Assembly: GCA_016785955.1 (NCBI GenBank)
Contig: JAEUWH010000035.1
Coordinates: 1 to 64,000, forward strand
From: Pseudobdellovibrionaceae bacterium
GTDB taxonomy: Bacteria > Bdellovibrionota > Bdellovibrionia > Bdellovibrionales > Bdellovibrionaceae
DNA: 64,000 bases
Reading direction: 5' to 3'
In this document: piece by piece, positions 1 through 64,000 of the stretch
Layout of the letters: every line of letters starts with the position of its first letter
How positions within the stretch are numbered: the first letter of the stretch is position 1
Notes under the pieces: model-generated
What the model was told of the DNA's origin: nothing
Seen by the model: the letters and a program-made list of their open reading frames with translations, nothing else
Databases searched by the model: none
Made by a program: the position numbers and the translations under genes

Positions 1-33
1 CAATTTCTATTTTGGCTAAGAGATTAACTCCCA

Positions 34-50
34 CCCGCGCTGGGCGCGGG
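34..50. repeat. GC-rich perfect hairpin
   Basis: A perfect 7-bp inverted repeat (CCCGCGC / GCGCGGG) with a TGG loop sits in otherwise AT-rich non-coding sequence. No T-tract follows on either strand, so a classical terminator is unlikely. The rest of 1-242 shows only a weaker CCTAT/ATAGG hairpin (90-103) and no convincing gene. Confidence 0.4.
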
Positions 51-242
51 CCGATTCTGAAAGTAAGTTAAATTTAGTTTAAAAATCAACCTATGGTTAT
101 AGGTATTCTAAGGATAAATTTTTTTCAAAAATTCAAAATGCGAGACGTTCAAGGATTTCTCGCGGAGTCCTACGCAATGTAGGCCGCTCAAACGGAATCC
201 CATAGTGGCAACGAAGTCAGTTTGAATTTTTAGGAAGAATTG

Positions 243-716
243 GTGCGCCAACCCGAATACGGTACGAACTATGCGTACTTCGTTGATTTCATTCGAGTTT
301 GTCTCTCGGCCAAGCTTCTAAGTTCAGAAGAAATTGGTAAGCTTTACCTGGAACAGAAACTTTCCCTCAATCAAATCGCATCCAAATTTAAGGTTTCAAG
401 ATCTGCCATCAGGTCCCGACTTCGTGGCCTCGGGATTGATATTGACGCCGTAAAACCGGTCGCAACGAATCCTGAAAACTACCGCTACAATACGCCACCC
501 TATGGTTTTCAGGTTCGGGACGGAAAATTACTTCCCAACCGACTGGAAATGAAAATTTGCCGCCTCATTATTGAATTGATCCAGCGTGGAGGTCGCAATC
601 ACAGCGAAGTCGCAAGAGAACTTACGCGACGAGGTTTCAAAAGCCGCACCGGAAAAACCAAATGGGACAGCAAAACAGTTTTTAACATTTTTAAACGATG
701 GAAAGATAAACTTTAA
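243..716 (+). CDS. Serine-recombinase fragment (HTH plus recombinase domain)
   Basis: This 157-residue protein has an N-terminal helix-turn-helix (about residues 30-65, with SLNQIASKFKVSRSAIRSRL) followed by a segment like the recombinase DNA-binding domain of large serine recombinases (PPYGFQ, then ARELTRRGFKSRTG and WDSKTVFNIFKRWK). The catalytic resolvase domain with its nucleophilic serine is absent, so it cannot recombine DNA alone. It could be a decayed integrase or a co-opted DNA-binding protein. GTG at 243 is preferred over TTG at 240 because AGGAAG (232-237) is then 5 nt upstream. It lies in an accessory strip beside a tRNA gene. The domain call rests on motif reading. Confidence 0.6.
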   Translation: MRQPEYGTNYAYFVDFIRVCLSAKLLSSEEIGKLYLEQKLSLNQIASKFKVSRSAIRSRLRGLGIDIDAVKPVATNPENYRYNTPPYGFQVRDGKLLPNRLEMKICRLIIELIQRGGRNHSEVARELTRRGFKSRTGKTKWDSKTVFNIFKRWKDKL

Positions 717-730
717 TAAAGGATTACTTT

Positions 731-901
731 ATGAATGATCTGATTAACACCGCTATTTTAATCGATACGCTTTTTGGCGGTACTGTTGCCGCTGATAGGA
801 TCTATGTTTCCGTGCGACGAACGGCACTAGAAAAATCTGCAAAAGGACTTCCGAACCTTGCTCCATTTGCACGGCAACTAACGAAGAAAGCCAGCAAGTA
901 G
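731..901 (+). CDS. Small hypothetical protein (56 aa)
   Basis: A 56-codon frame starts 14 nt after the recombinase-like gene, with an AAAGG ribosome-binding site at about 718-722. The product begins MNDLINTAILIDTLFGG and ends in a basic tail (RQLTKKASK). It resembles no family I know. A convincing intrinsic terminator follows at 953-985, which supports a transcription unit ending here. An 82-codon frame on the other strand (753-1001) overlaps it but runs through that terminator and is less likely. Confidence 0.35.
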   Translation: MNDLINTAILIDTLFGGTVAADRIYVSVRRTALEKSAKGLPNLAPFARQLTKKASK

Positions 902-952
902 TATACAGATCAAGTATTACAGCCTGTTGGAGTAATGGCACTTTCTTAAATA

Positions 953-985
953 GAACCGCGAGTTCGGAAGTTTCGCGGTTCTTTT
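953..985 (+). terminator. Rho-independent terminator
   Basis: A 9-bp stem (GAACCGCGA at 953-961 with TCGCGGTTC at 973-981) and an 11-nt loop are followed by TTTT. It would end the transcript carrying the recombinase fragment and the small ORF. Confidence 0.7.
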
Positions 986-1096
986 GCATTGGCGTAGTCA
1001 AAAAAATTTAGGTAAGATGACCTCAAATCTGTTTTAAGCATTGGATTTTAGTCTGGCTAGGTTCTCGGTAGAGGATTTTGATGTTACAGTATAATT

Positions 1097-2005
1097 GTGA
1101 AATTAAAGATATCGATCCTGGCAATTACAATTATAATCACTGCGAGCCTAGTGATTCTTCTATCTGTAGATAACGATTCGGACAGCCGTTATCCTGCTGC
1201 CTATTTCCAAGGATCCACGTTTAGAGAAGCTGTACCAAAAGAAGCGGAAAAAGCAGTTCAAGTTTTGGGATGCTCTGGTAACCTTTTGAAAAGTTCTGAT
1301 GGAAATTTGTATGTTCTGATGGCAGGACACTGCCTCAAGTTTATTGACACGTGTTTCGACATAAATATCAGGCTTCACATTGAAGAGCATGACCAGAAAA
1401 CTTTTGTTAATGGTAAATGCCGAGAAATGAAAATCAATGATAAAGAACACGACATCGTTATTTTCAAGGCGGAACTCTTCAAAGATAATATGCGATATTA
1501 CCCTAATGAGGATCTAAAATATTGCCTTGAAGAGAATATTCTCCCTCAGGAAACGCCGCTGCGAGTAGTTCATTTTCCGAATTTTAATCCTGATAAAATC
1601 AATGCTCCAAAAGCAACCGTCGCTTCCGCCGTTGGAGACATAATTACTAAAACCCCCCGCGTTTCAGAAAACTGTTCAATTATTTCTGAACCCGTATGGT
1701 GCGCGGAATGCCGCGATAAACAAACTGTCCAATGGGTTAACTGCCCTCTTTTTGAAGGTTCAAGTGGTGCTGGCCTTATCAATCTAAAGAATTCCTGTAT
1801 TGCTGGCGTTGCTCATGCCGCAGATCCCGGAGCGAAGGAGTTTGCGGCAAATGAAAAGGGTGCCTCAATGGCGGTAATGTCTCTTTTTGTTAAAAAGCAT
1901 CGTAAGCAGTTAGATGAACTTAAAATTAAAATCGGAGATACGAGTTCAGAAGAAAGCATCATGGATTCTTCAAATCAAGAATCTCAAAGTAATAGCGTAA
2001 GATAG
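1097..2005 (+). CDS. Trypsin-like serine protease, membrane-anchored or secreted
   Basis: The 302-residue protein starts with a hydrophobic N-terminal segment (about 4-23), a signal anchor or signal peptide that would place the enzyme in the periplasm or outside. The S1-type triad is visible: His78 in AGHC, Asp119 in HDIVIFK and Ser223 in GSSGAG. Several cysteines suggest disulfides. The C-terminal 25 residues are Ser/Glu-rich and look disordered. The GTG start at 1097 has no clear ribosome-binding site and lies directly after a TATAAT hexamer (1090-1095), so the true start or promoter may differ from this call. The gene stands alone between a terminator and a toxin-antitoxin pair. Its substrate is unknown. 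Confidence 0.7.
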   Translation: MKLKISILAITIIITASLVILLSVDNDSDSRYPAAYFQGSTFREAVPKEAEKAVQVLGCSGNLLKSSDGNLYVLMAGHCLKFIDTCFDINIRLHIEEHDQKTFVNGKCREMKINDKEHDIVIFKAELFKDNMRYYPNEDLKYCLEENILPQETPLRVVHFPNFNPDKINAPKATVASAVGDIITKTPRVSENCSIISEPVWCAECRDKQTVQWVNCPLFEGSSGAGLINLKNSCIAGVAHAADPGAKEFAANEKGASMAVMSLFVKKHRKQLDELKIKIGDTSSEESIMDSSNQESQSNSVR

Positions 2006-2248
2006 ACGTATGGATAGTAAACCTGCCTAATTTTCGCGAATCGATCGCGATTTCAGATCTTTCATGACCAGCCAATGGTGGAAATAAGTCCGGCTAGTCA
2101 ACGAAGGTAAACACACGAAATATTGGCCAATGGACTAATCGGGCTAGGGGAAATTCTAAAAAAGAATATCAGAAGGGGTTTCGCGTGATTTTATATCTCT
2201 TAGCTTCAAATTCTTTTTCAAATCAAAGCCTATGAATTAAATATTTTT

Positions 2249-2539
2249 TTAGGCCGCCTCAGCATCCATATCCCAGTCAGCAAAAGCAAGAACCGCCGGG
2301 TGGACTTTAAGAGCCCTGCCTAACACCTTAGCTCGGTCAATGCCCATCACGATACGATCATGCTCCAAAGAAGAAACTGTCGCCTGCTTAAGCCCAGATT
2401 TCTCCGCAAGTTCTGCCTGAGTATAACCTTGCAGTTCACGATAAATTTTTAGCGCTTTACCGGGAGTCAATTTTCCATACTTCTTTGCAACTACGAATTC
2501 ACTATCCAGAATCTCACGTACTTTTTTTCCTAAAGGCAT
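2249..2539 (-). CDS. higA: HigA-type antitoxin, XRE-family HTH
   Basis: The 96-residue protein has an XRE helix-turn-helix at about residues 37-70 (GYTQAELAEKSGLKQATVSSLE), typical of antitoxins that bind both their toxin and the operon promoter. ATG at 2539 is chosen over the in-frame ATG at 2560 because AGGAG lies just upstream of it. It begins one base after the toxin stop codon, so the pair is in the toxin-first order of higBA modules and is probably translationally coupled. The symbol is by family and order only. Confidence 0.75.
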   Translation of the reverse strand: MPLGKKVREILDSEFVVAKKYGKLTPGKALKIYRELQGYTQAELAEKSGLKQATVSSLEHDRIVMGIDRAKVLGRALKVHPAVLAFADWDMDAEAA

Positions 2540-2540
2540 A

Positions 2541-2822
2541 TTATTTTCTCCTATAATCATGAGGCGTTATTTTTAAAACTAGGATTTTCACGGCGCCACC
2601 TTTAACGACGTAAATAACTCTCCACTGCTCACTGAGCGACGAGGCTCGAGCCCCTTTCCACTCACCTTTTAAAGCATGATCCCAGTAGCCATTAATTTTC
2701 TGCACACCTGGTGGACCGTAATGCTCGATCAGGTTTTTCCAAGCATCGAAAGAGTCACGAATGGCTTGTGGTGCTTTTTTAATTTCTTTTTCTGCTGACC
2801 TTGCTATTTCGACGATCCACAT
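2541..2822 (-). CDS. higB: HigB/RelE-superfamily toxin
   Basis: This 93-residue basic protein matches the phage-derived/HigB branch of the RelE-ParE fold, with KKAPQAIRDSFDAWKNLIE near the N-terminus and WRVIYVV...ILVLKITPH near the C-terminus. Members usually cleave ribosome-bound mRNA, and the XRE protein encoded immediately downstream would neutralise it. The length is normal and no truncation is visible. The module sits in the accessory strip between a recombinase fragment and a tRNA gene, fitting a role in island maintenance. That role is inferred. Confidence 0.75.
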   Translation of the reverse strand: MWIVEIARSAEKEIKKAPQAIRDSFDAWKNLIEHYGPPGVQKINGYWDHALKGEWKGARASSLSEQWRVIYVVKGGAVKILVLKITPHDYRRK

Positions 2823-2961
2823 TACTTAAAGATAATATTACTTTTAGATAATGTCAAGAGTGAGCTTAAAATGAATATAAAGCTCGAATTGAAAACTTCG
2901 TAAGAAATTGAAATCACTAATTATTTTAAAAAAGATAAGCCCGAAAACACTCGAAGCGATA

Positions 2962-2977
2962 GGTACGAGTTCGTACC
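2962..2977. repeat. Perfect dyad beside tRNA 3' end
   Basis: GGTACGA and TCGTACC form a perfect 7-bp dyad around a 2-nt centre, 10 bp beyond the 3' end of the tRNA-Arg gene. It has no T-tract, so it may be a protein-binding site or processing hairpin rather than a terminator. Confidence 0.3.
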
Positions 2978-2987
2978 GAGAATGAAT

Positions 2988-3064
2988 TGGTGCACCCGTC
3001 AGGAGTTGAACCTGAAACCCTTTGATCCGAAGTCAAATACTCTATCCAATTGAGCTACGGGTGC
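2988..3064 (-). tRNA. tRNA-Arg (anticodon UCG)
   Basis: On the minus strand a complete cloverleaf can be drawn. The acceptor stem is GCACCCG/CGGGTGC, the D-arm starts GCTCAATTGG, and the anticodon stem TTTGA/TCAAA encloses a 7-nt loop with TCG at positions 34-36. The T-arm contains GGTTCAACTCC, followed by discriminator A and an encoded CCA. Anticodon UCG reads CGA-type Arg codons. Its 3' end faces the accessory genes at 243-2822, the geometry of a tRNA-targeted island. No direct repeat of the tRNA 3' end was found within the window. Confidence 0.92.
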
Positions 3065-3155
3065 CTTGAAATGAAAATTCAATATACTTACATACACCCT
3101 GGCTGTAAACACGAAGGATTGACTTTTTGCGAAAAACATCTGTAATCGAGGTTTT

Positions 3156-4751
3156 ATGCAGTTAATTTTTAAGCAAACTCCTCGCTTTATCGTCGCCGAC
3201 AAACCTCATGGACTAAATACCCATAAAATTGATGACTATAAAGACGGTTTCAAAGAGTTCTTAGAGCAAAAGACGGGACTTGAGCTGGGCATCGTCTCGC
3301 GTTTAGATTTGACCACCTCGGGTTTGATTTTGTTCCCACTAAAAACCTTTGCTAACGATATCAATATTCTTTGGCAAAGCCCTTCAACCACAAAAACCTA
3401 CCTTTTAGTCACCGATCGTAGCCCCAAAAATCTGGCTGAAAATTTCAGCATTCAATCGTTTATTGAGCAAAAACCTGGCGAGAAAACGTGGCACAGCGAC
3501 CCGCACAAGCCAGCCAATGCCATCAGCCATTTCACACGCATGCGCACCCTCGGCCCACTCACCGTATGGCAAGTCACAATCGAGACGGGGAAGACCCACC
3601 AGATTCGATTACACGCCTTGGACGCCGGGATTCCCATTCTGGGCGACACCAAATATTCAGGCACTCCGTACTTTCGTCTTTGTTTACACGCCCATCAAAT
3701 TCAAATCGAGGGGGAAACGTTTATCTCCCCATCACCCTTTGAAACGATCACGGATTCCCATTATCCCTTGATCGCCGAATTTGAAAAACGCCAACGTCTT
3801 TACGCGCCAAGCCCCCAAGAATGCTTCCGCTGGACACACACCGAAACGAGCAATACCTTGCTGGATCAGTACGGCGAGCAATTATTTTTCTACGTCTACT
3901 TTTCCGAGGCAAAACAAAAAAATACGTCTCACTTGAAAATTGATTCTATCGAGAAAGCCCAAGTAACGGCACGATGGATCGCCGAATATTTTCAAAAGTC
4001 GCTTTACTTAAAGCCTATGTACGATCGAGGAAAAGCACCGCAAAAGAATGAACTTTTTTATTTCGATGTGACGACAAAAAATTGGCTCAGCGAATTTCCC
4101 GTCCATCAGTGGACCGCTATTGAAAATGATTTGAGATTTACGCTGAAATCTCACCAGGGCCAATCTCCTGGTCTGTTCTTGGATCAGCGAGAAAATCGTC
4201 GTTGGGTTTTACAAAATTCCCAGAGCAAAAAAGTAATGAATCTGTTCGCCTACACCGGCGGCTTCAGCATCTGTGCCGCCGTCGGCAAAGCGGCGGAAGT
4301 AACAACCGTTGATCTCAGCAAAGCGTTTCTCGAGTGGTCGAAAGAAAATTTCCTGATCAATACCCTAACGCTGCAACCGGAATTTCAGTTTTGGGCCGCA
4401 GATACAATGCATTTTCTCAAAGGTGCTATTAACAAAAATCGCAAATGGGACTTAATCGTCTGCGATCCCCCCACCTTTGGCCGCTCTGACAAAGGCGTCT
4501 TCCAAATCGAAAATGATATCGATTTATTGTTGCAGAACTGTTTCCAATGTTTAAATCCCGGTGGTCGCATCCTGTTTGCGACCAACTTCGAAAAGTGGAA
4601 TCTGGAAGAGGTCTACAATCAAGTCCGTAAGGCCCTAACCAAAAATAAAAATGCCTATACCTTAGAGAAAACCCCTTACCAAGGTCTAGATTTTGATTTT
4701 CCACATCAAAATGGAAAAATGAAATCTGTATTTATAATAAAAATTGTTTAG
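3156..4751 (+). CDS. RluA-family pseudouridine synthase fused to class I rRNA methyltransferase
   Basis: A 531-residue two-enzyme protein. Residues 1 to about 190 are an RluA-type pseudouridine synthase, with catalytic Asp51 in SRLDLTTSGL and a later TGKTHQIRLHA segment. Residues about 300-531 are a SAM-dependent RNA methyltransferase like RlmI/RlmK: the SAM-binding motif NLFAYTGGFS at about 360 and the catalytic-loop motif CDPPTFGRSD at about 435. The product probably modifies two positions in 23S rRNA. The ATG at 3156 has GAGG 4 nt upstream. No stop codon or frameshift separates the halves, so the fusion is real in this sequence. The exact target nucleotides cannot be read from sequence. 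Confidence 0.85.
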   Translation: MQLIFKQTPRFIVADKPHGLNTHKIDDYKDGFKEFLEQKTGLELGIVSRLDLTTSGLILFPLKTFANDINILWQSPSTTKTYLLVTDRSPKNLAENFSIQSFIEQKPGEKTWHSDPHKPANAISHFTRMRTLGPLTVWQVTIETGKTHQIRLHALDAGIPILGDTKYSGTPYFRLCLHAHQIQIEGETFISPSPFETITDSHYPLIAEFEKRQRLYAPSPQECFRWTHTETSNTLLDQYGEQLFFYVYFSEAKQKNTSHLKIDSIEKAQVTARWIAEYFQKSLYLKPMYDRGKAPQKNELFYFDVTTKNWLSEFPVHQWTAIENDLRFTLKSHQGQSPGLFLDQRENRRWVLQNSQSKKVMNLFAYTGGFSICAAVGKAAEVTTVDLSKAFLEWSKENFLINTLTLQPEFQFWAADTMHFLKGAINKNRKWDLIVCDPPTFGRSDKGVFQIENDIDLLLQNCFQCLNPGGRILFATNFEKWNLEEVYNQVRKALTKNKNAYTLEKTPYQGLDFDFPHQNGKMKSVFIIKIV

Positions 4752-4766
4752 ACTCGACTCTCAACT

Positions 4767-4910
4767 GATAGTCTAATATCATCAGGACTATCGGAAACGT
4801 GTCAAAGACAGGCGTAAGCCTAAAATCATATGATACGTGTACGATAGACCGTAGTGCATCTAGATGAGTTCGTGGGACGACAGGGAATGGGAGTTCCACA
4901 CTCGTTTAGA
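4767..4910 (+). ncRNA. Candidate structured RNA in gene-free gap
   Basis: The 324-bp gap 4752-5075 holds dense, nested self-complementarity. GATAGTC 4767-4773 pairs with GACTATC 4786-4792. Alternatively, 4785-4793 pairs with 4842-4850 (8 of 9 positions) and encloses a hairpin AGGC-GTAA-GCCT (4810-4821) with a GNRA-type loop and a palindrome ATCATATGAT (4825-4834). A 10-bp stem with two G-U pairs (4859-4868 with 4901-4910) continues into a 7-bp stem (4872-4878 with 4893-4899). The first two pairings are mutually exclusive, as in a switch. No coding frame fits. No known RNA family was recognised. The strand is uncertain; plus is assumed. The remainder (4911-5075) is A/T-rich with nothing recognisable. 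Confidence 0.4.
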
Positions 4911-5075
4911 CTGCCTTAAAAAATACAAACCAAAATTATTTCCTTAAAATTTACCTAGAGTTTACTTGGAGTTTTTTTAGATTTTTTTCTTAGAGTTTTC
5001 TACCAGAAACTAAACGCTAAACACTTAACACGAGAAGACTGATAAATGAAAAACTGTAAGCAAACGGTTTTGCCG

Positions 5076-5591
5076 CTAATATAACTTCGACAACTCCATA
5101 GAATACTTACCCGGGGCATAGTTCAGTAACCGCTGGTCACGCAATGTTTGAAAACGGGCGCCACCTCTGGCCTCGCTGGCAAAAGGGTATATCGCAATTC
5201 CTCCGCGAGGAGTAAATTCACCGATCACTTCGATGTACATAGGATTGATCAACGCCACAATATCATCACAAATCGTTTGCACGCAGTCTTCGTGGAAATC
5301 ACCATGATTTCGAAAGCTGAATAGGTACAATTTTAAAGATTTACTTTCGACCATTTTTTTATCAGCGATATAGTTAATAAAAATTTTAGCAAAGTCTGGC
5401 TGTCCCGTCTTTGGGCATAACGAAGTAAATTCAGTGCAGATGAACGTCGTCCACGCCACCTTACCAGGATTCTTGTTGTCGAACGCCTCTAACAAACCTG
5501 CATCATAATCCGAGGAATAATCCGTTCCCGATTGCCCAAGTTTAAATTTTTTTAATTCTTCGATCCGCGATGTCTTTTTAGTTTTAGCCAT
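5076..5591 (-). CDS. queF: NADPH-dependent 7-cyano-7-deazaguanine reductase QueF
   Basis: QueF reduces preQ0 to preQ1 in queuosine biosynthesis, in the cytoplasm. The 171-residue length fits the unimodal class. The catalytic pair is visible as Cys59 and Asp66 in LCPKTGQPD, and the signature ESKSLKLYLFSFRNHGDFHE follows at about 82. The neighbouring upstream gene on the same strand is the tRNA methyltransferase trmH, 34 nt away, so a tRNA-modification operon is plausible. That gap is too short to hold a preQ1 riboswitch. Family identification is firm. Confidence 0.95.
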   Translation of the reverse strand: MAKTKKTSRIEELKKFKLGQSGTDYSSDYDAGLLEAFDNKNPGKVAWTTFICTEFTSLCPKTGQPDFAKIFINYIADKKMVESKSLKLYLFSFRNHGDFHEDCVQTICDDIVALINPMYIEVIGEFTPRGGIAIYPFASEARGGARFQTLRDQRLLNYAPGKYSMELSKLY

Positions 5592-5625
5592 ACAATCACT
5601 TTCTTATTTAAAAAATTAATTTCGC

Positions 5626-6327
5626 TTACCTTTGCCGACTGAAATACTCGCGCAATTGGTCCGCACCAGAGTCCAACGTACGCAACACATAATGTGCGCG
5701 CAAAATCTCTTTTTGTAATTCGGTTAACTCGGACGACTTACCCAAATTTTTGCGTTTTTGAGCAATGTGATACAAACAAATCGCGGCGGCCACCGAGATG
5801 TTAAAACTCTGCACAAAGCCATACATCGGGATTTTAATTCGATAGTCTGCCGCCGCCTTCATCGCTTCGGACACACCATCCTTTTCATTTCCAAGCACCA
5901 GGGCCACTGGTTGAGAAAAATCGATATCATCGATCGCGATATTGGCATCCAACGACGTGACAATCAATTTTCTGTTCTCTGACTTTAAAAACTCAACCGC
6001 CGATTCAGTCGATGGCCACTTGCGCTCTTCAATCCATTTTTCCGCACCCCGTGTAACCCGTGCGGAATTTTTATACTTCTCACTCGTCTCAATCACATGA
6101 AACGGGGCAAAACCAAACGCCTCCGCACTCCGCACCACGGCCGAAACATTACCGCGATCATAAAGACTCTCGCAGACAGTGGCCACCTCGAACGTACGGT
6201 GAGCCAACACCTCGTCAAAACGCTTTTGCCGCTCGGGCGTTATTTGCGGCAACAACAAATCTAAAACTAATTTATAGTGAACATTCAGATGAGGCGACAG
6301 CACAATTTCTTCTGTATATGGAAACAC
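5626..6327 (-). CDS. trmH: tRNA (guanosine-2'-O)-methyltransferase TrmH (SpoU family)
   Basis: A SPOUT-fold methyltransferase of 233 residues, expected to methylate the ribose of G18 in tRNA using SAM. The three SpoU motifs are present: NVSAVVRSAEAFGF (about 60), LVLGNEKDGVSEA (about 143) and SFNISVAAAICLY (about 175). The start is GTG at 6327 with AAGGGG about 6 nt upstream. It follows the acyl-CoA dehydrogenase by 20 nt and precedes queF by 34 nt, all on the same strand. TrmH is preferred over RlmB because of the motif spacing and the C-terminal helical extension. Confidence 0.88.
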   Translation of the reverse strand: MFPYTEEIVLSPHLNVHYKLVLDLLLPQITPERQKRFDEVLAHRTFEVATVCESLYDRGNVSAVVRSAEAFGFAPFHVIETSEKYKNSARVTRGAEKWIEERKWPSTESAVEFLKSENRKLIVTSLDANIAIDDIDFSQPVALVLGNEKDGVSEAMKAAADYRIKIPMYGFVQSFNISVAAAICLYHIAQKRKNLGKSSELTELQKEILRAHYVLRTLDSGADQLREYFSRQR

Positions 6328-6347
6328 ACTTCGCCCCTTCTTATAGA

Positions 6348-7553
6348 TTAGATATCCAACACACTTGGATTTTTGGCCAAATCACGCGTGATATTTTTTT
6401 GATGCGCTTCCAATGTACCACCGCCAATTTCCAGTAACTTGGCGTCACGCCACAAACGCTCGACCGTGTACTCGCCCACATAACCATACCCACCTAAAAC
6501 TTGGATCGCACGATCGGCAACATTTTTACTCATGGTCGTCGCCACCAATTTCACACCATCACTGTCCAAGCGGTTACCTTCTTTGTTAAGATCCAAATTA
6601 CGAGCCGTTTCATAAACATACGCCTTCGCCGCTTTGTATTCCGCGTATGAATCGCCTATATATTTTTGAATTTGCCCAAAGAAACTTAAAGGTTTACCAA
6701 ATGCCTCACGCTCGAGTGCATATTTATTCATAACCTGAACACTGCGCCGAGCAATACCCAACGCCATCGCGGCCAGAGTCAAACGTTCGATCTCTAGATT
6801 CTTCATCATGTGAATCATCGAATCCCCTTCGTGACCGATCAATTGCGATGCCGAAATTTCGCAATTTTCAAAAACCAACTCGGCCGTATTCGAGGCTCGC
6901 ATCCCCAGTTTGTCTTTGATTTTTTGCCCCACGTAAAAACCTTTGGTACCTTTTTCAACCAAGAACGTCGAAATCAAAGGTCGACCATTTTTCTCGCCTG
7001 TTTTTGCATAGACTAAAACCAGATCACAGCATGTTTTGTTCTCATCAATTGTACCGTTCGTGATCCACATTTTGCGACCATTCAGAATAAATTTGTCACC
7101 TTTCTTTTCCGCCGTCGATGTCATACCCAGTACATCCGTACCCACATGCGGCTCGGACATACCCATGGCCCCAATCCACTCGCCCGAACAAACCTTGGGA
7201 AGATATTTCTTTTTTTGCTCCTCTGAACCATTTTGCGCTAAGTTATTCACCAGCAACATTGCGTGCGCCAGATAAGCTAAACAAAACCCCGGGTCCGCTG
7301 CCGATAACTCTTCATGAACAATCACCGCCGCGGTCGCGTCCATCCCGGCCCCACCATATTCTTCAGGAACCGTAAGTCCCATGATTCCCAGTTCGGCAGC
7401 CTTACGAAATAATTCCAAATTAAAATTCTCTTTACGATCAAATTCATGAGCTTGAGGTTCCACTTCGGCTTGCGTGAAGGCCGCTAACGTTTCGCGAAGC
7501 ATTTTGTGCTCGTCTGTAGGGTTGTACAAATCATAACTTTTGTAATGAGTCAT
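6348..7553 (-). CDS. Acyl-CoA dehydrogenase, isovaleryl-CoA-dehydrogenase-like
   Basis: A 401-residue FAD flavoenzyme that would oxidise the alpha-beta bond of an acyl-CoA. ATG at 7553 follows AAGGAG; the in-frame start at 7604 lacks this. Family motifs include MGMSEPHVGTDVLGM (FAD/substrate site), WITNG and the C-terminal LGGYGYVGEYTVERLWRDAK. The usual C-terminal catalytic Glu (YEGT in medium-chain enzymes) is replaced by GGGT. However, a Glu is present in LEIERLTLA, where isovaleryl- and long-chain-type enzymes carry the base, so the enzyme is probably active. Substrate chain length cannot be read from sequence. It begins a three-gene minus-strand run with trmH and queF. Confidence 0.85.
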   Translation of the reverse strand: MTHYKSYDLYNPTDEHKMLRETLAAFTQAEVEPQAHEFDRKENFNLELFRKAAELGIMGLTVPEEYGGAGMDATAAVIVHEELSAADPGFCLAYLAHAMLLVNNLAQNGSEEQKKKYLPKVCSGEWIGAMGMSEPHVGTDVLGMTSTAEKKGDKFILNGRKMWITNGTIDENKTCCDLVLVYAKTGEKNGRPLISTFLVEKGTKGFYVGQKIKDKLGMRASNTAELVFENCEISASQLIGHEGDSMIHMMKNLEIERLTLAAMALGIARRSVQVMNKYALEREAFGKPLSFFGQIQKYIGDSYAEYKAAKAYVYETARNLDLNKEGNRLDSDGVKLVATTMSKNVADRAIQVLGGYGYVGEYTVERLWRDAKLLEIGGGTLEAHQKNITRDLAKNPSVLDI

Positions 7554-7727
7554 CGTTAGCTCCTTGTTTTGAGAAGACTCATCTATACAAAGGCTTAGCA
7601 GCAAAGTAAACGGCTAAACCCAGAGCTTTTTACGCTTTGCGGAATGGGCATGAATACAAAATCTGCGTCGCCTCAGAAACCCGTAAATTCTGGTGACTCC
7701 GGTCCGGTCGCTCACTAGTCTGGATTT

Positions 7728-8897
7728 ATGAGCCATTCTTTGCAAAACACAATTCGCGCCAGTCACATTGCGATCGGAACCGAACTCACCTCTGGGCAAA
7801 CGCTGAACACAAACTCTCGTTTCATCGCCGAACACCTGATGGCCGAAGGAATCAAAAATCAATTGCATATCGTCGTTCCTGATGAAAAAAACCTGATTTT
7901 GCAATGTTTTGATTTCATCAGCCCGCAGTCTGATTGGATTTTTGTCTATGGCGGCCTTGGCCCCACCACCGACGACTTTACCCGTAACATTGTCAGCGAA
8001 TGGACCAATAAAGATCTGCGCTTAAATGAATCCGTTTGGCAACATATTCAAAATATTCTCAATGGTCGTGGCTATCCTGTTCGTGAATTTCAAAAACAAC
8101 AAGCCTTGTTCCCCGAAAGCGCGCAGATCATGGAAAATTCCAAGGGCACCGCCCATGGCTTTCACGTTTCCGCCAAGGGAAAAGAAGTTTTCGTTGTGCC
8201 CGGCCCGCCAAAAGAAGTCCACAGTGTTTTTGAAAACTATCTAAAAAATTGGATTAGGGAAAACGCCCGAACAGCCGATGCCCAAATCACCAAAATCTGG
8301 AACACGCTAGGCCTTGGTGAAAGTGAAGTCGCCTATCAAATTGAAAATTTAATCAAAGACTACAACGTCGTCGTCGGGTATCGAGTGCATTTGCCTTACG
8401 TGGAAGTCAAAATTTCGTATTTAAAATCTCAACAAGAACAAAACAGAACCTTGGTCGACGCCATCGACCAAACTTTGCGGCCAATTCAAATTTACTCTCA
8501 CAAATACCCCTATCCTGAATTTTTTAAATCCTTCTTTCAGGACTATGTCGCAATTTCCTTGGTGGACGAAGTCACGCAGGGACTTATCCTGAATGATTTC
8601 AAGCAATGGTCTAGCGATTGGGAAACGAAACAAATCGCTTATTATAATCAATCCGCCGCCTGCGTGTTCACCCGCTCGAACACCCTACGCGCCTTACCCA
8701 CACCCACTGGACATTTGTTATTTTCCATAACGCACGATAAAGAACGCCAGTGCATCCCGGTGCTTTTAAGTTCTCAAAAATTAAATTTGAAATTTGAAAT
8801 CCCGATCCATACGCTGGCAAAAATGCCCATCGAACGCCAACCGCTGTTCATTAAAGAAATGATTTATAAATCTTTAACCAGCGAAACGTTGCGCTGA
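7728..8897 (+). CDS. CinA/MoaB-domain protein (competence-damage-inducible-like)
   Basis: The first 170 or so residues are the MoCF/CinA N-terminal domain, with IGTELTSGQTLNTNS at about 13, GGLGPTTDD at about 74 and VVPGPPKE near 160. This domain acts in pyridine-nucleotide recycling (ADP-ribose pyrophosphatase) in CinA proteins. At 389 residues it is near full CinA length, but I could not recognise the C-terminal nicotinamide-mononucleotide deamidase domain, so that activity is doubtful. The ribosome-binding site is weak (TGGA). Its stop codon abuts the uvrA stop codon on the other strand with no bases between. Confidence 0.75.
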   Translation: MSHSLQNTIRASHIAIGTELTSGQTLNTNSRFIAEHLMAEGIKNQLHIVVPDEKNLILQCFDFISPQSDWIFVYGGLGPTTDDFTRNIVSEWTNKDLRLNESVWQHIQNILNGRGYPVREFQKQQALFPESAQIMENSKGTAHGFHVSAKGKEVFVVPGPPKEVHSVFENYLKNWIRENARTADAQITKIWNTLGLGESEVAYQIENLIKDYNVVVGYRVHLPYVEVKISYLKSQQEQNRTLVDAIDQTLRPIQIYSHKYPYPEFFKSFFQDYVAISLVDEVTQGLILNDFKQWSSDWETKQIAYYNQSAACVFTRSNTLRALPTPTGHLLFSITHDKERQCIPVLLSSQKLNLKFEIPIHTLAKMPIERQPLFIKEMIYKSLTSETLR

Positions 8898-11558
8898 TTA
8901 TTTTTCAGCCAGCACTGTGGTGCCCGCTTTAACACCGGAGTTCCCCAAAATCGGCTTCAAAAATTTTGCGATTTCACTGCGCGCATTTTTAGCGACGACT
9001 TCGGGCGTTCCTGTCACAACAATCTGGCCACCACCATTCCCACCGTCAGGTCCCAAATCCATAATATGATCGGCCGTTTTAATGACTTCCAAATTGTGTT
9101 CGATCACCAAAACCGTATTTCCCTGATTCGTCAGCTCTTGCAGCAGCTCAACCAGTTTACGGATATCTTCGAAATGCAGACCCGTGGTCGGTTCGTCCAG
9201 AATGTACAAAGTTTTACCCGTACTGCGCTTGGAAAGTTCTTTAGAAAGTTTCACCCGCTGCGCTTCGCCACCAGACAGCGTGGTCGAGCTTTGCCCCAAA
9301 GTCATATATCCCAGTCCGACTTGATTCAATGTTTCTAATTTTTTATGAATTAATGAATGGTTTTTGAAAAACTCTAAGGCTTCGATGACCGACATCTCCA
9401 GCACATCAGAAATATTTTTATCTTTGTATTTAATGACTAAGGTTTCTTTATTATAGCGTTTACTTTGACACACATCACACGGCACGTACACATCCGTTAA
9501 AAAATGCATCTCCATTCGGATTTGTCCATGCCCCTGACAAGCTTCGCAGCGCCCACCCTTCGTGTTAAAACTAAATCGACCGGGCCCATAGCCACGCAAT
9601 TTCGCTTCGGGAATCTGCGCATACAGCTCGCGAATCAAGGGCAACAAGCCCACATACGTCGCCGGTGTCGAACGCGGCGTACGACCGATGGGTTTCTGAT
9701 CTATTTCAATCACTTTATCGATATTGTCTAATCCCTCGATCGAATCAAACGCCGAAGCCTTCACCTGCGCGCGATAAAATTTGGCCGCCAAGTGTTTGTA
9801 CAGTGTATCCATGATCAGCGTACTTTTTCCACTGCCCGAAACGCCGGTCACACACAGAAACAAACCCAGCGGAATTTTCACATTAACATTTTTCAAATTA
9901 TTTCCGCGCGCCCCTTTGATCTCGATAAATTTTCCGTTGCCAGGTCGACGTTTTGTCGGGATAGGAACTCGCTTTTGTCCACTGAGGTATTGTCCCGTGA
10001 TAGATTTTTTATTCTTCTCGATTTCTTCAGGAGACCCTTGAGCCAGAATCTCACCACCGTATTTACCCGCACCCGGGCCTAAATCCACCACAAAGTCAGC
10101 CGCCCGAATCGTGTCCTCATCATGTTCGACCAACAACACCGTGTTCCCACGATCCCGCAATTCTTTGATCACCTTCAACAGCCGATGATGATCCCGAGGG
10201 TGAAGCCCAATACTGGGTTCATCCATCACGTACAGAATACCAATCAGCGAAGACCCCACCTGCGTGGCCAATCGAATTCTCTGCGATTCACCACCCGACA
10301 ACGTCCGTGCCGAACGATTCAGGCTCAGGTAACCAGTGCCCACCTGTAACAAATATTGAATGCGTGATTGAATCTGCGCGATGATTTTTTCAGCCAAAAA
10401 TCGTTCGCGTTCTTTTAATTTTTTATTTTTAGAATAATCCTCTAGCCATGCTTGCAGTTCGGTCAGATTCATCTGCGATAATTCAACGATATTTTTTTCC
10501 GCAATCTTGATATTTAAGCTTTCGGGCTTCAACCGATTTCCCTGACAATCAGGACAGTCTCGAATTTCCGGTTCAAATTCTTCACTTTCGTCGTCCTCGG
10601 ACGACGATTGGTTTTTATAAACATATTTTACTTGATTCAGCTTGCGATTACCCTCGTCACCATCGGAATAAACTTCTTCCTCGACGAAATCCAAAGTCCC
10701 GAGCCCCTTGCACGTTTCACAATATCCACGGGGGTTATTGAAACTGAACAGCCTTGGTTCTAATTCAGGAAACGCAAAACCACAGACAGGACATGACGAT
10801 TTCAACGAAAACAACGTTCGCTTGCCCTGAATGGTTTCAATCACAACTTGCCCATCCGCCATTTGGATGGCCGTGTTCAAGCTTTCTGCGATACGAGTGC
10901 GCGCACCGTCTTTGACGATCACTTGATCAATCACTAAATCAATCGTGTGGGCCTTCGTTTTGGCCAGCTTTTTGGCTTTGTCCAGATCTATGAACACGCC
11001 ATCGACCTTGGCTTTGATAAATCCTTTTTTAAACCAACGTTGAAATTCGTTCAGGAACTCACCTTTTTTATTTTGAGCCATCGGCGCCAAAATAAAAACT
11101 TTTGCCCCCTCACCTAAACGCACGACTCCGTCCAACATATCTTGCGGCGTCTGCGACGCCACCGGGATATGATGAGTCGGACATTCAGGAACCCCCACCT
11201 TGGCGAACAACAAACGCAGATAATCATATATTTCCGTAATTGTTCCCACCGTCGAACGAGGATTGGTTCCCGCCGATTTTTGATCGATCGCCAGCGCTGG
11301 TGACAACCCCGTGATCGAATCCAAATCTGGTTTTTTCAACTGATCCAAAAAGTTTTTTGCGTATGAAGACAAACTGTCAATGTAACGACGTTGTCCTTCC
11401 GCATAGATCGTATCGAACGCCAATGATGACTTACCAGATCCACTGAGACCCGTAAGGACCGTGATTTTATTGCGCGGGATCTGGATGTTCACATCCTTCA
11501 GGTTATGTTCTCGCGCGTTTTTAATGGTTATAAAATCATTTATTTTTTCATTTGGCAT
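8898..11558 (-). CDS. uvrA: Excinuclease ABC subunit A
   Basis: UvrA recognises DNA damage and loads UvrB in nucleotide excision repair. The 886-residue protein has two ABC modules: Walker A GLSGSGKSS at about 37-45 and GVSGSGKST at about 575, with signatures LSGGESQRIRLA (about 425) and LSGGEAQRVKLS (about 762). Both zinc modules are present (CPVCGF...CETC and CEACQGHG...CDVC). It is somewhat shorter than the usual 940 residues. ATG at 11558 is chosen; an in-frame TTG at 11567 is possible and neither has a strong ribosome-binding site. The start overlaps the end of fur, so translation is probably coupled to it. No LexA site was identified. Confidence 0.96.
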   Translation of the reverse strand: MPNEKINDFITIKNAREHNLKDVNIQIPRNKITVLTGLSGSGKSSLAFDTIYAEGQRRYIDSLSSYAKNFLDQLKKPDLDSITGLSPALAIDQKSAGTNPRSTVGTITEIYDYLRLLFAKVGVPECPTHHIPVASQTPQDMLDGVVRLGEGAKVFILAPMAQNKKGEFLNEFQRWFKKGFIKAKVDGVFIDLDKAKKLAKTKAHTIDLVIDQVIVKDGARTRIAESLNTAIQMADGQVVIETIQGKRTLFSLKSSCPVCGFAFPELEPRLFSFNNPRGYCETCKGLGTLDFVEEEVYSDGDEGNRKLNQVKYVYKNQSSSEDDESEEFEPEIRDCPDCQGNRLKPESLNIKIAEKNIVELSQMNLTELQAWLEDYSKNKKLKERERFLAEKIIAQIQSRIQYLLQVGTGYLSLNRSARTLSGGESQRIRLATQVGSSLIGILYVMDEPSIGLHPRDHHRLLKVIKELRDRGNTVLLVEHDEDTIRAADFVVDLGPGAGKYGGEILAQGSPEEIEKNKKSITGQYLSGQKRVPIPTKRRPGNGKFIEIKGARGNNLKNVNVKIPLGLFLCVTGVSGSGKSTLIMDTLYKHLAAKFYRAQVKASAFDSIEGLDNIDKVIEIDQKPIGRTPRSTPATYVGLLPLIRELYAQIPEAKLRGYGPGRFSFNTKGGRCEACQGHGQIRMEMHFLTDVYVPCDVCQSKRYNKETLVIKYKDKNISDVLEMSVIEALEFFKNHSLIHKKLETLNQVGLGYMTLGQSSTTLSGGEAQRVKLSKELSKRSTGKTLYILDEPTTGLHFEDIRKLVELLQELTNQGNTVLVIEHNLEVIKTADHIMDLGPDGGNGGGQIVVTGTPEVVAKNARSEIAKFLKPILGNSGVKAGTTVLAEK

Positions 11559-12040
11559 GAGGTACAAATTCCATAGAGTTCAAGAACATGATGAGTCAGC
11601 TTGAAGCCATATTGGCGAGCGACTTTTTCTTGAAGATCTTCTATGTTTTTGTTCTGAAACTCAACGATTTTTCCACAATCCGTGCATGTCATGTGGTCAT
11701 GATGTTTTTTGGGAGTCAATTCGTATCGAGTGGGCATTGAACCCATTCTTAACTCAGTCACGACTCGAGACTCGGCCATACCTTTAAGAAAACGATACAC
11801 CGTCGCAAAACCCACATCAGAATTGATTTTCTGCACTTTCTCATAAAGCTCTTGCGCAGTGATGTGAACTCGGCCCTCGTGCAACGTTTGTAAAATTAAT
11901 ATCCGCTGAGGCGTGACCTTTAAATTCATCTTACGAATGATTTGCTTTAAATCATCTTCCGTCCAGCTCTCATCAAAGTAACTGGTTTCGTTATTTGCCG
12001 GCAACGGCAATACAGTTCCATAGCTTTTGTTTTCAAACAT
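11540..12040 (-). CDS. fur: Ferric uptake regulator family protein
   Basis: A 166-residue metalloregulator with a winged helix (about 25-100, KVTPQRILILQTL and GFATVYRFLKGM) and a dimerisation domain carrying HHDHMTC and two CxxC pairs (CTDC, CTSC) for structural zinc. ATG at 12040 follows a GGGGA ribosome-binding site. The longer frame from 12094 would begin inside the Fur-box-like palindrome at 12076-12090, so it is rejected. The residues fit Fur better than Zur or PerR, but folE2 next door is often Zur-controlled, so Zur cannot be excluded. The uvrA start overlaps its 3' end. Confidence 0.85.
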   Translation of the reverse strand: MFENKSYGTVLPLPANNETSYFDESWTEDDLKQIIRKMNLKVTPQRILILQTLHEGRVHITAQELYEKVQKINSDVGFATVYRFLKGMAESRVVTELRMGSMPTRYELTPKKHHDHMTCTDCGKIVEFQNKNIEDLQEKVARQYGFKLTHHVLELYGICTSCQMKK

Positions 12041-12075
12041 ACAGGCAATCCCCCGGCTAACCCCAGAGATACTAG

Positions 12076-12090
12076 AAATGATAATCATTT
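12076..12090. promoter_or_regulatory. Fur-box palindrome upstream of fur
   Basis: AAATGATAATCATTT is a perfect 15-bp palindrome containing the core ATGATAATCAT of the classical Fur box. It lies 36 bp upstream of the chosen fur start, so it probably mediates autoregulation. Binding by this protein is inferred. Confidence 0.7.
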
Positions 12091-12117
12091 TCAATTAGAA
12101 ACTGATGTCACCCGAGT

Positions 12118-12138
12118 ATTGTTACATGTAGCAACAAT
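12118..12138. promoter_or_regulatory. Dyad between folE2 and fur
   Basis: ATTGTT and AACAAT flank a 9-bp centre that contains ACATGT. It may be a second operator (a Zur- or other Fur-family site) or a hairpin at the end of the folE2 transcript. No T-tract accompanies it. Confidence 0.25.
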
Positions 12139-12185
12139 TTACGCCTTCATTCGCATTTATTCACACACGCTCCACTCCGGTCGAT

Positions 12186-13049
12186 TCAAAACTGAAAACA
12201 GGCGACGGCATTATGAGAATGCAGGGACTCTAAATGCCGAACCTTGCCCCAACCCGATTTCAAAAGTGAGGATCGCTTCAAAAACAACGTCAACTTGCGA
12301 GCCGCATCTTCACAGAACATCAAGTTCAAGGCATTCAAACGCGCAAACTCTTGTTCGTCCTGACGCTTGACGAGCCCCTGGGTCGGCGTCCCCAAGCACT
12401 GACCCAGCTGAATAAATAAATCGGCAAATTGATTCAATTCAAACGGCTCGTCCACAACCACATTCAACTCCAGCTCACTGCGCTGGGCATGGGGCGTAGC
12501 AATCATCCCTCGCTGGGCATACCACTGCAACAACGCAGGACCATGCGGCTGGTTTTGCGCTTCAAGCTCCTGAATGGTCAACTGATGAGCCAACGCCGCC
12601 GACTGCGGACACGTACTAGAATACTCCAAATGAAAATTAAGCTCGGTCTTATCCAAGAAAAACTTTAAACGAAGAGGGATCATTTTAAAATAAGTCCGTT
12701 CTGATTTCAACGTGCTCATCCGAATCGGCATTGAAAATGACATCACCACCTGAGCCGTTCGACTTAGGCCATTTTGCGATTGCACCAGCCGACTTAAAAG
12801 CTGACGAACTCCTGCCATGCTGACCATTTCAGAGCTTACGTATTCAGCCAACAACTCATATAACCGTGACATATGAATGCCTTTAGAGGGGCTCACTAGA
12901 TCCACAAAAACATCGAACTCGCACGACGCTGTGGTCTTGACGCCTTCGTTGTCCCACTGGATCGGTAAAGTGATCTTTTCCATACCTACCCAGGCAAGAG
13001 GGATTTGGTCAGTGGCTGCAGATTTTTTCATTGCGTCGACAGTGATCAT
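12186..13049 (-). CDS. folE2: GTP cyclohydrolase FolE2 (type IB)
   Basis: FolE2 converts GTP to 7,8-dihydroneopterin triphosphate, the entry step to folate and queuosine. Family marks are DVFVDLVSPSKGIHMSRLYE at about 45-65, STCPQSAALAHQL with the metal-binding Cys at about 145, and FCEDAARKL near the C-terminus. Length (287 residues) is normal. Three in-frame starts exist (TTG 13067, ATG 13049, ATG 13031), none with a good ribosome-binding site; 13049 is a compromise. FolE2 can use metals other than zinc and is often induced by zinc shortage. The adjacent Fur-family gene is therefore suggestive, and the queF and PTPS-like genes nearby are in related pathways. Confidence 0.88.
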   Translation of the reverse strand: MITVDAMKKSAATDQIPLAWVGMEKITLPIQWDNEGVKTTASCEFDVFVDLVSPSKGIHMSRLYELLAEYVSSEMVSMAGVRQLLSRLVQSQNGLSRTAQVVMSFSMPIRMSTLKSERTYFKMIPLRLKFFLDKTELNFHLEYSSTCPQSAALAHQLTIQELEAQNQPHGPALLQWYAQRGMIATPHAQRSELELNVVVDEPFELNQFADLFIQLGQCLGTPTQGLVKRQDEQEFARLNALNLMFCEDAARKLTLFLKRSSLLKSGWGKVRHLESLHSHNAVACFQF

Positions 13050-13089
13050 GTGTTGGTTTATAGCCAATAAGATTTTAAAAGTCTACGCC

Positions 13090-13695
13090 ATGAAAAAAAT
13101 TGTTTTAGCCAGTACGTCTCTTTATCGCCAACAGCAACTAGCCACTTTAGGTATTCCTTTTGAGTCTGTAAAACCTTTGTTTGATGAGGATCGTGTTAAA
13201 CACCAAATCATCGACCAGCTTAAACATCCGCATGCCATTGCACAAAAGTTGAGTTTAGAAAAAGGCTTGTCCTTGGCCGACCCAAAAACAATCACAATTT
13301 CCGGCGATCAATTGGTTTCTCTAGAGGGCCAGATATTAGGCAAGCCAGGCACGATCGACAACGCCATTAAACAACTGGCCTTAATGCAGGGAAAAACTCA
13401 CGAACTTGTCACGGCCTGTACGGTCTTTGATGGACGTCAACCCATTGAAATTTTAAATATCACGCAGATCACCCTGAAGCCCCTTTCTACAGCGCAAATT
13501 AAGACCTATGTGAATTTAGATCAACCGGTGGATTGTGCTGGGTCCTATAAAATTGAAAAACATGGCATTCAATTGGTTGAATCTGTTAAAAGCGATGACT
13601 TTACCGCCATCCAGGGACTCCCCCTGTTGGCACTGGCGAAAGTATTAAACTCTTTGAATATTACAATCCCTTATTTGGATGGAAAACATGATTGA
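13090..13695 (+). CDS. yceF: Maf-family nucleotide pyrophosphatase, YceF type
   Basis: The 201-residue protein hydrolyses non-canonical NTPs. The YceF subtype acts on 7-methyl-GTP. It carries LASTSLYRQQQL at the N-terminus, catalytic Asp73 in ISGDQL (YceF-like SDQ rather than the GADT of dTTP/UTP-type Maf), CAGSYKIEKHGI and a C-terminal GLPLLALAKVL that closely follows E. coli YceF. ATG at 13090 gives the normal length; the upstream in-frame region from 12877 overlaps folE2 and is rejected. The 3' end overlaps cdd by 8 bp. Confidence 0.88.
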   Translation: MKKIVLASTSLYRQQQLATLGIPFESVKPLFDEDRVKHQIIDQLKHPHAIAQKLSLEKGLSLADPKTITISGDQLVSLEGQILGKPGTIDNAIKQLALMQGKTHELVTACTVFDGRQPIEILNITQITLKPLSTAQIKTYVNLDQPVDCAGSYKIEKHGIQLVESVKSDDFTAIQGLPLLALAKVLNSLNITIPYLDGKHD

Positions 13696-14140
13696 TGCTA
13701 AAAGTTTCAAATTTTCTGAAGTGAAAAATGCAACGCTTAAGTCGATGATTCAAAACGCCTACACCGTTCAAAAAAATGCGTATGCACCTTATTCCAAATT
13801 TTCGATTGGCGCCAGCATCTTGGACAGCAAAGGGGCCATCTTCACAGGCTGCAACGTAGAAAACTCTTCATATGGCGGCACCGTCTGCGCCGAGCGCGTG
13901 GCCATCTGGAAAGGCGTCTCGGAAAAGATGAAGCTCCCACTCAAAGCCGTGGTGGTTGTCTCGTCGGAAAAAGATCAATGGCCGCCCTGTGGCTTATGCC
14001 GTCAAGTCATGGCCGAATTCTGCACACCCCAGACGGTCGTATTTTTCGGAAATAACAAAAAAGAATTTCGTCAAATGACCTTTGCAGAGCTGCTGCCCGA
14101 GGCCTTTTCAAACAAGTTTGTCCTTCACCCGCAGATTTAA
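13688..14140 (+). CDS. cdd: Cytidine deaminase
   Basis: A tetrameric-class zinc enzyme of 150 residues that deaminates cytidine and deoxycytidine in pyrimidine salvage. Zinc ligands and the proton-shuttling Glu are visible as Cys67-Ala-Glu69 in TVCAERVAIW and Cys101/Cys104 in PPCGLCRQ. FSIGASI and GCNVENSSYG form the substrate pocket. ATG at 13688 follows GGATGGA; an earlier in-frame ATG at 13679 would remove that spacing. Its 3' end overlaps the convergent downstream gene by 33 bp. Confidence 0.95.
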   Translation: MIDAKSFKFSEVKNATLKSMIQNAYTVQKNAYAPYSKFSIGASILDSKGAIFTGCNVENSSYGGTVCAERVAIWKGVSEKMKLPLKAVVVVSSEKDQWPPCGLCRQVMAEFCTPQTVVFFGNNKKEFRQMTFAELLPEAFSNKFVLHPQI

Positions 14141-14689
14141 ATTCGGATCGAAATATTCAAAGCTGAAGAACTCAAATCCAGGTTGTTGCCAACTCATCGT
14201 CTCGAGATGAACACGAGCCATACGTTTGCGAATGGTGGCTTCGGTTGCCGCGCTCATGGGCGGCCAAGCTTTCGATTTCACCTGCGCGTGAAGATGCGCA
14301 TCACACATCCAGCGGACCGCACCTCGGCGAAGTTCGCAGAAACGAAGCCACGACACCAATAGCTTTTCATCCTCAAGCGAAACGTGTAGGTCGTTAAATT
14401 GAAAACGAATCGTCGAAAGCGATCTCACGGGGATCAGTTTGTTAAATTTTACAGAAACAAAGCGGACAAAATCCCAGCGACTGCGATAGGTCTTTTTCTT
14501 TGTAAGATCTTTGAATTTTGTAATCCATCCATCGATGTCCACCAGATTCAAAATCATTCCCGAATCTGGATCCACGGTTCCCGAAAATCCCAATATGACT
14601 TGAACTGGCTCTGAAATAACGGTTGTCTTTTGAATAGGGGCAAACACCTGGAATTGCCGAAAAAATATAGGCGTTAAGGTGTTTGCCAT
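14108..14689 (-). CDS. PTPS/QueD-like protein lacking zinc ligands
   Basis: This 193-residue protein contains GTVDPDSGMILNLVDID (about 35-51), which resembles the GxVDxxTGMVxDL segment of 6-pyruvoyl-tetrahydropterin synthase/QueD proteins. The three zinc-binding histidines and the catalytic Cys expected around this segment are not recognisable. It may be a non-catalytic relative or a distant fold match. It begins 5 nt after the ppiD-like stop on the same strand and so is co-translated with a periplasmic foldase. It has no signal peptide. I do not assign a function. Confidence 0.5.
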   Translation of the reverse strand: MANTLTPIFFRQFQVFAPIQKTTVISEPVQVILGFSGTVDPDSGMILNLVDIDGWITKFKDLTKKKTYRSRWDFVRFVSVKFNKLIPVRSLSTIRFQFNDLHVSLEDEKLLVSWLRFCELRRGAVRWMCDAHLHAQVKSKAWPPMSAATEATIRKRMARVHLETMSWQQPGFEFFSFEYFDPNLNLRVKDKLV

Positions 14690-14694
14690 GGAAT

Positions 14695-16278
14695 TTACTG
14701 AATCACGAGTGGATTGATCTGCACCGTGCTCTGATTTCTAAATTGCTGAATCCAATCATCCTGTAATTGATTCGATGATTGCTGCGCTAACATTTTAGCC
14801 TCGTCACGACTTTTATCCAAATCAACCAACTTTGCTTCTTTCAAATGCAAAATATAACGATTTCCCTTCACCTGAACTAACTGACGAGACATTTTATTTT
14901 TAGGAGATAATTCCAGTGCGGCCATTTTTAATTCTTTCTCGGATAGCTTTGGAATTTGCGGGGCATCCAAACTGAAGAAACCGGTCTCGTCCCAATTCAC
15001 ACCCATCGTTTTCAAAGTCGAATTCACGGTCTCTATCTGGCCCGATTTTAAATTCTCTGCCAACTGGTTTTGCATAACTTCGAATTTATCTTTACCTAAC
15101 AATTCACCCGCAATTTTCTTTTCGACATTTGCCAGTTCAGCTTTGGCCACCGGCTTACGATCAGTGACTTTCACCAGTTGATACGAATTAAATCCTTTAA
15201 TTGGTGATGACACTTTACCCACGTCCAAAGCAAAGGCGGCATTTTCTAGACCCATTTCTTTTTCGCCTCGAGAAAAATAACCTAAGTCGCCCTTTTTACT
15301 TTTGGTACCCACATCATCGGAAAACTGCTGCGCCAGCTGTCCGAAATCTTGAGTCTCTGCCTTCTTTTGAATATCTTGAATCTTATCGAATGCCGCTTTC
15401 TCGGTATCCGCCTTACCAGGAACGAACTTAACCAGAATCAACTGTGCCGAAATTCTCTCTGGCACATCATAACGGGAACGATTGGCCTCGAAATAACTGA
15501 CCACCCGTTTTTTAAAATCTTCTTTGGCTAAATGTTCAGCGATTTCAGCATCACTCACTGCCATTTTTTTACCTTGCTCTTCACGATCTAATTTTACGAA
15601 CTGCACATTCCACTGCTGACGGCTTAATTCACTTAACTTATCGACTTCTAACTGAGACGGTCGCGCCGCAGACTCGAATAACTGACGCGTGCGTTGAGTT
15701 TGAACCTGCTTTTTGATTTTATTTTCAAAGCTGGTCGGTGAAATACGATTGGCTTCTAAAAGTTGAAAGTAATAAGACGGCTGAAACTGACCATCTTTCT
15801 TAAATTCATTCATTTCTTGGATAAACGATAAAATTTCCTTATCAGAAACTAAAATACGCTCCTTGTCTGAAGCCTGCGCCAATAACTCCATTTGCACCAA
15901 AGTTTCGACCGCTTGCTGACGCATACCTCTTTGTCGCTCTGGGTCGAATGAGATCGGCTGCCCGAACATCTGTGCATAATATTCCTGCATCTTCTGGATT
16001 CGCTGCTCTTCTTGGGAAAAGTCAGCCAGAGATATAAACGTTTTATTTACGCGAGCCGCATTTGAAGCCCCTGCAGCCCCCATTTTATCGCTGGGCAAAC
16101 CAAAGAAAATAAAAACCAATATAATCGGCAAGCCAAACAACAAAGTTCCGATGATTTTCTTTGTTTGATCCCGAGACTGAATCAATCCTTTCAGATTGTC
16201 CCAGACCGTATGCGACTGCTGAGCCGCCACTTCGTTGGTTTCTTCATTTACCTTATTACGACCTTTTCTTGTATCCAT
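14695..16278 (-). CDS. ppiD: PpiD-like membrane-anchored peptidyl-prolyl isomerase
   Basis: A 527-residue foldase with one transmembrane helix (about 42-60) after a short basic cytoplasmic tail. A SurA-like chaperone region follows (about 75-250), then a parvulin domain (about 268-365, with ISAQLILVKF and LGYFSRGEKEMGLENAAFAL). It would assist outer-membrane protein folding at the periplasmic side of the inner membrane. The ATG has AAGGTG upstream. It diverges from mreC across 162 bp. The gene symbol is by architecture. Confidence 0.85.
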   Translation of the reverse strand: MDTRKGRNKVNEETNEVAAQQSHTVWDNLKGLIQSRDQTKKIIGTLLFGLPIILVFIFFGLPSDKMGAAGASNAARVNKTFISLADFSQEEQRIQKMQEYYAQMFGQPISFDPERQRGMRQQAVETLVQMELLAQASDKERILVSDKEILSFIQEMNEFKKDGQFQPSYYFQLLEANRISPTSFENKIKKQVQTQRTRQLFESAARPSQLEVDKLSELSRQQWNVQFVKLDREEQGKKMAVSDAEIAEHLAKEDFKKRVVSYFEANRSRYDVPERISAQLILVKFVPGKADTEKAAFDKIQDIQKKAETQDFGQLAQQFSDDVGTKSKKGDLGYFSRGEKEMGLENAAFALDVGKVSSPIKGFNSYQLVKVTDRKPVAKAELANVEKKIAGELLGKDKFEVMQNQLAENLKSGQIETVNSTLKTMGVNWDETGFFSLDAPQIPKLSEKELKMAALELSPKNKMSRQLVQVKGNRYILHLKEAKLVDLDKSRDEAKMLAQQSSNQLQDDWIQQFRNQSTVQINPLVIQ

Positions 16279-16440
16279 ATTTTTTTCACCTTGTTGATAA
16301 AACGAAGTCTAAATATCACCCGCTTTTTCTCCCCAATTCAAGTCAAAAGTGCGAGCCCGGTCTGATGAATACTTGCGCCATATATGGCTTGCTCCCGATA
16401 ATTTGATCATTTAGACTAACGGCAAGTCAGGAGTCCATTT

Positions 16441-17298
16441 TTGAATTTTTTTAATATAAATCTAAAAAAACTAGTGTTTTTTGTTTTCGTCTTAGTCATG
16501 CCGCTGATCACAATTAACATGGAAGAAAAGCAAAATGATTCAGAATGGTTCAAACAACCCTTCTCATGGCTGGCGGGGCATTTCCAAGATTTTTTTTACA
16601 CCTACAGCCAAGGCGTAAAAAACACGACCGGCCAGTACTTGAACCTGATTCAAATCAAAAAACAAAATGAAAATTTAAAAAATCAAAACCAAGAGCTAAC
16701 CACTCGTTTGTTGAAATTCGAAGAAGTCAATCAAGAGAACTCGCGACTGAAACAGCTATTGGCGTTTCGCGAATCCACAAAAATGGACTTATTGGCGGCT
16801 CAAGTGATTGCACGAGATTTAATTCCGGACCATAGCACAATCACCATCAACAAGGGCACCGTCGATGGACTTAAAGAAGGTCAAGCCGTGATGACCTTGC
16901 AAGGCGCCTTAGGCTATGTCTTTAAACCTCAGCAAAAAACATCGCATATTCTGCTGATGACAGATCGTTACGCCGTAATTGATGGCATTATTCAGCGCAG
17001 CCGTGCGCATGGAATTGTCGAAGGCAAAGGCAAAACGGGCGCTGTCTTAAAATATGTAGAACGCACCGAAGATGTTCGCCCGGGTGATTTGGTCGTGACC
17101 GGTGGTCTGGATAATATTTTCCCCAAAGGATTTCCCGTCGCCATCGTGGAATCGGCCGAGAAAAAACAAATCAGCGTGTCTTTAAAAGTCGACCTAAAAC
17201 CCCTGGTGGACTCGGACAAAGTAGAAGAAGTGTTTGTTATCCTGAACGCAAAGAATGAAGATATTTCTGAAGTTTTCTCCACGGAGACAAAAAATTGA
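16441..17298 (+). CDS. mreC: Rod shape-determining protein MreC
   Basis: A 285-residue periplasmic scaffold of the elongasome. It has an N-terminal membrane anchor (about 9-25), a coiled coil at about 70-105 and the beta-barrel domain with INKGTVDGLKEGQAV and RPGDLVVTGGLDNIFPKGFPV. The start is TTG at 16441 with AGGAG 7 nt upstream. It opens the operon mreC-mreD-mrdA-rodA. MreB, which usually precedes it, is not here. The stop overlaps the mreD start by 4 bp. Confidence 0.94.
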   Translation: MNFFNINLKKLVFFVFVLVMPLITINMEEKQNDSEWFKQPFSWLAGHFQDFFYTYSQGVKNTTGQYLNLIQIKKQNENLKNQNQELTTRLLKFEEVNQENSRLKQLLAFRESTKMDLLAAQVIARDLIPDHSTITINKGTVDGLKEGQAVMTLQGALGYVFKPQQKTSHILLMTDRYAVIDGIIQRSRAHGIVEGKGKTGAVLKYVERTEDVRPGDLVVTGGLDNIFPKGFPVAIVESAEKKQISVSLKVDLKPLVDSDKVEEVFVILNAKNEDISEVFSTETKN

Positions 17299-17834
17299 AA
17301 TCATCCCGGCTTCGAGTCATTCACGGTTTAGTCTTTTTCTTTCTGATTTATATATTATGCAGTTTTCAAACGGTCGTATGGTATCAAGTTTTTGGCACTC
17401 TGGCCTCGCCATTCTTTAGCTTTATCGTTTTCGTTTATTTCGGCCTAGACAAAGACGATTGGAAATCCGTTCTGTACTGCTATTCGATTATTTTCATTTA
17501 TTCATTTTTTAGTTATTCATCACTGGGGATTTTGATGGTGACGTGCGTGTTCAACTACATCTTTTTGTACATCATTAAAAATCGCGTGTACTGGCCGGGG
17601 GCCGCGTATTTCACATTTATTACGGGTATCTCGATGTTGATGTTTCACGTGATCTATCTGCTAAACTCGTACCTGTTTGAACCACACTTCTCGCCTATCT
17701 TATTTTGGGATCGACTATTTCAAATCGCAACGACAACGGGACTGGCATTTTATGCTTATCCAATTATCAAACGGCTGGATATTCTGTTTAAACCGGAAAT
17801 TCCCACGGAAGTCCATGGAGAGCTGAATGGCTGA
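17295..17834 (+). CDS. mreD: Rod shape-determining protein MreD
   Basis: A 179-residue integral membrane protein with about five to six hydrophobic helices and conserved polar turns such as YFGLDKDDWKS. It is assigned mainly by size, topology and position between mreC and mrdA. The TTG start sits in a TTGA overlap with the mreC stop, and GGAGAC lies upstream. It overlaps mrdA by 8 bp, indicating tight translational coupling. Confidence 0.85.
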   Translation: MKSSRLRVIHGLVFFFLIYILCSFQTVVWYQVFGTLASPFFSFIVFVYFGLDKDDWKSVLYCYSIIFIYSFFSYSSLGILMVTCVFNYIFLYIIKNRVYWPGAAYFTFITGISMLMFHVIYLLNSYLFEPHFSPILFWDRLFQIATTTGLAFYAYPIIKRLDILFKPEIPTEVHGELNG

Positions 17835-19818
17835 TTATGTAAGCAATCCAGACGAATCGAAAGAATACTGGGGACGATACAAGTACATTTACACCGTTAT
17901 CATTTCAACGTTCTTCGTATTTTCCTTGCGCCTGTGGTATTTACAAATTATCTCGGGTTCCGAGCTGCGCGATTTCTCGGAAAAAAATCGTATTAAACAA
18001 GTCAAAATCCCTGCGCCTCGCGGACTGCTGCTGGATCGTCATGGAAAAACATTAGTGCAAAATCTTCCTGGATTTGAAGCCATATTAACACCACAATATA
18101 TTTCTAATCTTGACGAAATGGCGGCTCGGTTGTCTCCGATTCTGGGTATGGAAGCCGATAAAATTATCACGCGCGTCCAACGCAGTCGAAGGGTGAATGG
18201 CCCTTTCGCAACTATCCGTCTGAAAGAAAACCTCAGCCGTGAAGAAGTTTTTCGTTTGAAGCGAATCAATTTAGACACGCCCGGTTTGGAAATCCGCGAA
18301 ACTATAATTCGTCATTACCCCCTTCAGCAGAATGCGGCCCAGTTATTTGGATACGTCAGCGAGATTTCAAAAAAACAGTTGCCCCTATTGAACGAACTGT
18401 ACAAAGGCATTTTGAAATTCGAGCAAGGTGATATTATTGGTAAAAGCGGTTTGGAAGAAAATCTCGAACGCGATATCAGAGGACAAGACGGTGTCAGTTT
18501 TATTCAAGTCGATGCGCACGGCCGCGAAACCAGTTTACGTAATCCTAATATTATCGGCGATAAAATCACCGACCAAGACGCCTCTCATGGAAACAACGCC
18601 GTCCTGACAATTGATCGTGATATCCAAGAAGCCGCATTTAAATCTTTTCGCGATCTTAAACGCATCGGAGCCCTGGTCGCTATGAAATCAGATGGACAGA
18701 TTCTGGCCTGGCTATCAGAACCATCGTTTGATCCCAACGAGTTTGCCACCGCAATCTCGTCACAAACATGGAGCACATTGATCAACGATCCGTTCAAGCC
18801 ATTGCGAAATAAAGTTATTCAAGACCATCATTCTCCCGGTTCAACCTTTAAGCCTCTGGTCGCCCTGGCGGCCTTAGAGGAAAAGAAAGTCACCGACACG
18901 CAAATCATTTATGCTCCCGGTGTTTTCTATTTTGGTCGACGCCCGTACCATGATCATCAAAAAGGCGGCCATGGCTACATCAATGTTTACGATGCGATCG
19001 AACGCAGTTCGAATGTTTTCTTTTATCAAATGGGTATCAAACTAGGCGTAGATAAAATGTACGACTATATTTCACTGCTGGGAATTGGACAAAAAACAGG
19101 AATCGAGCTGGCCCGAGAAGTTCCCGGAAATATGCCCAATTCTGCATGGAAAAAACAAAATCGTGGGGAAGAATGGCAGGAAGGTGAAAACTTGAGTACA
19201 GCCATCGGGCAAGGTTTTGTAAACACGACACTGATGCAAATGGTGGTGGCCTACAATACGATAGGTTTGGGCGGCAAAGTTTACAAACCTTACGTCATTC
19301 AAAAAATTCTGGATCAAGAAGGCAAAACCCTCAAGGAAAACTTTCCACAAGTGCTCCGAGATTTAAGCCAGACTCAAACAAATGGTGTTAAAATTTCTGA
19401 AAAAACATTTGCCACCGTAAAAGAGGGCATGCGCCGAGTGGCCAATGGCGATCGCGGAACAGCCCGTTTCTGGAAAATACCGGGCGTGCAAATGGCCGGC
19501 AAAACGGGAACGTCACAGGTTATGAATTTTTCGGCGGATCAAATTTATTCTAATTGCGCTTCAAAACCAATTCATATGCGCCATCATGGCTGGTATATCG
19601 CATTCGCACCAGTAGAAAATCCCGAGATCACTGTCGGCGTATTGGCCGAGCATTCGTGCCACGGCAGCACCGGAGCCGCACCGATTGTTCGTGACGTCAT
19701 TCAGGCCTACTTCCAAAAATATCATCCCGAGATCATCGAGATCGGCCTAAAAGAAATGAAGACCAAAAAAGCGAAAGCTACCGTGACGGAACCCACCACG
19801 GCACCGGAAGGAGAATAG
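17827..19818 (+). CDS. mrdA: Penicillin-binding protein 2 (peptidoglycan transpeptidase)
   Basis: The elongation-specific transpeptidase that cross-links peptidoglycan, anchored by one helix (about 20-41) with the rest in the periplasm. Catalytic motifs: SPGSTFKPL with the active Ser at about 336, SSN near 397 and KTGTSQ at about 557. The pedestal domain carries IPAPRGLLLDR. The 663-residue length is typical. GGAGAG precedes the ATG. A short acidic/basic C-terminal tail follows the transpeptidase domain. RodA is encoded 2 nt downstream as its glycosyltransferase partner. Confidence 0.95.
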   Translation: MADYVSNPDESKEYWGRYKYIYTVIISTFFVFSLRLWYLQIISGSELRDFSEKNRIKQVKIPAPRGLLLDRHGKTLVQNLPGFEAILTPQYISNLDEMAARLSPILGMEADKIITRVQRSRRVNGPFATIRLKENLSREEVFRLKRINLDTPGLEIRETIIRHYPLQQNAAQLFGYVSEISKKQLPLLNELYKGILKFEQGDIIGKSGLEENLERDIRGQDGVSFIQVDAHGRETSLRNPNIIGDKITDQDASHGNNAVLTIDRDIQEAAFKSFRDLKRIGALVAMKSDGQILAWLSEPSFDPNEFATAISSQTWSTLINDPFKPLRNKVIQDHHSPGSTFKPLVALAALEEKKVTDTQIIYAPGVFYFGRRPYHDHQKGGHGYINVYDAIERSSNVFFYQMGIKLGVDKMYDYISLLGIGQKTGIELAREVPGNMPNSAWKKQNRGEEWQEGENLSTAIGQGFVNTTLMQMVVAYNTIGLGGKVYKPYVIQKILDQEGKTLKENFPQVLRDLSQTQTNGVKISEKTFATVKEGMRRVANGDRGTARFWKIPGVQMAGKTGTSQVMNFSADQIYSNCASKPIHMRHHGWYIAFAPVENPEITVGVLAEHSCHGSTGAAPIVRDVIQAYFQKYHPEIIEIGLKEMKTKKAKATVTEPTTAPEGE

Positions 19819-19820
19819 AT

Positions 19821-20945
19821 TTGGATTTATCCATATCACTCGAGGAAAAAACCCTCGTCAGACGTTTAGATTGGAATATTATTCTGGTCATTTTAGCTTT
19901 GAACGTCATCGGCCTGATCAATTTATACAGCGCCACTCATGGCCCAAACTCGAAAGAGGTTGAGTCTTTGTTTATTAACCAAATTGTTTGGCTGGTTTCT
20001 GGCTGGAGTATCTTCTTTATCACCACCCTTTTAGACTATGCCATTGTCTCAAGGATTTGCTATGTCGTTTATTTTATTAATCTGATGGCGATCGTCTACG
20101 TAGACTTTTTTGGTAAAATCGCTCTGGGCGCTCAACGTTGGATCGATTTTGGTTTTTTCCGCTATCAACCGTCGGAAACCATGAAGTTGTCGCTGATTAT
20201 GTTGCTTGCCAAAGTATTAGCCCAAAGAAACTCGTTGGGCCAAGGCATGGGGTTTCGAGAACTCATGGTACCCTTGGTTCTGGTTCTAGTGCCATTCGCA
20301 TTGGTTATGAAACAGCCCGATTTAGGGACCGCCATGATGATTGTTGCCATCAGCGGCTCAATGATTTTGTTCACGAAGGTGCGTAAACATATTATTGTGA
20401 CGGCCGTTATTTTGATTTCCATTTCTCTACCCATTGCCTGGGAATACATTCTACACGACTATCAAAAAAATCGCGTACTCACCTTCTTGTCACCAGAAAA
20501 TGATCCTCGTAAAACCGGATACAATGCCCTACAGTCGCGCTACGCAGTAGGTTCTGGTCAGTTCTTTGGCAAAGGTTTTCGCAAAGGAACCCAATCTCAG
20601 CTGGAGTTCCTGCCTGAACGTCATACTGACTTTATTTATTCGGTACTCAGTGAAGAACATGGCTTTGTCGGTAGCCTAACAACAGTCGGTTTATTTTGTA
20701 TTTTATTTTTCTTAGTGATTCGCATCGCTTATCAAGCCAGGGACAAATTCGGTGCCCTCATCGCCGTGGGTGTCCTGAGTTATATCTTCTGGCATATGTT
20801 TGTAAACATCGGGATGGTGATCGGACTCTTACCGATTGTGGGTGTCCCACTGCCATTGCTAAGCTATGGCGGATCTAGTATGTTGACGACCATGCTTGGA
20901 CTCGGTTTAATCTCCAGTGTTTCATTCCGCCGATATTTATTTTAA
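19821..20945 (+). CDS. rodA: Peptidoglycan glycosyltransferase RodA (SEDS family)
   Basis: A 374-residue polytopic SEDS protein, about ten transmembrane helices, that polymerises lipid II during elongation with PBP2. Diagnostic stretches are GAQRWIDFGFFRYQPSE, KQPDLGTA, ESEEHGFVG-like LSEEHGFVGSL (about 276) and the C-terminal GVPLPLLSYGGSS. The TTG start at 19821 has AAGGAGA at normal spacing. It closes the elongasome operon and converges on the DUF3108 gene about 50 bp away. Confidence 0.95.
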   Translation: MDLSISLEEKTLVRRLDWNIILVILALNVIGLINLYSATHGPNSKEVESLFINQIVWLVSGWSIFFITTLLDYAIVSRICYVVYFINLMAIVYVDFFGKIALGAQRWIDFGFFRYQPSETMKLSLIMLLAKVLAQRNSLGQGMGFRELMVPLVLVLVPFALVMKQPDLGTAMMIVAISGSMILFTKVRKHIIVTAVILISISLPIAWEYILHDYQKNRVLTFLSPENDPRKTGYNALQSRYAVGSGQFFGKGFRKGTQSQLEFLPERHTDFIYSVLSEEHGFVGSLTTVGLFCILFFLVIRIAYQARDKFGALIAVGVLSYIFWHMFVNIGMVIGLLPIVGVPLPLLSYGGSSMLTTMLGLGLISSVSFRRYLF

Positions 20946-20995
20946 TAGGAAACGACGTGTGCAGATCGAGCACTTGGCTCTTGGCTAAGGGGATC

Positions 20996-22090
20996 TTAAG
21001 GTGTTTTTCCGGGATTGATTTTAATCACTTCGGAAACAATCGTCCCAATTTTAATGCTCGATTCAATTCTTAAAATATATTTGCGATCGTCATCGCTGAG
21101 CCAAAAATAAATATCACCAATGGGTTTGAAAATACCCTTCACTGTGATTTCTGGTTTTATAACGATAGCCTCAAAATCTCCGACTTCGGTTTCGATTTTT
21201 TCCTTACGAATGGCTTTACCTTTGAAAACAATGTTCTCACCGGCATCGGCCACGCGGAACGAGTACTCTTTACCAACGTCCCACTTAAACAAACGCATGT
21301 AATAGGCCGCACTATAAACATTTTGTGAAAATGGTAAAATATCCCATTCCTTGCGCGCCTCTTCTTGACCATCCTTTTTGGTAAATTTCTTTTCCCAGTA
21401 GGTTGCTTTATTATTCTTGATATCGAACAAACCCTTACCATCTTTGATTTGCCCCGTTTCTTTCACTGACAACGTAAATACGTGAGGCACAAATTCCGCA
21501 TAATCAACATAGGTCGTCGCTGTGTCTTGCACACTGTAAAACGAAGAGAACATACGTGAGGATTCAAGTTCAGTTGTGAACGTGTATGATCTTCGTCCGT
21601 TGACCTCTACAAAAGGACCAACTTTTAATCTCAGTTCCCCAGCCGCGACTTTGAAATAATGCATTTCATGAATGACTTCTTCACCGACACGAAATGGGTC
21701 TTTTATAGGTCGACGTCCATTGATTCCATCCTTACTCTCGATATCAACAAGAGGTGGTGGTTCAGCCACTGCAGCGGTCGCAACTTCGTCCGGCGGTGCT
21801 TTCTTTTCCGCTTTTCCTTTTTTTACTGCTTTGGCCGGTAACGATTTTTTCTTAATGGTCTTAACGGGTTCTTTCAAAGCCGGAGGCTCCGGATTGGACA
21901 GTGGTGATGGCGGCACACCCACAGCCTGACTGTTGGAATCACTCACTTCAGCGGGCAATTCTTTAATGACCACTTTTTCGTCGAACTCAATATTTTTCTT
22001 AAATTCTTCTTCCTTCTTCTCCATCTTTAAAAAATGTGATGAACACGCACTTAATAAAGTAAAAAAAACAACCAAAAGAATTTGAGACAT
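20996..22090 (-). CDS. DUF3108 lipoprotein
   Basis: A 364-residue envelope protein. The signal peptide ends in a lipobox (LLSAC, Cys about 16), so it is likely a lipoprotein. Residues about 35-125 are Pro/Lys/Ala/Glu-rich and probably disordered. The rest matches the DUF3108 family (FRVGEEVIHEMHYFKVAAGELRLKV, then MRLFKWDVGKEYSF and DIYFWLSDDDRKYILRIESSIKIG). The function of the family is not established. ATG at 22090 is chosen over GTG 22105 because it starts a normal signal peptide. It ends the long lipid A gene series, 46 bp after lpxL. Confidence 0.75.
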   Translation of the reverse strand: MSQILLVVFFTLLSACSSHFLKMEKKEEEFKKNIEFDEKVVIKELPAEVSDSNSQAVGVPPSPLSNPEPPALKEPVKTIKKKSLPAKAVKKGKAEKKAPPDEVATAAVAEPPPLVDIESKDGINGRRPIKDPFRVGEEVIHEMHYFKVAAGELRLKVGPFVEVNGRRSYTFTTELESSRMFSSFYSVQDTATTYVDYAEFVPHVFTLSVKETGQIKDGKGLFDIKNNKATYWEKKFTKKDGQEEARKEWDILPFSQNVYSAAYYMRLFKWDVGKEYSFRVADAGENIVFKGKAIRKEKIETEVGDFEAIVIKPEITVKGIFKPIGDIYFWLSDDDRKYILRIESSIKIGTIVSEVIKINPGKTP

Positions 22091-22136
22091 TGCTACTCGA
22101 ATCACTAGTTATAGCTTAGCATTACACAGCCAGTAA

Positions 22137-23021
22137 TCACTCAAATTTTTTCCAACGTCTGTGAAGCCACATCCAATGTTCAGGATGCCTACGAATGATA
22201 CTCTCGGTGACATCACAAAAGTACTGAGTTAAGCGAAAAATAGATTCTTCTTTATCGCTGGAAAGATACCCCTCCACATTCAACGCAGGTTCAAAAACCA
22301 TATGAATCCGCCCCGAGGCATCTTCGTAACAATAAGCTGGGATGATCGGTGATTTGGTTTTCAAATGAAAAAGCGCTAGACCTTGAGCTGTCCCAGTTTT
22401 GATGCCAAAAAAAGAAGTTTCGATGCCATAAGGTTTTCCCATAAACTGATCCAAAACAAATCCGACCAGACCATTGGCCTTCAATGCTTTTAGAATCTGA
22501 AATGGTGTTTTTTCTCCGTGTGGTTCAATGTACTGAACCCCATGATAGCCGCGAAGAGCAAACCAAATATCATTCAATTTTTTATTCTTAAAAAACTTGG
22601 TGATAAGATGCATGTTCCATTTTTTCAAGGCAATCAAACTGGCCGCCAAATCACCACTGCCAACATGCATTCCTAAAATTAATACACCTTTTTTTTGCTC
22701 TAGTGTACGTTCAACATGTTCAACGCCTTCATAAACTACATGCCGATCAATCCACGCTTGATCTATCGAAGGAAGAATAAATAGATCGGCGGCATGGCTG
22801 GTTTGTAGTCGCATACTTCTACGACCCATTTTAATCTTTTCGTCTTCACCAAGCAGAGGAAATGCCATACCAATATGCTTTATGACATCTTTACGACGAA
22901 CACGTAAAATATCGAACCACAAAATACCTAGCAAGCTAAAAAGCCAACGACTGGCTCGCCAGCCAATCAGCTGACAAAACCAAGACATCAGTTTAATGCA
23001 AAAATGAAATAATAGATTCAT
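22137..23021 (-). CDS. lpxL: Lipid A acyltransferase, LpxL/HtrB family
   Basis: A 294-residue inner-membrane acyltransferase that would add a secondary acyl chain to a lipid A precursor. The HX4D catalytic motif is visible in GMHVGSGDL, with an N-terminal hydrophobic anchor and LDQFMGKPYGIETSFFG and HPEHWMWLHRRWK downstream, as in HtrB/LpxL. ATG at 23021 is used; GTG 23036 is in frame. The start region overlaps the 3' end of lpxK. Whether it acts as LpxL or LpxM cannot be told. Confidence 0.85.
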   Translation of the reverse strand: MNLLFHFCIKLMSWFCQLIGWRASRWLFSLLGILWFDILRVRRKDVIKHIGMAFPLLGEDEKIKMGRRSMRLQTSHAADLFILPSIDQAWIDRHVVYEGVEHVERTLEQKKGVLILGMHVGSGDLAASLIALKKWNMHLITKFFKNKKLNDIWFALRGYHGVQYIEPHGEKTPFQILKALKANGLVGFVLDQFMGKPYGIETSFFGIKTGTAQGLALFHLKTKSPIIPAYCYEDASGRIHMVFEPALNVEGYLSSDKEESIFRLTQYFCDVTESIIRRHPEHWMWLHRRWKKFE

Positions 23022-24111
23022 ACAATTGCCGATCACTTATATTGGGACGTGGCTCCCACTTTACAATACCTAACGGGGTGTCTTTTGGCCATATGTCTTT
23101 CAATTTGGTGTAGTCTTTTTCTGTTGTTAGGAAATGGTGAAAGTTCAATGGCTTATCAAGTATCTTTTTCAAATCTTGTTCCGAGTATTGATGATGATCA
23201 GAGAATGTCTTTTCAATAATTTCCATTCTTGGATTTAAATCTTGCACAATTTTTACAAAATATTCTGGTCGCGCAATCCCAGAAATTAAAACAAATCTTC
23301 TAATATTGGAAAACTCTGTCTTCATCTTATTTTCTGAATTTAAGTTTAACGTGGGGAAACCTGGAAATTCAATTTCACTCAGGCAGAACTGCCAATCTAC
23401 TTGCAGCCCAGAAAAAACAATCATTTTTTTTAACTGAGCAAGCTGCTGGTCGCTGATAAAATTAGTTTTAGTCCAAAAAATAATATCCGCTTTCTTAAAA
23501 CCTGCTAATGGTTCTCGATATCGCCCGCGAGGCAAAACTTGGTTGTATAAATCCATTTGCGTGACATCGAAAAGCAAAATATTACAGTTTTTTTTAAGCG
23601 CTAAATGTTGAAACCCATCATCGATCATAACGTATTCTATTTTTTCGCTGCGGATGATTTCTTTGGCCGTATCGACTTTTCGTGGTCCAACATATACAGG
23701 AACGTGCGTCTTTTGTTGAATCAAAACAGGTTCATCGCCGAAAAGACGACCATCACCCACACCCCCGTCATTTCGGGTCACCACTTTCAAAATCTCTTTA
23801 GTAGCCGACTTGTAATTACGACTAACGATTCCGACACGCTTCCCTTGGCTTGTTATGAGGTTCGCCAAATAAATAAGGATGGGCGTTTTACCCGTGCCCC
23901 CCACAGTCAAGTTACCAACACTCACTACCGGCACTGACAAATTAACCATCTTTAATAGTTTTTTTTTATATAGCCAAAACCGAAAGGCCACGACAAGACG
24001 ATATATGACGGACAAAAAACTTAAGACCCATATTATCAAAAAAAAATATTTTTTTTCTTTTTCCAACTCGGGAAATAACGAGGAGGCAAAAAAGGTACGA
24101 GCTTTCGTCAT
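22993..24111 (-). CDS. lpxK: Tetraacyldisaccharide 4'-kinase
   Basis: LpxK phosphorylates the 4' position of the lipid A disaccharide. The 372-residue protein has an N-terminal membrane helix (about 20-45), a P-loop in VGNLTVGGTGKTP at about 65-77, DDGFQH near 170 and LPRGRYREPL near 194, all typical. It overlaps lpxB by 4 bp (ATGA) and lpxL at its end. Bdellovibrio bacteriovorus lipid A is reported to be neutral, with mannose in place of phosphate. If this organism is similar, a retained kinase is worth noting. Confidence 0.94.
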   Translation of the reverse strand: MTKARTFFASSLFPELEKEKKYFFLIIWVLSFLSVIYRLVVAFRFWLYKKKLLKMVNLSVPVVSVGNLTVGGTGKTPILIYLANLITSQGKRVGIVSRNYKSATKEILKVVTRNDGGVGDGRLFGDEPVLIQQKTHVPVYVGPRKVDTAKEIIRSEKIEYVMIDDGFQHLALKKNCNILLFDVTQMDLYNQVLPRGRYREPLAGFKKADIIFWTKTNFISDQQLAQLKKMIVFSGLQVDWQFCLSEIEFPGFPTLNLNSENKMKTEFSNIRRFVLISGIARPEYFVKIVQDLNPRMEIIEKTFSDHHQYSEQDLKKILDKPLNFHHFLTTEKDYTKLKDIWPKDTPLGIVKWEPRPNISDRQLYESIISFLH

Positions 24112-25259
24112 TTCAAGTACCCATTTAAAATGCGAGCCACCTTTTCCGTCACTTCACCATTGCCCAATTGTTTGCGGATTTGTTTGAGTTTATTCTTTTG
24201 AGCCTCATAAACTTCAGGCTTAGAAATCAAATCAAATAACAAGCGTTCAAGCTCGTCAGGGTTAGCTTGGTCTTGAAACCGCTCGGGACTGGCTTCCTCA
24301 TTTAAGATTAAATTTGTGATTCCAAAAAATTTAACACCTTTAACCACAATTTTTGCAATTATCGAAGTTAGCCATTTCATACGATACATGATGACCATCG
24401 GCTTTTCCAGTAGACCCACCATCAATGTCGCCGTACCAGAAGCCGCCAACACAATATCGGTCATCGCAATCATTTTAAAAGGATCTGTTTTTAACATCAT
24501 GTAATTAATTTTGAAATTATCCAAATAGGGTACAAGATCTGCTTTTTCAAAACTGGGCGCGCACATGATCAATACTTTTAAATTTGAAACACGATGACTT
24601 AAACGTCTCGCGACCTCTAACTGCACCCCAAAGTGATGATTAAGCTCGCCCCGACGCGACCCAGGCATCAGCCCTAACACGATCTCGTTGTCTTGGATCC
24701 CGCAACGACGACGCTCGCTCAGAACCCAGGATTCATCCAAAAATTCTTTCTTCATTTCATCGATCAAAGGATGTCCCACTAATTCGCACTTTACATTGTG
24801 CCTACTGTAAAAATCCACTTCGAATGGAAACAATGACAAAACTCGATCACAAAAATCGTGGATCTGCTTCACACGCCCTTGCTTCCATGCCCATATCTGT
24901 GGCGGAATATAATAGACAACTGGGATATTTCGCTGTTTTAACTCTTTTGCCAACCGAAGGTTAAACCCCGGATAATCCAACAATACGGCCACTTTTGGCG
25001 GGTAGCGATCCACTTCGGCTAATACATCATAGAAGACTTTTTTAATAGCCGAGTAATGCTTGGCCACTTCCACGACACCCATAACAGCCATGTCTTCGGA
25101 TCTGCCAAAACGACGAAACCCCAAAGACTCCATTTCATTTGATCCCACTCCATAAGCATCAATGGCGGTTGCGGTATTTTTCCAAAATTCTAATATTCGC
25201 TGAGCATACAAAACAGACGACGCCTCGGCGGCGATAATTAAAACAGCAGGATTTTTCAT
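24108..25259 (-). CDS. lpxB: Lipid-A-disaccharide synthase
   Basis: A GT19 glycosyltransferase of 383 residues that joins lipid X to the UDP-sugar donor at the inner membrane. Family motifs include AAEASSVLYAQRI, MAVMGVVEV, LLDYPGFNLRLAK, YYIPPQIWAWKQGR and LGLMPGSRRGEL. It overlaps lpxK by 4 bp downstream and the Gfo/Idh gene by 4 bp upstream, so the genes are tightly coupled. Confidence 0.95.
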   Translation of the reverse strand: MKNPAVLIIAAEASSVLYAQRILEFWKNTATAIDAYGVGSNEMESLGFRRFGRSEDMAVMGVVEVAKHYSAIKKVFYDVLAEVDRYPPKVAVLLDYPGFNLRLAKELKQRNIPVVYYIPPQIWAWKQGRVKQIHDFCDRVLSLFPFEVDFYSRHNVKCELVGHPLIDEMKKEFLDESWVLSERRRCGIQDNEIVLGLMPGSRRGELNHHFGVQLEVARRLSHRVSNLKVLIMCAPSFEKADLVPYLDNFKINYMMLKTDPFKMIAMTDIVLAASGTATLMVGLLEKPMVIMYRMKWLTSIIAKIVVKGVKFFGITNLILNEEASPERFQDQANPDELERLLFDLISKPEVYEAQKNKLKQIRKQLGNGEVTEKVARILNGYLK

Positions 25260-26203
25260 TTACGAATTTGTTTATCGATTTTATCGGCCCAAATCATCGC
25301 TTGCAAACCATCTTCTGCAGTTATCTGTGGTTTTTTGTTATTCAGAACACAATCGATAAAATGATTTGTCTCTTCCTGAAGAGCGTCTACCTTATTCACA
25401 GTCCATGCACTGGTTTTAATTTTTTCCTCTTCTTTTGGAGCCGAAGGAAAATACTCGTACATTTCAAACTCGTGAGTACCCGTGTTGGCCACAATCGTTT
25501 TATTCGGTGAGTAGACCTTCACCTGACGAAGCGCCTTTCCACTGGCACGACTAATCGACATATAAACCGATTTATTTTTTGAGCCGAGCGACAAATCAAA
25601 ATATGCATTTACCGTATCCGGCTCTTGCGAAACAGCGATGTCTCCACGCACACTATGGTTTTTCACGTTCCCACCTTGTGTCAGCCAAAACATCATATCT
25701 AAATCATGGACCATCAAATCAAACACGACGGAAACATCCGAGCCGCGCATACGAAATGGTGTCCAACGAGTGAATTCAAAGTGATTTGCTTCCATCGCTA
25801 TTTTTTGATTCAGCTCTACCAACGAAGGATTGAATCGCTCGACATGGCCGACCGTCAAAAAACTTTTTCTTTTTTCACAGATTTCATACAGCTTTTCGGC
25901 CTGCTCCAACGTCGCCGTCATTGGTTTTTCAACGTTAACCGCAATACCTTCATTCACAAACAAAGAAGCCACTTCAAAATGAAATCGCGTCGACGTCGCA
26001 ATTGTCACCAGGTCCACTTTGCCTACAAGATCTTTAGGGTTTGAATAGGCGGCCACACCTAAATCGGTCGCGATTTTTTGTGCTTGAACCGGATTGGCAT
26101 CACAAACAGCGACAAGCTCGCAATGGGGATTGTTTTTAAATTTCTGTGCGTGAAAATTACCAAGATAACCTACGCCCACCACTGCGGCTCTTAACTTTTT
26201 CAT
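25256..26203 (-). CDS. Gfo/Idh/MocA oxidoreductase in lipid A operon, GnnA-like candidate
   Basis: A 315-residue NAD(P)-dependent sugar dehydrogenase with an N-terminal Rossmann fold (VVGVGYLGNFHAQKF) and the family motif VNVEKPMTAT at about 93-102. It sits between lpxA (3 nt upstream) and lpxB (4-bp overlap), where lpxI or another lipid A gene is common. The best hypothesis is GnnA, which oxidises the 3-OH of UDP-GlcNAc so that an aminotransferase (GnnB) can make the diamino sugar of GlcN3N-type lipid A. Bdellovibrio lipid A is reported to contain that sugar. No gnnB-like aminotransferase is in this window, so the assignment stays provisional. Confidence 0.75.
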   Translation of the reverse strand: MKKLRAAVVGVGYLGNFHAQKFKNNPHCELVAVCDANPVQAQKIATDLGVAAYSNPKDLVGKVDLVTIATSTRFHFEVASLFVNEGIAVNVEKPMTATLEQAEKLYEICEKRKSFLTVGHVERFNPSLVELNQKIAMEANHFEFTRWTPFRMRGSDVSVVFDLMVHDLDMMFWLTQGGNVKNHSVRGDIAVSQEPDTVNAYFDLSLGSKNKSVYMSISRASGKALRQVKVYSPNKTIVANTGTHEFEMYEYFPSAPKEEEKIKTSAWTVNKVDALQEETNHFIDCVLNNKKPQITAEDGLQAMIWADKIDKQIRK

Positions 26204-26206
26204 GAC

Positions 26207-27019
26207 TTAATCCTCTATTTCTGAAGAATTGCCTCGCGAAATTGCGATACCACGCTTTGAATTTTTTACGAATTGAAGCAAGTAAGTGATATTTTCAGAA
26301 GGTATACATTCTTTAGCAATCCGATCATATGCCTCTTCTAAAGTTCCACTGCCCATAATAATAATCCGAATAGCTTTATGAACGTTATTCACTTCTTCTC
26401 TCGAAAACCCTTTACGAGACAATCCCACCTTGTTAGTGGCACGCACCAACGCGTATGTCCCTTGAGCCCGACTGAATGGCAAAATATCCTTATTCACAAC
26501 CGAGCTACCTGCGATGAACGCATTTTTTCCGACACGCGTGAATTGATTAAACGCGCACACGCCACCGATCGTCACGCCATCTTCAATCACGCAGTGACCC
26601 GCGATATGTGAATCGTTCGCAATCACAACATTGTTTCCAATTTTGCAATCGTGACCTATGTGAGTGTATGCCATCATATAACAATTATTTCCCATTTCGG
26701 TCTTTCCATCGCCTTTATTCGTGGCTAGATTAACCGTGGAAAATTCTCGAAATGTATTATTATTGCCAATAATCAGTTTCGTTGGTTCAGATTTGTAAGT
26801 GATGTCTTGTGGAGGACCACCGATCACAGCACCGGAAAAAATGTGATTATTTTCGCCAAGCTCAAGAATTCCGTATCGAGAACCGACCGTGGCGTGACCC
26901 TCAATAATTGTTCCACGACCAATTTTAACTTTACCTTGGATTAAACAATAAGGGCCAATTTCAACATCAGGTCCTAATTCCACGTCGGGACTTAAGACAC
27001 TAGAAGGATGTACTTTCAT
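26207..27019 (-). CDS. lpxA: Acyl-ACP:UDP-sugar acyltransferase LpxA
   Basis: LpxA transfers a 3-hydroxyacyl chain to the UDP-sugar at the first step of lipid A synthesis. The 270-residue protein is a left-handed beta-helix of hexapeptide repeats followed by a helical C-terminus. The catalytic His is in YTHIGHDCKIGNN (about 117-129), and GGPPQDITYKSEPT is the usual LpxA loop. FREFSTVNLAT follows the family pattern. The lpxD and fabZ genes that often precede it are absent here; skp is directly upstream with 2 nt between. Confidence 0.95.
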   Translation of the reverse strand: MKVHPSSVLSPDVELGPDVEIGPYCLIQGKVKIGRGTIIEGHATVGSRYGILELGENNHIFSGAVIGGPPQDITYKSEPTKLIIGNNNTFREFSTVNLATNKGDGKTEMGNNCYMMAYTHIGHDCKIGNNVVIANDSHIAGHCVIEDGVTIGGVCAFNQFTRVGKNAFIAGSSVVNKDILPFSRAQGTYALVRATNKVGLSRKGFSREEVNNVHKAIRIIIMGSGTLEEAYDRIAKECIPSENITYLLQFVKNSKRGIAISRGNSSEIED

Positions 27020-27021
27020 AA

Positions 27022-27528
27022 CTATTTTTCTTTTTCAAATGCCTTAACAACATCATCCGTTAAATCATGAGAAGAATCGACATAAAGGACCATGGCCGTA
27101 TTTTCCAAAACCATCGAATAACCTTTGTCTTTCGACATTTTCTCTACAATTTTTTTCATTTTATCTAAAATTGGTTGAGTCAATTCTTGCTCTTTTTTCT
27201 GAATTTCACCTTGGTTTTTAGCGACGACTTGTTGGAACTTCATCATCTCTTCACGAAACTCTTCTTGTTTTTTAATCAAAACTTCTTCGGAAAGGACACT
27301 TCGCTTTTTCTCGATATCTTCCTGCATTTTTTTAAGATCTGCTTCTTTCTTTTGTAGATCTTTCTTTTTCTTTTCAAAATCAGACTCTAATTCTGTTTTT
27401 GCCTTTTTACCAGCTGACGTCGCCTGAATAGCTTTTTGCAAATTTACGACCCCAACTTTAAATTCGGCCGCAACACCACTCAGAGAAAAACCCACAACGG
27501 CTACCATTGAAATCAATGATTTTGTCAT
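27022..27528 (-). CDS. skp: Skp/OmpH periplasmic chaperone
   Basis: A 168-residue protein with a signal peptide (cleavage after VAA, about 21), a FKVGVVNLQKAI start to the mature domain and a long Lys/Glu-rich coiled coil (about 45-125), the tentacles of Skp. It holds unfolded outer-membrane proteins for the BAM complex. It lies between bamA and lpxA, the usual position. Confidence 0.92.
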   Translation of the reverse strand: MTKSLISMVAVVGFSLSGVAAEFKVGVVNLQKAIQATSAGKKAKTELESDFEKKKKDLQKKEADLKKMQEDIEKKRSVLSEEVLIKKQEEFREEMMKFQQVVAKNQGEIQKKEQELTQPILDKMKKIVEKMSKDKGYSMVLENTAMVLYVDSSHDLTDDVVKAFEKEK

Positions 27529-27695
27529 TCAATAACTCCTATAAACGAATTACCTCAAGCCTAAAGTAAAAAAACGGGTCTGTCTATCACCAATCGCTCT
27601 CGAAATTTAAGTGGTTTTTTTCTTTACCCTAGTGCCAGTTTGAAATCAGGCTTTTTAGAAATGAATAATTTTATTCTATTCAAGCACTCTACACA

Positions 27696-30212
27696 CTAAA
27701 ATGGAGTACCAATAGAAAACTCAAAGACAACCGCTTCATGATTGACCTCTCGGTTCAGCGGAAATCCCCATTCAAATCGGAGTGGACCAATAGGCGAGAA
27801 CCAACGAATACCAAAACCCGTGTCTGCAAAAAAACGTTCATCCAAAATAGTGTCTTCCGCTTGCCCAACATCATAAAATGCCACGCCATACATTTGCGCT
27901 TCACGAATTAACGGAAACAGCAACTCACCTTGATACATAAGCTGCTGCGCACCACCATAGTAAACCATCGATCGCTCTCGCGCTTCCTGTTCTGATAAAC
28001 CCGGATTATTTGTTTTGATTTGATCGTAAGCCTTTTCCGAATATATCTGCCGCCCAACACGTCCGTAACGATAACCTCTTAAACTATACGGACCACCCAA
28101 CAAGTACAACTCATTGAATGGAGGAGTTTTACTTGAATCTGTGGATTCAATACGAGCATACGAAAACGAATTTCTAAAAACAACGTCCCAGAAAATATTT
28201 TTAAAAAATCGAAAATCACCATTGGCTTTATAATAATTTAAATTTCCACCAAATGGCCCCGTCAAGGAATACCCTAAACGCGCATAAATCCCTTTGGTTG
28301 GACGGAATCGATCATTACGAGTGTCAAAGTCTAAACTGACTCCCAACAATCCCGAGTCACCTTGCGCCGTTCTTAAAGGGAACAAAGTCAAATCCGTGAG
28401 TATTTTTTCATTGCCATTAATATCTCGAGTGGTCACAGGCTTCAGCTCACTGGCCGTATATGTGTAGCTGGAATTTATACGTAAATAGTCACTCAATGGA
28501 TAACCTAGAAAAATCGATCCACCAGTACGCTTCTCCTCGTACTCGGTTCGGGCTGTATTTTCACTTCGAAAAACCCGGAATCCCAAAGACCACAATGAGT
28601 CTCTAAAATAAGGTTCCGTAAATGTAAAATCGTAAACATTATATTCACGGGACAAATTCAAACTGATACCTAAGTTTTGCCCTCGTCCCATAAAATTAGT
28701 TTGCTGAACACTGCCCTGAAGAGTGAAACCCTGAGTCGATCCATAACCAGCACCCAACTGAATCTGCCCCGTATTTCTTTCCTTTACCGTAATATCAATA
28801 TTTAAAATATCTAATTTATCCGGAGGCGTAGACGTTTTAAAATTCACTTCATCAAAAAAACCCAAACGTTGAATATTTTCTAACGACAATCGACGGCGAG
28901 TCTCGTTGTACAATTCACCTTCACGAATCTTTAACTCGCGACGCACGACTTTATCACGCGTCTTCGTATTCGAAATCACTTGAATACGACCAAAATAGAC
29001 TTTGTTTCCCTTATCAAAATCAAAAACGATATCGACTTTACGTTCCGATTCTTTTATTTTCCACTGAGGATTCACATTGGCAAAAGCGTACCCTAAGTCC
29101 CCGTACTTCGCTTGCAAATCAGCCAAATCACGCTGAAGGACATCGTAAGCAAAAATCTTGTTTTCATCCAATTTCATCGTGTCGAGCAACTCTTGGCGAG
29201 AAAACAAAATATCACCCGAAAAATCAATTTCTCCGACATCGTAGGCCTCACCCTCTTCAATATTGATGGTGATATAGATGCCTTTTTTATCTGGTGTCAC
29301 GGTCACTTGCGGTCGATCAATTTTAGCCTGAATAAACCCTTTATTAAAATAAATAAACCGAATGCCTTGAATCCAACGCTCAAACATATCCTGCTTGAAC
29401 TGACCGGAACCTGACAATCCACTAAAATAACCTTCTTCAGCGACCAACTGATCAATAATCAATTGCGAGGATGGGACTTTTTTATTACCCAAAAATGTGA
29501 TTTTCTTTACTTTTACGCGATCATTTTGTTTTACATGAACTTTGATTTTAACAGTCTCATTTTTAACGACATCTTCGATCGAATAATCAATTTTTGCTAA
29601 GAAATACCCTTTGTCCTCATAAAACTTTTGGACCTTATCTTGGCCTTCCTTAAGCTTTGTGACGTTTAAAATCTCGTATGATTTAATCCCCAAGGCCTCA
29701 TTCAATTCATCTTTTTTGATGTCCTCAGAAACACCATCCCAAGTGATTTCCACAACCGATGGCTTTTCTTGAACTTTAAAAACAATCGTTTTCTGAGACT
29801 CCGCATTTTCAGTAAACACATCGATATTGGAAAAAAAACCAGTTTTAAACAAGGTCGCAATATCGTCCCGAACGATGGCTTTGAAGTCGCCCCCGGAATA
29901 CGCCTGACCCTTCTTAAGCCTTAATCGGTTCAAAATAGAGTCTTTCTCGATTTTTTTCTGACCCTCGACTTTAATATCAGCGATCGTCAGCGACTCCCCA
30001 GAAAAATTTACGCCACCAGTGTACACACTCAGTGGGGCTTTTTTAGCTGGCTTAACCGTATTCTTAATCGCATTCTTTACTGCATTTTTTTTAGATGACG
30101 CCGTTTTTTTAGTCGAGGTCGTTGTCGCGGAGTTTTCTTGCGCATTCGACGAACTGATAAAAAGAATCAGACTCAAAAAAAAGCAGCTCAATGTAAGGTA
30201 AAATCGTGTCAT
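27696..30212 (-). CDS. bamA: Outer-membrane protein assembly factor BamA
   Basis: An 838-residue Omp85 protein that inserts beta-barrels into the outer membrane. It has a signal peptide (about 1-24), then a Ser/Thr/Lys/Ala-rich linker (about 27-60), five POTRA domains (about 73-440) and a C-terminal 16-strand barrel. The loop-6 motif appears as SLRGYRYGRVG, and the chain ends in the Phe-terminated signature FEFSIGTPF. The basic linker before POTRA1 is unusual. It is separated from lolD by 119 bp and followed by skp. Confidence 0.95.
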   Translation of the reverse strand: MTRFYLTLSCFFLSLILFISSSNAQENSATTTSTKKTASSKKNAVKNAIKNTVKPAKKAPLSVYTGGVNFSGESLTIADIKVEGQKKIEKDSILNRLRLKKGQAYSGGDFKAIVRDDIATLFKTGFFSNIDVFTENAESQKTIVFKVQEKPSVVEITWDGVSEDIKKDELNEALGIKSYEILNVTKLKEGQDKVQKFYEDKGYFLAKIDYSIEDVVKNETVKIKVHVKQNDRVKVKKITFLGNKKVPSSQLIIDQLVAEEGYFSGLSGSGQFKQDMFERWIQGIRFIYFNKGFIQAKIDRPQVTVTPDKKGIYITINIEEGEAYDVGEIDFSGDILFSRQELLDTMKLDENKIFAYDVLQRDLADLQAKYGDLGYAFANVNPQWKIKESERKVDIVFDFDKGNKVYFGRIQVISNTKTRDKVVRRELKIREGELYNETRRRLSLENIQRLGFFDEVNFKTSTPPDKLDILNIDITVKERNTGQIQLGAGYGSTQGFTLQGSVQQTNFMGRGQNLGISLNLSREYNVYDFTFTEPYFRDSLWSLGFRVFRSENTARTEYEEKRTGGSIFLGYPLSDYLRINSSYTYTASELKPVTTRDINGNEKILTDLTLFPLRTAQGDSGLLGVSLDFDTRNDRFRPTKGIYARLGYSLTGPFGGNLNYYKANGDFRFFKNIFWDVVFRNSFSYARIESTDSSKTPPFNELYLLGGPYSLRGYRYGRVGRQIYSEKAYDQIKTNNPGLSEQEARERSMVYYGGAQQLMYQGELLFPLIREAQMYGVAFYDVGQAEDTILDERFFADTGFGIRWFSPIGPLRFEWGFPLNREVNHEAVVFEFSIGTPF

Positions 30213-30331
30213 GTCCGGAGAATATTAGGGCTATTTCGTAGTGAGTCACAACCAAAAAAGCGGTGTGTTGGAAAAAAGTGAGGGGCAAACTAAGGCCGAC
30301 CATTTCTTCCTAAAGTTTAGGACAGGCTCTT

Positions 30332-31009
30332 TTACTCTGCCCAACGACCGTCTTTTAAATGCAGTATTCTGGGAAATTTTTGTGCAAAATGAAGATCGTG
30401 AGTGACTACAACAATAGCAATTTTCAATTGCTCACGGATTTTAAAGAATAGCTCCTGAATTTTATAGCTATTCATCGAGTCCAAATTACCCGTTGGCTCG
30501 TCAGCAAACAGGATTCTAGGCTGACGAACCAAAGCACGCGCAATAGCTGTTCTTTGCAACTCGCCACCCGACAACTGATTCGGATAGTGATGCAAACGAT
30601 CCCCTAACCCCAAAAATGCCAGCAACTCTTCAGACTGTTTGGCGGCAATGTCCATATCTTGATTGGCAATACGACACGGAAGAAGCACGTTCTCCAAAGC
30701 CGTAAGCTCACTCAGCAAATGATGAAATTGAAACACGAATCCAATTGTTTGATTACGAAACAAAGACAATTGCTCGTCGTCTAATTGAAACAAGTTTTTT
30801 TCTAAATAAATCAACTCACCAGATTGCGGATAGTCCAAAGTTCCTAAAATTTGTAAAAGCGTCGATTTTCCAGAACCACTACTGCCAACGATCCCAATCG
30901 CTTCACCTTCATGAATGTCAATACTGACACCCTTTAAGATATCCAACGTCCCACTTCCCTGAGGATAACTTTTAAAAATATTCCGCGCGGACAACAAAAC
31001 ACTAGCCAT
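30332..31009 (-). CDS. lolD: Lipoprotein-releasing ABC ATPase LolD
   Basis: A 225-residue ABC ATPase that powers release of lipoproteins from the inner membrane. Walker A is GSSGSGKST (about 42-50), the signature LSGGELQRTAIARAL at about 145, and Walker B ILFADEPTGNLDS. It overlaps the lolC/E permease gene by 8 bp. Confidence 0.93.
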   Translation of the reverse strand: MASVLLSARNIFKSYPQGSGTLDILKGVSIDIHEGEAIGIVGSSGSGKSTLLQILGTLDYPQSGELIYLEKNLFQLDDEQLSLFRNQTIGFVFQFHHLLSELTALENVLLPCRIANQDMDIAAKQSEELLAFLGLGDRLHHYPNQLSGGELQRTAIARALVRQPRILFADEPTGNLDSMNSYKIQELFFKIREQLKIAIVVVTHDLHFAQKFPRILHLKDGRWAE

Positions 31010-32243
31010 AACGTAACCCTTCCACGACGCTCAGTCGCGAACTCCGCAGCGCTGGCGCCAACGTTGCAAAAAAAGAAATAACCAATGTCGCAAACGTTAT
31101 GGCAAAAACATCAACCGTTCGAATCTTGATTATGATATTGTCAATTTTATAGACAGAGCCTGGGATTAATTCAAATTGATTTTGTAAAATCATAAACGCC
31201 TGACACAAGAAAAAACCAAGAACAAGCCCCAACAACACACCAACTAAACCCAAAAAAAGTCCTTGTAGCGTAAAAATTTTCAAGATCTGTTTTTTAGATA
31301 CGCCTAAGGTTTTTAAAATGGCAATATCGCTATTCCGCTGCACAACGCCCACATACAGCGTGGACGATATATTAAACGCCGCCACAATTACAATAATCAA
31401 AATAACAAAAAATATAACAATTCGCTCAATCTCGACAGCATCAAATAAGTTTTCGTTCACGTCGCGCCAATCACGAATCAAGTACTGAGGTCCCAATTTT
31501 TGCGCCATCCGAAAAGCCGAACCACGCACATCCCGATCATCATTCAATTTTATAATCAACCCCGTGTATCGATCTCCGATCATCGCCAATTTCTGAGCCG
31601 CAACAATATCGGTAATAATAAGGCGCTCGTTCCATTCATATTTTCCAAAATCCAATATCCCCGAGATTCTAAATTCCGCGGCTTGCCGCTTGAACGTGGA
31701 TGGATCAACCGAGTCACTGATCGGAACCACGATATTCACCACATCCCCAGCTTTCAATTTGAATCGATTGGCAATCCCCTTACCGATCATGGCTTGATTC
31801 AGAACAACGCCACCTTCTTTGTGTGGACTAATGTCATTTGTCCCATCGACCAAACGCTGATTTAAACTGACTATATTTTTGTATCGATCGTTGTCTAATC
31901 CCTGCAACAAAACACCGACGATTTGCCCTTGGCTAGCCAACATCGATTCAATATAGACAAACCGAGTACTCGACGCAAATTTTGGCTCGATATTTTTTAA
32001 TTCATTTTCAAAGTCTTTCCAAAACGGCTTAGCCTTGTTTTTATCGATCACCTGAATATGGCCTGTGATATCTGTCATCGTTTTTTTCAGTGTCGCTTCA
32101 AAACCACTCATCACGGCCATCGAAACCAACAAGCACGCAACCCCCAAAACCAAACCCAGCAAACTCAATGGTGTCGAGCCCTCCAGAATAAACTTTCGCG
32201 TGAATAACAATTTCCAGGCTATAAAAACCAGCGGGTTCTTCAC
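31002..32243 (-). CDS. lolC: Lipoprotein-releasing permease LolC/LolE family
   Basis: A 413-residue permease with an N-terminal helix, a large periplasmic MacB-like domain (about 50-270) and three C-terminal helices. AWKLLFTRKF near the start and IAILKTLGVSKKQILKIF before the second helix are typical of LolC/LolE/FtsX-like permeases. One permease gene paired with one lolD suggests a homodimer (LolF-like) transporter, though a second copy could lie elsewhere. It overlaps prfB by 4 bp. Confidence 0.9.
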   Translation of the reverse strand: MKNPLVFIAWKLLFTRKFILEGSTPLSLLGLVLGVACLLVSMAVMSGFEATLKKTMTDITGHIQVIDKNKAKPFWKDFENELKNIEPKFASSTRFVYIESMLASQGQIVGVLLQGLDNDRYKNIVSLNQRLVDGTNDISPHKEGGVVLNQAMIGKGIANRFKLKAGDVVNIVVPISDSVDPSTFKRQAAEFRISGILDFGKYEWNERLIITDIVAAQKLAMIGDRYTGLIIKLNDDRDVRGSAFRMAQKLGPQYLIRDWRDVNENLFDAVEIERIVIFFVILIIVIVAAFNISSTLYVGVVQRNSDIAILKTLGVSKKQILKIFTLQGLFLGLVGVLLGLVLGFFLCQAFMILQNQFELIPGSVYKIDNIIIKIRTVDVFAITFATLVISFFATLAPALRSSRLSVVEGLRYG

Positions 32244-33362
32244 TGTGGCCCCACCGTCAAAGATTTCAAATAGGCCATAACAAATCCTTGCAGATCCCCA
32301 TCCATTACATCTTGAACTTGACTGGTTTCAAATAGCGTACGGTGATCCTTTACCATCTGGTAAGGGTGCATAACATACGAACGAATCTGCGAACCCCACT
32401 CAACTGCTTTTTTCTGAGCATTCATTTCATCTTTTTCTTTATTGCGCTTCTCAACTTCACGCTCGTATAACTGAGCCTTTAGCATCTTTAACGCTTTTTC
32501 TCGATTCTGTATTTGTGATCGCTGAGTTTGACATTGTACTATGATTCCCGTTGGCAAATGGTACATTCGAACAGCCGAGTCTGTTCTATTTACGTGCTGC
32601 CCCCCTGCACCGCTAGAACGAAAGGTTTCCACACGCAAGTCATCCGGCTTCACTTCGATGTTAATATCGTCATCAACCTCTGCCCACACAAACACAGAAG
32701 CAAAAGAGGTATGCCTACGAGCATTACTATCAAATGGCGATATCCGCACCAATCGATGCACCCCACTTTCTGCTTTTAGATAGCCATAGGCATAAGCTCC
32801 CTCAATCAACAACGTACATGATTTCAATCCCGCTTCCTCACCATCATTGCGATCAATCATCTCGTACTTAAAACCCTGCTTATCACAATATTTCAAATAC
32901 ATTCGCAGTAACATCTCGGCCCAATCGCAAGACTCCGTACCACCCGCCCCCGAGTTGATAGAAAGATAGGTGCTATTCGAGTCCAATTCCCCATTAAGCA
33001 CGCGCTTAAGCTCAAGCCCCTTACCTAGCTCCTCGATTTGTGAAACTTCATTTTTTGCTTCTTGAAAGGTCGGCTCGTCTTGCGCTTCCTCACTCATCTC
33101 GAGCAGTGTTTTTGCATCTTTCAACTTCTTATCGTACGTTTCCCATTCTTCAATTGCACGACTCAGAATTGATTTTTCTTTGTTAATTTTTTGCATTTCT
33201 TCTGGCTTTTCCCAAAGCGCGGGATTTTCAGCAGCCAGATTGACTTCTTCCAGACGTTTTTTCTTTTTATCTAAGTCAAAGATACCCCCGGAGTTCTTTT
33301 CCGAGGCCTTCAAGTTCTAAAATTTTACGTTTAATCTCACCGACTTCAGTGACTAAAGACAT
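32240..33362 (-). CDS. prfB: Peptide chain release factor 2, programmed +1 frameshift
   Basis: RF2 ends translation at UGA and UAA. The gene is in two frames. ATG at 33362 opens a 28-codon leader ending at an in-frame UGA (33278-33276). A +1 shift at CUU-UGA-C gives an uninterrupted 373-residue protein (1123 nt in total). The frameshift context GGGGGTATCTTTGAC matches the E. coli site, including the internal Shine-Dalgarno-like stimulator. The release-factor motifs SPFDSNARRHTSF and SGAGGQHVNRT (GGQ) are present. The UGA autoregulates RF2 level. The ORF beginning at 33313 is only the second frame and its N-terminus is artefactual. Confidence 0.95.
33276..33290 (-). promoter_or_regulatory. RF2 programmed +1 frameshift site
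   Basis: Read on the minus strand this is CGG GGG TAT CTT TGA. The G-run acts as an internal Shine-Dalgarno sequence, CTT is the slippery codon and TGA the pausing stop codon recognised by RF2 itself. The next base is C, the poor termination context that favours shifting. Confidence 0.93.
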
Positions 33363-33524
33363 TGTGTTTTCCTTTGACAGGATTTAACCGTACTGAAGGA
33401 TTTAGAATATGACAAAACTATTATGAATCTGACGCCATTCATCTAGGAGCGGGTCCTCAGGCAACCTCCTTAGGGCCAGACAAGGAACTCGCGCTCAATG
33501 GGCTCGCCTCCTCTATCAAGGTAA

Positions 33525-33646
33525 TGTCATCACCGATCTATCTGTCTTACCAGATCACTACCGATCTATCTGTCATTACTATGTCACTTGTCATTACCAA
33601 CCTATCTAGGTGTCATTACCAACTGTCATTACCAACCTATCTAGGT
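33525..33646. repeat. Degenerate tandem repeat array
   Basis: This array lies in the 307-bp gap between ybeY and prfB. Two identical 23-bp units at 33589-33611 and 33624-33646 contain GTCATTACCAACCTATCT. They are accompanied by a partial unit (33611-33623) and diverged units (about 33525-33543, 33551-33571, 33570-33588). A 24-bp inverted copy recurs at 51586-51609. The array sits upstream of the prfB start, so it may affect its transcription. No coding frame is convincing here. Confidence 0.75.
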
Positions 33647-33669
33647 AATAAGACCCTATCTTTAAAAGA

Positions 33670-34296
33670 TCATTTTTTTTTCTTTGCTTTACTCGCAACA
33701 GATTTAGCTTTTGCCGGTTTTACCAAGGGCTTTGCGATCTTTGCCTTTTTGGTTTCTTTAACTTGGGTTTTTGCTGTCGTTTTAGATTCTGAAGCTTTTT
33801 TAACAGTGAGCTTCTTATTAGCAACCGCCGATGAGGCTTTCACTTTTTTCGCCGCTTTAGGGTTTCGAATGTTTTCAAAAATTTCGTCTTGAATGGACAT
33901 CATCAATTCTTCGTCGACTTTGCTTTTCTCGTGATCATAGCCAAGCAAATGCAAAACACCGTGCAATATAATATACCCAAGTTCCTCTTCCAAACTTAAC
34001 CCATGCTCTTTCGCTTGCCGAGTAATCACCTGTGGACACAACACTAACTCGCCCATGGACGTTGGATCATCCGAATTGAAACTCAAAATGTCGGTCGGGT
34101 AGTCTTTGCAACGATAGTTCCAATTTAATTTTTTGGCATCATTTTCATTAAGAAAAACAAGGGACACCTCTTGCGTTTTTCGATCTGTGTTGATTATTTT
34201 TTTTCGAACAAGTTCGGCCGCAATATTTTTAATCCATTTGCTAAGCACGTCTTCGGATACATCCATTCCTGAGTCATTGATCATATTTAGCTTCAT
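33670..34296 (-). CDS. ybeY: Endoribonuclease YbeY with Lys-rich tail
   Basis: YbeY acts in 16S rRNA 3' maturation and ribosome quality control. The zinc-binding motif HGVLHLLGYDH gives His112, His116 and His122. The catalytic domain ends near residue 147. The last 60 residues are an unusual Lys/Ala/Val-rich extension resembling histone H1-like or ribosomal-protein tails, absent from typical 150-160 residue YbeY proteins. It follows pgpH by 9 nt on the same strand, an order shared with many bacteria. Confidence 0.92.
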   Translation of the reverse strand: MKLNMINDSGMDVSEDVLSKWIKNIAAELVRKKIINTDRKTQEVSLVFLNENDAKKLNWNYRCKDYPTDILSFNSDDPTSMGELVLCPQVITRQAKEHGLSLEEELGYIILHGVLHLLGYDHEKSKVDEELMMSIQDEIFENIRNPKAAKKVKASSAVANKKLTVKKASESKTTAKTQVKETKKAKIAKPLVKPAKAKSVASKAKKKK

Positions 34297-34305
34297 ACAG
34301 CCCTA

Positions 34306-36792
34306 TTACTTTGGAGAGTTTGAAATATACCCTAATCCACCACCAGCACTTTTAGGGTAATCTATTCTTTGATGATATATACCCAGAAGTATTTTGACAA
34401 AGGCTTGCTCGACTTTCGATAGATCTTTTAAGGTCAAATTACATTCATCCAACTGACCGTCAGTAAATTTTCTTTGAATAATATTACGTACAATATTTTG
34501 CAGTCGCGTCGGTGTGGGCTCGTCTAATGAGCGGGCCGCCGCCTCGATGCTATCAGCCAGCATAACCAACGCCGACTCTCGAAATTGAGGTTTCGGGCCT
34601 GGATACCTAAACTCGTCCTCGGGAATATCCGCGTCGCCATCTTCCTTTAAGTCCAGGGCCTTGTTGTAAAAAAATGAAATCAACGTCGTTCCATGATGCT
34701 GAACAATCCCATCAATGATTGGCTTACCAAGTTTATGCTTCATGCCTAACTCGACGCCATCCTTCACGTGAGCAACTAAAAGCGTTTTACTCATGAAAGG
34801 CGAAATCCCATCATGCGCATTCTGCCCCGGTTTTTGATTTTCAATAAAATAACGGGCATGCTCCATTTTACCAATGTCATGATAATAACTCATCACTTTG
34901 GCCAACAATGGATTGGCCCCAATTTCTTCGGCCGCCGCTTCAACCATGCTACCGACCATCATCGAGTGATGGTAGGTACCCGGAGCCTGAATCAACATTT
35001 GTTTTAACAACGGATGATTCAGATTGGAAAGCTCTAACAGTTTTACGTCCGTAGTGTAGTTAAACAACGACTCGACCAATGGAATCACCATCATCGTGAT
35101 TAAAGAACTAAATATCCCACCCAAAAATGCCGCGGGAACCGCAAGATAAACTTCGCTGATGGCTTCATCTTGCTCAATTTTTGCAATCAGCATTAAAAAA
35201 CCAACCAGCAACGCGTTGATCAGGCCCGTGCGCACACCAGCCCAATAAATATCGTTCCGCTTTTTACAATTTAAAACCCCTCGAGCCGCAGCAATTCCAC
35301 CCACCAAACTGACAATCATAAACATGAAATTAAAGTCTTCCATGATCGCCAAACTCAAGGACAAAAACGCCGTGAATAACCACACTAACTCGCCCGAAGA
35401 TATAATTAAACCGACAATCATAGGCCCCGCTGCCACCGGTGCCGCAAATAAAAATACCGAATGCGTAAAATAAACTCCCCACTTAGAAATAAAAGCCGCA
35501 TCCGCCACAAACATATAAAATTTCGTCAAAAGCACAACCCCCAAGATAATGCTCATCATGACAAAAATATCTTTCGTTTCGACCTTAATTCTGTTTTGGG
35601 TGAACCGACGGATATAAGAACTGAACACCAGCACCGTTACCGACAACAACAAAGCCATGGCCAACGCCATAAAATCCTTTTTCTTGTCCGATTGAATACT
35701 TTCGATCTGTTTCAAAACAGCCATATCAAATGGCTGCACTTTATGACCCTTTGACACAATAACTTGGTTACGTTTGATCGTGATTAAAACAGGCGAAATA
35801 GCGTCTCGGGCCATTTGCTTGCGCGATGCTAATTCTTGCTTGTTCAACGTCAAATTTGGGATGATTAACGCCCGCGCCAAATACAACAGATTCGCCCGAT
35901 CCGAGTCGTCTATTTTTTCCAGCGGCTTTTTATCCAAAAACTGAAAATGATCTGGATTTTGCAAGTCTAAAATTTCTTTTTTAGGGATCGAGAACTCGCG
36001 TCCAGAATTTGATTTATGAACAACACGCGCCACGACCTCATCCTGATGCGAAGGAATAAATCGATCCGGGGACTCCGCAATTTTTCTTGCATACCAAAGA
36101 TCCAAGTTGCGCACGAGCGAGTTTTCAATGCGCGAATGAAACCGCATCTCGATTAACCACTCGAATAAATAATCAGCAACCGATACGCCCAGTTCTTTTT
36201 CAAAAATCGCTTTATGTGAAAATAACTCGCGGATGATCTTTTGCTGATCATTGTACCGGCGGGGCCACGTGATATCACGCATTTGATTGCGCATATAACG
36301 AAACGAGCGATAAACATTACCCGCTTGGCGATCAAAAACATTCGTGTCGTAGTCAAATACAACAGGAATGTTAGATTCTGATTTGATTCTTTTTTCTTCC
36401 GTCGTAACCTCGTCAATCATTTCAAAGGTCAATGGCGAGACAATATCGACGGTCGTCACTTCGCCCGCACGAAAAGTATGCGGAATCTTGATCTGAAAAA
36501 AAATAAGATAAGAAAGAATCAAACAAAATAACAATACGGTCAGAACTTTACGCAGCGAAAATGCAGACTCCAGCCAATTCAAATAACGACCAAAAACTGT
36601 TTTCTCTAAACCTAATTGATGAACCCAATCTAAATACTTATGACTGGGATCTTCATAGCTATGACGTTTTGATTGAGGTTTTGAAGAAACCGCGTCTTTG
36701 ATACGGTCATTCAATCGCGCCACACGGCCACCCGATTCGGATGACCCCGAACTCTTGTTAGGCAGTGATGGTTTAGACTGGTCAGTACCCAT
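34306..36792 (-). CDS. pgpH: 7TM-HD phosphodiesterase, PgpH family
   Basis: An 828-residue membrane protein with a disordered Ser/Lys-rich N-terminus (about 1-50), one transmembrane helix (about 80-98), a large extracytoplasmic domain (about 100-385), seven clustered helices (about 390-570) and a cytoplasmic HD domain. The metal site is visible in YYHDIGKMEHARYFIENQ at about 633, with downstream VQHHGTTLISFFY. PgpH proteins hydrolyse c-di-AMP in the cytoplasm. Whether this organism makes c-di-AMP is not shown here. The gene starts the long minus-strand series and diverges from mazG. Confidence 0.88.
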   Translation of the reverse strand: MGTDQSKPSLPNKSSGSSESGGRVARLNDRIKDAVSSKPQSKRHSYEDPSHKYLDWVHQLGLEKTVFGRYLNWLESAFSLRKVLTVLLFCLILSYLIFFQIKIPHTFRAGEVTTVDIVSPLTFEMIDEVTTEEKRIKSESNIPVVFDYDTNVFDRQAGNVYRSFRYMRNQMRDITWPRRYNDQQKIIRELFSHKAIFEKELGVSVADYLFEWLIEMRFHSRIENSLVRNLDLWYARKIAESPDRFIPSHQDEVVARVVHKSNSGREFSIPKKEILDLQNPDHFQFLDKKPLEKIDDSDRANLLYLARALIIPNLTLNKQELASRKQMARDAISPVLITIKRNQVIVSKGHKVQPFDMAVLKQIESIQSDKKKDFMALAMALLLSVTVLVFSSYIRRFTQNRIKVETKDIFVMMSIILGVVLLTKFYMFVADAAFISKWGVYFTHSVFLFAAPVAAGPMIVGLIISSGELVWLFTAFLSLSLAIMEDFNFMFMIVSLVGGIAAARGVLNCKKRNDIYWAGVRTGLINALLVGFLMLIAKIEQDEAISEVYLAVPAAFLGGIFSSLITMMVIPLVESLFNYTTDVKLLELSNLNHPLLKQMLIQAPGTYHHSMMVGSMVEAAAEEIGANPLLAKVMSYYHDIGKMEHARYFIENQKPGQNAHDGISPFMSKTLLVAHVKDGVELGMKHKLGKPIIDGIVQHHGTTLISFFYNKALDLKEDGDADIPEDEFRYPGPKPQFRESALVMLADSIEAAARSLDEPTPTRLQNIVRNIIQRKFTDGQLDECNLTLKDLSKVEQAFVKILLGIYHQRIDYPKSAGGGLGYISNSPK

Positions 36793-36880
36793 ATGTTAGA
36801 CACTTCGGCATAAATGCTTTAAATTTGTATTGAACTTTCACAAAAAATAGACAAATCTGGGCCCAAATCGAGTCCAAATT

Positions 36881-37750
36881 ATGCCTCAAGCTCCTGATAA
36901 TTTTAACCTTTTCGAATCATTAATGCAAATCGTAAGATCATTGCGCGGTCCAGAGGGTTGCCCTTGGGATAAAGAGCAAACTCATCAAACACTGACCCCG
37001 TATGCCATCGAAGAAGTGTACGAGTTTGTCGAGGCCATTGAATCGAAAAATGATACCTTGATCAAAGACGAGCTGGGAGATGTTTTGTTCCAGGTGGCGC
37101 TTCACGCCGCCCTTGCCGAAGAACGTGGCGCCTTTCAGATTCAAGACGTAATCGCAAACATTTGTGAAAAACTTGTAAGACGACACCCTCATGTATTTTC
37201 CGATGTCACTGTTACGGGCATCGACGACGTTTGGAAAAACTGGGAAGAAATCAAAAAAAATGAAAAAAAGAATTCCCCTAAAAAATCGGCAGGTCCATTT
37301 GACTTCCCCAATCATTTGCCCGCGTTACAACGAGCGCATAAAATCGGTGTCAAATCACAAAAATTGAAGTTCGATTGGGACAGTTCAGATGGAGTATTGA
37401 AAAAAGTTTGGGAAGAAATTGGCGAACTTCAAGACGCGAAAAAGGAAATGGACTCCAAAGGGCAAAGTCACCCCGGCTCTATCGAATACGAAGCCGTGGA
37501 GGAAGAGTTTGGCGATGTGCTGTTTTCACTGAGTCAATGGGCCCGACACCAATCGATAGAACCTGAAGCAGCCCTTCGCAAAGCCAACAAGAAATTTGAA
37601 GATCGCTTTAATACCATGATGGACCTCGTCGCCCGCGACAATAAAAATTGGGATCAAATGCCCGATAACGAAAAAGAACACTATTGGGCTAAAGCCAAAG
37701 TTCTTGTTAAAACAATATCTGGACTGAAGTCAGATTCAATTTCTAGCTAG
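36881..37750 (+). CDS. mazG: Nucleoside triphosphate pyrophosphohydrolase MazG
   Basis: A 289-residue all-alpha NTP pyrophosphohydrolase with two MazG domains. The first has LRGPEGCPWDKEQTHQTL, then EEVYEFVEAI and DELGDVLFQVALHA. The second has EEIGELQDA and EEEFGDVLFSLSQWARH. The Glu/Asp metal ligands (EExxE and ELGD) are intact in the first domain. It hydrolyses NTPs and influences (p)ppGpp and damaged nucleotides. It is monocistronic here, diverging from pgpH. Confidence 0.93.
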   Translation: MPQAPDNFNLFESLMQIVRSLRGPEGCPWDKEQTHQTLTPYAIEEVYEFVEAIESKNDTLIKDELGDVLFQVALHAALAEERGAFQIQDVIANICEKLVRRHPHVFSDVTVTGIDDVWKNWEEIKKNEKKNSPKKSAGPFDFPNHLPALQRAHKIGVKSQKLKFDWDSSDGVLKKVWEEIGELQDAKKEMDSKGQSHPGSIEYEAVEEEFGDVLFSLSQWARHQSIEPEAALRKANKKFEDRFNTMMDLVARDNKNWDQMPDNEKEHYWAKAKVLVKTISGLKSDSISS

Positions 37751-37915
37751 AAATCAGATTCACAACCTAGCTCGAAGTCTGGTTCACTGGGCACGCCATC
37801 GGTTTTTTAAAAAAGACGTCTGGAAGTGTCGTCAAAAACAACACTGTCTAAAGTTTGTTCTTTTTTTAGTTTTCCTGAACCCTTACTCAGACCCTTTATA
37901 CCGATTTATTTTATT

Positions 37916-37944
37916 TTTACGTTGGCATATTTCCCGCATATAGT
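37916..37944 (+). promoter_or_regulatory. Sigma70-like promoter
   Basis: TTTACG (37916-37921) and TATAGT (37939-37944) are separated by 17 bp. They lie 50 bp upstream of the Cys-rich secreted peptide gene, leaving a leader of about 42 nt. The match is moderate (4/6 and 5/6). Confidence 0.4.
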
Positions 37945-37993
37945 TTTGCGAATTCAATTTCAGCTTTAAACCAACCTAACAAAAAGAGGATCT

Positions 37994-38308
37994 ATGCAAA
38001 AATTAATTCGTTCCGTTTTATTTTTAACAATGGCGCTTGCAGTTAACAGCTTTGCCTCCCCCGCGTACACTCTTCAATCTATCTGTGAAAAATATGGCGT
38101 TCACAACCAATGCCAATCTATTCCCTTTTGCCAAGCGACTTACTTTGAAACCGGTTGCTACCTTGCTAAGGGCGCTCCTAGTTACATCGAAGCTATGTGC
38201 AAATTGCAAACTATGAAACAAGGCTGCGATATTATGGCCGCACAAGGAAATTGCGCGTGGGTCGAGAGATCTTATTCTTCGTGTGACGCTACTACGGATT
38301 CTCTATAA
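37994..38308 (+). CDS. Secreted Cys-rich small protein
   Basis: A 104-residue protein with a clear signal peptide (about 1-22, cleavage after SFA). The mature chain of about 80 residues has eight cysteines spaced like a disulfide-rich domain (SIC, NQC, PFC, TGC, AMC, QGC, GNC, SSC). AGAGG precedes the ATG. It has its own promoter-like sequence and a strong hairpin downstream, so it is probably a single-gene unit. I recognise no family. It might be a periplasmic or secreted effector, but no function is assigned. Confidence 0.7.
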   Translation: MQKLIRSVLFLTMALAVNSFASPAYTLQSICEKYGVHNQCQSIPFCQATYFETGCYLAKGAPSYIEAMCKLQTMKQGCDIMAAQGNCAWVERSYSSCDATTDSL

Positions 38309-38316
38309 AAATTTTG

Positions 38317-38349
38317 ACTCCACACTCTGAATTGAACAGAGTGTGGAGT
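38317..38349. terminator. 13-bp perfect hairpin after Cys-rich gene
   Basis: ACTCCACACTCTG pairs perfectly with CAGAGTGTGGAGT across a 7-nt loop, 8 nt after the stop codon. On the plus strand there is no adjacent U-run. On the minus strand CAAAATTTTT follows. It may stabilise the mRNA 3' end or terminate imperfectly. Confidence 0.5.
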
Positions 38350-38450
38350 AGAGATCGTTTGTTTATCAACGGATTTTCACTTACAAAAATGTAGGTCTCG
38401 TCCCTCTTGCTATCCAAAATGAAATCATATATCTAGATTTTGGGATATTA

Positions 38451-38810
38451 ATGAATCGATATGTTTATTTAACTTTGGGATGGTTTTTTTTAGTCATTGG
38501 CGTCATCGGGATCGTCGTGCCTTTATTGCCAAGCACTCCTTTTTTACTGCTGACGGCGATCTGCTTTTCCAAAGGTTCAGATAAACTTCACTATTGGCTG
38601 CTTAATCATAAAATTTTCGGTCCCCCGATTAACGACTGGAATAAAAGTGGCATTATTCGCATGAAGTACAAGATACTGGCGACGAGCATGATGACGTTGA
38701 GCGCTCTTTTTGTCTATCCCAAGTCCTATATTCCTATCTGGGGAAAAGTGGGATTCTCTATTTCTTTTTTACTGGTAATGCTGTTTATCTGGAGTCGGCC
38801 ATCGAAATAG
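38451..38810 (+). CDS. DUF454/YbaN-family inner-membrane protein
   Basis: A 119-residue membrane protein with helices at about 8-28 and 75-115. It carries the family signature GVVPLLPSTPFLLL-like VVPLLPSTPFLLLTAICFSKGS, then NHKIFGPPINDW. DUF454 members are widespread and of unknown function. It stands alone between the Cys-rich gene and the convergent gloB gene. Confidence 0.85.
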   Translation: MNRYVYLTLGWFFLVIGVIGIVVPLLPSTPFLLLTAICFSKGSDKLHYWLLNHKIFGPPINDWNKSGIIRMKYKILATSMMTLSALFVYPKSYIPIWGKVGFSISFLLVMLFIWSRPSK

Positions 38811-38849
38811 ATTTCTGTCCCAAAAAAAATATTAAATCTATTTACAACC

Positions 38850-39578
38850 CTAGCTCTTAAATTCATTACGTAGAATGCGCAGTTTTTTCAAACCCTCCAG
38901 TGTCGCTACCTTTAAAAAAGGATTGAACCTAAGCTCTGTTTCCAGTTTTACCGGTAACGAAGGCGTTGATTCAATTAAGATCCGTTCCTGTTCAGAAAAA
39001 TCATCTCTATTTACCAATTGCTGGCTCATACAAAAAGCCAAGTTTTGACGGGTATACTCGTGCGTACAAAACACATCCGTATCCGGCGGTAGCATTTTAA
39101 TCTTTTGCAAACTGCTATATAACTCTTCAAATGTTCCATCAAAAATACGACCACAGCCAAATCGAAAAAGAATATCCCCACAAAATAGAATTTTGTTTCT
39201 TTCCTCGAAGAAACAAATATGATCTGGCCAATGCCCCGGCGTTTTAAAAACTGTGAATGATCGGTCATTCCACTGAAAAAAATTAGTCTCGTTAATACAA
39301 TTTCTATAGTCGAACAAGGCCATACTAGGATAACGAGATTTTATTTTTTTTACGCCCCCCACATGATCTTGATGCGAATGAGTAATCAATAAGTGCGTCG
39401 GCTGAAGTTTTAGTTCTTCAATCACCCCGATAACTGACTCCGCTTGCCCCGGATCCACTATAAATGCCTTACGCGTTTCATCGGTCAAAATGTATACATA
39501 ATTATCATCAAAAATAGGGATGATTATGACCTTTGTATGGTGAGAGTCCGAGTACTCTTTAATATAGTATTGCTTCAT
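38850..39578 (-). CDS. gloB: Hydroxyacylglutathione hydrolase (glyoxalase II)
   Basis: A 242-residue metallo-beta-lactamase-fold enzyme that hydrolyses S-lactoylglutathione in methylglyoxal detoxification. The binuclear metal site is THSHQDH (His67, His69, Asp71, His72), with later ligands in TPGHWPDHICF and LFCGDILFRFGCGR and the glutathione-site-like THEYTRQNLAF. ATG at 39578 is chosen over 39605 because it gives the normal N-terminus. Glyoxalase II is favoured over a generic thioesterase by these C-terminal motifs. Confidence 0.9.
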   Translation of the reverse strand: MKQYYIKEYSDSHHTKVIIIPIFDDNYVYILTDETRKAFIVDPGQAESVIGVIEELKLQPTHLLITHSHQDHVGGVKKIKSRYPSMALFDYRNCINETNFFQWNDRSFTVFKTPGHWPDHICFFEERNKILFCGDILFRFGCGRIFDGTFEELYSSLQKIKMLPPDTDVFCTHEYTRQNLAFCMSQQLVNRDDFSEQERILIESTPSLPVKLETELRFNPFLKVATLEGLKKLRILRNEFKS

Positions 39579-39651
39579 CGCTCTTTTAGAATAATCTATA
39601 TACACAGATTGTTAAAATCTAATTTAATTTAATTCTACATACCGAGGTTTT

Positions 39652-39933
39652 ATGTCAGACAGAAGATTTCTCCGCTATCAACCAGATGCCCAATCCGTCG
39701 CACTCATTGATACCAGAGCTTCTGGTCGCGAATTTAAACCCACCATCACCGCCATTATTTTAAATGAATCCTATTCTGGATGCGCCATTGTGTTTGCTGA
39801 CAATGAACTCATGAAAAAAGGCGCCAAGGTTAAAATCAAAATCGGCCCTCTGGAAATTATGAAAGCCGAAGTCGCTTGGTGCAAAGTTTTAGAAGAAAAC
39901 ATCCAAAAAGTCGGTATTCGTCTGACAGAATAG
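39652..39933 (+). CDS. PilZ-domain c-di-GMP-binding protein
   Basis: A stand-alone 93-residue PilZ domain. The c-di-GMP-binding residues are present: Arg4/Arg5 and Arg8 in DRRFLRY and the NxSxxG element NESYSG (Asn38, Ser40, Gly43). It probably acts as a c-di-GMP receptor adaptor. GAGG lies upstream of the ATG. It diverges from gloB with about 70 bp between. No effector domain is attached, so its partner is unknown. Confidence 0.88.
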   Translation: MSDRRFLRYQPDAQSVALIDTRASGREFKPTITAIILNESYSGCAIVFADNELMKKGAKVKIKIGPLEIMKAEVAWCKVLEENIQKVGIRLTE

Positions 39934-39980
39934 AAACAACCTTTGTGTGAGTCTTGAAATGATCAGTGACGCTACGGCTA

Positions 39981-41108
39981 TTATTTAATTTTCATCTCAA
40001 CAGAATTTACGATCTTGTTAGAGGCATCTCGCAATTGAACTTCGATTTTTTTACGAGACCAGTTGAGCATGATCAAACCAAAGTTTTCTGAATTGATTGG
40101 CTTACCCAAATAAGACGCATCCGTTTCGTTTAAATCTTTAGGTCGATTGATACTGCTGGCGGTAATATCATACAAGGTTCCCCAGCCTTTGACCTCTTGC
40201 TTGGCCATCGTTCCTATATGCCGATCACCACTGATGATGAATAAATTTTTTGGCCCTACCTTGCGTAAAAGATTAAAAAATCGTTCCTTCTCGTGTGGAA
40301 AGTTCCCCCACTTTTCAAAGCCATGCTCTTCCGCAACAAATTGAATACTGGAAACGACCACACGAACATCGGCTGGTTTACGCAACTGTTTTTCCAACCA
40401 CGCCCACTGCTCCTCGCCTAAAATAGTCGTTTTTTTATCGGTCGTGGGCTCGAACTTCCGCAAAGGATCAGTCGAATTCTCGACCTTTTTCAATGGCGAA
40501 CGGAACCAACGTGTATCCAGCATGATCACCTGAAACGTCGGCGATTTTTTTCCCACCCCGCCTAAGATTTTTGCGTGGTAAAGACCCTTTTGACCAACAG
40601 ACAACGAATCTCGAACGTACGTCCACTGATTTAAAAATTCACGTCGGGCTTCTTCTTTTTCAGGATTATCAGCACCCGAGTCGTTCAATCCACTGTCGTG
40701 ATCATCCCAAGTCGCCAAAAACGGAACGTTCTCACGGAAATGACGAAACTCGGGGATAATATTTAACTTTTTATACTGTGTACCGATGGGTTTGGTCGTT
40801 GGATCCGAGGCATACACGTTATCACCCATGAAAATAAACAATTCAGGATTATTTTTATATATAATATCCCAAATAGGTTGTGGTTTATCTTGATGAGCAC
40901 ATGATCCAAATGCCACCACTTCCGGAGCATTTGCAAAATCTAAACCCCGAGGCGTAATATCATTGTTTTTAGGACGCTTGTTTTCTGACGCCTTACCACC
41001 ATCTTCTTTTTTCGCCGTGCCGTTTGGTGCTGTTGTGGCTGACTGACAGCTGGTTAAAAATGAACCACCTAAAAGTAAAAACAATAATAACTGAAGTCCC
41101 AGTTTCAT
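39981..41108 (-). CDS. PhoD-like phosphoesterase lipoprotein
   Basis: A 375-residue protein with a lipobox (FLTSC, Cys21) after a hydrophobic signal, then a PhoD-type metallophosphatase domain. Metal-site segments are FGSCAHQ, FIFMGDNVYAS, ATWDDHDSG and IISGDRHIG. It would hydrolyse phosphomonoesters or diesters at the outer face of a membrane. A Lys/Asn-rich linker (about 30-50) joins the lipid anchor to the catalytic domain. It is monocistronic, with AT-rich repetitive DNA upstream. Confidence 0.88.
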   Translation of the reverse strand: MKLGLQLLLFLLLGGSFLTSCQSATTAPNGTAKKEDGGKASENKRPKNNDITPRGLDFANAPEVVAFGSCAHQDKPQPIWDIIYKNNPELFIFMGDNVYASDPTTKPIGTQYKKLNIIPEFRHFRENVPFLATWDDHDSGLNDSGADNPEKEEARREFLNQWTYVRDSLSVGQKGLYHAKILGGVGKKSPTFQVIMLDTRWFRSPLKKVENSTDPLRKFEPTTDKKTTILGEEQWAWLEKQLRKPADVRVVVSSIQFVAEEHGFEKWGNFPHEKERFFNLLRKVGPKNLFIISGDRHIGTMAKQEVKGWGTLYDITASSINRPKDLNETDASYLGKPINSENFGLIMLNWSRKKIEVQLRDASNKIVNSVEMKIK

Positions 41109-41126
41109 CCACTACCTCGTGCTGCT

Positions 41127-41273
41127 TTTTTAATTTATTTACTTAGCTGCTTACTTAACTAAATTAGTTAACCAATTTACTTAACTAATTTAATCAATAA
41201 GTTAATGACCAAGTTAATTAACTGTCTAATTACCTATTTAATTACCAATGTATTTACAAATTTATTTATTTAC
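41127..41273. repeat. AT-rich degenerate repeats upstream of phoD-like gene
   Basis: Variants of TTACTTAACTAA and TTAATTAACT recur in both orientations through about 145 bp. They cover the promoter region of the PhoD-like gene. No coding frame is supported; the frame at 41205-41411 runs through the gltA-type terminator. Confidence 0.5.
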
Positions 41274-41286
41274 CCCAGTGGTAACG

Positions 41287-41320
41287 AAAAAAATGGGAAA
41301 GTCCGTTGGACTTTCCCATT
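41287..41320 (-). terminator. Terminator of the prp operon
   Basis: On the minus strand a perfect 13-bp stem (41308-41320 with 41292-41304) with a 3-nt loop is followed by a T-run (the A-run at 41287-41293 on plus). It lies just downstream of the citrate/methylcitrate synthase stop codon. Confidence 0.88.
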
Positions 41321-41340
41321 CTACAAATTCATTTTAAAAA

Positions 41341-42516
41341 TTAACGACGTTCTGATAAAGGCATTACTTTTCTTTGTGCCGCACCAATGTACTCGCTCAA
41401 AGGACGAATAATACGATTGTTCGCCGCCTGCTCCATAATATGCGCAGACCAACCCGTTGTTCGCGCCATTACGAAAATAGGAGTAAAGAAATCAATCTCA
41501 AAACCCATCATGAAATACGCCGGTCCCGCAGGGAAATCCAAGTTAGGATAGATTTTTTTCTTTTCTACCATCACTTTTTCCAACGAATCATACATACGCA
41601 TCCATTTTGACTCGCCCGTTACATCCGCCATGACCTGCGCATACTTTTTCATCGTCGGAACACGAGAATCACCTTTCTTATACACACGGTGACCAAATCC
41701 CATCACTTTACGTTTTGCAGCCAATGCATCCAACATCCACTGCTCCGCTTTGGCAGGATCCGCAATTTCCTTCATCATGTGCATAACCATTTCGTTCGCA
41801 CCACCATGCAAAGGTCCTTTCAAGGCACCAATACCGGCCACCGTTGCGGAATAGATATCACTTTCCGTAGACGTCACCACGCGCGAAGTGAATGTCGATG
41901 CGTTGAATGAATGTTCTGCATACAAAATCAAAGACACATCAAATGCCTTGACCACTTCTTTTTGAGGAACTTTACCGAAACACATATGAAAAAAGTTTTC
42001 CGCTAAAGACAACTCTTTGTTCGGAGGGATAAAATCTAAACCCTTTTTAAAACGAAAATCCGCAGCCACCATGGTTGGAATTTTTGCTAGTAAGCGAACA
42101 GCCTTATCCAGATTGGTCGCCGGAGTCGCATCCCAAACACGCTCATCTTCACAACCTAGAAAACTAACACCCGTACGGATCGAATCCATAGGATGACATT
42201 TTTTAGGCAATGCTTTGATCACATTCAAATTATCTTTAGAGATATCACGGTATGAACGCTCTAGCTTTTCAAATTCGGCTAATTGTGCCGCTGTCGGCAA
42301 CTCGCCTTTATACATTAAATAAGCCACTTCTTCAAAACGGCAGTTTTCAGCAAGATCCTGAACGGGATAACCACGATAAATCAAAGAATTTGTATCTGGA
42401 TTCACTTTCGATACACCCGAAGTATCGATCACGGAACCCTCTAAACCTTTTTTGGTATTTACTTTTTCTGGTTCCGCCACGTAATCAGGATTTACATAAT
42501 TGTCTTGTGTGCTCAT
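41341..42516 (-). CDS. prpC: 2-methylcitrate synthase/citrate synthase
   Basis: A 391-residue citrate-synthase-fold enzyme. Active-site segments are EHSFNASTFTSRV (His), GPLHGGANE (His) and the Asp in FDFPAGPAYFMMG-like NLDFPAGPAY. The prpD and prpB genes immediately upstream favour 2-methylcitrate synthase of the propionate-degrading cycle, but citrate synthase activity is common in this family. AGGAGG precedes the ATG, 8 nt after prpB. A strong terminator follows. Confidence 0.88.
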   Translation of the reverse strand: MSTQDNYVNPDYVAEPEKVNTKKGLEGSVIDTSGVSKVNPDTNSLIYRGYPVQDLAENCRFEEVAYLMYKGELPTAAQLAEFEKLERSYRDISKDNLNVIKALPKKCHPMDSIRTGVSFLGCEDERVWDATPATNLDKAVRLLAKIPTMVAADFRFKKGLDFIPPNKELSLAENFFHMCFGKVPQKEVVKAFDVSLILYAEHSFNASTFTSRVVTSTESDIYSATVAGIGALKGPLHGGANEMVMHMMKEIADPAKAEQWMLDALAAKRKVMGFGHRVYKKGDSRVPTMKKYAQVMADVTGESKWMRMYDSLEKVMVEKKKIYPNLDFPAGPAYFMMGFEIDFFTPIFVMARTTGWSAHIMEQAANNRIIRPLSEYIGAAQRKVMPLSERR

Positions 42517-42524
42517 CGATCCTC

Positions 42525-43421
42525 CTAAATTTTAAAATTAAAAATGCTTTTATCAAAATCGTTATATTCTTCGTACCGGGTCAGATCATACAGCTCTTTA
42601 CGTGTCTGCATATCCGGCACAATACCTTCTTGCGTACCGTCTTTTTGAATACGATCCAAGCCGACATCAACCGCTTTCATCGCCAGCCTCAAAGTGGTCA
42701 CCGGATAAATCACGATATTAAAACCCAACTCCGTCAGCTGCTTTTGAGTTAATAGTTTTGATTTTCCAAATTCGGTCATGTTCGCCAGCAACGGAACCTT
42801 AACGGCTTTACGAAATGCTTCAAACTCTTTTTCATCTTGAAGAGCCTCGGGAAAAATAGCCTCGGCCCCAGCGTCCACATAAGCTTTGGCACGCGTAATC
42901 GCTGCGTCTAGGCCTTCAGAAGCACGCGCATCTGTTCGAGCCATGATTAAAAAACCAGGATCCAGCTTCTTACCACGATCTGCTGCTTGAATTTTTTTAA
43001 CCATATCCTCTTGGCTGACTAAAGACTTATTGTCCAAGTGCCCGCACCGTTTGGGATTCATTTGATCTTCCAAATGACCACCGCAAATACCCATTTCAAT
43101 CATTTCCTGAATAGTGCGCGTCACATTCATCGGCTCGCCAAAACCTGTATCGATATCAATCAAACTGGGTAAAGACACCGAACGCGCGATCTGCCGACCA
43201 CGGTAGGCCACTTCAGAAAGAGTCGTTAAACCGATATCGGGGTAACCCAAATCATTCGACAACACCGAACCAGAAATGTATACACCATCAAATTTTTTTC
43301 GCTCGATCAACATAGCCGACAACGGCGAAAAAGCTCCTGGCATCACCAGAAGCTTATTTGACTTAAGTTTTTCACGAAAATTGGCTCGTTTTACCTGCGC
43401 CGTAATTTCTGGAAATAACAT
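42525..43421 (-). CDS. prpB: 2-methylisocitrate lyase
   Basis: A 298-residue PEP-mutase/isocitrate-lyase superfamily enzyme that cleaves 2-methylisocitrate to pyruvate and succinate. The catalytic loop MNPKRCGHL carries Cys126 in KRCGH, and metal ligands are in IDIDTGFGEP and HLEDQ. It overlaps prpD by one base (TAATG) and precedes prpC. In this operon context, methylisocitrate lyase is preferred over PEP mutase or oxaloacetate hydrolase. Confidence 0.92.
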   Translation of the reverse strand: MLFPEITAQVKRANFREKLKSNKLLVMPGAFSPLSAMLIERKKFDGVYISGSVLSNDLGYPDIGLTTLSEVAYRGRQIARSVSLPSLIDIDTGFGEPMNVTRTIQEMIEMGICGGHLEDQMNPKRCGHLDNKSLVSQEDMVKKIQAADRGKKLDPGFLIMARTDARASEGLDAAITRAKAYVDAGAEAIFPEALQDEKEFEAFRKAVKVPLLANMTEFGKSKLLTQKQLTELGFNIVIYPVTTLRLAMKAVDVGLDRIQKDGTQEGIVPDMQTRKELYDLTRYEEYNDFDKSIFNFKI

Positions 43422-44929
43422 TAGAAGATTCCTTTGGTATCCCGTTTGTTCGGGATCAATTTGTCGATGGGAATTTGCACATTCAATTGCTGAACCTGGT
43501 CCGGCGTCAAATCCACCAAGTTTTCACATAACGAAATAAAACGATTGCGTTCCTCTTTGGTAATGATTTCCTCGGTCAACATATCAAACTTGCGGATATA
43601 GTCTGCGCGCTTGAACGGTTTCGCACCAGCCGGATGAGCATTCGCAACGCCCAATTCATCCACCAATTTCGTTCCATTTTTAAACGTGATTTCTACGCGA
43701 CCACCAAAACGTTTTTTATCTGGATCCTGCGCATGATAAGCCTCGGTCCATTTAGGATCTTCAGCCGTCGTGATTTTATGCCATAAAGCCACCGTGTCCG
43801 GTCGATTCGCACGCTCTGGCGCATAAGACTTCACGTGATGCCAAAAACCATCCTGAAGGGCCACAGCAAAAATATACATGATCGAATGATCTAAAGTCTC
43901 GCGAGACGCCTTGGGATCCATCTTCTGAGGATCGTTCGCCCCCGTGCCGATAACATAGTGAGTATGATGAGACGTGTGGATTTGGATACCCGTGATATCC
44001 TCAAAATTAGTGATTTTTTGTTTCATACGGAAAGCAAGATCGATCAGCGCTTGTGATTGGTATTCCGCCGAATGTTCTTTTGTGTACGTTTCCAAGATGG
44101 CTTTTTTTGACTCGCCCACTTCTGGCAATGGAACTTCATATTTTCCATCTTTACCATCTAACATGTAGGCAATAACGGAATCTTCACCTTCATATATAGG
44201 TGACGGCGCCCCTTCTCCGCGCATGCAACGATCAACCGCCTCGACCGCTAATTTACCGGCGTGCGCTGGTGCATACGCTTTCCATGACGAGATTTCACCT
44301 TTGCGAGATTGACGCGTATTGAAGGATACGTGAACCGCTTGCTGAATTGATTGGTACACAATTTCCGTTGGCAGTCCCAGCAGAGTGCCAATGCCAGCGG
44401 CCGATGCTGGACACAAGTGAGCGATATGATCTTTTTTGTGTTTATGCAAACAAATGGCTTTCACCAAATTCACGTGGATTTCATATCCCGTTAAAATTCC
44501 ACGCATTAAATCTTTTCCATTTTTATTCAACTGTTGAGCCACCGCTAATATGGGAGGAATGTTGTCTCCAGGATGTGAGTAATCCGCAGCCAAATAAGTA
44601 TCATGATAGTCTAACTCACGAACAGCCGTTCCATTTGCCCAAGCCGCCCATTCTGGTGAGAATCTTTGGTCATTAGGCATTCCAAATACCGTCGCACCAC
44701 CAACACGTGGATGACATAAAGCCATCGCACGCGCCGAAGCCACTGGTCGGCGATTCGCTGAAGCAATCGCTACGGACGCATTATCGATAATACGATTAAT
44801 CACCATTTCCACTGATCCTGAATCCAGCGAGGAGTTGTCAGTGGCAATTTCAGCCATTTTCCAAGCTAATTGATCTTTGCGATCTAATTTTTCTTTTGAT
44901 GGGTACACACGAACTAAATGTTTTTTCAT
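43421..44929 (-). CDS. prpD: 2-methylcitrate dehydratase, MmgE/PrpD family
   Basis: A 502-residue cofactor-free dehydratase converting 2-methylcitrate to 2-methyl-cis-aconitate in the methylcitrate cycle. Family segments include [30 protein letters not shown], read in parts at about 90-120, then [12 protein letters not shown] and [18 protein letters not shown] lies before the ATG. It is the first gene of prpD-prpB-prpC, so propionyl-CoA, for example from odd-chain or branched lipids, can be oxidised. Confidence 0.92.
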
Positions 44930-45034
44930 ACAGAATGTCCTTTATAGAAAAGCTTTTTACAGCTATAAAATTTAGAATGGCCCCAAGCTACCCTTTAAAA
45001 CTAAATGGGGTCAAACAAAAGATAGGAAATTGGG

Positions 45035-45688
45035 ATGCTGACTCTAGAAAAAAATGGCGACAATTTTGTGGAAGAAAAACTGTTAACAGGTCAGCGAAAA
45101 TTGTCCGACTGTATTCAGCAAATTGCCCAACAAATAGGCCCAGGAATGACAGAAAAACAAGGGGCCGCAATCACTCAGGACATCTTACAATCAAGCGGCT
45201 TTGGAAAGAATTGGCATCCACCCAAAATTCGTTTTGGATCTAATACTCTAAAAACCTTTTCCGAACCATCTGCTCCCGAAATTGTATTGCAGGAAAACGA
45301 TATTTTCTTTCTCGATTTGGGGCCAATCATTGCCGATCACGAATGTGATTTTGGTCAAACTTTTGTCTTAGGAAATAACCCTGACCTTCTGCGCCTACGT
45401 GATGCAAGTAAGAATTTGTTTTATCTGGTACAGACTAAGTGGTCTAAAGAACATTTATCTGGCGCCGCATTGTACGAATACGCCCACTCCGAAGCTCAGA
45501 AATTGGGATACTCATTTGTGACTCGAGGAGCCAGCGGCCATCGAATTGGCGATTTCCCCCATCATGTTCACTATCGAGGTAATTTGATGAGCATCACAGA
45601 GCCCGTGCAACCTCGGCGATGGATTTTAGAAATTCAAATCCATGACCAAAACCTGAATCGAGGAGCCTTCTTCGAAGATATCTTGTAA
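45035..45688 (+). CDS. M24-family metallopeptidase-like protein
   Basis: A 217-residue protein with the pita-bread fold of aminopeptidase P/methionine aminopeptidase relatives. Metal-ligand-like residues occur in FLDLGPIIADHECDFGQTF (two Asp), GHRIGDFPHH (His) and LEIQI (Glu). The N-terminal domain of aminopeptidase P is absent, and the last Glu motif is shortened, so activity is uncertain. AGGAA precedes the ATG. It diverges from the prp operon. Confidence 0.75.
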   Translation: MLTLEKNGDNFVEEKLLTGQRKLSDCIQQIAQQIGPGMTEKQGAAITQDILQSSGFGKNWHPPKIRFGSNTLKTFSEPSAPEIVLQENDIFFLDLGPIIADHECDFGQTFVLGNNPDLLRLRDASKNLFYLVQTKWSKEHLSGAALYEYAHSEAQKLGYSFVTRGASGHRIGDFPHHVHYRGNLMSITEPVQPRRWILEIQIHDQNLNRGAFFEDIL

Positions 45689-45891
45689 AGCTATATAACG
45701 ACAGTCACTCTTCACGTCCGAATTCTCAAACTGAGAATCACCATATTTCCTATGACCAGAGCGAAATAAAGCGGATTTAAAATATTTTTTCGTTCGTTGC
45801 CAGATAAGCCTAAAGTCCAGCCAAAGTCTGCCGAAAAAGACTATGTGCTGTGCTAGCACGTTAGCAAACCACCTACGAAAGGAGAGTTGGG

Positions 45892-45915
45892 ATGCCCGGT
45901 AGACCGGATATCTGA
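45892..45915 (+). CDS. Possible 7-codon leader peptide
   Basis: AAAGGAGAG is followed by ATG and the frame MPGRPDI-stop. It lies 53 nt upstream of a second small ORF with a strong ribosome-binding site and shares an apparent transcript with it. It could be a leader peptide, but so short a frame may be chance. Confidence 0.2.
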   Translation: MPGRPDI

Positions 45916-45968
45916 AGAGTCTCAAAGAAAAAGATCGGAAAATAAAACGAACTTAAGGAGGCTCTTGA

Positions 45969-46061
45969 ATGCGAACGTTTTTCAAAAGTAAAGCAACCAA
46001 AAAAGTCTTAAAACAGGAGTTGTTGGAATTATCTTTAAGACCAGAGACAGGGCCACCTTAG
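45969..46061 (+). CDS. Small protein (30 aa) with strong RBS and terminator
   Basis: The frame encodes MRTFFKSKATKKVLKQ and continues with 14 more residues ending ETGPP. A near-consensus AAGGAGG lies 7 nt before the ATG, and an intrinsic terminator starts 31 nt after the stop, so this is a complete small gene. The product is basic at the N-terminus and looks helical. No signal peptide or family is recognised. The rest of the 457-bp gap (45689-46145) includes a palindrome GTGCTAGCAC (45850-45859) that could be an operator. Confidence 0.55.
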   Translation: MRTFFKSKATKKVLKQELLELSLRPETGPP

Positions 46062-46091
46062 CGGGCCTGAAAATAAAATGCTAAAATTAGG

Positions 46092-46119
46092 AAAGCTCTG
46101 ACGAAATCAGAGCTTTTTT
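46092..46119 (+). terminator. Rho-independent terminator
   Basis: AAAGCTCTGA (46092-46101) pairs with TCAGAGCTTT (46107-46116) around a CGAAA loop and is followed by a T-run. It ends the transcript of the 30-residue gene. Confidence 0.9.
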
Positions 46120-46145
46120 AATTTGTACAAACGGAATGTCAGAAA

Positions 46146-46631
46146 CTATATGCAAATAATCGAATCTAATATGTAGCGCTTATCCGCATTAAATGTAACG
46201 GACTGAGGTAACACCATATTCACGTTCACACGATCGATTTTCACCGACCTAAATTCACTTAAATAAACAGCCGCATTCAAATGGGCACCTTTACGCAAAG
46301 GCTTACGCCCCATAACCGCACAGATTGAGTCCGCGACCGCCGATACCGCCTGAAAGTGGGTCGACGCCGCCGATGAACGCGGGTCTAACTCGATACCGTA
46401 ATGATCACGGCCAAGCACTAGCTTAGGGTAGATCAATCGCACTTCACCAGTAGGGTAGGCAATACCCTGGGCCGAGAATTTAAAATGAACCCATTGTCGG
46501 TTATTCAACAAAGAAATATGAATAGCATTCATGTAGGCCTTAATATTACTGCCATTCACTACCGGTTTAACTTGTGCAGATAACGACATGGCAAGCACGA
46601 GTACGGAAATAATAATTTTTATCAATGACAT
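46146..46631 (-). CDS. Hypothetical secreted protein (161 aa)
   Basis: A predicted periplasmic or exported protein with a signal peptide (about 1-19, cleavage after SLSA). The mature part is mostly beta-like, with short repeats of hydrophobic-polar alternation (HFKFSAQGIAYP, VRLIYPKLVLG). AGGAG lies before the ATG. I recognise no family. It is convergent with the 30-residue gene and diverges from the lipid locus at 46.8 kb. Confidence 0.6.
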   Translation of the reverse strand: MSLIKIIISVLVLAMSLSAQVKPVVNGSNIKAYMNAIHISLLNNRQWVHFKFSAQGIAYPTGEVRLIYPKLVLGRDHYGIELDPRSSAASTHFQAVSAVADSICAVMGRKPLRKGAHLNAAVYLSEFRSVKIDRVNVNMVLPQSVTFNADKRYILDSIICI

Positions 46632-46829
46632 ATTTTCTCCTAAAATTTACAGCGATTGATTGTAATCTTACAAAGATCTGGTCTTTGTTTGAATGGCCTA
46701 TACCTGAATCAACCAGAACTCAAACTGTTTTATCTTTTTTGCAAGGAATCTCTTGTAAAAATAAGCGCAACCCCGTCCGAATGGATCTGCTGAAAGTGTT
46801 GACAGAATCCTGCATGAAAAATCATATTT

Positions 46830-47639
46830 ATGTGTATGGGACGTTTTTTTCACTATGCAATCTATCCGTTGTTCATCATTTCGTTTGTTGTCCCGATGTT
46901 GGTGATGTACGACCGCTTGTCGCCGGCAGAACTCCGACACCTTTCTTTAGCTTTGATATCAGGCTGCGTGCTCGCCGCATTTTTACTAGAGTTTTTTTTG
47001 CCTTTTGACCAAAACTTTAGAATGTTCTCTGGACAATTTCTTTGGGATAGCTATTTTACATTCATCCAGTTGCCTTTAGTTTCGATCGCAATCGAATGGA
47101 TCGGCAATGTCCTTAAAACCCAACAAATTCCGACTCTAGGTTTTTTATGGCCTCATCATTTAAATCCCATTGCCCAAATGTTTATGATTCTGGTTATAGC
47201 TGAATTGTTTTACTTTGTTTACCACTTCGTGAGCCACAAATCAGATTTACTCTGGTCCATCCATAAGTACCATCACCAGTACGCAACCGTATATTGGAAC
47301 AATTCAGCCACATTTCATGCCATTGATATTACCTTAAGCGCTTTTTTTTACTTTTTACCACTCCTTATGTTTTCAGTTAGCCCATATGTTCAATATTTGT
47401 TTGTGACGCTCAGTGGAGTCACGGGAATTTTGATTCATGTAAACTTTAGGCACAGCACACGTTTTATAAACAAGATCTTTAACACCTCGGAACTGCATCG
47501 TTGGCATCATCAGCCCGAAGCCATGTCTAAAAATTTTGGCAAAGTTTTATGTATTTGGGATTGGATTTTTAACACCCGCTACGAACGCGATAATAAATAT
47601 ATTTTGAAAGCTAACCATGCCATCAGCCAAGCTAAATAA
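46830..47639 (+). CDS. Fatty acid hydroxylase/sterol desaturase-family di-iron membrane enzyme
   Basis: A 269-residue membrane protein with four to five hydrophobic segments and the histidine boxes of the superfamily: HFVSH (about 131-135), HKYHH (about 144-148), and HVNFRHS and ELHRWHH near 203-227. Such enzymes hydroxylate or desaturate fatty acyl chains, sphingoid bases or sterols at a di-iron centre in the membrane. It is the first gene of a plus-strand series (46830-51589) and overlaps the next gene by 23 bp. In this setting a long-chain-base or acyl hydroxylase is the best guess. ATG 46836 is an alternative start; no clear ribosome-binding site is seen. Confidence 0.82.
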   Translation: MCMGRFFHYAIYPLFIISFVVPMLVMYDRLSPAELRHLSLALISGCVLAAFLLEFFLPFDQNFRMFSGQFLWDSYFTFIQLPLVSIAIEWIGNVLKTQQIPTLGFLWPHHLNPIAQMFMILVIAELFYFVYHFVSHKSDLLWSIHKYHHQYATVYWNNSATFHAIDITLSAFFYFLPLLMFSVSPYVQYLFVTLSGVTGILIHVNFRHSTRFINKIFNTSELHRWHHQPEAMSKNFGKVLCIWDWIFNTRYERDNKYILKANHAISQAK

Positions 47640-49017
47640 TCTTTCAGCGTCGCTTGTATTGTTAAATCTTGTCACGCTTTCTGATCAAGAACTCGCACGA
47701 TTAAAATATACTCTGACAGCGATTCAAACCGATTCACTCTGGACCGAATGGCTTGATCTGGTACAATTGAACGCCTGCGAAAGCTTGATTTATCTGAATC
47801 TCGTGAAATGGAATTTGGAAATTCCAGATTCTATTCAGGCCCAATTGAAATCCGTATTTGATAAGGTTGCAAAGCAAAATGCACTTCGCAACGAGGAAGC
47901 TAAACGTATTTTTTCACAACTCTCTTCGGCACATATTCCGTTCGTTGTACTCAAAGGCCAAGCCTTAACTGAATTCCTATACAATTCGCCCTACTACAAA
48001 AAAATGAATGATGTTGATTTTCTCGTACCAAAATCATCTTTGGATCAGCTTCAAAAGCTATACATTCGATTGAATTTGGAATGTGCGGCCAGTATTGGCG
48101 GACGGAACTATCGCAAACAAGAAAATTTTTCCCATCACTGGCCGCCTTTTTTTACTCGAAATTTGAATTGCGTGCTAGGAACGCACTGGAATCTTGTCAC
48201 CCCCCTATCAAAAATTAAAATCCAGGAACAGAATCTTTGGCAAAACACGGTTCCTCATTCCTATTTGGGCATTCCTTGTTTTCGCTTGAACGATCTTTAT
48301 TTCTTCTTTCACCTCACGGTTCATTTAGCTTATTACAAGACAGGACTTAAAGAGTTATGCGATCCACTGAATTGGTACCGTTTAAAACACGCAAACATTG
48401 ACTACCAAAAATTTTTAGATCTTGTGCAACAATGCCATGCCTATGATCCCGTTTATAGAAATTTATACTTAATGAATTGTGTTTTCCCAGAGGCCACTTT
48501 ACATAAATGGATTCAAGCCCTGGAACCCAACGTCTCGTCATTTGTTGTCCAAGACACTCAATTTCGCTGCCGAGAACCTTACTACGTCGTACGATCACGC
48601 AGTACGCAAACCAGCCGCATCGAGAAAAGCTACGCGCTTTTTTCATTGAGTGACATGTTTTATGAAAAGTTTTACTTTCTTCTTAAAATGTGGACGCATT
48701 TTCTGCTTCCCAAACAACGCGACGTCATCCATATGCAAAGCTTGGACGACTTGCCAGGACGATTCACCCTGCTCCTTGGATACATTAAAACTCCCTATTT
48801 GCTTTCGCGCGTTTTTGCATTCGATTTGGGCTGGAAATTGCATTTTCTATTAATCGCCAAACATCACTATGATCTTTTAAAGTCGATTGCATATTTTATT
48901 CTGGGAGTATTTAGCTCAGGACGAATTGTTTCAATCCCGCAAACACTGCCGCAGAAGATAAAAACTTTAAATTTACCGATCGACTCAATCGAACAAATTA
49001 AGGATAAATTGGAATAA
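47617..49017 (+). CDS. Nucleotidyltransferase-family protein (PF14907-like)
   Basis: A 466-residue protein whose region at about 108-145 has FVVLKGQALTEFL and KKMNDVDFLVP. These match the pol-beta-like nucleotidyltransferase fold, with the two metal-binding acidic residues in NDVDFLV. Members of this family (NTP_transf_5) are uncharacterised and often lie in biosynthetic gene clusters. The C-terminal 250 residues show no known domain but include several aromatic-rich helices. It might activate or modify a head group. That is inference. It ends 2 nt before the next gene. Confidence 0.65.
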   Translation: MPSAKLNNLSASLVLLNLVTLSDQELARLKYTLTAIQTDSLWTEWLDLVQLNACESLIYLNLVKWNLEIPDSIQAQLKSVFDKVAKQNALRNEEAKRIFSQLSSAHIPFVVLKGQALTEFLYNSPYYKKMNDVDFLVPKSSLDQLQKLYIRLNLECAASIGGRNYRKQENFSHHWPPFFTRNLNCVLGTHWNLVTPLSKIKIQEQNLWQNTVPHSYLGIPCFRLNDLYFFFHLTVHLAYYKTGLKELCDPLNWYRLKHANIDYQKFLDLVQQCHAYDPVYRNLYLMNCVFPEATLHKWIQALEPNVSSFVVQDTQFRCREPYYVVRSRSTQTSRIEKSYALFSLSDMFYEKFYFLLKMWTHFLLPKQRDVIHMQSLDDLPGRFTLLLGYIKTPYLLSRVFAFDLGWKLHFLLIAKHHYDLLKSIAYFILGVFSSGRIVSIPQTLPQKIKTLNLPIDSIEQIKDKLE

Positions 49018-49019
49018 GA

Positions 49020-50543
49020 ATGAAAACAACCCAATGGACTCGAGAAGAAAGCAAAGAACGATTTCCAAATTCACTGTCACCCTTGGGATGGAGTGTAATG
49101 CAGTCCGCACTAGAAATAAATCTTGAGTCTATCAAAAAAGAATTTTGCCTAAAAAAATTATCAGCGAATCAAGTCACGCGCTGGGTAGACGGTTATCTGT
49201 ACTCAAGTCATAATTTTTTCAGAAAAATCCCACTGACTCACTTTGCTTGGATACCACTGATTGGATTTGGCTGGAAATTGGTTGTGCATTTTCTTGCGAG
49301 TCTATTTTCTTCCGCACATGGAACATCGTTGAAAATTCGTTTTCTAAATCGCCTTTATGAAAAGGAATTGTCCCACAAAATCCAATTGTTAATTTCTGAA
49401 TGGACATCCCAGCTGCCTAGCCACATACAAAACTTTGAAGACAACAAAGCCGCTAGTCTGACATGGAATGTGTCCGATGTTCATTTTCAAAAGCTCTTAG
49501 ACAAAATCGAACGTGATGGTTGTGCGTACAATCGTTTGGACTTTGCCATTTATTTCTATAAAAATATTTTGAAATCTTTGATCGAAAAAATAAACACAGA
49601 ACAATCCAACCGCATTGCTTTACTGACAGGACAAAGTGCCTTTCAAATTGGAAAGTACATCAGTCAAACTCTAGCCGAAGCACACTCGTTAAGTTCTACG
49701 GCACAGCAAATTGCCTTTACACAATCTCGTCTGGGGCATTTGTCCCTAGGCTGGGATATTGCCCAACTTACATTTGCCGAACAGCCCGCGCTGATGAGCA
49801 AAATGCTGTCGGACCCCGCGAACCGACTGATCTCGACCCCCGCGTATATGGCTATCTCGCCAATGGAAGAACAGTTTATTCAGCTGGTGTCCTGCGACGA
49901 ACAACACCGCTTTTACGCATCCTATCAGTTTCCCTATGTCCGAACGCTATTGAAGCAAATCAACGAGCAGTGGCTAAAAAGAAATATTTTAGAAAAAGAG
50001 GACGATTTTTACTGCCTAACCTTATCGGAAGTCAAACAAACGCATTCACGATTGGTAACGGCAGAGCCGATAGATATCGAGACAATCCAGTATAAGGTTA
50101 AAACACGCTTGTCTTATCTGAAACCCTTCGCTCGAGACGTATTGAACACCGAAGATATGCACGCCCAAGAAGATATCTTTTACTCATCTAAAAATTCGTA
50201 TCAACCACTAGATATCGAAAATGTTCAACAATGGCAGGGAGTCAAGGTCAGCCCGGGCGTTGCTCAAGGACAAGCCTATTGGGTCACGGACTATAAAAAT
50301 TTGGCTGATTGCCCCGATCAACGCATTGTCCTTTGTGAAACCCCCTCACCCAATCTGCACACTGCATTTATAAAAGCCAAAGCCATCGTTGCCGAAACAG
50401 GGGGGATCTTGAGTCACGGCGCCATCGTCGCTCGAGAACTGCAGATCCCCTGCATTTTACAAGTACGAAACTTGAAAAGCATCAAAAACGATGATTGGAT
50501 CGAAGTGGACGCACATTTCGGCATCATTAAGAGACTTTCATGA
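49020..50543 (+). CDS. Phosphohistidine swivelling-domain protein lacking ATP-grasp
   Basis: A 507-residue protein. Residues about 410-507 are a PEP-utilising mobile domain: VSPGVAQGQAYWV, then TGGILSHGAIVARELQIPC with the phosphorylatable His at about 466. The N-terminus starts WTREESKERFPNSLSPLGWSV, resembling the central helical substrate-binding region of rifampin phosphotransferase-like enzymes. The ATP-grasp domain that phosphorylates the His in those enzymes is missing, as is the PEP-binding barrel. It must therefore receive phosphate from another protein or be inactive. It overlaps the next gene, a ThiL-like kinase, by 4 bp. I can name the fold but not the reaction. Confidence 0.75.
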   Translation: MKTTQWTREESKERFPNSLSPLGWSVMQSALEINLESIKKEFCLKKLSANQVTRWVDGYLYSSHNFFRKIPLTHFAWIPLIGFGWKLVVHFLASLFSSAHGTSLKIRFLNRLYEKELSHKIQLLISEWTSQLPSHIQNFEDNKAASLTWNVSDVHFQKLLDKIERDGCAYNRLDFAIYFYKNILKSLIEKINTEQSNRIALLTGQSAFQIGKYISQTLAEAHSLSSTAQQIAFTQSRLGHLSLGWDIAQLTFAEQPALMSKMLSDPANRLISTPAYMAISPMEEQFIQLVSCDEQHRFYASYQFPYVRTLLKQINEQWLKRNILEKEDDFYCLTLSEVKQTHSRLVTAEPIDIETIQYKVKTRLSYLKPFARDVLNTEDMHAQEDIFYSSKNSYQPLDIENVQQWQGVKVSPGVAQGQAYWVTDYKNLADCPDQRIVLCETPSPNLHTAFIKAKAIVAETGGILSHGAIVARELQIPCILQVRNLKSIKNDDWIEVDAHFGIIKRLS

Positions 50544-51589
50544 TACAAACTAAAATTTATGAAATAGAAAAAATCACAAGACTGATCGCAGCCTTCAAGC
50601 GAGCGCCTTACCAACGCAATCGTATTTATGAATCCGATAGCGAAATTCTAGATTTCGGCTTGGAAAAAAATATCGCTATCACAAGTGACATTTTGTGTGA
50701 AGAAATTGAATGGGGCTTAATTTCTGATCCTTACGTCATGGGATGGGTTAATGTCACCGCTAGCCTATCTGATCTGGCGGCCGTCGCCGCCGAACCACTA
50801 GGGGTCTTGGTTGGGCTCAGCCATTCGCAATCCACCAGTCAGGATTTTTTATCTCGATTTTGGCAAGGCACTCGCGAAGCCCTCGACGAACATCAGACAT
50901 TTCTGCTCGGAGGCGACACAAACATATCAAATTCATTTTTAGTTTCCTGTACAGGGATCGGACAGCGGGCAAAATCGACATTGCTGAATCGCAAAGGCAT
51001 AAATGACGGCGACCTAGTTTATCTTTCCGGACCCGTGGGAATGGGAACCGCTGTTGGTTTTGCTAATTTTGTTGTCAAGCCAAAGTCCGCAACCATGGCC
51101 TCGCAAATCGAACCTATGTTTAAACCCAAGGCTCGTTTATCCGAAGCTCACGTGATCGCAAAATTTGCAAGTAGCTGCATTGATACCAGTGATGGCTTAC
51201 TGGCGGCCGTCGATTTTTTATCTCAACTGAATCAAATCCAAATGGAATTGACACTTTCGAAAACACATTTCCATTCCATTTGCTGGCAGCTGGTTGATCA
51301 GTTAAAAATTCCGTGGATTTTGTTTTCAAGTATTCATCTAGGTGAATTCGAACTGCTCTTTACGATTCCACCACAAAATCAAACCGCTTTTGAAATGGAA
51401 ATGCGCCAGAAAAATTTTTCGTTTTTAAAAATTGGACAAATACGTTCGGCCTTTAGTCAGCTACACGTGAATGGGTGTGCAATTGATTTAAATCCTATAC
51501 GTAATTTACTGAATGACTTGAAAGATCCATCTCTTTATCTTGGTTCGCAACAGCGTTGGGCCTCGGGATTGGCGATCCCCCTAATCTAG
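50540..51589 (+). CDS. ThiL/AIR-synthase-like ATP-binding protein, copy 1
   Basis: A 349-residue protein of the PurM/ThiL/SelD/HypE superfamily. ATP and Mg-site segments are AITSDIL, NVTASLSDLAAVAAEP (about 71-86), LLGGDTN (about 124) and CIDTSDGLLAAVDFL (about 210). This is the ThiL pattern, but the gene lies in a lipid-type locus without thiamine genes, and a second divergent copy lies at 56179-57222. A role as kinase of another phosphorylated intermediate is therefore likelier than thiamine-phosphate kinase, though true ThiL is not excluded. It is translationally coupled to the swivelling-domain gene. Its stop codon falls inside a 24-bp dispersed repeat. Confidence 0.75.
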   Translation: MIQTKIYEIEKITRLIAAFKRAPYQRNRIYESDSEILDFGLEKNIAITSDILCEEIEWGLISDPYVMGWVNVTASLSDLAAVAAEPLGVLVGLSHSQSTSQDFLSRFWQGTREALDEHQTFLLGGDTNISNSFLVSCTGIGQRAKSTLLNRKGINDGDLVYLSGPVGMGTAVGFANFVVKPKSATMASQIEPMFKPKARLSEAHVIAKFASSCIDTSDGLLAAVDFLSQLNQIQMELTLSKTHFHSICWQLVDQLKIPWILFSSIHLGEFELLFTIPPQNQTAFEMEMRQKNFSFLKIGQIRSAFSQLHVNGCAIDLNPIRNLLNDLKDPSLYLGSQQRWASGLAIPLI

Positions 51590-51609
51590 ATAGGTTGGTA
51601 ATGACAGTT
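51586..51609 (-). repeat. Inverted copy of the 33.6-kb repeat
   Basis: On the minus strand the 24 bases match 33621-33644 exactly and contain GTCATTACCAACCTATCT. The copy lies at the convergent junction of the ThiL-like and HAD genes and includes the ThiL-like stop codon. Confidence 0.85.
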
Positions 51610-51632
51610 AGCAACGACAAACCTAAATTTTC

Positions 51633-52316
51633 CTAGAGTAGACGTTTACTTAAATCTTGCCACGATTGAAGTTTATCTTGAGACAAGATGGCCGTCTCGA
51701 TACCAGCCAAACGCGCGGGCCCATCTTTAAGTTCACTATCACCAATTAAAATGCAACTTTGCGGATCAAGATCAAACAATTGAAGCGCGTAAACATAGTA
51801 AGACACGTTTGGCTTACAAGCCATGGCGTTTTGAGAATGCGTAAACCCAGCAAAATCATCAACAGAATACCCGGCCCATTCGAGTCGTTTTTTCACATTG
51901 AACTCGGGCCAAATCGGATTGGTCCAAATATAAAGCCTTTTTCCTTGTCCTTTCGCCTGCTGGACAAACTTTTGCGCACCAGGAACAGCCGTGAACAGCG
52001 ACTGCCATTTTAAAAAGTCCTTTTGATAGTACTGCTCAAGTTCCCATTCTATTTTTTCTTTCGGCATAGCAGTCTCCCGACAACAGATGTCAAGCAGAAC
52101 ATCATAGTTTTTTTTCCCCGAACCTGGCTCATTTTTTAACATGGCTTTAATTGCGGTACTCACTACCGGGACCGTATTTATAAATCCAAAAAGTTTAGAG
52201 AACCGCTGATATAAGCGAAATGCGTTGTATATCAAAAAAAGATTTTCGCGAGATTCCACTAAAGTTCCATCTAAATCCAAAAGAATGCAGTCATATTTGT
52301 GATTGAAAGACTTCAT
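51633..52316 (-). CDS. HAD-superfamily hydrolase
   Basis: A 227-residue phosphatase-like protein. The HAD motif I is LLDLDGTLVES with Asp14 (nucleophile) and Asp16; motif II-like IWTNP and motif IV-like ILIGDSELKDGPA follow. The cap region (about 20-110) is helical, as in phosphoglycolate-phosphatase-like enzymes. It is the only minus-strand gene between the two plus-strand halves of the lipid-type locus and diverges from the epimerase gene 23 bp away. A phosphatase acting on a pathway intermediate is possible; the substrate is unknown. Confidence 0.8.
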   Translation of the reverse strand: MKSFNHKYDCILLDLDGTLVESRENLFLIYNAFRLYQRFSKLFGFINTVPVVSTAIKAMLKNEPGSGKKNYDVLLDICCRETAMPKEKIEWELEQYYQKDFLKWQSLFTAVPGAQKFVQQAKGQGKRLYIWTNPIWPEFNVKKRLEWAGYSVDDFAGFTHSQNAMACKPNVSYYVYALQLFDLDPQSCILIGDSELKDGPARLAGIETAILSQDKLQSWQDLSKRLL

Positions 52317-52339
52317 ATAGTATGAAACGATAAAACAGA

Positions 52340-53353
52340 ATGAACGACAGAGATACCATTATTTTAGTCACTGGTGCCGACGGTTTTGTGGGAACGCATT
52401 TATGTCGCTCGTTGATCAAAAAATATACTGTTTATGCTTTTATACTACCCCAGCAAGAGTCTCACTTTCTCGAAAAGTGGGGCAAAGACAGCACCGAACA
52501 TCTTAAAATTATAAAAGATAAATTTGAAAATCTACATACTTATCGAAAACTTTTACAAGAGGTTCACTATGCTGTTCATTGTGCAGGAACTATGCTCGGT
52601 GCCCAGGAACACAACTACATCGAGTCAAACTTAATCACGACGCGACTCTTGCTGCAAAACTTGCCGACGGATTTGAAAAAAATAGTATTTCTATCTTCCC
52701 AGAGTGCCATAGGCCCCAGCCCATCCCCAGATTACAAACTCAAAGTCAGCGATCACCCAACCCCAATTTCATTTTATGGACAAACAAAATTGCTGGCCGA
52801 AAAAGATATACTTAATTCGCCAAGGCCGGCAATTGTATTTAGACCGGCCTCTATTCTGGGACCAGAAGATAAAACGTTTCTCGAGTTTTTCCAAATGGCA
52901 GATAAAGGAAGATTTCCCATTCTCGGACAAAAACAAAAACAATTTCAATTTGTTTACGTTGACGATTTAGTTTCTGCGATCGAACTTGTTTTATTTTCCG
53001 AACAAAAAAATAAAATCTATCATATAGCCCATCCCGAGATAGGAAACTGGGAACGGATGCGATCAGCGATGGAAAGACATTTAAATCGACCACTGCGCAT
53101 TTTGTTTATAAATCCAACACTGACTCGCTGGTACTTGAAGTTTTTCGACGTACGTGAAGCCTTCACTGGCATAAAAACAAATAGAAACCTGAACAAATTT
53201 GGTGAATTCATGGCCCCGAACTGGATATTCGACACCTCTGATTTTGAAAAAGACACTGGTTTCAAATACACTCATAACTTGAATGAAACGATATCATCCA
53301 CCTACTCATGGTATCAGCGGCATTCTTGGACACGCCCTAGCTTAACGCGCTAG
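52340..53353 (+). CDS. NAD(P)-dependent epimerase/dehydratase-like extended SDR
   Basis: A 337-residue extended short-chain dehydrogenase with the Rossmann motif TGADGFVGTH (about 11-20), a Ser in FLSSQSA and the catalytic pair Tyr146/Lys150 in YGQTK. FRPASILGPEDK and VYVDDLV are typical of the family. The next gene encodes the alpha-oxoamine synthase. Caulobacter ceramide reductase (CerR) belongs to this family and sits in a similar setting, so a reductase of a 3-keto lipid is the favoured guess. A nucleotide-sugar enzyme is the alternative. Confidence 0.8.
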   Translation: MNDRDTIILVTGADGFVGTHLCRSLIKKYTVYAFILPQQESHFLEKWGKDSTEHLKIIKDKFENLHTYRKLLQEVHYAVHCAGTMLGAQEHNYIESNLITTRLLLQNLPTDLKKIVFLSSQSAIGPSPSPDYKLKVSDHPTPISFYGQTKLLAEKDILNSPRPAIVFRPASILGPEDKTFLEFFQMADKGRFPILGQKQKQFQFVYVDDLVSAIELVLFSEQKNKIYHIAHPEIGNWERMRSAMERHLNRPLRILFINPTLTRWYLKFFDVREAFTGIKTNRNLNKFGEFMAPNWIFDTSDFEKDTGFKYTHNLNETISSTYSWYQRHSWTRPSLTR

Positions 53354-53404
53354 TTTTCCTTAAAAAAACTAGGCATTTCTTTGTAAAAAACTTACGCTTA
53401 GAAA

Positions 53405-54682
53405 ATGAAAAAAACATCTACATGGAACGACGACACCTCAGATGCAGTGAACTTACTAACGCTGGCAAGTCAATTTAAAGGTCAGATAGATTCTGATGTC
53501 GATTATTTTGAAAATTACTTTCGTCCACTCTACAACCAAGGAAAATTACTTTATCATCGTGAAATTATTTCGCCGGTCGACCGTCGCGTTTTAGTTAAAG
53601 ATCCTGTAACTGGAAAAATCATCGATATGATTATGATGGGGTCGAACAACTATCTTGGTTTCGCCAATGATCCAGAAGTCAAAGAACGCGCCAAGCAGGC
53701 TATTGATTCGCAAGGACTCGGTATGGGCGGTCCCATGCTATTAAATGGAACGTCTCGGTTACATCGTTCCGTCGAAGAAAGACTTGCACACTTTAAAGGT
53801 AAAGAAGACTGTATCATTCTGCCGTCTGGCTATATGACAAGTCTTACCTGGGTGACAACCTTAGTTTCCGACGAGGCTCTTCTTTTCTTTGATGAAATTT
53901 CTCACGCATCGGTTGTTGATGGCATCAAACTTGGTCGCAAAACCGCATTTCGCTTTAATCACAATGATCCAGATGATCTAGAGAAAATGTTGAAGAAATA
54001 TCGCGAAAAAAATGCCCACCGCGATTTGTGGGTAACCACACAAGGTGTTTACTCGATGAACGGCGAACTGGCTCCGGTAAAAGAAATAGCGCTAGTCTGT
54101 GAAAAATATGATGCCAAATACGTAATTGACGACGCCCATGGTACCGGGGTCATGGGCAAAGGACGAGGCATGGCCGAAGAAGTCGGCATCAGTGGAAAAC
54201 TGAAGTATGCGATGGGAACATTCTCTAAAGCATTTTCAATTACAGGCGGTTTTTTTGCCGCAGATAAAAATACTATTAACTTTTTAAGATTTTTTTCTCG
54301 TCCCTATTTTTTTACAGCATCACTGTCCCCCGTTTCAATGGCTGTTATCTTGGCCTGTTTAGACATACTAGAGAAATCTACTGAACGCGTAGACAAGCTT
54401 CATGATAATATTCTCTTCTTTTATGATTGCTTGGACAAAGCTGAAATAAAATACACCCGCACCGGCAGCGCCATTGTTCCGGTCTTTCCACCGACTCCAG
54501 AAAGTTTTCGCGTTCTTTCCCAAAAGCTGCACGACAATGGACTGTTTGTGAACCCTATCGAGCCTCCCGGAGTTCCCAAAGGTGGCGAACGTTTTCGCGT
54601 GTCGTTGATGGCCACTCACACCAAACAAGATATTCAGGATGCCGTAAACATCTTAAAAACGACCTACGAAAGATACGCATGA
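53405..54682 (+). CDS. Alpha-oxoamine synthase, serine palmitoyltransferase-like
   Basis: A 425-residue PLP enzyme that would condense an amino acid with an acyl thioester to give a 3-keto amino lipid. Motifs: SNNYLGF (about 79), DEISHASVVDG (His stacking on PLP), DDAHGTG (Asp binding PLP) and GTFSKAF with Lys275 as the PLP Schiff base. The N-terminal extension of about 70 residues and the lipid-gene context favour an Spt-type enzyme over BioF or Kbl, and no biotin or threonine genes are nearby. GMGGPMLLNGTSRLH differs from textbook Spt, so another acyl or amino acid substrate (for example cysteate) is possible. It overlaps the next gene by 4 bp. Confidence 0.8.
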   Translation: MKKTSTWNDDTSDAVNLLTLASQFKGQIDSDVDYFENYFRPLYNQGKLLYHREIISPVDRRVLVKDPVTGKIIDMIMMGSNNYLGFANDPEVKERAKQAIDSQGLGMGGPMLLNGTSRLHRSVEERLAHFKGKEDCIILPSGYMTSLTWVTTLVSDEALLFFDEISHASVVDGIKLGRKTAFRFNHNDPDDLEKMLKKYREKNAHRDLWVTTQGVYSMNGELAPVKEIALVCEKYDAKYVIDDAHGTGVMGKGRGMAEEVGISGKLKYAMGTFSKAFSITGGFFAADKNTINFLRFFSRPYFFTASLSPVSMAVILACLDILEKSTERVDKLHDNILFFYDCLDKAEIKYTRTGSAIVPVFPPTPESFRVLSQKLHDNGLFVNPIEPPGVPKGGERFRVSLMATHTKQDIQDAVNILKTTYERYA

Positions 54683-55278
54683 GAAAATGGGTAATCACTG
54701 GTCTTGATGGCTCGGGAAAAGATACTCAAATTGCAAACCTGATAAGCTATGGAGTCCAGAAAAACAAAAAGGTCTTTTCATATTCTATCTGGGACAGTTT
54801 GAAACTATTTGCAAGCCTATCCCAGACCGAACTAAAGAAAGTACTCGAGATATTTCTAACTCAGATGGCACCGCAAGCACGATCGTTATTTCTACAGTCG
54901 ATACTTATGCAAAGCGAGAAAATGGTGGATTTTTCACAATACGACTTAGTCATTTTTAATGCGGGAACGTTTAAATACGCAGCTTCGGAACACACCCTGG
55001 GCACACCACTTTCACTTTGGTTTGCCGTAGAGACTCATTTCAAATATGCCGATAGAGTCATTTATCTCAAATGTTCCAAAGAAACGCTAAAACAAAGAAA
55101 AACTGAACTCTCTTCTTACGAGAATCTTTTCTGGGATAAATTGGATGCCTATAAAGACAATCTAGAGCATTACTTATCACAAATTGAAAATGTCACCACC
55201 ATTGACAGCGACATGAATGCCGAAAAAGTATTTGAGCAAATCCGTGTCAAAACCCTGCTCTTTCAAAATGAAATTTAG
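54679..55278 (+). CDS. Thymidylate-kinase-like P-loop protein
   Basis: A 199-residue P-loop kinase fold with Walker A GLDGSGKDTQ (residues 8-17). It resembles dTMP kinases, but the conserved DR(Y/F) dTMP-binding motif is replaced by FNAGTFKYA, and the LID region is diverged (SKETLKQRKTELSSYE). It overlaps the oxoamine synthase (ATGA) and the lipid-kinase-like gene, so it is firmly part of this operon. It probably phosphorylates something other than dTMP. The substrate is not known. Confidence 0.7.
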   Translation: MRKWVITGLDGSGKDTQIANLISYGVQKNKKVFSYSIWDSLKLFASLSQTELKKVLEIFLTQMAPQARSLFLQSILMQSEKMVDFSQYDLVIFNAGTFKYAASEHTLGTPLSLWFAVETHFKYADRVIYLKCSKETLKQRKTELSSYENLFWDKLDAYKDNLEHYLSQIENVTTIDSDMNAEKVFEQIRVKTLLFQNEI

Positions 55279-56182
55279 TCTGTTTATTAATAGTCATTCG
55301 TATGGAAAAAATTCGGCTTCAAAGTGGAAGAAGATCGAATCAGAACTGCCTTTTCTGACACCCGTATTTCTTGCACCAGCAGAAATAAATTCAGTTTTAA
55401 GAAAGTATACTCTGAACAACGACCTTATTTATATTGGCGGCGGTGACGGTACAATTCATCATCTGATTAATTCTGTTTTCCAAAATGATCAAGATTTTCA
55501 GCGAATTCAAGTCGGTATTTTAGGGTTAGGCAGTTCGTGCAGTTTTTTGAAGTCAGTTCCATCTGTACAAAAAATTCACGGCATCCCCACCTTGGCAACA
55601 TCCGAGCAAGAAATCAAAATTGATCTTGGGCGAGTCAAATTCAAAAATCAAGATGGCCTATGGGAATCTAAATATTTTGTCGCCAATGGCTCACTTGGCT
55701 TTTTAGCATTAGGCAATCAACTTTTTAACCAACCGGGCGGACTAAACCAGCTGTTTAAGAGTTTTTCGACGGAAGCCGCCAATAATTTTATTTTTCTAAA
55801 GAGTCTTTTCCAGTATCATCCAACAAAAATTTCTGTGAACGGCGCATCCGCAAAAGACTATTTAAACATTCAATTCCTTAAGTCAAAATATTATACTGGA
55901 GAGTTTTACTTTGAACGTCAAAACTTGCTACACAGCGGACAAATAGATTTTCATTTATTCGACTATGTTGGACGCTGGCACACTTTGAATGTATTTTATC
56001 ACCTGATGACAAAAAACGAATATCCCAGGCCAACGCACCAAGAGTATCGAGATCAAGCCATGTCCATCAAGGCGAGCACGATAATCCCTCTGGAATTGGA
56101 TGGCGAAATATACTTTGGCAGTGAATTTTTGATCGAATGTGTTCCTCAAAAACTCAGAATCATGTCAGGAGAGTTGTTGTGA
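55268..56182 (+). CDS. Diacylglycerol/ceramide kinase-like protein
   Basis: A 304-residue protein with the DAGK catalytic-domain hallmark IGGGDGTIHHLIN (Gly57-Thr62) and the C-terminal beta-rich half of the family (LELDGEIYFGSEFLIE). Such enzymes phosphorylate diacylglycerol, ceramide or long-chain bases. The Caulobacter ceramide kinase CpgB belongs to this family, so a sphingolipid-kinase role is attractive. ATG at 55268 overlaps the preceding gene by 11 bp; ATG 55217 is an alternative that would lengthen the overlap. No good ribosome-binding site is seen, suggesting coupled translation. Confidence 0.75.
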   Translation: MKFSLFINSHSYGKNSASKWKKIESELPFLTPVFLAPAEINSVLRKYTLNNDLIYIGGGDGTIHHLINSVFQNDQDFQRIQVGILGLGSSCSFLKSVPSVQKIHGIPTLATSEQEIKIDLGRVKFKNQDGLWESKYFVANGSLGFLALGNQLFNQPGGLNQLFKSFSTEAANNFIFLKSLFQYHPTKISVNGASAKDYLNIQFLKSKYYTGEFYFERQNLLHSGQIDFHLFDYVGRWHTLNVFYHLMTKNEYPRPTHQEYRDQAMSIKASTIIPLELDGEIYFGSEFLIECVPQKLRIMSGELL

Positions 56183-57222
56183 ACTTGCCATCACTAAATG
56201 AATTTGCGGATTTACAATCCCATATAAAAAATTTTTCACGTAGCCCCAAACAAACACATAACTTTTTTCACAGTGATGCTGAAGTTTTGCAGTTAGCAAA
56301 CGATAGCTTTCTAGCGATAAGCCTAGACATCGTAGGTGACGAACAAGCCTGGGGGTTAATTCAAGACCCAAAGAACTTGGGACGACATGCGCTGGAAACC
56401 GCACTCAGTGATTTGGCCGCCGTGGGGGTTTCGCCTGCTGGCTTTCTACAAGGATTGGTTATTGGTCAAAATCACGATTCAAAATTTATTGAGGGTATTT
56501 TAAATGGGCTTAACAATACCGCCCAAAAGCACCGGCTGTTTTTATACGGCGGAGATACCGCTTCGGGGCAAGTCTTCAGCTTACACTTAAACGTCGTAGG
56601 ACACTCTCGCACCAAACCGCTTTCACGCTTGGGCATGGGAACTACAGACAAAATTTACACGACTCAGAAGCCCGGCAAAGGGAATGCGTTGGTCGCACAC
56701 AGAGTAATGGATAAAAATCACAAACTTGATGAAACCCCGTATCTTGCACAGGCCCGTATTCCTGAATCTCAAATTATTAAAAATTATGCAACCTGCATGA
56801 TTGATTCCAGTGATGGGTTTTTAAATTCGTTAGATCTACTAGTACGAGTGAACAATATCGGTATCTCATGCACGTCTTCTCTGGATGCTATGTTGAACCC
56901 ATTGGCTCTAGCAGCGGCCCAAGCCTACAACATTTCCCCATGGGCATTGCTGGCGGGAGAGTTTGGTGACTATGAACTGATATTCTCCGTACCGGAATCC
57001 AAAAGTGCAGAGTTTGAAAAAAAATACGAAGAAAAATTTTCTAATTTGGTTGAGATCGGTATCGCGATTGAACCCCCTGAGTTGCAACTGACTAATTCCC
57101 ACAATAAAGTTATTTCCTATGACGCTTCAATCGCTCGAAATTTATATCGAGAACTTTCCGAAACAAAGCCCGAACACTATCTTACTCGTTTCTTAGAGCT
57201 GGGAAAAAATCTGGGATTTTAA
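56179..57222 (+). CDS. ThiL/AIR-synthase-like ATP-binding protein, copy 2
   Basis: A 347-residue PurM/ThiL-superfamily protein starting at GTG 56179, which has AGGAGA upstream and overlaps the lipid-kinase-like stop by 4 bp. Motifs: HSDAEVL, ETALSDLAAVGVSPAG, LYGGDTASG and CMIDSSDGFLNSL. It is only moderately similar to the copy at 50540-51589 (for example AISLDIV versus AITSDIL), so the pair is not a recent duplication. Each copy ends one plus-strand half of the locus. Both probably act on phosphorylated intermediates, or assemble together. Confidence 0.75.
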   Translation: MNLPSLNEFADLQSHIKNFSRSPKQTHNFFHSDAEVLQLANDSFLAISLDIVGDEQAWGLIQDPKNLGRHALETALSDLAAVGVSPAGFLQGLVIGQNHDSKFIEGILNGLNNTAQKHRLFLYGGDTASGQVFSLHLNVVGHSRTKPLSRLGMGTTDKIYTTQKPGKGNALVAHRVMDKNHKLDETPYLAQARIPESQIIKNYATCMIDSSDGFLNSLDLLVRVNNIGISCTSSLDAMLNPLALAAAQAYNISPWALLAGEFGDYELIFSVPESKSAEFEKKYEEKFSNLVEIGIAIEPPELQLTNSHNKVISYDASIARNLYRELSETKPEHYLTRFLELGKNLGF

Positions 57223-57241
57223 CTTTGCCGACTATTTAAAC

Positions 57242-58000
57242 CTACTTAATTTCACGGAAGCTTTTATCCATTTGCGCTTTGATGATTTTAAAGTAAGTAC
57301 GATCCGGCAAAATAGACGTCGACTGCGTTAAAAGCTTTAAATCTAAAGGAAATGAAATATCCGTTTTGTTTTTCTCTATCTGCGAAATGATGTGCATGGC
57401 TGCTTTTTCAGAACTCCACATTTTTTCGGTTTTCACCTGCATTTGTCGTGACATCGCCGTGTCCACCAAACCCGGACGAATCTCATGAAAATTTACACCC
57501 TGTCCTTGCAAATCCATGCGTAACCCCTCGAAAAAAACGTGCTGGGCCGCTTTCGTGGCAAAGTACGCAGCACCATGAGGCAAACTGCGTTTCACCATCA
57601 AGGCAGAAACCATTCCCACTAGCCCTGTTTTTCTTTCTAGAAAGTCAGGTAGCCATACCTCTAGGCAGTTCAAAAAACCAAAAAAATTAGTCAACATTAT
57701 GTTCTTCGCATCTTCTGATTTGAAATTATTGAAATCCGTAACCTGTGCAACACCAACACTGTATATGAAACCATCGATGTGCCCCCATTTGGCTTTAAAC
57801 ATACTCGCCGCTTCGCGAATATCCGCCAGTTTTGTTACATCTCCCTGACAATGAAGAATATTTTCATTTGGCTTAGAAAACGTTCGGCGACTAAATGTTC
57901 CAACCCGATTTTGTTTTGAAAGTTCGAGAGCTAATCCTTCTCCAATACCACTCGAAGCGCCATACACAATAAACGTTTTGTCTTTCAATTCCATATTCAT
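57242..58000 (-). CDS. Classical short-chain dehydrogenase, 3-ketosphinganine-reductase-like candidate
   Basis: A 252-residue classical SDR with the cofactor motif GASSGIG (about 14-20) and the catalytic triad Ser132, Tyr146 and Lys150 (YFATK). The C-terminal third has ISFPLDLKLLTQSTSILPDRTYFKIIKAQMD, a region that could associate with membrane lipids. Reduction of a 3-keto lipid made by the oxoamine synthase would fit, but SDR specificity cannot be read from sequence. Its start codon is only 12 bp from the start of the divergent P450 gene. Confidence 0.78.
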   Translation of the reverse strand: MNMELKDKTFIVYGASSGIGEGLALELSKQNRVGTFSRRTFSKPNENILHCQGDVTKLADIREAASMFKAKWGHIDGFIYSVGVAQVTDFNNFKSEDAKNIMLTNFFGFLNCLEVWLPDFLERKTGLVGMVSALMVKRSLPHGAAYFATKAAQHVFFEGLRMDLQGQGVNFHEIRPGLVDTAMSRQMQVKTEKMWSSEKAAMHIISQIEKNKTDISFPLDLKLLTQSTSILPDRTYFKIIKAQMDKSFREIK

Positions 58001-58012
58001 TACACTTCGGGG

Positions 58013-59323
58013 ATGTCCCTTAATTCAGTGCCTCCAGGTCCTTCAAGCTTACCTTTGATCGGTGTGATTCCTCAACTCATTCGTGATCCCTTAGGCACGT
58101 TCGTATCTATGCATAAGAATTTTGGTGGCTTTGTACGTTTCCAGAAAGGACGCTCGTTTCGTTATATTTGTTTTGATCCAGAGGGAATTCATCACATCTT
58201 GGTAAATAATAGTAAAAACTTCACGAAAAGCCGACGTTACGAAAAGTTGAAAACATTTCTAGGGGCTGGACTCGTCACAACCGAGGGAACCCAATGGCAA
58301 AGCCTGCGTAAAACTGCGCAACCCGGGTTTGCACCACCTGCCATGAAAGACTATTTTCATACAATTAAGTCTGTAACAGCCGCCACCATTGGTCGTATTC
58401 AGGAAACGGGCAGCATGGATTTACAGGCACAAATGATTGAGCTGACTTTGTCCATCATCAGTCAAACTATGTTTCACTTAGATTTGGCTTCACAAACCGA
58501 AGTTTTATCTCCCGCCTTTGAGTACTGTGTTTCTTTTATGAATCATCGCATGGAAGCCTTTATTGACTGGAACGAATACTACACAACGTCCGAAGGAAAA
58601 AAATTTAATTCATACAAACAGACTATTGACCGTTTAATGTTGGATATAATTTCCGAGCGGAAAAAAAACCTGGGTCAACACCGGGACTATTTAGAATCTC
58701 TGTTATATGAACAAAATAAAAATCCTCAAGAAATCACTGATCATGTCATCAAAGATCAATTGATTACATTTGTAATGGCTGGCCACGAAACTTCGGCAAA
58801 TATGCTGAGTTGGACTATACTCTTACTGCTTAAACATCCCGAAATTTTGAAATCAGCAACAGAACTGTGCCGCACGATTAACCCTTCCGAATTCGGCGAC
58901 CTGACCCAGCTGGCGCCTTTGGAAAATATTTTGAAAGAATCACTGCGCTTGTTTCCCCCGGTATGGATGATTTCACGAGACGCCATTAACCAAGACACCA
59001 TTCTTGGTTTTTCAATCGAGGCAGGCAGCACCATCAATATATGCCCCTACGTCACCCACAGAAGTCCTCGGTATTGGGAGCAGCCGCTAGAGTTTATTCC
59101 GTCACGTTTCGAAAGAAACTATAATAAAAAAGCGTTCATCCCGTTTTCGTCGGGACCTCGTGCCTGCATTGGAAGTCAGTTGGCTTTACTGGAAGGAAAA
59201 TGGATCTTGTATCAGATCTTGAAAAATTTTGATTTAGCTTGTGATCGCTTAGACTTGGAACCACACATCAGTGTGGTTCTCAAGCCAAAGTCTTCTCACA
59301 AAATTCAATGCACTAAAGCATAA
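58013..59323 (+). CDS. Cytochrome P450
   Basis: A 436-residue soluble-type P450. Diagnostic motifs: PPGPSSLPLIG proline-rich start, oxygen-activation helix AGHETSANML (about 257), ExxR in ESLRLFP (about 308) and heme-binding FIPFSSGPRACIG with the proximal Cys (about 380-392). The pattern resembles CYP102/CYP4-like fatty-acid hydroxylases more than macrolide P450s. It probably hydroxylates a fatty acyl or long-chain-base intermediate in this locus. Electron-transfer partners are not encoded nearby. Its last 11 bases overlap the convergent exported-protein gene. Confidence 0.9.
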   Translation: MSLNSVPPGPSSLPLIGVIPQLIRDPLGTFVSMHKNFGGFVRFQKGRSFRYICFDPEGIHHILVNNSKNFTKSRRYEKLKTFLGAGLVTTEGTQWQSLRKTAQPGFAPPAMKDYFHTIKSVTAATIGRIQETGSMDLQAQMIELTLSIISQTMFHLDLASQTEVLSPAFEYCVSFMNHRMEAFIDWNEYYTTSEGKKFNSYKQTIDRLMLDIISERKKNLGQHRDYLESLLYEQNKNPQEITDHVIKDQLITFVMAGHETSANMLSWTILLLLKHPEILKSATELCRTINPSEFGDLTQLAPLENILKESLRLFPPVWMISRDAINQDTILGFSIEAGSTINICPYVTHRSPRYWEQPLEFIPSRFERNYNKKAFIPFSSGPRACIGSQLALLEGKWILYQILKNFDLACDRLDLEPHISVVLKPKSSHKIQCTKA

Positions 59324-61064
59324 TACTATTCAAAGTCGCACCGATCATGAGCCCACCCCAGCTTTGATTGGTCACGCGAAGAATTGTTTTGATATCGCCA
59401 TCACTACTGACAGGACGTCCCTCGGTCGACATTCTAAAATAAGGCACGTAATTTTTTTCCACCCAAGAGATTGGATTGCCCTTGAAGTAGTTACGATAAC
59501 GAACGCGATTACCTTTGGCATCCATTACATCAGACTCTTGCTCGACATTGCCCTTCTCAAAATCATCTGGTAAAAAATCACGAAGATTTTTAGGCGAGTC
59601 AAAATAAAACTTTACCGTGTTGACCTGGACCACGTCACTGCTGATCGCCGATCGAATGGCCACAAAGTGGTCGTCCAATTTCGGTAAACTGTCAAGTTTA
59701 CCTCTCTTAATTGCCGTGATTTGAGCATCGGTTAACTTGCCTTTTAAAACACTCGTCATTCGATTCAAACTGTTTTGTACCACAGTCGTAAAAGGGCGGA
59801 ATATCGCGCCATCTAGAGCCAAAGAATTTTCATTAGGCCGCTGTTTGATTTCATTCCATGCTAAATTAGCCGCTTCGTTAGACGCTAATGACGCCCCATA
59901 AGCCAACCTCATATTTCTTTGCCCATTACTTAAAAGCGTAAACAATCCCTCGTTTTTTGATTTAGACAGAAATTTCTTGATCTTATCAGTGCGCTCTTCC
60001 GCCGATGCACCTTTAAAAACAACATCACGTTGCTCTACAGGTTTAAAGGCCTCTTTGGGATTGAAAACATCCATTTCCTCGACGCCATATAAAAATCCCA
60101 ACTCTCGAACCAGTGCCAACAAACCATTTGCATTATAACTGTTGAATGTATGAATCGCCGCAATGTTGCCATAGAAATTAGAAAGAATCGCATTTCGTTC
60201 CGCTTCCCCTAACGCCCGAAAACGGTCAGAATTGTCTTCATAGGAATTGGTGCCTGCAATAACTTTATTATCCCAGACAGCTGTTTTATTTTTCAAATCG
60301 ATTTTATTCAATTTATTAACGGCTAGTTCCAAACGCGGTAACGCATCAACCGCTAACCAGTTTTGAATATCACGCTCTGTAGAAAACTGAGAGATTCCAT
60401 AATACTCAGCATCCTTAGGATTGCTGTACTTAATTTCCACAATCTCTTTAGCCGCTTTATTATCAAAGGTTTTTGTCGCCGTGTACTTGAATGGTTCCGA
60501 AATATACCGAAAAACAACTTTCATATTCTCGGAATCATTATCCACCAGAAAAACATTTATATTGCTGGCCATTTGCTTGGCCATTGTTATCAAGTAGCTT
60601 TGTACGATTGGGTACTTTCTCGCTAACGGGCGTACACGATGAAAAAAGCCGCGATATGATCTAAGAGGAATCAATTGCGCGGCAAATAACTCGAGATCTT
60701 CACTGCGAGAACCAGGTTGCTCAAGCTCAAAAAGAATTAAATCTAATGCGTCCGCCGCCGCTGACGATCCCGGTGTATCTTTTAAGGCTAGAAATCGATC
60801 CCGATACGTCCTGAAGTCCGATTGCAAATTTGCGTCAGAAAGAACCGCCGCGATCTTACGCTCGCCACGTTTCTTCGCCTGCTTCATTTCTTCGGCAAAT
60901 TGTCCGGATGTATAGTGTGGTATTTCTGGCAGACTGGGTTCCGCTTCGATCGCTGGCACATATGGAACCCCATCGAACGTTTTATTGCTGATTTTCTTTG
61001 TGGACGCGGCCACGACACTTAACATCCCCAAAATTGCTAGGATGAAAACTTGCAACTGTCTCAT
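59313..61064 (-). CDS. Exported protein of unknown function (583 aa)
   Basis: ATG at 61064 follows GAGG and opens a signal peptide (about 1-21, cleavage after VVAA). The mature protein is mainly helical, rich in Asn, Lys and Ala, with an N-terminal proline-rich stretch (VPYVPAIEAEPSLPEIP). No lipobox, catalytic motif or membrane segment is obvious. It is transcribed divergently from the MMPL transporter with 70 bp between, so it may be its periplasmic partner. I recognise no family. Confidence 0.65.
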   Translation of the reverse strand: MRQLQVFILAILGMLSVVAASTKKISNKTFDGVPYVPAIEAEPSLPEIPHYTSGQFAEEMKQAKKRGERKIAAVLSDANLQSDFRTYRDRFLALKDTPGSSAAADALDLILFELEQPGSRSEDLELFAAQLIPLRSYRGFFHRVRPLARKYPIVQSYLITMAKQMASNINVFLVDNDSENMKVVFRYISEPFKYTATKTFDNKAAKEIVEIKYSNPKDAEYYGISQFSTERDIQNWLAVDALPRLELAVNKLNKIDLKNKTAVWDNKVIAGTNSYEDNSDRFRALGEAERNAILSNFYGNIAAIHTFNSYNANGLLALVRELGFLYGVEEMDVFNPKEAFKPVEQRDVVFKGASAEERTDKIKKFLSKSKNEGLFTLLSNGQRNMRLAYGASLASNEAANLAWNEIKQRPNENSLALDGAIFRPFTTVVQNSLNRMTSVLKGKLTDAQITAIKRGKLDSLPKLDDHFVAIRSAISSDVVQVNTVKFYFDSPKNLRDFLPDDFEKGNVEQESDVMDAKGNRVRYRNYFKGNPISWVEKNYVPYFRMSTEGRPVSSDGDIKTILRVTNQSWGGLMIGATLNSIML

Positions 61065-61134
61065 TTCACACCTCGTATTTTTTAATTTAATAATACCCAC
61101 AGAAAGTTTCTATAATTATCATTATAATTGCAAT

Positions 61135-63315
61135 ATGAAAAAACTGTGCGTCTTTTTTTACCAAATCTTGAAGTTTTCTTACCGTAATCCAACCTGGGTT
61201 ATCTCTATTTTTTCCATCGTATTCTTGATTGCAATTTACTTTTCTAGCCAAGTTAAAACTATCTACGACATCCAAGACACCATCGGCCCAGACTTTGTGA
61301 CTTACCAATCACTAGAAAATCTTCGCACCGAGTTTCATCGTCGCCACAATTTAACTTTACTTTTGTCCAGATACGATAACGCGGAACTTTCCGCCGACGA
61401 TCATTGTCATATCCAAAAATACTTTTCACATCTTGCACTGAACTCGCTCGACACAATTCAAAAAATTGAAAGCATCTACGACGTACGTACTATTGCACTG
61501 ACCAAAAATGGGTATAACTATCCCTCTTTGCTGGGCTTGAACTGCGAAACAATACCTACACAAATCGATACCAACTGGCGCGAAAACGTTAAAAACTCAC
61601 CCTGGAAAAAAATACTCTCCGGAGAAAAAAGCAACGACGTCATCATAGATATTTTCTTTCAAACCGAAACATCGCCAGACCAAATTCGCGCGTTACTATC
61701 AAAAATTCAAAACGACTTTCCAAATGACAAATACCACCTCGACTTTACGGGCACGGGGGCATTCCAAATGTTTGTCAACGAAGCCTATATTCAATCGCAG
61801 TCACTGAATATCATCATCATCATCATCTTGCTGCTGACATTCAAAATATTTTTTGGCGGATTCAAGTCCGGTCTCATTTTAATTTTTAGCCTTGTCTATA
61901 CCACCATTATTGTGACCGGCATTATGGGCGCCCTTGATTATCCAATCGATTTTCTGACCCAAAGTATATTTACAATCATGACTATTGCTACCCTCGAAGA
62001 TTTTATCTTTGTCGTTTTCCTTCGACAACGAAAAGGGCACAACTGGAAAACATCTTATCGGAAAATCATCGTTGCCAGCTTTTTCACCTCGGTCACGACA
62101 TTTATTGGTTTCATATCTTTGGTGACTTCTGATCTAGAAATCATCAAACGCTTTGGTATCGTGACGGCACTGGGCTGCCTGATTGAATGGACCGTTGTAT
62201 TTGTTCTTCTGCCGGCACTTGAGCAAAAATACTCACGTCTTCGACTGCAATCGGTGGTTTCTGAAATGGATCTCTCCACTCGGTTTCTTAACCGATTAGA
62301 ATCTTGGCATCCTGGACCAATATTTACTATTCTCATTAGTCTTTTTTTCATTTCTTGGATTCCTGGCGCCCAAAACCTGGTAACCAATGACTCGCCCTCC
62401 AAAGTATTTCAACAAGACCATCCATTCATTACGTCTCTAAACCGAATAAAATCTGATCGTGGCTGGGAAGCCCAAGTGTCTTTATTATTCAAAGACTATG
62501 ATACTATTGCCGCCCATCCTGAAATAGTAGAAAAAATTAAAACCCTACCCATCGTTAAAGCCGTCGAGAACCCGCTGGATGTTATGAACTACTATCTTAG
62601 CAAAATGCCCAACCATCTGCACCGCTTGATCCAATCCGAAGTCGATAGCAGCTTCTACTTCAAAAAATTTTTAAGCAGCACAGGGATGGGACAAGTCGTG
62701 CTTTATGTCTCGGAATCCGAGATCAAGTCCATTCGTGAACTGCAAATTCACGTCGATGAAATTTGTCAAAAAAAATGTGAGTTGGCGAATGGCCTTGTTT
62801 CCTATACGGAATTTGGCGAACGCGTCCCCCGAACCTTGTATGAAAGTATGATCAGCGGATTGCTATTGATTGCATTTATTCTGGTCGCCTTGGCCTTCCT
62901 TACAAATACGGATAACATTTGGGCCATTCTGTTGTCCTCTTTCTGGGGACCTTGCTTTGTCATCACGGTGCTTTGGGTTACGAATGTGAATATTAGCTAC
63001 TCGACTTGTATTTTTGCTTCAATCTGCCTAGGACTAGCCGGCGACAATGCCATTCAATATATGTTCACCTCCAGACGCGACAAACTGGCTGAAAAAGTCA
63101 GTCAACTATCACAACCCACAATCATTATGAGTTTACTACTTATGGCTATTCCTTTGACCTTAACACTGTCTGACTTTGTAAATATGGTTCAGCTCGGAGT
63201 GCTTTTCATTTTTGGAATGATGTCGAATTTAATCGGGGATTTATTTTTATTGAAGTCGTATCTACAACTATTTAACAAAAAACTGCCCAATTCCAAAACA
63301 ACAGGACATAATTAA
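61135..63315 (+). CDS. MMPL/RND-family lipid exporter
   Basis: A 726-residue protein with two repeats, each a transmembrane helix (about 20-40 and 395-415), a periplasmic domain and a group of five helices, the RND/MMPL layout of about 12 helices. Such proteins export lipids such as hopanoids or mycolate-type lipids. SSTFMTIATLEDFIFVVFLRQRKG-like segments, read as IFTIMTIATLEDFIFVV, and CLGLAGDNAIQYM carry polar/acidic residues within helices, as in proton-driven RND pumps. ATG at 61135 is chosen; the longer frame from 60985 lies over the divergent gene. Two TATAAT hexamers (61111-61116 and 61123-61128) precede it. It probably moves the lipid made by this locus. Confidence 0.8.
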   Translation: MKKLCVFFYQILKFSYRNPTWVISIFSIVFLIAIYFSSQVKTIYDIQDTIGPDFVTYQSLENLRTEFHRRHNLTLLLSRYDNAELSADDHCHIQKYFSHLALNSLDTIQKIESIYDVRTIALTKNGYNYPSLLGLNCETIPTQIDTNWRENVKNSPWKKILSGEKSNDVIIDIFFQTETSPDQIRALLSKIQNDFPNDKYHLDFTGTGAFQMFVNEAYIQSQSLNIIIIIILLLTFKIFFGGFKSGLILIFSLVYTTIIVTGIMGALDYPIDFLTQSIFTIMTIATLEDFIFVVFLRQRKGHNWKTSYRKIIVASFFTSVTTFIGFISLVTSDLEIIKRFGIVTALGCLIEWTVVFVLLPALEQKYSRLRLQSVVSEMDLSTRFLNRLESWHPGPIFTILISLFFISWIPGAQNLVTNDSPSKVFQQDHPFITSLNRIKSDRGWEAQVSLLFKDYDTIAAHPEIVEKIKTLPIVKAVENPLDVMNYYLSKMPNHLHRLIQSEVDSSFYFKKFLSSTGMGQVVLYVSESEIKSIRELQIHVDEICQKKCELANGLVSYTEFGERVPRTLYESMISGLLLIAFILVALAFLTNTDNIWAILLSSFWGPCFVITVLWVTNVNISYSTCIFASICLGLAGDNAIQYMFTSRRDKLAEKVSQLSQPTIIMSLLLMAIPLTLTLSDFVNMVQLGVLFIFGMMSNLIGDLFLLKSYLQLFNKKLPNSKTTGHN

Positions 63316-63352
63316 TCCGATCATGTTTCTATAACCCAAAAGGTATTAGCCA

Positions 63353-63736
63353 ATGAAGATCCTTTTTTTTGATGGTTACTGCGTACTCTGCAACGGGCTG
63401 GTTGATTGGCTCATTCGAAATGATCACAAACAAAAAATTCAGTTTGCATCCTTGCAAGGAGAAACTGCGAAGCAAATTTTAGGGCACAACGCCGAAAACA
63501 TGAATACCGTAATACTTTGGCATGATGGCCAAATCCTGGATCAGTCGGAAGCAATTCTTCGAGTCATTGGTGACCTCGGTGGAATTTGGAAAATGACCGC
63601 ATTGTTTTATATCGTACCAAAGAGCTTACGTAATAGCATCTATGCATTTGTGGCACACAACAGATATCAGTTTTTCAAAAAACGCGATACGTGCCGTATA
63701 CCTTCACCAGAAGAGCGCTCCCGACTGCTTCCATAA
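63353..63736 (+). CDS. DCC-family thiol-disulfide oxidoreductase-like (DUF393)
   Basis: A 127-residue protein with the family signature FFDGYCVLCNG, carrying Cys10 and Cys13 after Asp7, plus KIQFASLQG and DQSEAILRV. DUF393 proteins are predicted thioredoxin-like redox proteins. No signal peptide is present, so it is cytoplasmic or membrane-associated. It starts 37 nt after the MMPL gene on the same strand and may be its last operon partner. Function in the locus is unknown. Confidence 0.85.
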   Translation: MKILFFDGYCVLCNGLVDWLIRNDHKQKIQFASLQGETAKQILGHNAENMNTVILWHDGQILDQSEAILRVIGDLGGIWKMTALFYIVPKSLRNSIYAFVAHNRYQFFKKRDTCRIPSPEERSRLLP

Positions 63737-64000
63737 AAAATTTATCTATACCCAAACCAAAAGACAATGAACGCGGTTTTTTCAAAGTGTTGCCGAATGA
63801 CACCCCGAGAGGCTCTCGCCTGAAATAATTTTTTTAGAGGTATGTAACTGATATGTATCAGCTAAACTCGTAAATCAGGGAGACTCGATACAGGCACATA
63901 TTTATAGTCGTAGGTGATTTCAACAAAGCATGATATTATAAGTACAGTTCAATAGCTACTTTCAGAGTTCATGTCCATTGTGTTCATTTCCTCCTAAGTA
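63737..64000. other. Gene-free window end
   Basis: A short hairpin CGAGA/TCTCG (63806-63818) with a T-run 11 nt further on might be a weak terminator for the upstream operon. On the minus strand near the right edge AGGAGGAA precedes short ATG frames that stop within 12 codons. No supported gene is seen. Confidence 0.3.

Follow-up and report, generated by a model that had tools for sequence, protein, structure and literature searches.

Gene content and extent of the locus

Does the interval 46830-63736 of the window (the whole stretch of DNA that was analysed, 64,000 nucleotides from a Pseudobdellovibrionaceae genome) serve the formation of a ceramide-type sphingolipid, or of a long-chain lipid of another kind? 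The first-pass annotation had read it as a sphingolipid-type locus, and all genes and motifs that it named were recovered at their places by Pfam search and motif reading. Eight genes of the interval come in addition, i.e. a PF14907 nucleotidyltransferase (NT5), a swivel-domain protein, two ThiL-like (AIRS) proteins, a thymidylate-kinase-like (TMK-like) protein, a HAD protein, an unknown protein of 583-595 aa and a DCC1-like protein. That the genes mostly overlap, as had been stated, holds for 7 of 14 gene boundaries with the ORFs as listed (6 of 14 if the 59313-61100 gene and the MMPL gene begin at their likelier starts), while the rest have gaps of 2-70 bases. Three genes of the interval lie on the minus strand, and the cluster extends ~ 6.6 kb beyond the window on contig C10 with three genes, all on the minus strand:

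46830..47639, plus: fatty-acid-hydroxylase (di-iron) family protein, 269 aa (PF04116, E 3e-22; His clusters)
47617..49017, plus: NT5, PF14907 nucleotidyltransferase, 466 aa (PF14907, E 7.9e-31)
49020..50543, plus: PEP-utilisers phosphohistidine swivel-domain protein without PPDK_N, 507 aa (PF00391, E 2e-17)
50540..51589, plus: ThiL-like kinase a, 349 aa (AIRS, PF00586)
51633..52316, minus: HAD hydrolase (phosphatase-like), 227 aa (PF00702, E 8.9e-13)
52340..53353, plus: extended SDR, epimerase family, 337 aa (PF01370, E 5.7e-23)
53405..54682, plus: alpha-oxoamine synthase (AOS), 425 aa (Aminotran_1_2, E 8.3e-47; Lys275 in GTFSKAF)
54679..55278, plus: TMK-like P-loop kinase, 199 aa (PF02223, E 4.6e-4, under cut-off; GLDGSGK)
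55268..56182 (ORF listed from 55217; Met at 55268 likelier), plus: DAGK-fold lipid kinase (PF00781, E 5.3e-10; GGGDGT)
56137..57222, plus: ThiL-like kinase b, 361 aa (AIRS, E 1.9e-15)
57242..58000, minus: classical SDR, 252 aa (adh_short, E 3e-31; GASSGIG, YFATK)
58013..59323, plus: cytochrome P450, 436 aa (PF00067, E 7.6e-76; heme FSSGPRACIG, ExxR, AGHET)
59313..61064 (ORF listed to 61100), minus: function-unassigned, probably exported protein by the MMPL gene
61135..63315 (61135 being the likely start), plus: MMPL/HAE3-type RND transporter, 726 aa (PF03176, E 3.7e-9; TIGR00921, E 1.9e-16)
63353..63736, plus: DCC1-like protein (PF04134, E 4.5e-25; cluster membership doubtful)
C10 64900-65541, minus, past the window: methyltransferase
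C10 65565-68138, minus, past the window: TamH-like transaminase/thioester-reductase fusion
C10 68131-70638, minus, past the window: PPDK_N+PEP-utilisers protein of PigC/RPH type (PPDK protein)

The DCC1-like gene has no counterpart in the stretches examined of genomes G001, G004 and G005. In the focal genome (G000), the window block and the TamH/PPDK block are separated by the MMPL, DCC1 and FKBP-like genes.

Methylcitrate genes were considered as cluster members and rejected: the PrpD gene (43421-44929) adjoins PrpB-like and PrpC-like genes (the latter named by position only), and methylcitrate-type genes are 91-96% identical in G004, compared with 50-74% for cluster genes other than the AOS. 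A phosphonate head group in the focal genome was also rejected: of 59 genomes, only G012 and G048 have a PEP mutase match that exceeds the cut-off, and the 128-bit match of the focal genome falls on the gene next to PrpD at 42.5-43.4 kb.

Conservation across genomes

The cluster is real and is conserved as a unit across genera. It is syntenic in 4 of 6 genus genomes searched, a run of 12 genes (from the fatty-acid hydroxylase to the P450) is shared with G001, G004 and G005, and shared gene sets occur in G012, G284, G194, G183, G144 and G222. An AOS of the same clade (see below) is found in 10 of 290 genomes of the phylum, in 7 genera; all ten hold NT5 and PPDK in the cluster, nine each hold TamH, TMK and HAD (the last two as counted in the stretches examined), and eight each hold ThiL, DAGK and MMPL. 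NT5 is present in 10/10 AOS-clade genomes versus 3/280 others (Fisher 2.9e-16, with genomes taken as independent; G228, in which the contig ends within the AOS gene, was scored as lacking it), and in the fairer count by genus in 7/7 versus 2/155 (7e-11). Seen from the other side, 11 of the 13 NT5-bearing genomes (out of 290) also hold a clade AOS, which in one of these genomes is truncated at the end of a contig. The expectation that the neighbours would be conserved together in other genomes was thus borne out, the block being kept across genera more than chance allows.

AOS and TamH are jointly present or jointly absent in 6/6 genus genomes. AOS, NT5, PPDK and TamH lie within ~ 20 kb in G144, G222 and G284, and AOS, PPDK and TamH do so in G183; in locus L043 (the same genome as G284, counted once) the PPDK gene sits inside an NT5-PEPu-PPDK-ThiL-AOS run. 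TamH and ThiL were not found in the stretch examined of G012, nor DAGK in that of G183, which suggests that not all parts are obligatory, although these absences are weak because the scanned stretches are unequal in length (those of G222 and G183:C32 being whole short contigs).

Identity of the oxoamine synthase

The AOS is the only one of the focal genome at E <= 1e-20 (searched with this AOS as query), and its catalytic residues (Lys, His stack, Asp, His, Thr, Arg) are all kept, corresponding to S. multivorum positions 52, 54, 138, 185, 210, 212, 213, 241, 243, 244 and 367. In the tree it forms a clade of 14 rows with 13 other sequences (support 100/99), apart from the SPT group (94/97, the tree holding only two SPT references). 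It does not group with BioF or Kbl, a placement that would have spoken against the first reading (grouping with Kbl rejected, AU p = 0.014). A place inside the SPT group is rejected at a borderline level (AU p = 0.035, weak in that the groups were picked after inspection of the tree). A larger group around the clade takes in a PigH-type row (96/90). The tree left out L020 (short), and L007, L009, L012, L016, L017, L019, L024-L026, L050, L051, L057 and L091-L109 are also outside it.

The AOS scores below each of three SPT equivalog cut-offs (316 versus 640, 306.3 versus 500 and 235.9 versus 670 bits), whereas the control, an AOS from an SPT-type operon of P. veronii, passes one (614.6 versus 500 bits). 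Its substrate loop is changed, with Pro in place of Ser81, which in solved SPT contacts the substrate carboxylate via water; Ser81 is replaced by Pro, and Arg82 by Met, Pro or Ala, in 14/14 rows of the clade. The best PDB match is nonetheless S. multivorum SPT (284 bits versus 264 for KBL), and Ser243 of the TxSK motif is common to this AOS, SPT and the PigH-type row, the KBL, BioF and ALAS rows having Gly. Judged from sequence, the focal AOS is neither BioF nor Kbl, yet it lies outside the SPT group.

Putative phosphate-handling enzymes

NT5 matches PF14907 with 107.9 bits (cut-off 31.2), and its LKG and MND-x-D motifs are invariant in 10 aligned sequences. Its structure model (mean pLDDT 81.5) gave no fold match at E <= 0.001; nucleotidyltransferase-type folds were nearest, weakly (E 0.012 to 0.2), and were used only as family support. 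In the swivel-domain protein, His466 lies in TGGILSHGAIVAREL and does not vary among 8 aligned sequences; searches with this protein also catch PPDK proteins, and the two were not counted apart.

Both ThiL-like proteins fall under the thiL equivalog cut-off (a 160.9 and b 124 versus 184.15 bits), which is passed in 9/14 control genomes versus 0/12 genomes of this group. Copy a keeps the SD, GGDT and SDG motifs (alignment to 5cc8), as does copy b by eye; in ThiL these bind ATP/Mg. A further ThiL-like gene of the focal genome (C82) lies apart from the other cluster families. The roles given here to the ThiL-like, TMK-like and NT5 proteins are those of their family names, the ThiL-like and TMK-like proteins scoring below curated cut-offs.

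The TamH-like fusion and the PPDK protein

The TamH-like protein has an N-terminal class III transaminase (PF00202 at 49-481) and a C-terminal acyl-thioester reductase, of which residues 605-855 align to 4ppm, the nearest solved chain, which matches both halves. Lys316 (the PLP lysine), G676/G679 (in the NAD-binding motif GIVGFAGNIG) and Cys815 (the putative acyl-accepting cysteine) are invariant in 7 aligned sequences, Cys815 being equated with C887 of PtTamH by motif only. PtTamH and its partner TamA convert a C12 fatty acid to an amine, according to the available part of PMC9594044.

The PPDK protein consists of PF01326 and PF00391 only, with no PEP-binding barrel, and has its His in GGLLSHAALIARE. 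Its nearest PDB entry is 5fbs, and it stays under the PigC, RedH and RPH cut-offs (244.7/1300, 252.8/1350 and 243.5/999 bits). The TamH and PPDK genes are adjacent or overlapping in 7 of 9 TamH-bearing AOS-clade genomes, the exceptions being G284 and G194. TamH is also found in genomes that have no complete clade AOS (18/27, among them G228, with its AOS cut by a contig end), and the pair may therefore make a product of its own.

Oxygenase, reductase and putative export genes

The fatty-acid hydroxylase is 70-72% identical in G001, G004 and G005, scores 92.8 bits against the OlsE-like NCBIfam (under its cut-off of 475); the G284 cluster (L139) also has a PF04116 protein. For the classical SDR, KdsR is among 186 NCBIfam matches, at 69.8 bits versus a cut-off of 400. 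The 59313-61100 protein has no Pfam match and, by eye, a signal-like N terminus; its structure model was poor (mean pLDDT 46.8) and was set aside. Its homologues adjoin MMPL in G001, G004, G005 and G284, and one is present in the G012 cluster, not beside MMPL there.

Proposed pathway

On balance we favour, with moderate confidence, a dedicated cluster of two modules for the biosynthesis and export of a long-chain, amine-bearing lipid other than a ceramide. The observed gene content, motifs, co-conservation, AOS clade and domain order of the TamH-like fusion are consistent with such a scheme; from them we infer possible substrates, an order of steps, the joining of both modules in one product, and export.

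Module A would comprise AOS, NT5, the ThiL-like and TMK-like proteins, HAD, DAGK and the SDRs. In it, the AOS would condense an amino acid, of which serine is the likeliest, and a long-chain acyl thioester into a 2-amino-3-keto lipid, which the SDRs may reduce and the di-iron hydroxylase and P450 hydroxylate. The DAGK-fold kinase would phosphorylate a hydroxyl, whereupon the ThiL-like and TMK-like kinases and NT5 might extend or activate that phosphate or head group, with trimming by HAD. Module B, the TamH-like fusion and the PPDK protein, would turn an acyl thioester into an aldehyde and then a fatty amine (reduction, then transamination), which the phosphohistidine enzyme of PigC/RPH kind, driven by ATP, may phosphorylate or ligate. 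The methyltransferase would tailor the product, and MMPL with the exported 583-aa protein would move it out. Against this scheme speak the parts missing from the G012 and G183 stretches, the genomes in which TamH has no full clade AOS with it, and the separation of TamH and PPDK in G284 and G194. In addition, a crude motif scan of window positions 43,001-64,000 and of L027 found no carrier protein, and the genes searched with Pfam include no acyl-activating enzyme.

Alternative explanations

In a canonical sphingolipid locus the AOS would be SPT, the SDR CerR and the DAGK a ceramide kinase, together giving a hydroxylated, head-group-modified ceramide with CerS and ACP encoded elsewhere. The best PDB match and the Ser243 shared with SPT would fit, as would the distant resemblance of the extended SDR to the one encoded in the Spt operon of P. 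veronii (22.5% identity, by which it appears CerR-like only in a general sense), the DAGK-type ceramide kinase CC_1160 of Caulobacter (available part of PMC11324152), and phosphonosphingolipids reported in Bdellovibrio, going by a title in a reference list. Yet the SPT cut-offs are not reached, the AOS is outside the SPT group (borderline by AU), Ser81/Arg82 are replaced throughout its clade, and the Caulobacter genes described in the available part of PMC11324152 include neither TamH nor NT5 nor a gene of PigC/RPH type. Moreover, a candidate CerS (query P. veronii YghO, regarded as CerS from its place) has no match in the focal genome and matches in 5/39 genomes at E <= 0.001: in G040, G043, G044 and G048, which belong to the same taxonomic order as the focal genome, the homologue adjoins an AOS gene, and the two AOS of these four that sat in the tree grouped with SPT; the fifth match, in G023 near its TamH gene, is weak (8.8e-6). 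It was left open at first whether CerS and ACP are elsewhere or the product is not a ceramide, and the evidence favours the latter; the label of sphingolipid type stands in so far as AOS, kinase, oxygenases and MMPL exporter are conserved together as a lipid-pathway unit, and is not supported in the strict sense, on the points of the AOS and the candidate CerS just given. A canonical locus is considered unlikely, and with the added genes (TamH, PigC/RPH type, NT5, ThiL-like) the locus looks less like one that decorates a ceramide and more like a natural-product-type pathway to an amine lipid.

It also seems improbable that two separate clusters are merely neighbours, the window genes making one lipid and the TamH/PPDK pair another fatty-amine product. 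The frequent occurrence of TamH without a full clade AOS would agree with this, as would the genes that separate the blocks in the focal genome and the surroundings of TamH in G023 (two PPDK genes, an AurF-like gene and PS decarboxylase, with no AOS in the stretch examined), but the ~ 20 kb groupings in G144, G222, G284 and G183, the PPDK gene inside the L043 run and the matching presence of AOS and TamH within the genus all speak for one unit. The co-occurrence of AOS, TamH-like and PigC-like enzymes, with a PigH-type row in the wider grouping that surrounds the AOS clade, could instead point to a prodiginine- or tambjamine-like pyrrole lipid. In this case the AOS, working as PigH does, would set up the pyrrole or pyrrolinone, the fatty amine would come from TamH, and the PigC-like enzyme would couple the two. 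Prodiginine and tambjamine clusters are known for proline-to-pyrrole genes, of which none is among the genes searched with Pfam; the larger AOS group is not PigH-specific, and NT5, ThiL, TMK, DAGK and HAD would be left without a role, which makes this reading quite doubtful. Very improbable, finally, is an aliphatic azoxy compound or another N-oxidised derivative of a fatty amine, for which the DAGK-fold kinase would take the part of VlmJ and act on a hydroxyl that derives from serine. VlmJ/VlmK do phosphorylate and dehydrate a serine moiety and azoxy clusters conserve a ferritin-like protein (both from the available part of PMC9379638), and a ferritin-like gene (of the L043:569-1513 type) is present in G284, with a weak Pfam match, and in G183, G144 and G222; the G144 homologue, however, has no Pfam match, the cluster of the focal genus has no such gene, and the MmgE/PrpD gene (43421-44929) lies beside PrpB- and PrpC-like genes.

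Comparison with known systems

The two-module cluster for a non-ceramide amine lipid that we favour resembles several known systems in part. The Caulobacter phosphosphingolipid locus CC_1152-CC_1168 likewise has AOS, dehydrogenase, DAGK-type kinase and (proposed) nucleotidyltransferases in one region, and transport of its lipid to the outer membrane is presumed; unlike that locus, as far as the available part of PMC11324152 describes it, the focal cluster has no AcpR, AasR or candidate CerS among its genes and an AOS outside the SPT group, and instead of a second LptC/F/G set it has TamH, PPDK, ThiL-like, TMK-like, P450 and MMPL genes. With the tambjamine cluster (PtTamH) it shares the transaminase/thioester-reductase fusion in identical domain order (available part of PMC9594044). 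Like the prodigiosin cluster (PigE, PigC, PigH), it has an AOS and, beside TamH, a PPDK_N+PEP-utilisers enzyme of PigC kind. It differs from both in that its proteins are far below the NCBIfam PigE and PigC cut-offs, no bipyrrole genes are among those searched, and it has many kinases and a PF14907 protein, which those clusters are not known to have. The dikinases 5fbs and 5hv1, of the rifampin phosphotransferase (RPH) type, are the best solved match, with the same PPDK_N ATP domain and phosphohistidine swivel; the focal PPDK protein is well under the curated RPH cut-off, and the 49020-50543 protein has the swivel part only, without PPDK_N. In Draconibacterium sediminis and mangrovi (L047, L048), ThiL-like, same-clade AOS, DAGK and classical SDR genes run together, L047 having UbiA-family and B12-type radical SAM proteins where the focal cluster has TamH, PPDK and NT5.

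No paper on this combination was found, in a search from which subscription papers were mostly absent, so that prior publication is possible. Tentatively, and with chances somewhat below even, the cluster may stand for a new class of bacterial amine lipids, in which chain building by a sphingoid-type AOS, a tambjamine-type fatty amine and PigC-type ATP-driven coupling would be combined. The DAGK-fold, ThiL-like and TMK-like kinases and the PF14907 protein would activate both parts by way of a lipid phosphate, and lineages would differ in the head group, which might be sulfate in G194, a phosphonate in G012, and aminocarboxypropyl plus decarboxylation in G001, G004 and G005. If so, its biosynthetic logic would escape searches that look for SPT together with CerS, or for genes of prodiginine synthesis, and PF14907 ('uncharacterised nucleotidyltransferase') and the ThiL-like paralogues would gain a pathway role. 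The clade AOS genes, under all curated cut-offs, could be mistaken for SPT, BioF or glycine acetyltransferase, and AOS, SDR and DAGK in a row should not by themselves be read as a sign of ceramides. The cluster mixes enzyme kinds of the sphingolipid-base pathways with those of the red and yellow pyrrole pigments.

Gene content and conservation of the cluster

The evidence shows that the probable lipid-biosynthesis cluster, which runs from position 46,830 of the window to 70,638 on the contig, is a conserved unit in which an alpha-oxoamine synthase (AOS, 53405-54682) is combined with a number of enzymes that handle phosphate, two proteins forming a TamH/PigC-like pair, and an exporter. We infer that this unit makes one amine lipid, the best alternative being that its two modules (i.e. 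the AOS with the phosphate-handling genes inside the window, and the TamH/PPDK pair past it) yield separate products.

Fifteen genes were counted at 46,830-63,736. The seven named by the first-pass annotation (AOS, extended and classical SDRs, DAGK-fold kinase, di-iron hydroxylase, P450 and MMPL transporter) were all correct, but it left eight unnamed: a PF14907 nucleotidyltransferase (NT5), a PEP-utilisers swivel protein, two ThiL-like proteins, a thymidylate-kinase-like (TMK-like) protein, a HAD hydrolase, an exported-looking protein without assigned family and a DCC1-like protein. The contig (C10, 110,403 bases, the window being its positions 1-64,000; genome 4.34 Mb) continues past the window with two small ORFs, one FKBP-like, followed by three further genes, the last two of which overlap by 8 bases.

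Genes of the cluster past the window end (contig C10)
64,900-65,541, minus strand: methyltransferase
65,565-68,138, minus strand: class III aminotransferase and acyl reductase fusion, 858 aa (TamH-like)
68,131-70,638, minus strand: PPDK_N and PEP-utilisers protein, 836 aa (PPDK)

Within the genus, the block from hydroxylase to P450 is syntenic in G001, G004 and G005 (AOS identity 88-91%, its neighbours 48-74%). AOS and TamH-like gene are both absent from G002 and G003. When the AOS alignment was used to scan 290 genomes of the phylum, the scores showed a clear step: the genus scored 928-939 bits, followed by G012 (821), G194 (746), G284 (576), G183 (404, with a second AOS at 376), G144 (401) and G222 (389), and below the step came G070 (348), the other matches listed all being under 306 bits. 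The ten genomes above 370 bits represent seven genera. In the stretches fetched from these ten, NT5 and a PPDK-type protein were found in all, TamH (except in G012), the TMK-like protein and HAD (except in G222, where the cluster is on a contig of just 11 kb) in nine each, and ThiL-like, DAGK and MMPL genes in eight each, G284 being entered for MMPL from a separately fetched stretch. NT5 occurs in 13 of the 290 genomes, i.e. these ten plus G228, G168 and G087 (the last weak), and in G228 the end of the contig truncates an AOS belonging to this clade; the association of NT5 with AOS is far beyond chance, even counted by genus. In G168 (L136 9054-11086) a TMK-like gene is directly followed by the NT5 homologue, the fetched stretch containing no AOS match, and the two genes are adjacent in G144 as well, so that their products may work as a pair.

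The cluster looks like a common core with varying decoration. G012 has a PEP mutase, above its cut-off, at the cluster start; within the G194 cluster (L110 12964-15785 and 3925-5007) lie genes for a PAPS-reductase-family protein, an EF-Tu-like/APS-kinase fusion and a sulfotransferase; and a ferritin-like protein is present in G284, G183, G144 and G222. G001, G004 and G005 carry two genes between MMPL and methyltransferase, which in G001 (L037 1206-2988) encode a DUF3419 protein, presumably BtaA-like, and then a PS-decarboxylase-family protein; together these could add an aminopropyl group.

Placement of the oxoamine synthase

Curated models score the AOS at about the same level (BioF 319, SPT 316, KBL 312 bits), in each case under the cut-off. 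In a 42-row tree it belongs to a 14-row clade, supported at 100/99, whose remaining members are the AOS proteins of the other clusters, two proteins from Draconibacterium and one from a Persicobacter plasmid; the KBL, SPT and BioF/ALAS rows lie outside it. Constraining it to KBL was rejected (p = 0.014), as was constraining it to SPT, although at p = 0.035 the latter is borderline and the grouping was named after the tree was seen.

Aligned to the S. multivorum enzyme, the AOS keeps all catalytic residues. Ser81, which in a solved SPT is described as touching the substrate carboxylate via water (PMC10196870), is replaced by Pro, and Arg82 by Met, Pro or Ala, in all 14 clade rows. Ser243 is common to the AOS, SPT and the PigH-type row, with Gly in the KBL, BioF and ALAS rows. 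On this basis serine is a probable substrate.

On the Persicobacter plasmid (L075 14830-18949) the clade AOS, a split SDR and a P450-like protein, whose N-terminal stretch is Rieske-like by eye, stand in a row. Cultured Draconibacterium (L047/L048, ~8900-15300) has a six-gene run of ThiL-like, AOS, DAGK, UbiA-family, classical SDR and B12-type radical SAM genes (Pfam for L047 only).

The TamH/PPDK module

In the 858-aa protein a transaminase precedes a thioester reductase, as in PtTamH, and each half can be aligned to 4ppm, which we take to be PigE; all 7 aligned sequences keep Lys316, the GxxGN motif and Cys815. PtTamH, with its partner TamA, is described as turning a C12 fatty acid into its amine (PMC9594044). 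For the 836-aa protein the best curated model is PEP-synthase-like, with PigC, RedH and RPH models scoring about equally, all below cut-off. Its nearest solved structures are 5fbs and 5hv1, presumably rifampin phosphotransferase.

TamH occurs in 27 of the 290 genomes, and the module therefore also exists alone, as in G023, where TamH is grouped with two PPDK genes plus AurF-like and PS decarboxylase genes. Of the nine AOS-clade genomes that have TamH, seven have it adjacent to or overlapping PPDK (exceptions G284 and G194). In G004 (C156 7778-10359) the TamH-like gene is split into two frames in the assembly, being intact in G000, G001 and G005.

Neighbouring blocks

A lipid A/outer-membrane block (window 20996-30212, minus strand) comprises Omp85/POTRA, OmpH, LpxA-like, LpxB, LpxK and lipid A acyltransferase genes, and thus the genome seems to make lipid A besides the cluster's lipid. 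A Gfo/Idh/MocA oxidoreductase gene between the LpxA- and LpxB-like genes would fit a GnnA-type diamino-sugar lipid A. PrpC-, PrpB- and PrpD-like genes (window 41341-44929, minus strand) adjoin the cluster, and the TamH/PPDK cluster of G023, without an AOS of this clade, also lies ~4 kb from a PrpD gene, so that insertions may recur at this site. Further ThiL-like genes, some weakly similar, occur outside the cluster within the family (G000:C82 14077-14868; L127, L128, L129), none above the thiL cut-off.

Comparison with the ceramide pathway

The AOS is the sole one of the source genome (G000) at E <= 1e-20. A P. veronii protein of the Spt-operon region, annotated YghO, was taken from its place as a candidate ceramide synthase (CerS); it matches five of 39 genomes, lying 200-350 bases from an AOS match in G040, G043, G044 and G048, and a search of G000 gave no match. 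The AOS of G043 and G044 grouped with SPT in the 42-row tree, those of G040 and G048 not being among its rows. With this one candidate as query, the order therefore looks to have an apparent SPT-CerS pair that G000 is without. The fifth match, in G023, is weak (8.8e-6) and corresponds to a 473-aa ORF without Pfam match (L134 9140-10558) between a PPDK gene and TamH; a distant relative of the candidate may therefore go with TamH there.

A ceramide product would be possible only on two assumptions, namely that the AOS uses serine and that N-acylation is carried out by an enzyme of a different kind from the tested candidate. In a published survey, AOS proteins that fall beyond the Spt-like clade are likewise regarded as unlikely to act in sphingolipid synthesis (PMC11334938). 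As far as tested, the cluster is distinct from the known ceramide pathway.

Follow-up and report, generated by a model that had tools for sequence, protein, structure and literature searches.

A rifampin-phosphotransferase-like swivel protein without an ATP-grasp domain in an aminolipid-like gene cluster of Bdellovibrio relatives, and a complete paralogue as its possible phosphate donor

The question raised by this locus is where a phosphohistidine swivel domain obtains its phosphate when its own chain has no ATP-grasp domain. The window, i.e., the whole stretch of 64,000 nucleotides from the genome of a Pseudobdellovibrionaceae bacterium (G000) that was analysed, encodes a 507-residue protein for which the preliminary description proposed a swivel domain with His466, similarity to rifampin phosphotransferase (RPH) and the lack of both ATP-grasp and PEP-binding domains. 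The Pfam search, the reading frame and the AlphaFold model all agree with this part of the description. The coordinates of the protein, its domains and the neighbouring genes are presented in Table 1.

Table 1. Location of the 507-aa gene, its parts and the associated genes (window positions unless a contig is given).
Feature	Position	Strand	Basis or remark
NTP_transf_5 nucleotidyltransferase-like protein, conserved upstream gene	47617..49017	+	In most relatives, adjacent or close to type A
'Type A lone' 507-aa protein: RPH-like substrate-binding and phosphohistidine swivel domains, without ATP-grasp	49020..50543	+	Pfam PF00391 only; AlphaFold model
Helical body, residues 1-401; equivalent of the rifampin-binding domain, not ATP-grasp	49020..50222	+	Secondary structure, structure alignment, hhalign
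Swivel (PEP-utilizers mobile) domain, residues 402-507	50223..50540	+	Pfam, structure matches
Codon of the predicted phosphorylated His466	50415..50417	+	Invariant in full-length sequences
ThiL-like AIR-synthase-family kinase	50540..51589	+	Operon neighbour, 4-bp overlap (ATGA) with the 507-aa gene; not supported as donor
Serine palmitoyltransferase (SPT)/BioF-like alpha-oxoamine synthase, same cluster	53405..54682	+	Under the curated SPT cut-offs
DAGK/YegS-like lipid kinase, same cluster	55217..56182	+	Profile matches, cluster conservation
Complete RPH/PigC/RedH-like paralogue, 836 aa	C10:68128-70638	-	Just outside the window

The Pfam analysis of the 507-aa protein showed the PEP-utilizers domain at residues 432-499 (2e-17), while neither a PPDK_N/ATP-grasp nor a PEP-binding domain was found. 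Besides the swivel domain, the comparison with Pfam and NCBIfam revealed weak similarity to RPH and PEP synthase from about residue 300 onward. His466 is located within TGGILSHGAIVARE (motif SHGAIVARE), and its equivalents are essential in RPH (His825; PMC4844700) and in HpeH (His581; PMC12167813). The frame of the gene comprises only 511 codons from stop to stop, and the upstream NTP_transf_5 gene ends two bases before its start, which leaves no room for a cryptic N-terminal domain. A frameshifted or truncated gene is ruled out by the same frame and neighbouring gene as well as by the equal start in three congeners (G001, G004 and G005).

The AlphaFold model (11 sequences, pLDDT 82, pTM 0.81) consists of a mostly helical body and a C-terminal swivel domain. 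The structure aligner placed residues 1-507 on residues 325-867 of RPH from Listeria monocytogenes (PDB 5fbt/5hv1; Z 24.0, rmsd 4.1, 416 residues), and in the alignments with 5hv2 and 5hv3 residues 1-382 lie on RPH 325-751. Both proteins share this fold, the order of body and swivel and the C-terminal catalytic histidine, while the identity is only 16-17% and the ATP-grasp domain, which forms residues 1-314 of RPH (PMC4844700), is missing from the 507-aa protein. As the model covers RPH 325-867, the protein corresponds to an RPH-like enzyme minus its ATP-grasp, cut at the domain border. A cryptic ATP-grasp in residues 1-400, which the preliminary description had envisaged as an objection to be checked by structure prediction, is ruled out by the predicted fold, since this region forms the helical RPH-like body. 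The swivel domain matched the C-terminal domain of pyruvate kinase (Z 18.4) and the swivel domains of EI and PPDK. By sequence alone, Arg666 and Glu667 of RPH have no safe counterparts in the 507-aa protein, and they carry no weight in the argument below. We assign to the protein, with very high confidence, an architecture of RPH-like substrate-binding and swivel domains from which the ATP-grasp is missing. It carries the two features of the RPH-type dikinase superfamily, i.e., a swivel domain with the catalytic-His motif and an RPH-like substrate-binding domain. It is not a single-chain RPH with the ATP-grasp in the same chain, as there is no PPDK_N domain, no room upstream and a helical body, and it falls outside the RPH equivalog, with 51.3 bits against NCBIfam RIF_Ptrans_rph, far under the cut-off of 999.

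The lone architecture was also found in the three congeners, at about 50% identity and in the same gene order, and in two genomes of another family (G065 and G072). The dN/dS of the lone gene is about 0.09, a value obtained from the single pair without saturated synonymous sites, and that of the complete paralogue is 0.07. The lone 507-aa gene is a maintained gene and not a fragment. In the equivalent cluster of G012, which represents a related genus, an 846-aa homologue (L043:8069-10609) can be aligned over the full length of the 507-aa protein (25% identity), but it carries PPDK_N in its own chain, fused ahead of the entire query-like region; the lone form is therefore this enzyme minus the ATP-grasp. 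Fused forms of about 730-840 aa are also present in G127, G357, G188 and G348. In the tree including the complete paralogues, the lone forms group at 86/88 and the fused forms at 83/85 (moderate support), while the complete paralogues form a clade apart from type A with full support. On this tree, the lone form probably, though not certainly, arose only once.

One explanation of the lone state is that the swivel domain now plays a structural or regulatory role and is no longer phosphorylated. The loss of the ATP-grasp would agree with it, and swivel-like domains without known phosphorylation do exist, e.g., the C-terminal domain of pyruvate kinase that was matched here, for which we know of no phosphotransfer role. 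However, His466 and the core of its motif are invariant in 11 out of 11 full-length sequences, lone or fused, and homologues without the histidine, which the preliminary description had regarded as a possible counterargument, do not occur among them. Moreover, the lone gene and the complete paralogue are under equally strong purifying selection, and we consider the loss of phosphorylation quite improbable.

The preliminary description stated that in known enzymes the donor domain always belongs to the same chain as the histidine, and a separate donor was consequently presented there as a new phosphotransfer arrangement. The first statement is wrong and the arrangement is not new in principle, as the dikinases HpeH/HpeI, CreHI and PpsAB are split (PMC12167813). 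HpeHI of Rhodococcus rhodochrous GD02 is a two-component homologue of RPH, in which HpeH contains the substrate-binding and swivel domains and HpeI is the ATP-grasp protein; CreHI and PpsAB are alike and split at the same place (PMC12167813). Dikinases of this class use ATP to phosphorylate a small molecule by way of a phosphohistidine, with release of AMP and Pi. HpeH, CreH and PpsA (phenylphosphate synthase) resemble the 507-aa protein in having the substrate-binding and swivel domains on one chain without an ATP-grasp, in the catalytic histidine within a conserved motif and in their homology to the C-terminal two thirds of RPH. By the description of two-component dikinases given in PMC12167813, which have a dedicated ATP-grasp subunit and serve aromatic catabolism, the subunit composed only of substrate-binding and swivel domains is present here, and the free-standing ATP-grasp partner was not found. 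Unlike HpeH, which is paired with the free-standing HpeI and acts in phenol catabolism, the 507-aa protein is linked with an ATP-grasp that belongs to a complete paralogue, and its gene lies in an aminolipid-like biosynthetic cluster. Split dikinases as such are already known; what is new is that no dedicated ATP-grasp partner was found and that the lone form is linked to a complete paralogue. Provided that the enzyme is active, it is highly probable that the donor sits on another chain, as the protein itself lacks a donor domain, retains the histidine and is RPH-like. This part of the earlier reading stands, but the choice of the ThiL-like protein as the donor does not.

The search with Pfam PPDK_N revealed two genes in the window genome, both full length, encoding the 836-aa complete paralogue and a 908-aa PPDK, and the same pair, one gene of each, is present in each of the three congeners. 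Every PPDK_N match in these four genomes sits in a frame of at least 824 aa. A free-standing ATP-grasp gene (HpeI/PpsB-like), i.e., the lone PPDK N-terminal gene that the preliminary description suggested looking for, was found in none of them by this search, which a diverged ATP-grasp or a gene in assembly gaps could escape. His466 could instead be charged by another protein with an ATP-grasp or PEP domain. Candidates are the 908-aa PPDK (C10:104.7-106.2 kb), PTS enzyme I and a lone ATP-grasp protein that escaped recognition; suitable donor domains do occur in the PPDK and in an EI-like protein (C42) of this genome. However, neither of these two genes is linked to the cluster and no lone PPDK_N gene was found in the four congeneric genomes, which makes a donor of this kind improbable.

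The complete paralogue was found in all six lone genomes. In the window genus, it lies about 18 kb from the lone gene on the opposite strand. In G065, the order of genes is NTP_transf_5, the lone 507-aa gene, the complete 810-aa paralogue, ThiL-like, SPT-like, TMK-like and DAGK-like, with 4-bp ATGA overlaps both between the lone gene and the paralogue and between the paralogue and the ThiL-like gene. In G072, the contig ends within the paralogue, whose beginning comes directly after the lone gene and whose remainder is located on another contig. The paralogue scored 245-253 bits against PigC and RedH and 243 bits against RPH, all far under the cut-offs. The model of the paralogue aligns with RPH from end to end, with a high rmsd that may reflect domain movement or poor placement, and the residues corresponding to Lys22, Arg117 and Thr136 of RPH are retained in it as Lys, Arg and Thr. 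The paralogue and the 507-aa protein share a homologous body (hhalign probability 100, 478 columns) and the swivel domain, while the paralogue differs in possessing the ATP-grasp with its key residues and in its separate clade.

The lack of a detectable lone ATP-grasp gene, the linkage in the lone genomes, the adjacency in G065 and G072, the retained ATP-grasp residues and the homologous bodies, together with the precedent for charging in trans given by HpeHI, PpsAB and CreHI, point to the complete paralogue as the donor. We consider it somewhat more probable than its opposite that the 507-aa protein is an HpeH-type acceptor subunit whose His466 is charged in trans by the ATP-grasp of the paralogue. 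The confidence is only moderate because the lone forms constitute one clade, and their common linkage to the paralogue may have been inherited from a single ancestral event, in which case it does not count as repeated evidence. Moreover, the presence of the paralogue is not specific to the lone state, as it was found in four of the five fused genomes, the exception being G012. In the mechanism proposed here, the 507-aa protein would be the acceptor and transfer subunit of an RPH-type small-molecule dikinase with the HpeH layout. An ATP-grasp on a separate chain, most likely that of the 836-aa paralogue from the same cluster, would (pyro)phosphorylate His466 at the expense of ATP, the charged swivel domain would move to the substrate pocket in the helical body of the same protein, and the phosphate would be handed to a small molecule, presumably of an aminolipid-like pathway. 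The 507-aa and 836-aa proteins form a directly testable pair.

The ThiL-like protein was named in the preliminary description as a possible donor on account of the overlap between the two genes. The 4-bp overlap was indeed seen, it is present in all four congeneric genomes, and the protein is an ATP enzyme by family, all of which would suit direct phosphorylation of His466. However, in G065 the lone gene overlaps the complete paralogue, and the ThiL-like gene comes only after that; given this order, the overlap in the window is expected if the paralogue was lost from between the two genes and kept elsewhere in the cluster. ThiL-like genes also adjoin fused homologues with their own ATP-grasp in G357 and G188, and the ThiL-like protein as an exclusive stand-in for the lost ATP-grasp was rejected on this ground. 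No ThiL-like gene was seen at three of the five fused loci, two of these stretches being short. The best solved relatives in the PDB are thiamine-monophosphate kinases (8e-21), and the score against TIGR01379 (thiL) is 160.9 bits, under the curated cut-off of 184.15. Thiamine-monophosphate kinases phosphorylate a small molecule and are not known to act on a protein histidine, and to our knowledge no enzyme of the AIR-synthase family phosphorylates a protein histidine. Direct charging of His466 by the ThiL-like protein is hardly credible; this protein more probably phosphorylates an intermediate of the pathway. Two further homologues of this protein in the genome score above 110 bits and none reaches the thiL cut-off. 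A second ThiL-like gene is present in the window cluster at 56137-57222 (+), and a third homologue is located at C82:14077-14868.

The 507-aa protein could also work without any ATP-grasp partner, taking phosphate from a phosphorylated small molecule onto His466 and passing it to a second substrate. One such donor might be a lipid phosphate produced by a kinase of the cluster (DAGK-like, TMK-like or ThiL-like), and the cluster does encode several small-molecule or lipid kinases. When HpeI and ATP are both absent, HpeH alone can still phosphorylate acetovanillone with the phosphate of 4-phosphoacetophenone (PMC12167813). However, this activity is slow and represents a partial reaction of a normally ATP-using enzyme, and the fused homologues in G012, G357 and G188 show that the ATP-grasp is the standard donor of the family. 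Therefore, we regard a small-molecule donor as unlikely.

Charging in trans by the paralogue can be extended, tentatively, to a reading in which the complete dikinase is a shared charging hub that serves its own swivel histidine and one or two paralogues lacking the ATP-grasp. Its clients would be the 507-aa protein and, in the congeners, a second lone protein of 533 aa. If this possible but rather doubtful extension is true, a single ATP-binding domain would serve two or three phosphotransfer steps within one lipid-type pathway.

The second lone swivel protein is encoded in the congeners' clusters (L046:14302-15903, L047:16792-18393 and L050:626-2227), has its histidine in GHSSILARE and contains no ATP-grasp; the dN/dS of the closest pair is 0.08. 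It was not found in the window genome.

The cluster also holds genes encoding a TMK-like kinase, a P450, a fatty-acid hydroxylase and an MMPL transporter. Just past the window end, a gene for an 858-aa fusion of a class-III aminotransferase and an acyl-ACP-reductase-like domain (PigE/TamH-like; C10:65562-68138 (-), L040:1562-4138) overlaps the complete RPH/PigC-like gene, which is a further difference between the paralogue and the 507-aa protein. The fusion protein matches PigE at 295 bits, below the cut-off, and its layout is TamH-like. TamH combines, in one fusion protein, a fatty-amine-making transaminase with a thioester reductase that is a relative of the acyl-ACP reductases (PMC9594044). 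The presence of this PigE/TamH-like fusion suggests fatty-amine synthesis, and together with the SPT-like synthase, lipid kinase, P450, fatty-acid hydroxylase and MMPL transporter it points to an aminolipid or a fatty amine as the product of the cluster. Literature searches on Bdellovibrio sphingolipids and on PEP-utilizer clusters provided nothing usable on this product. The linkage of a lone acceptor with a complete paralogue, within an aminolipid-like cluster that is conserved among Bdellovibrio relatives, suggests that ATP-grasp domains can be shared among enzymes and that lipid or natural-product biosynthesis makes use of dikinase chemistry.

The cluster of the congeners additionally contains phosphatidylserine-decarboxylase-like and DUF3419 genes (L046:8552-10319), of which no homologue was seen in the window version. 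A 595-aa protein encoded at 59313-61100 (-) of the window has no Pfam or NCBIfam match; it is conserved beside the MMPL transporter or the type A gene in G012, G065, G072 and G348, and more distantly in the congeners.
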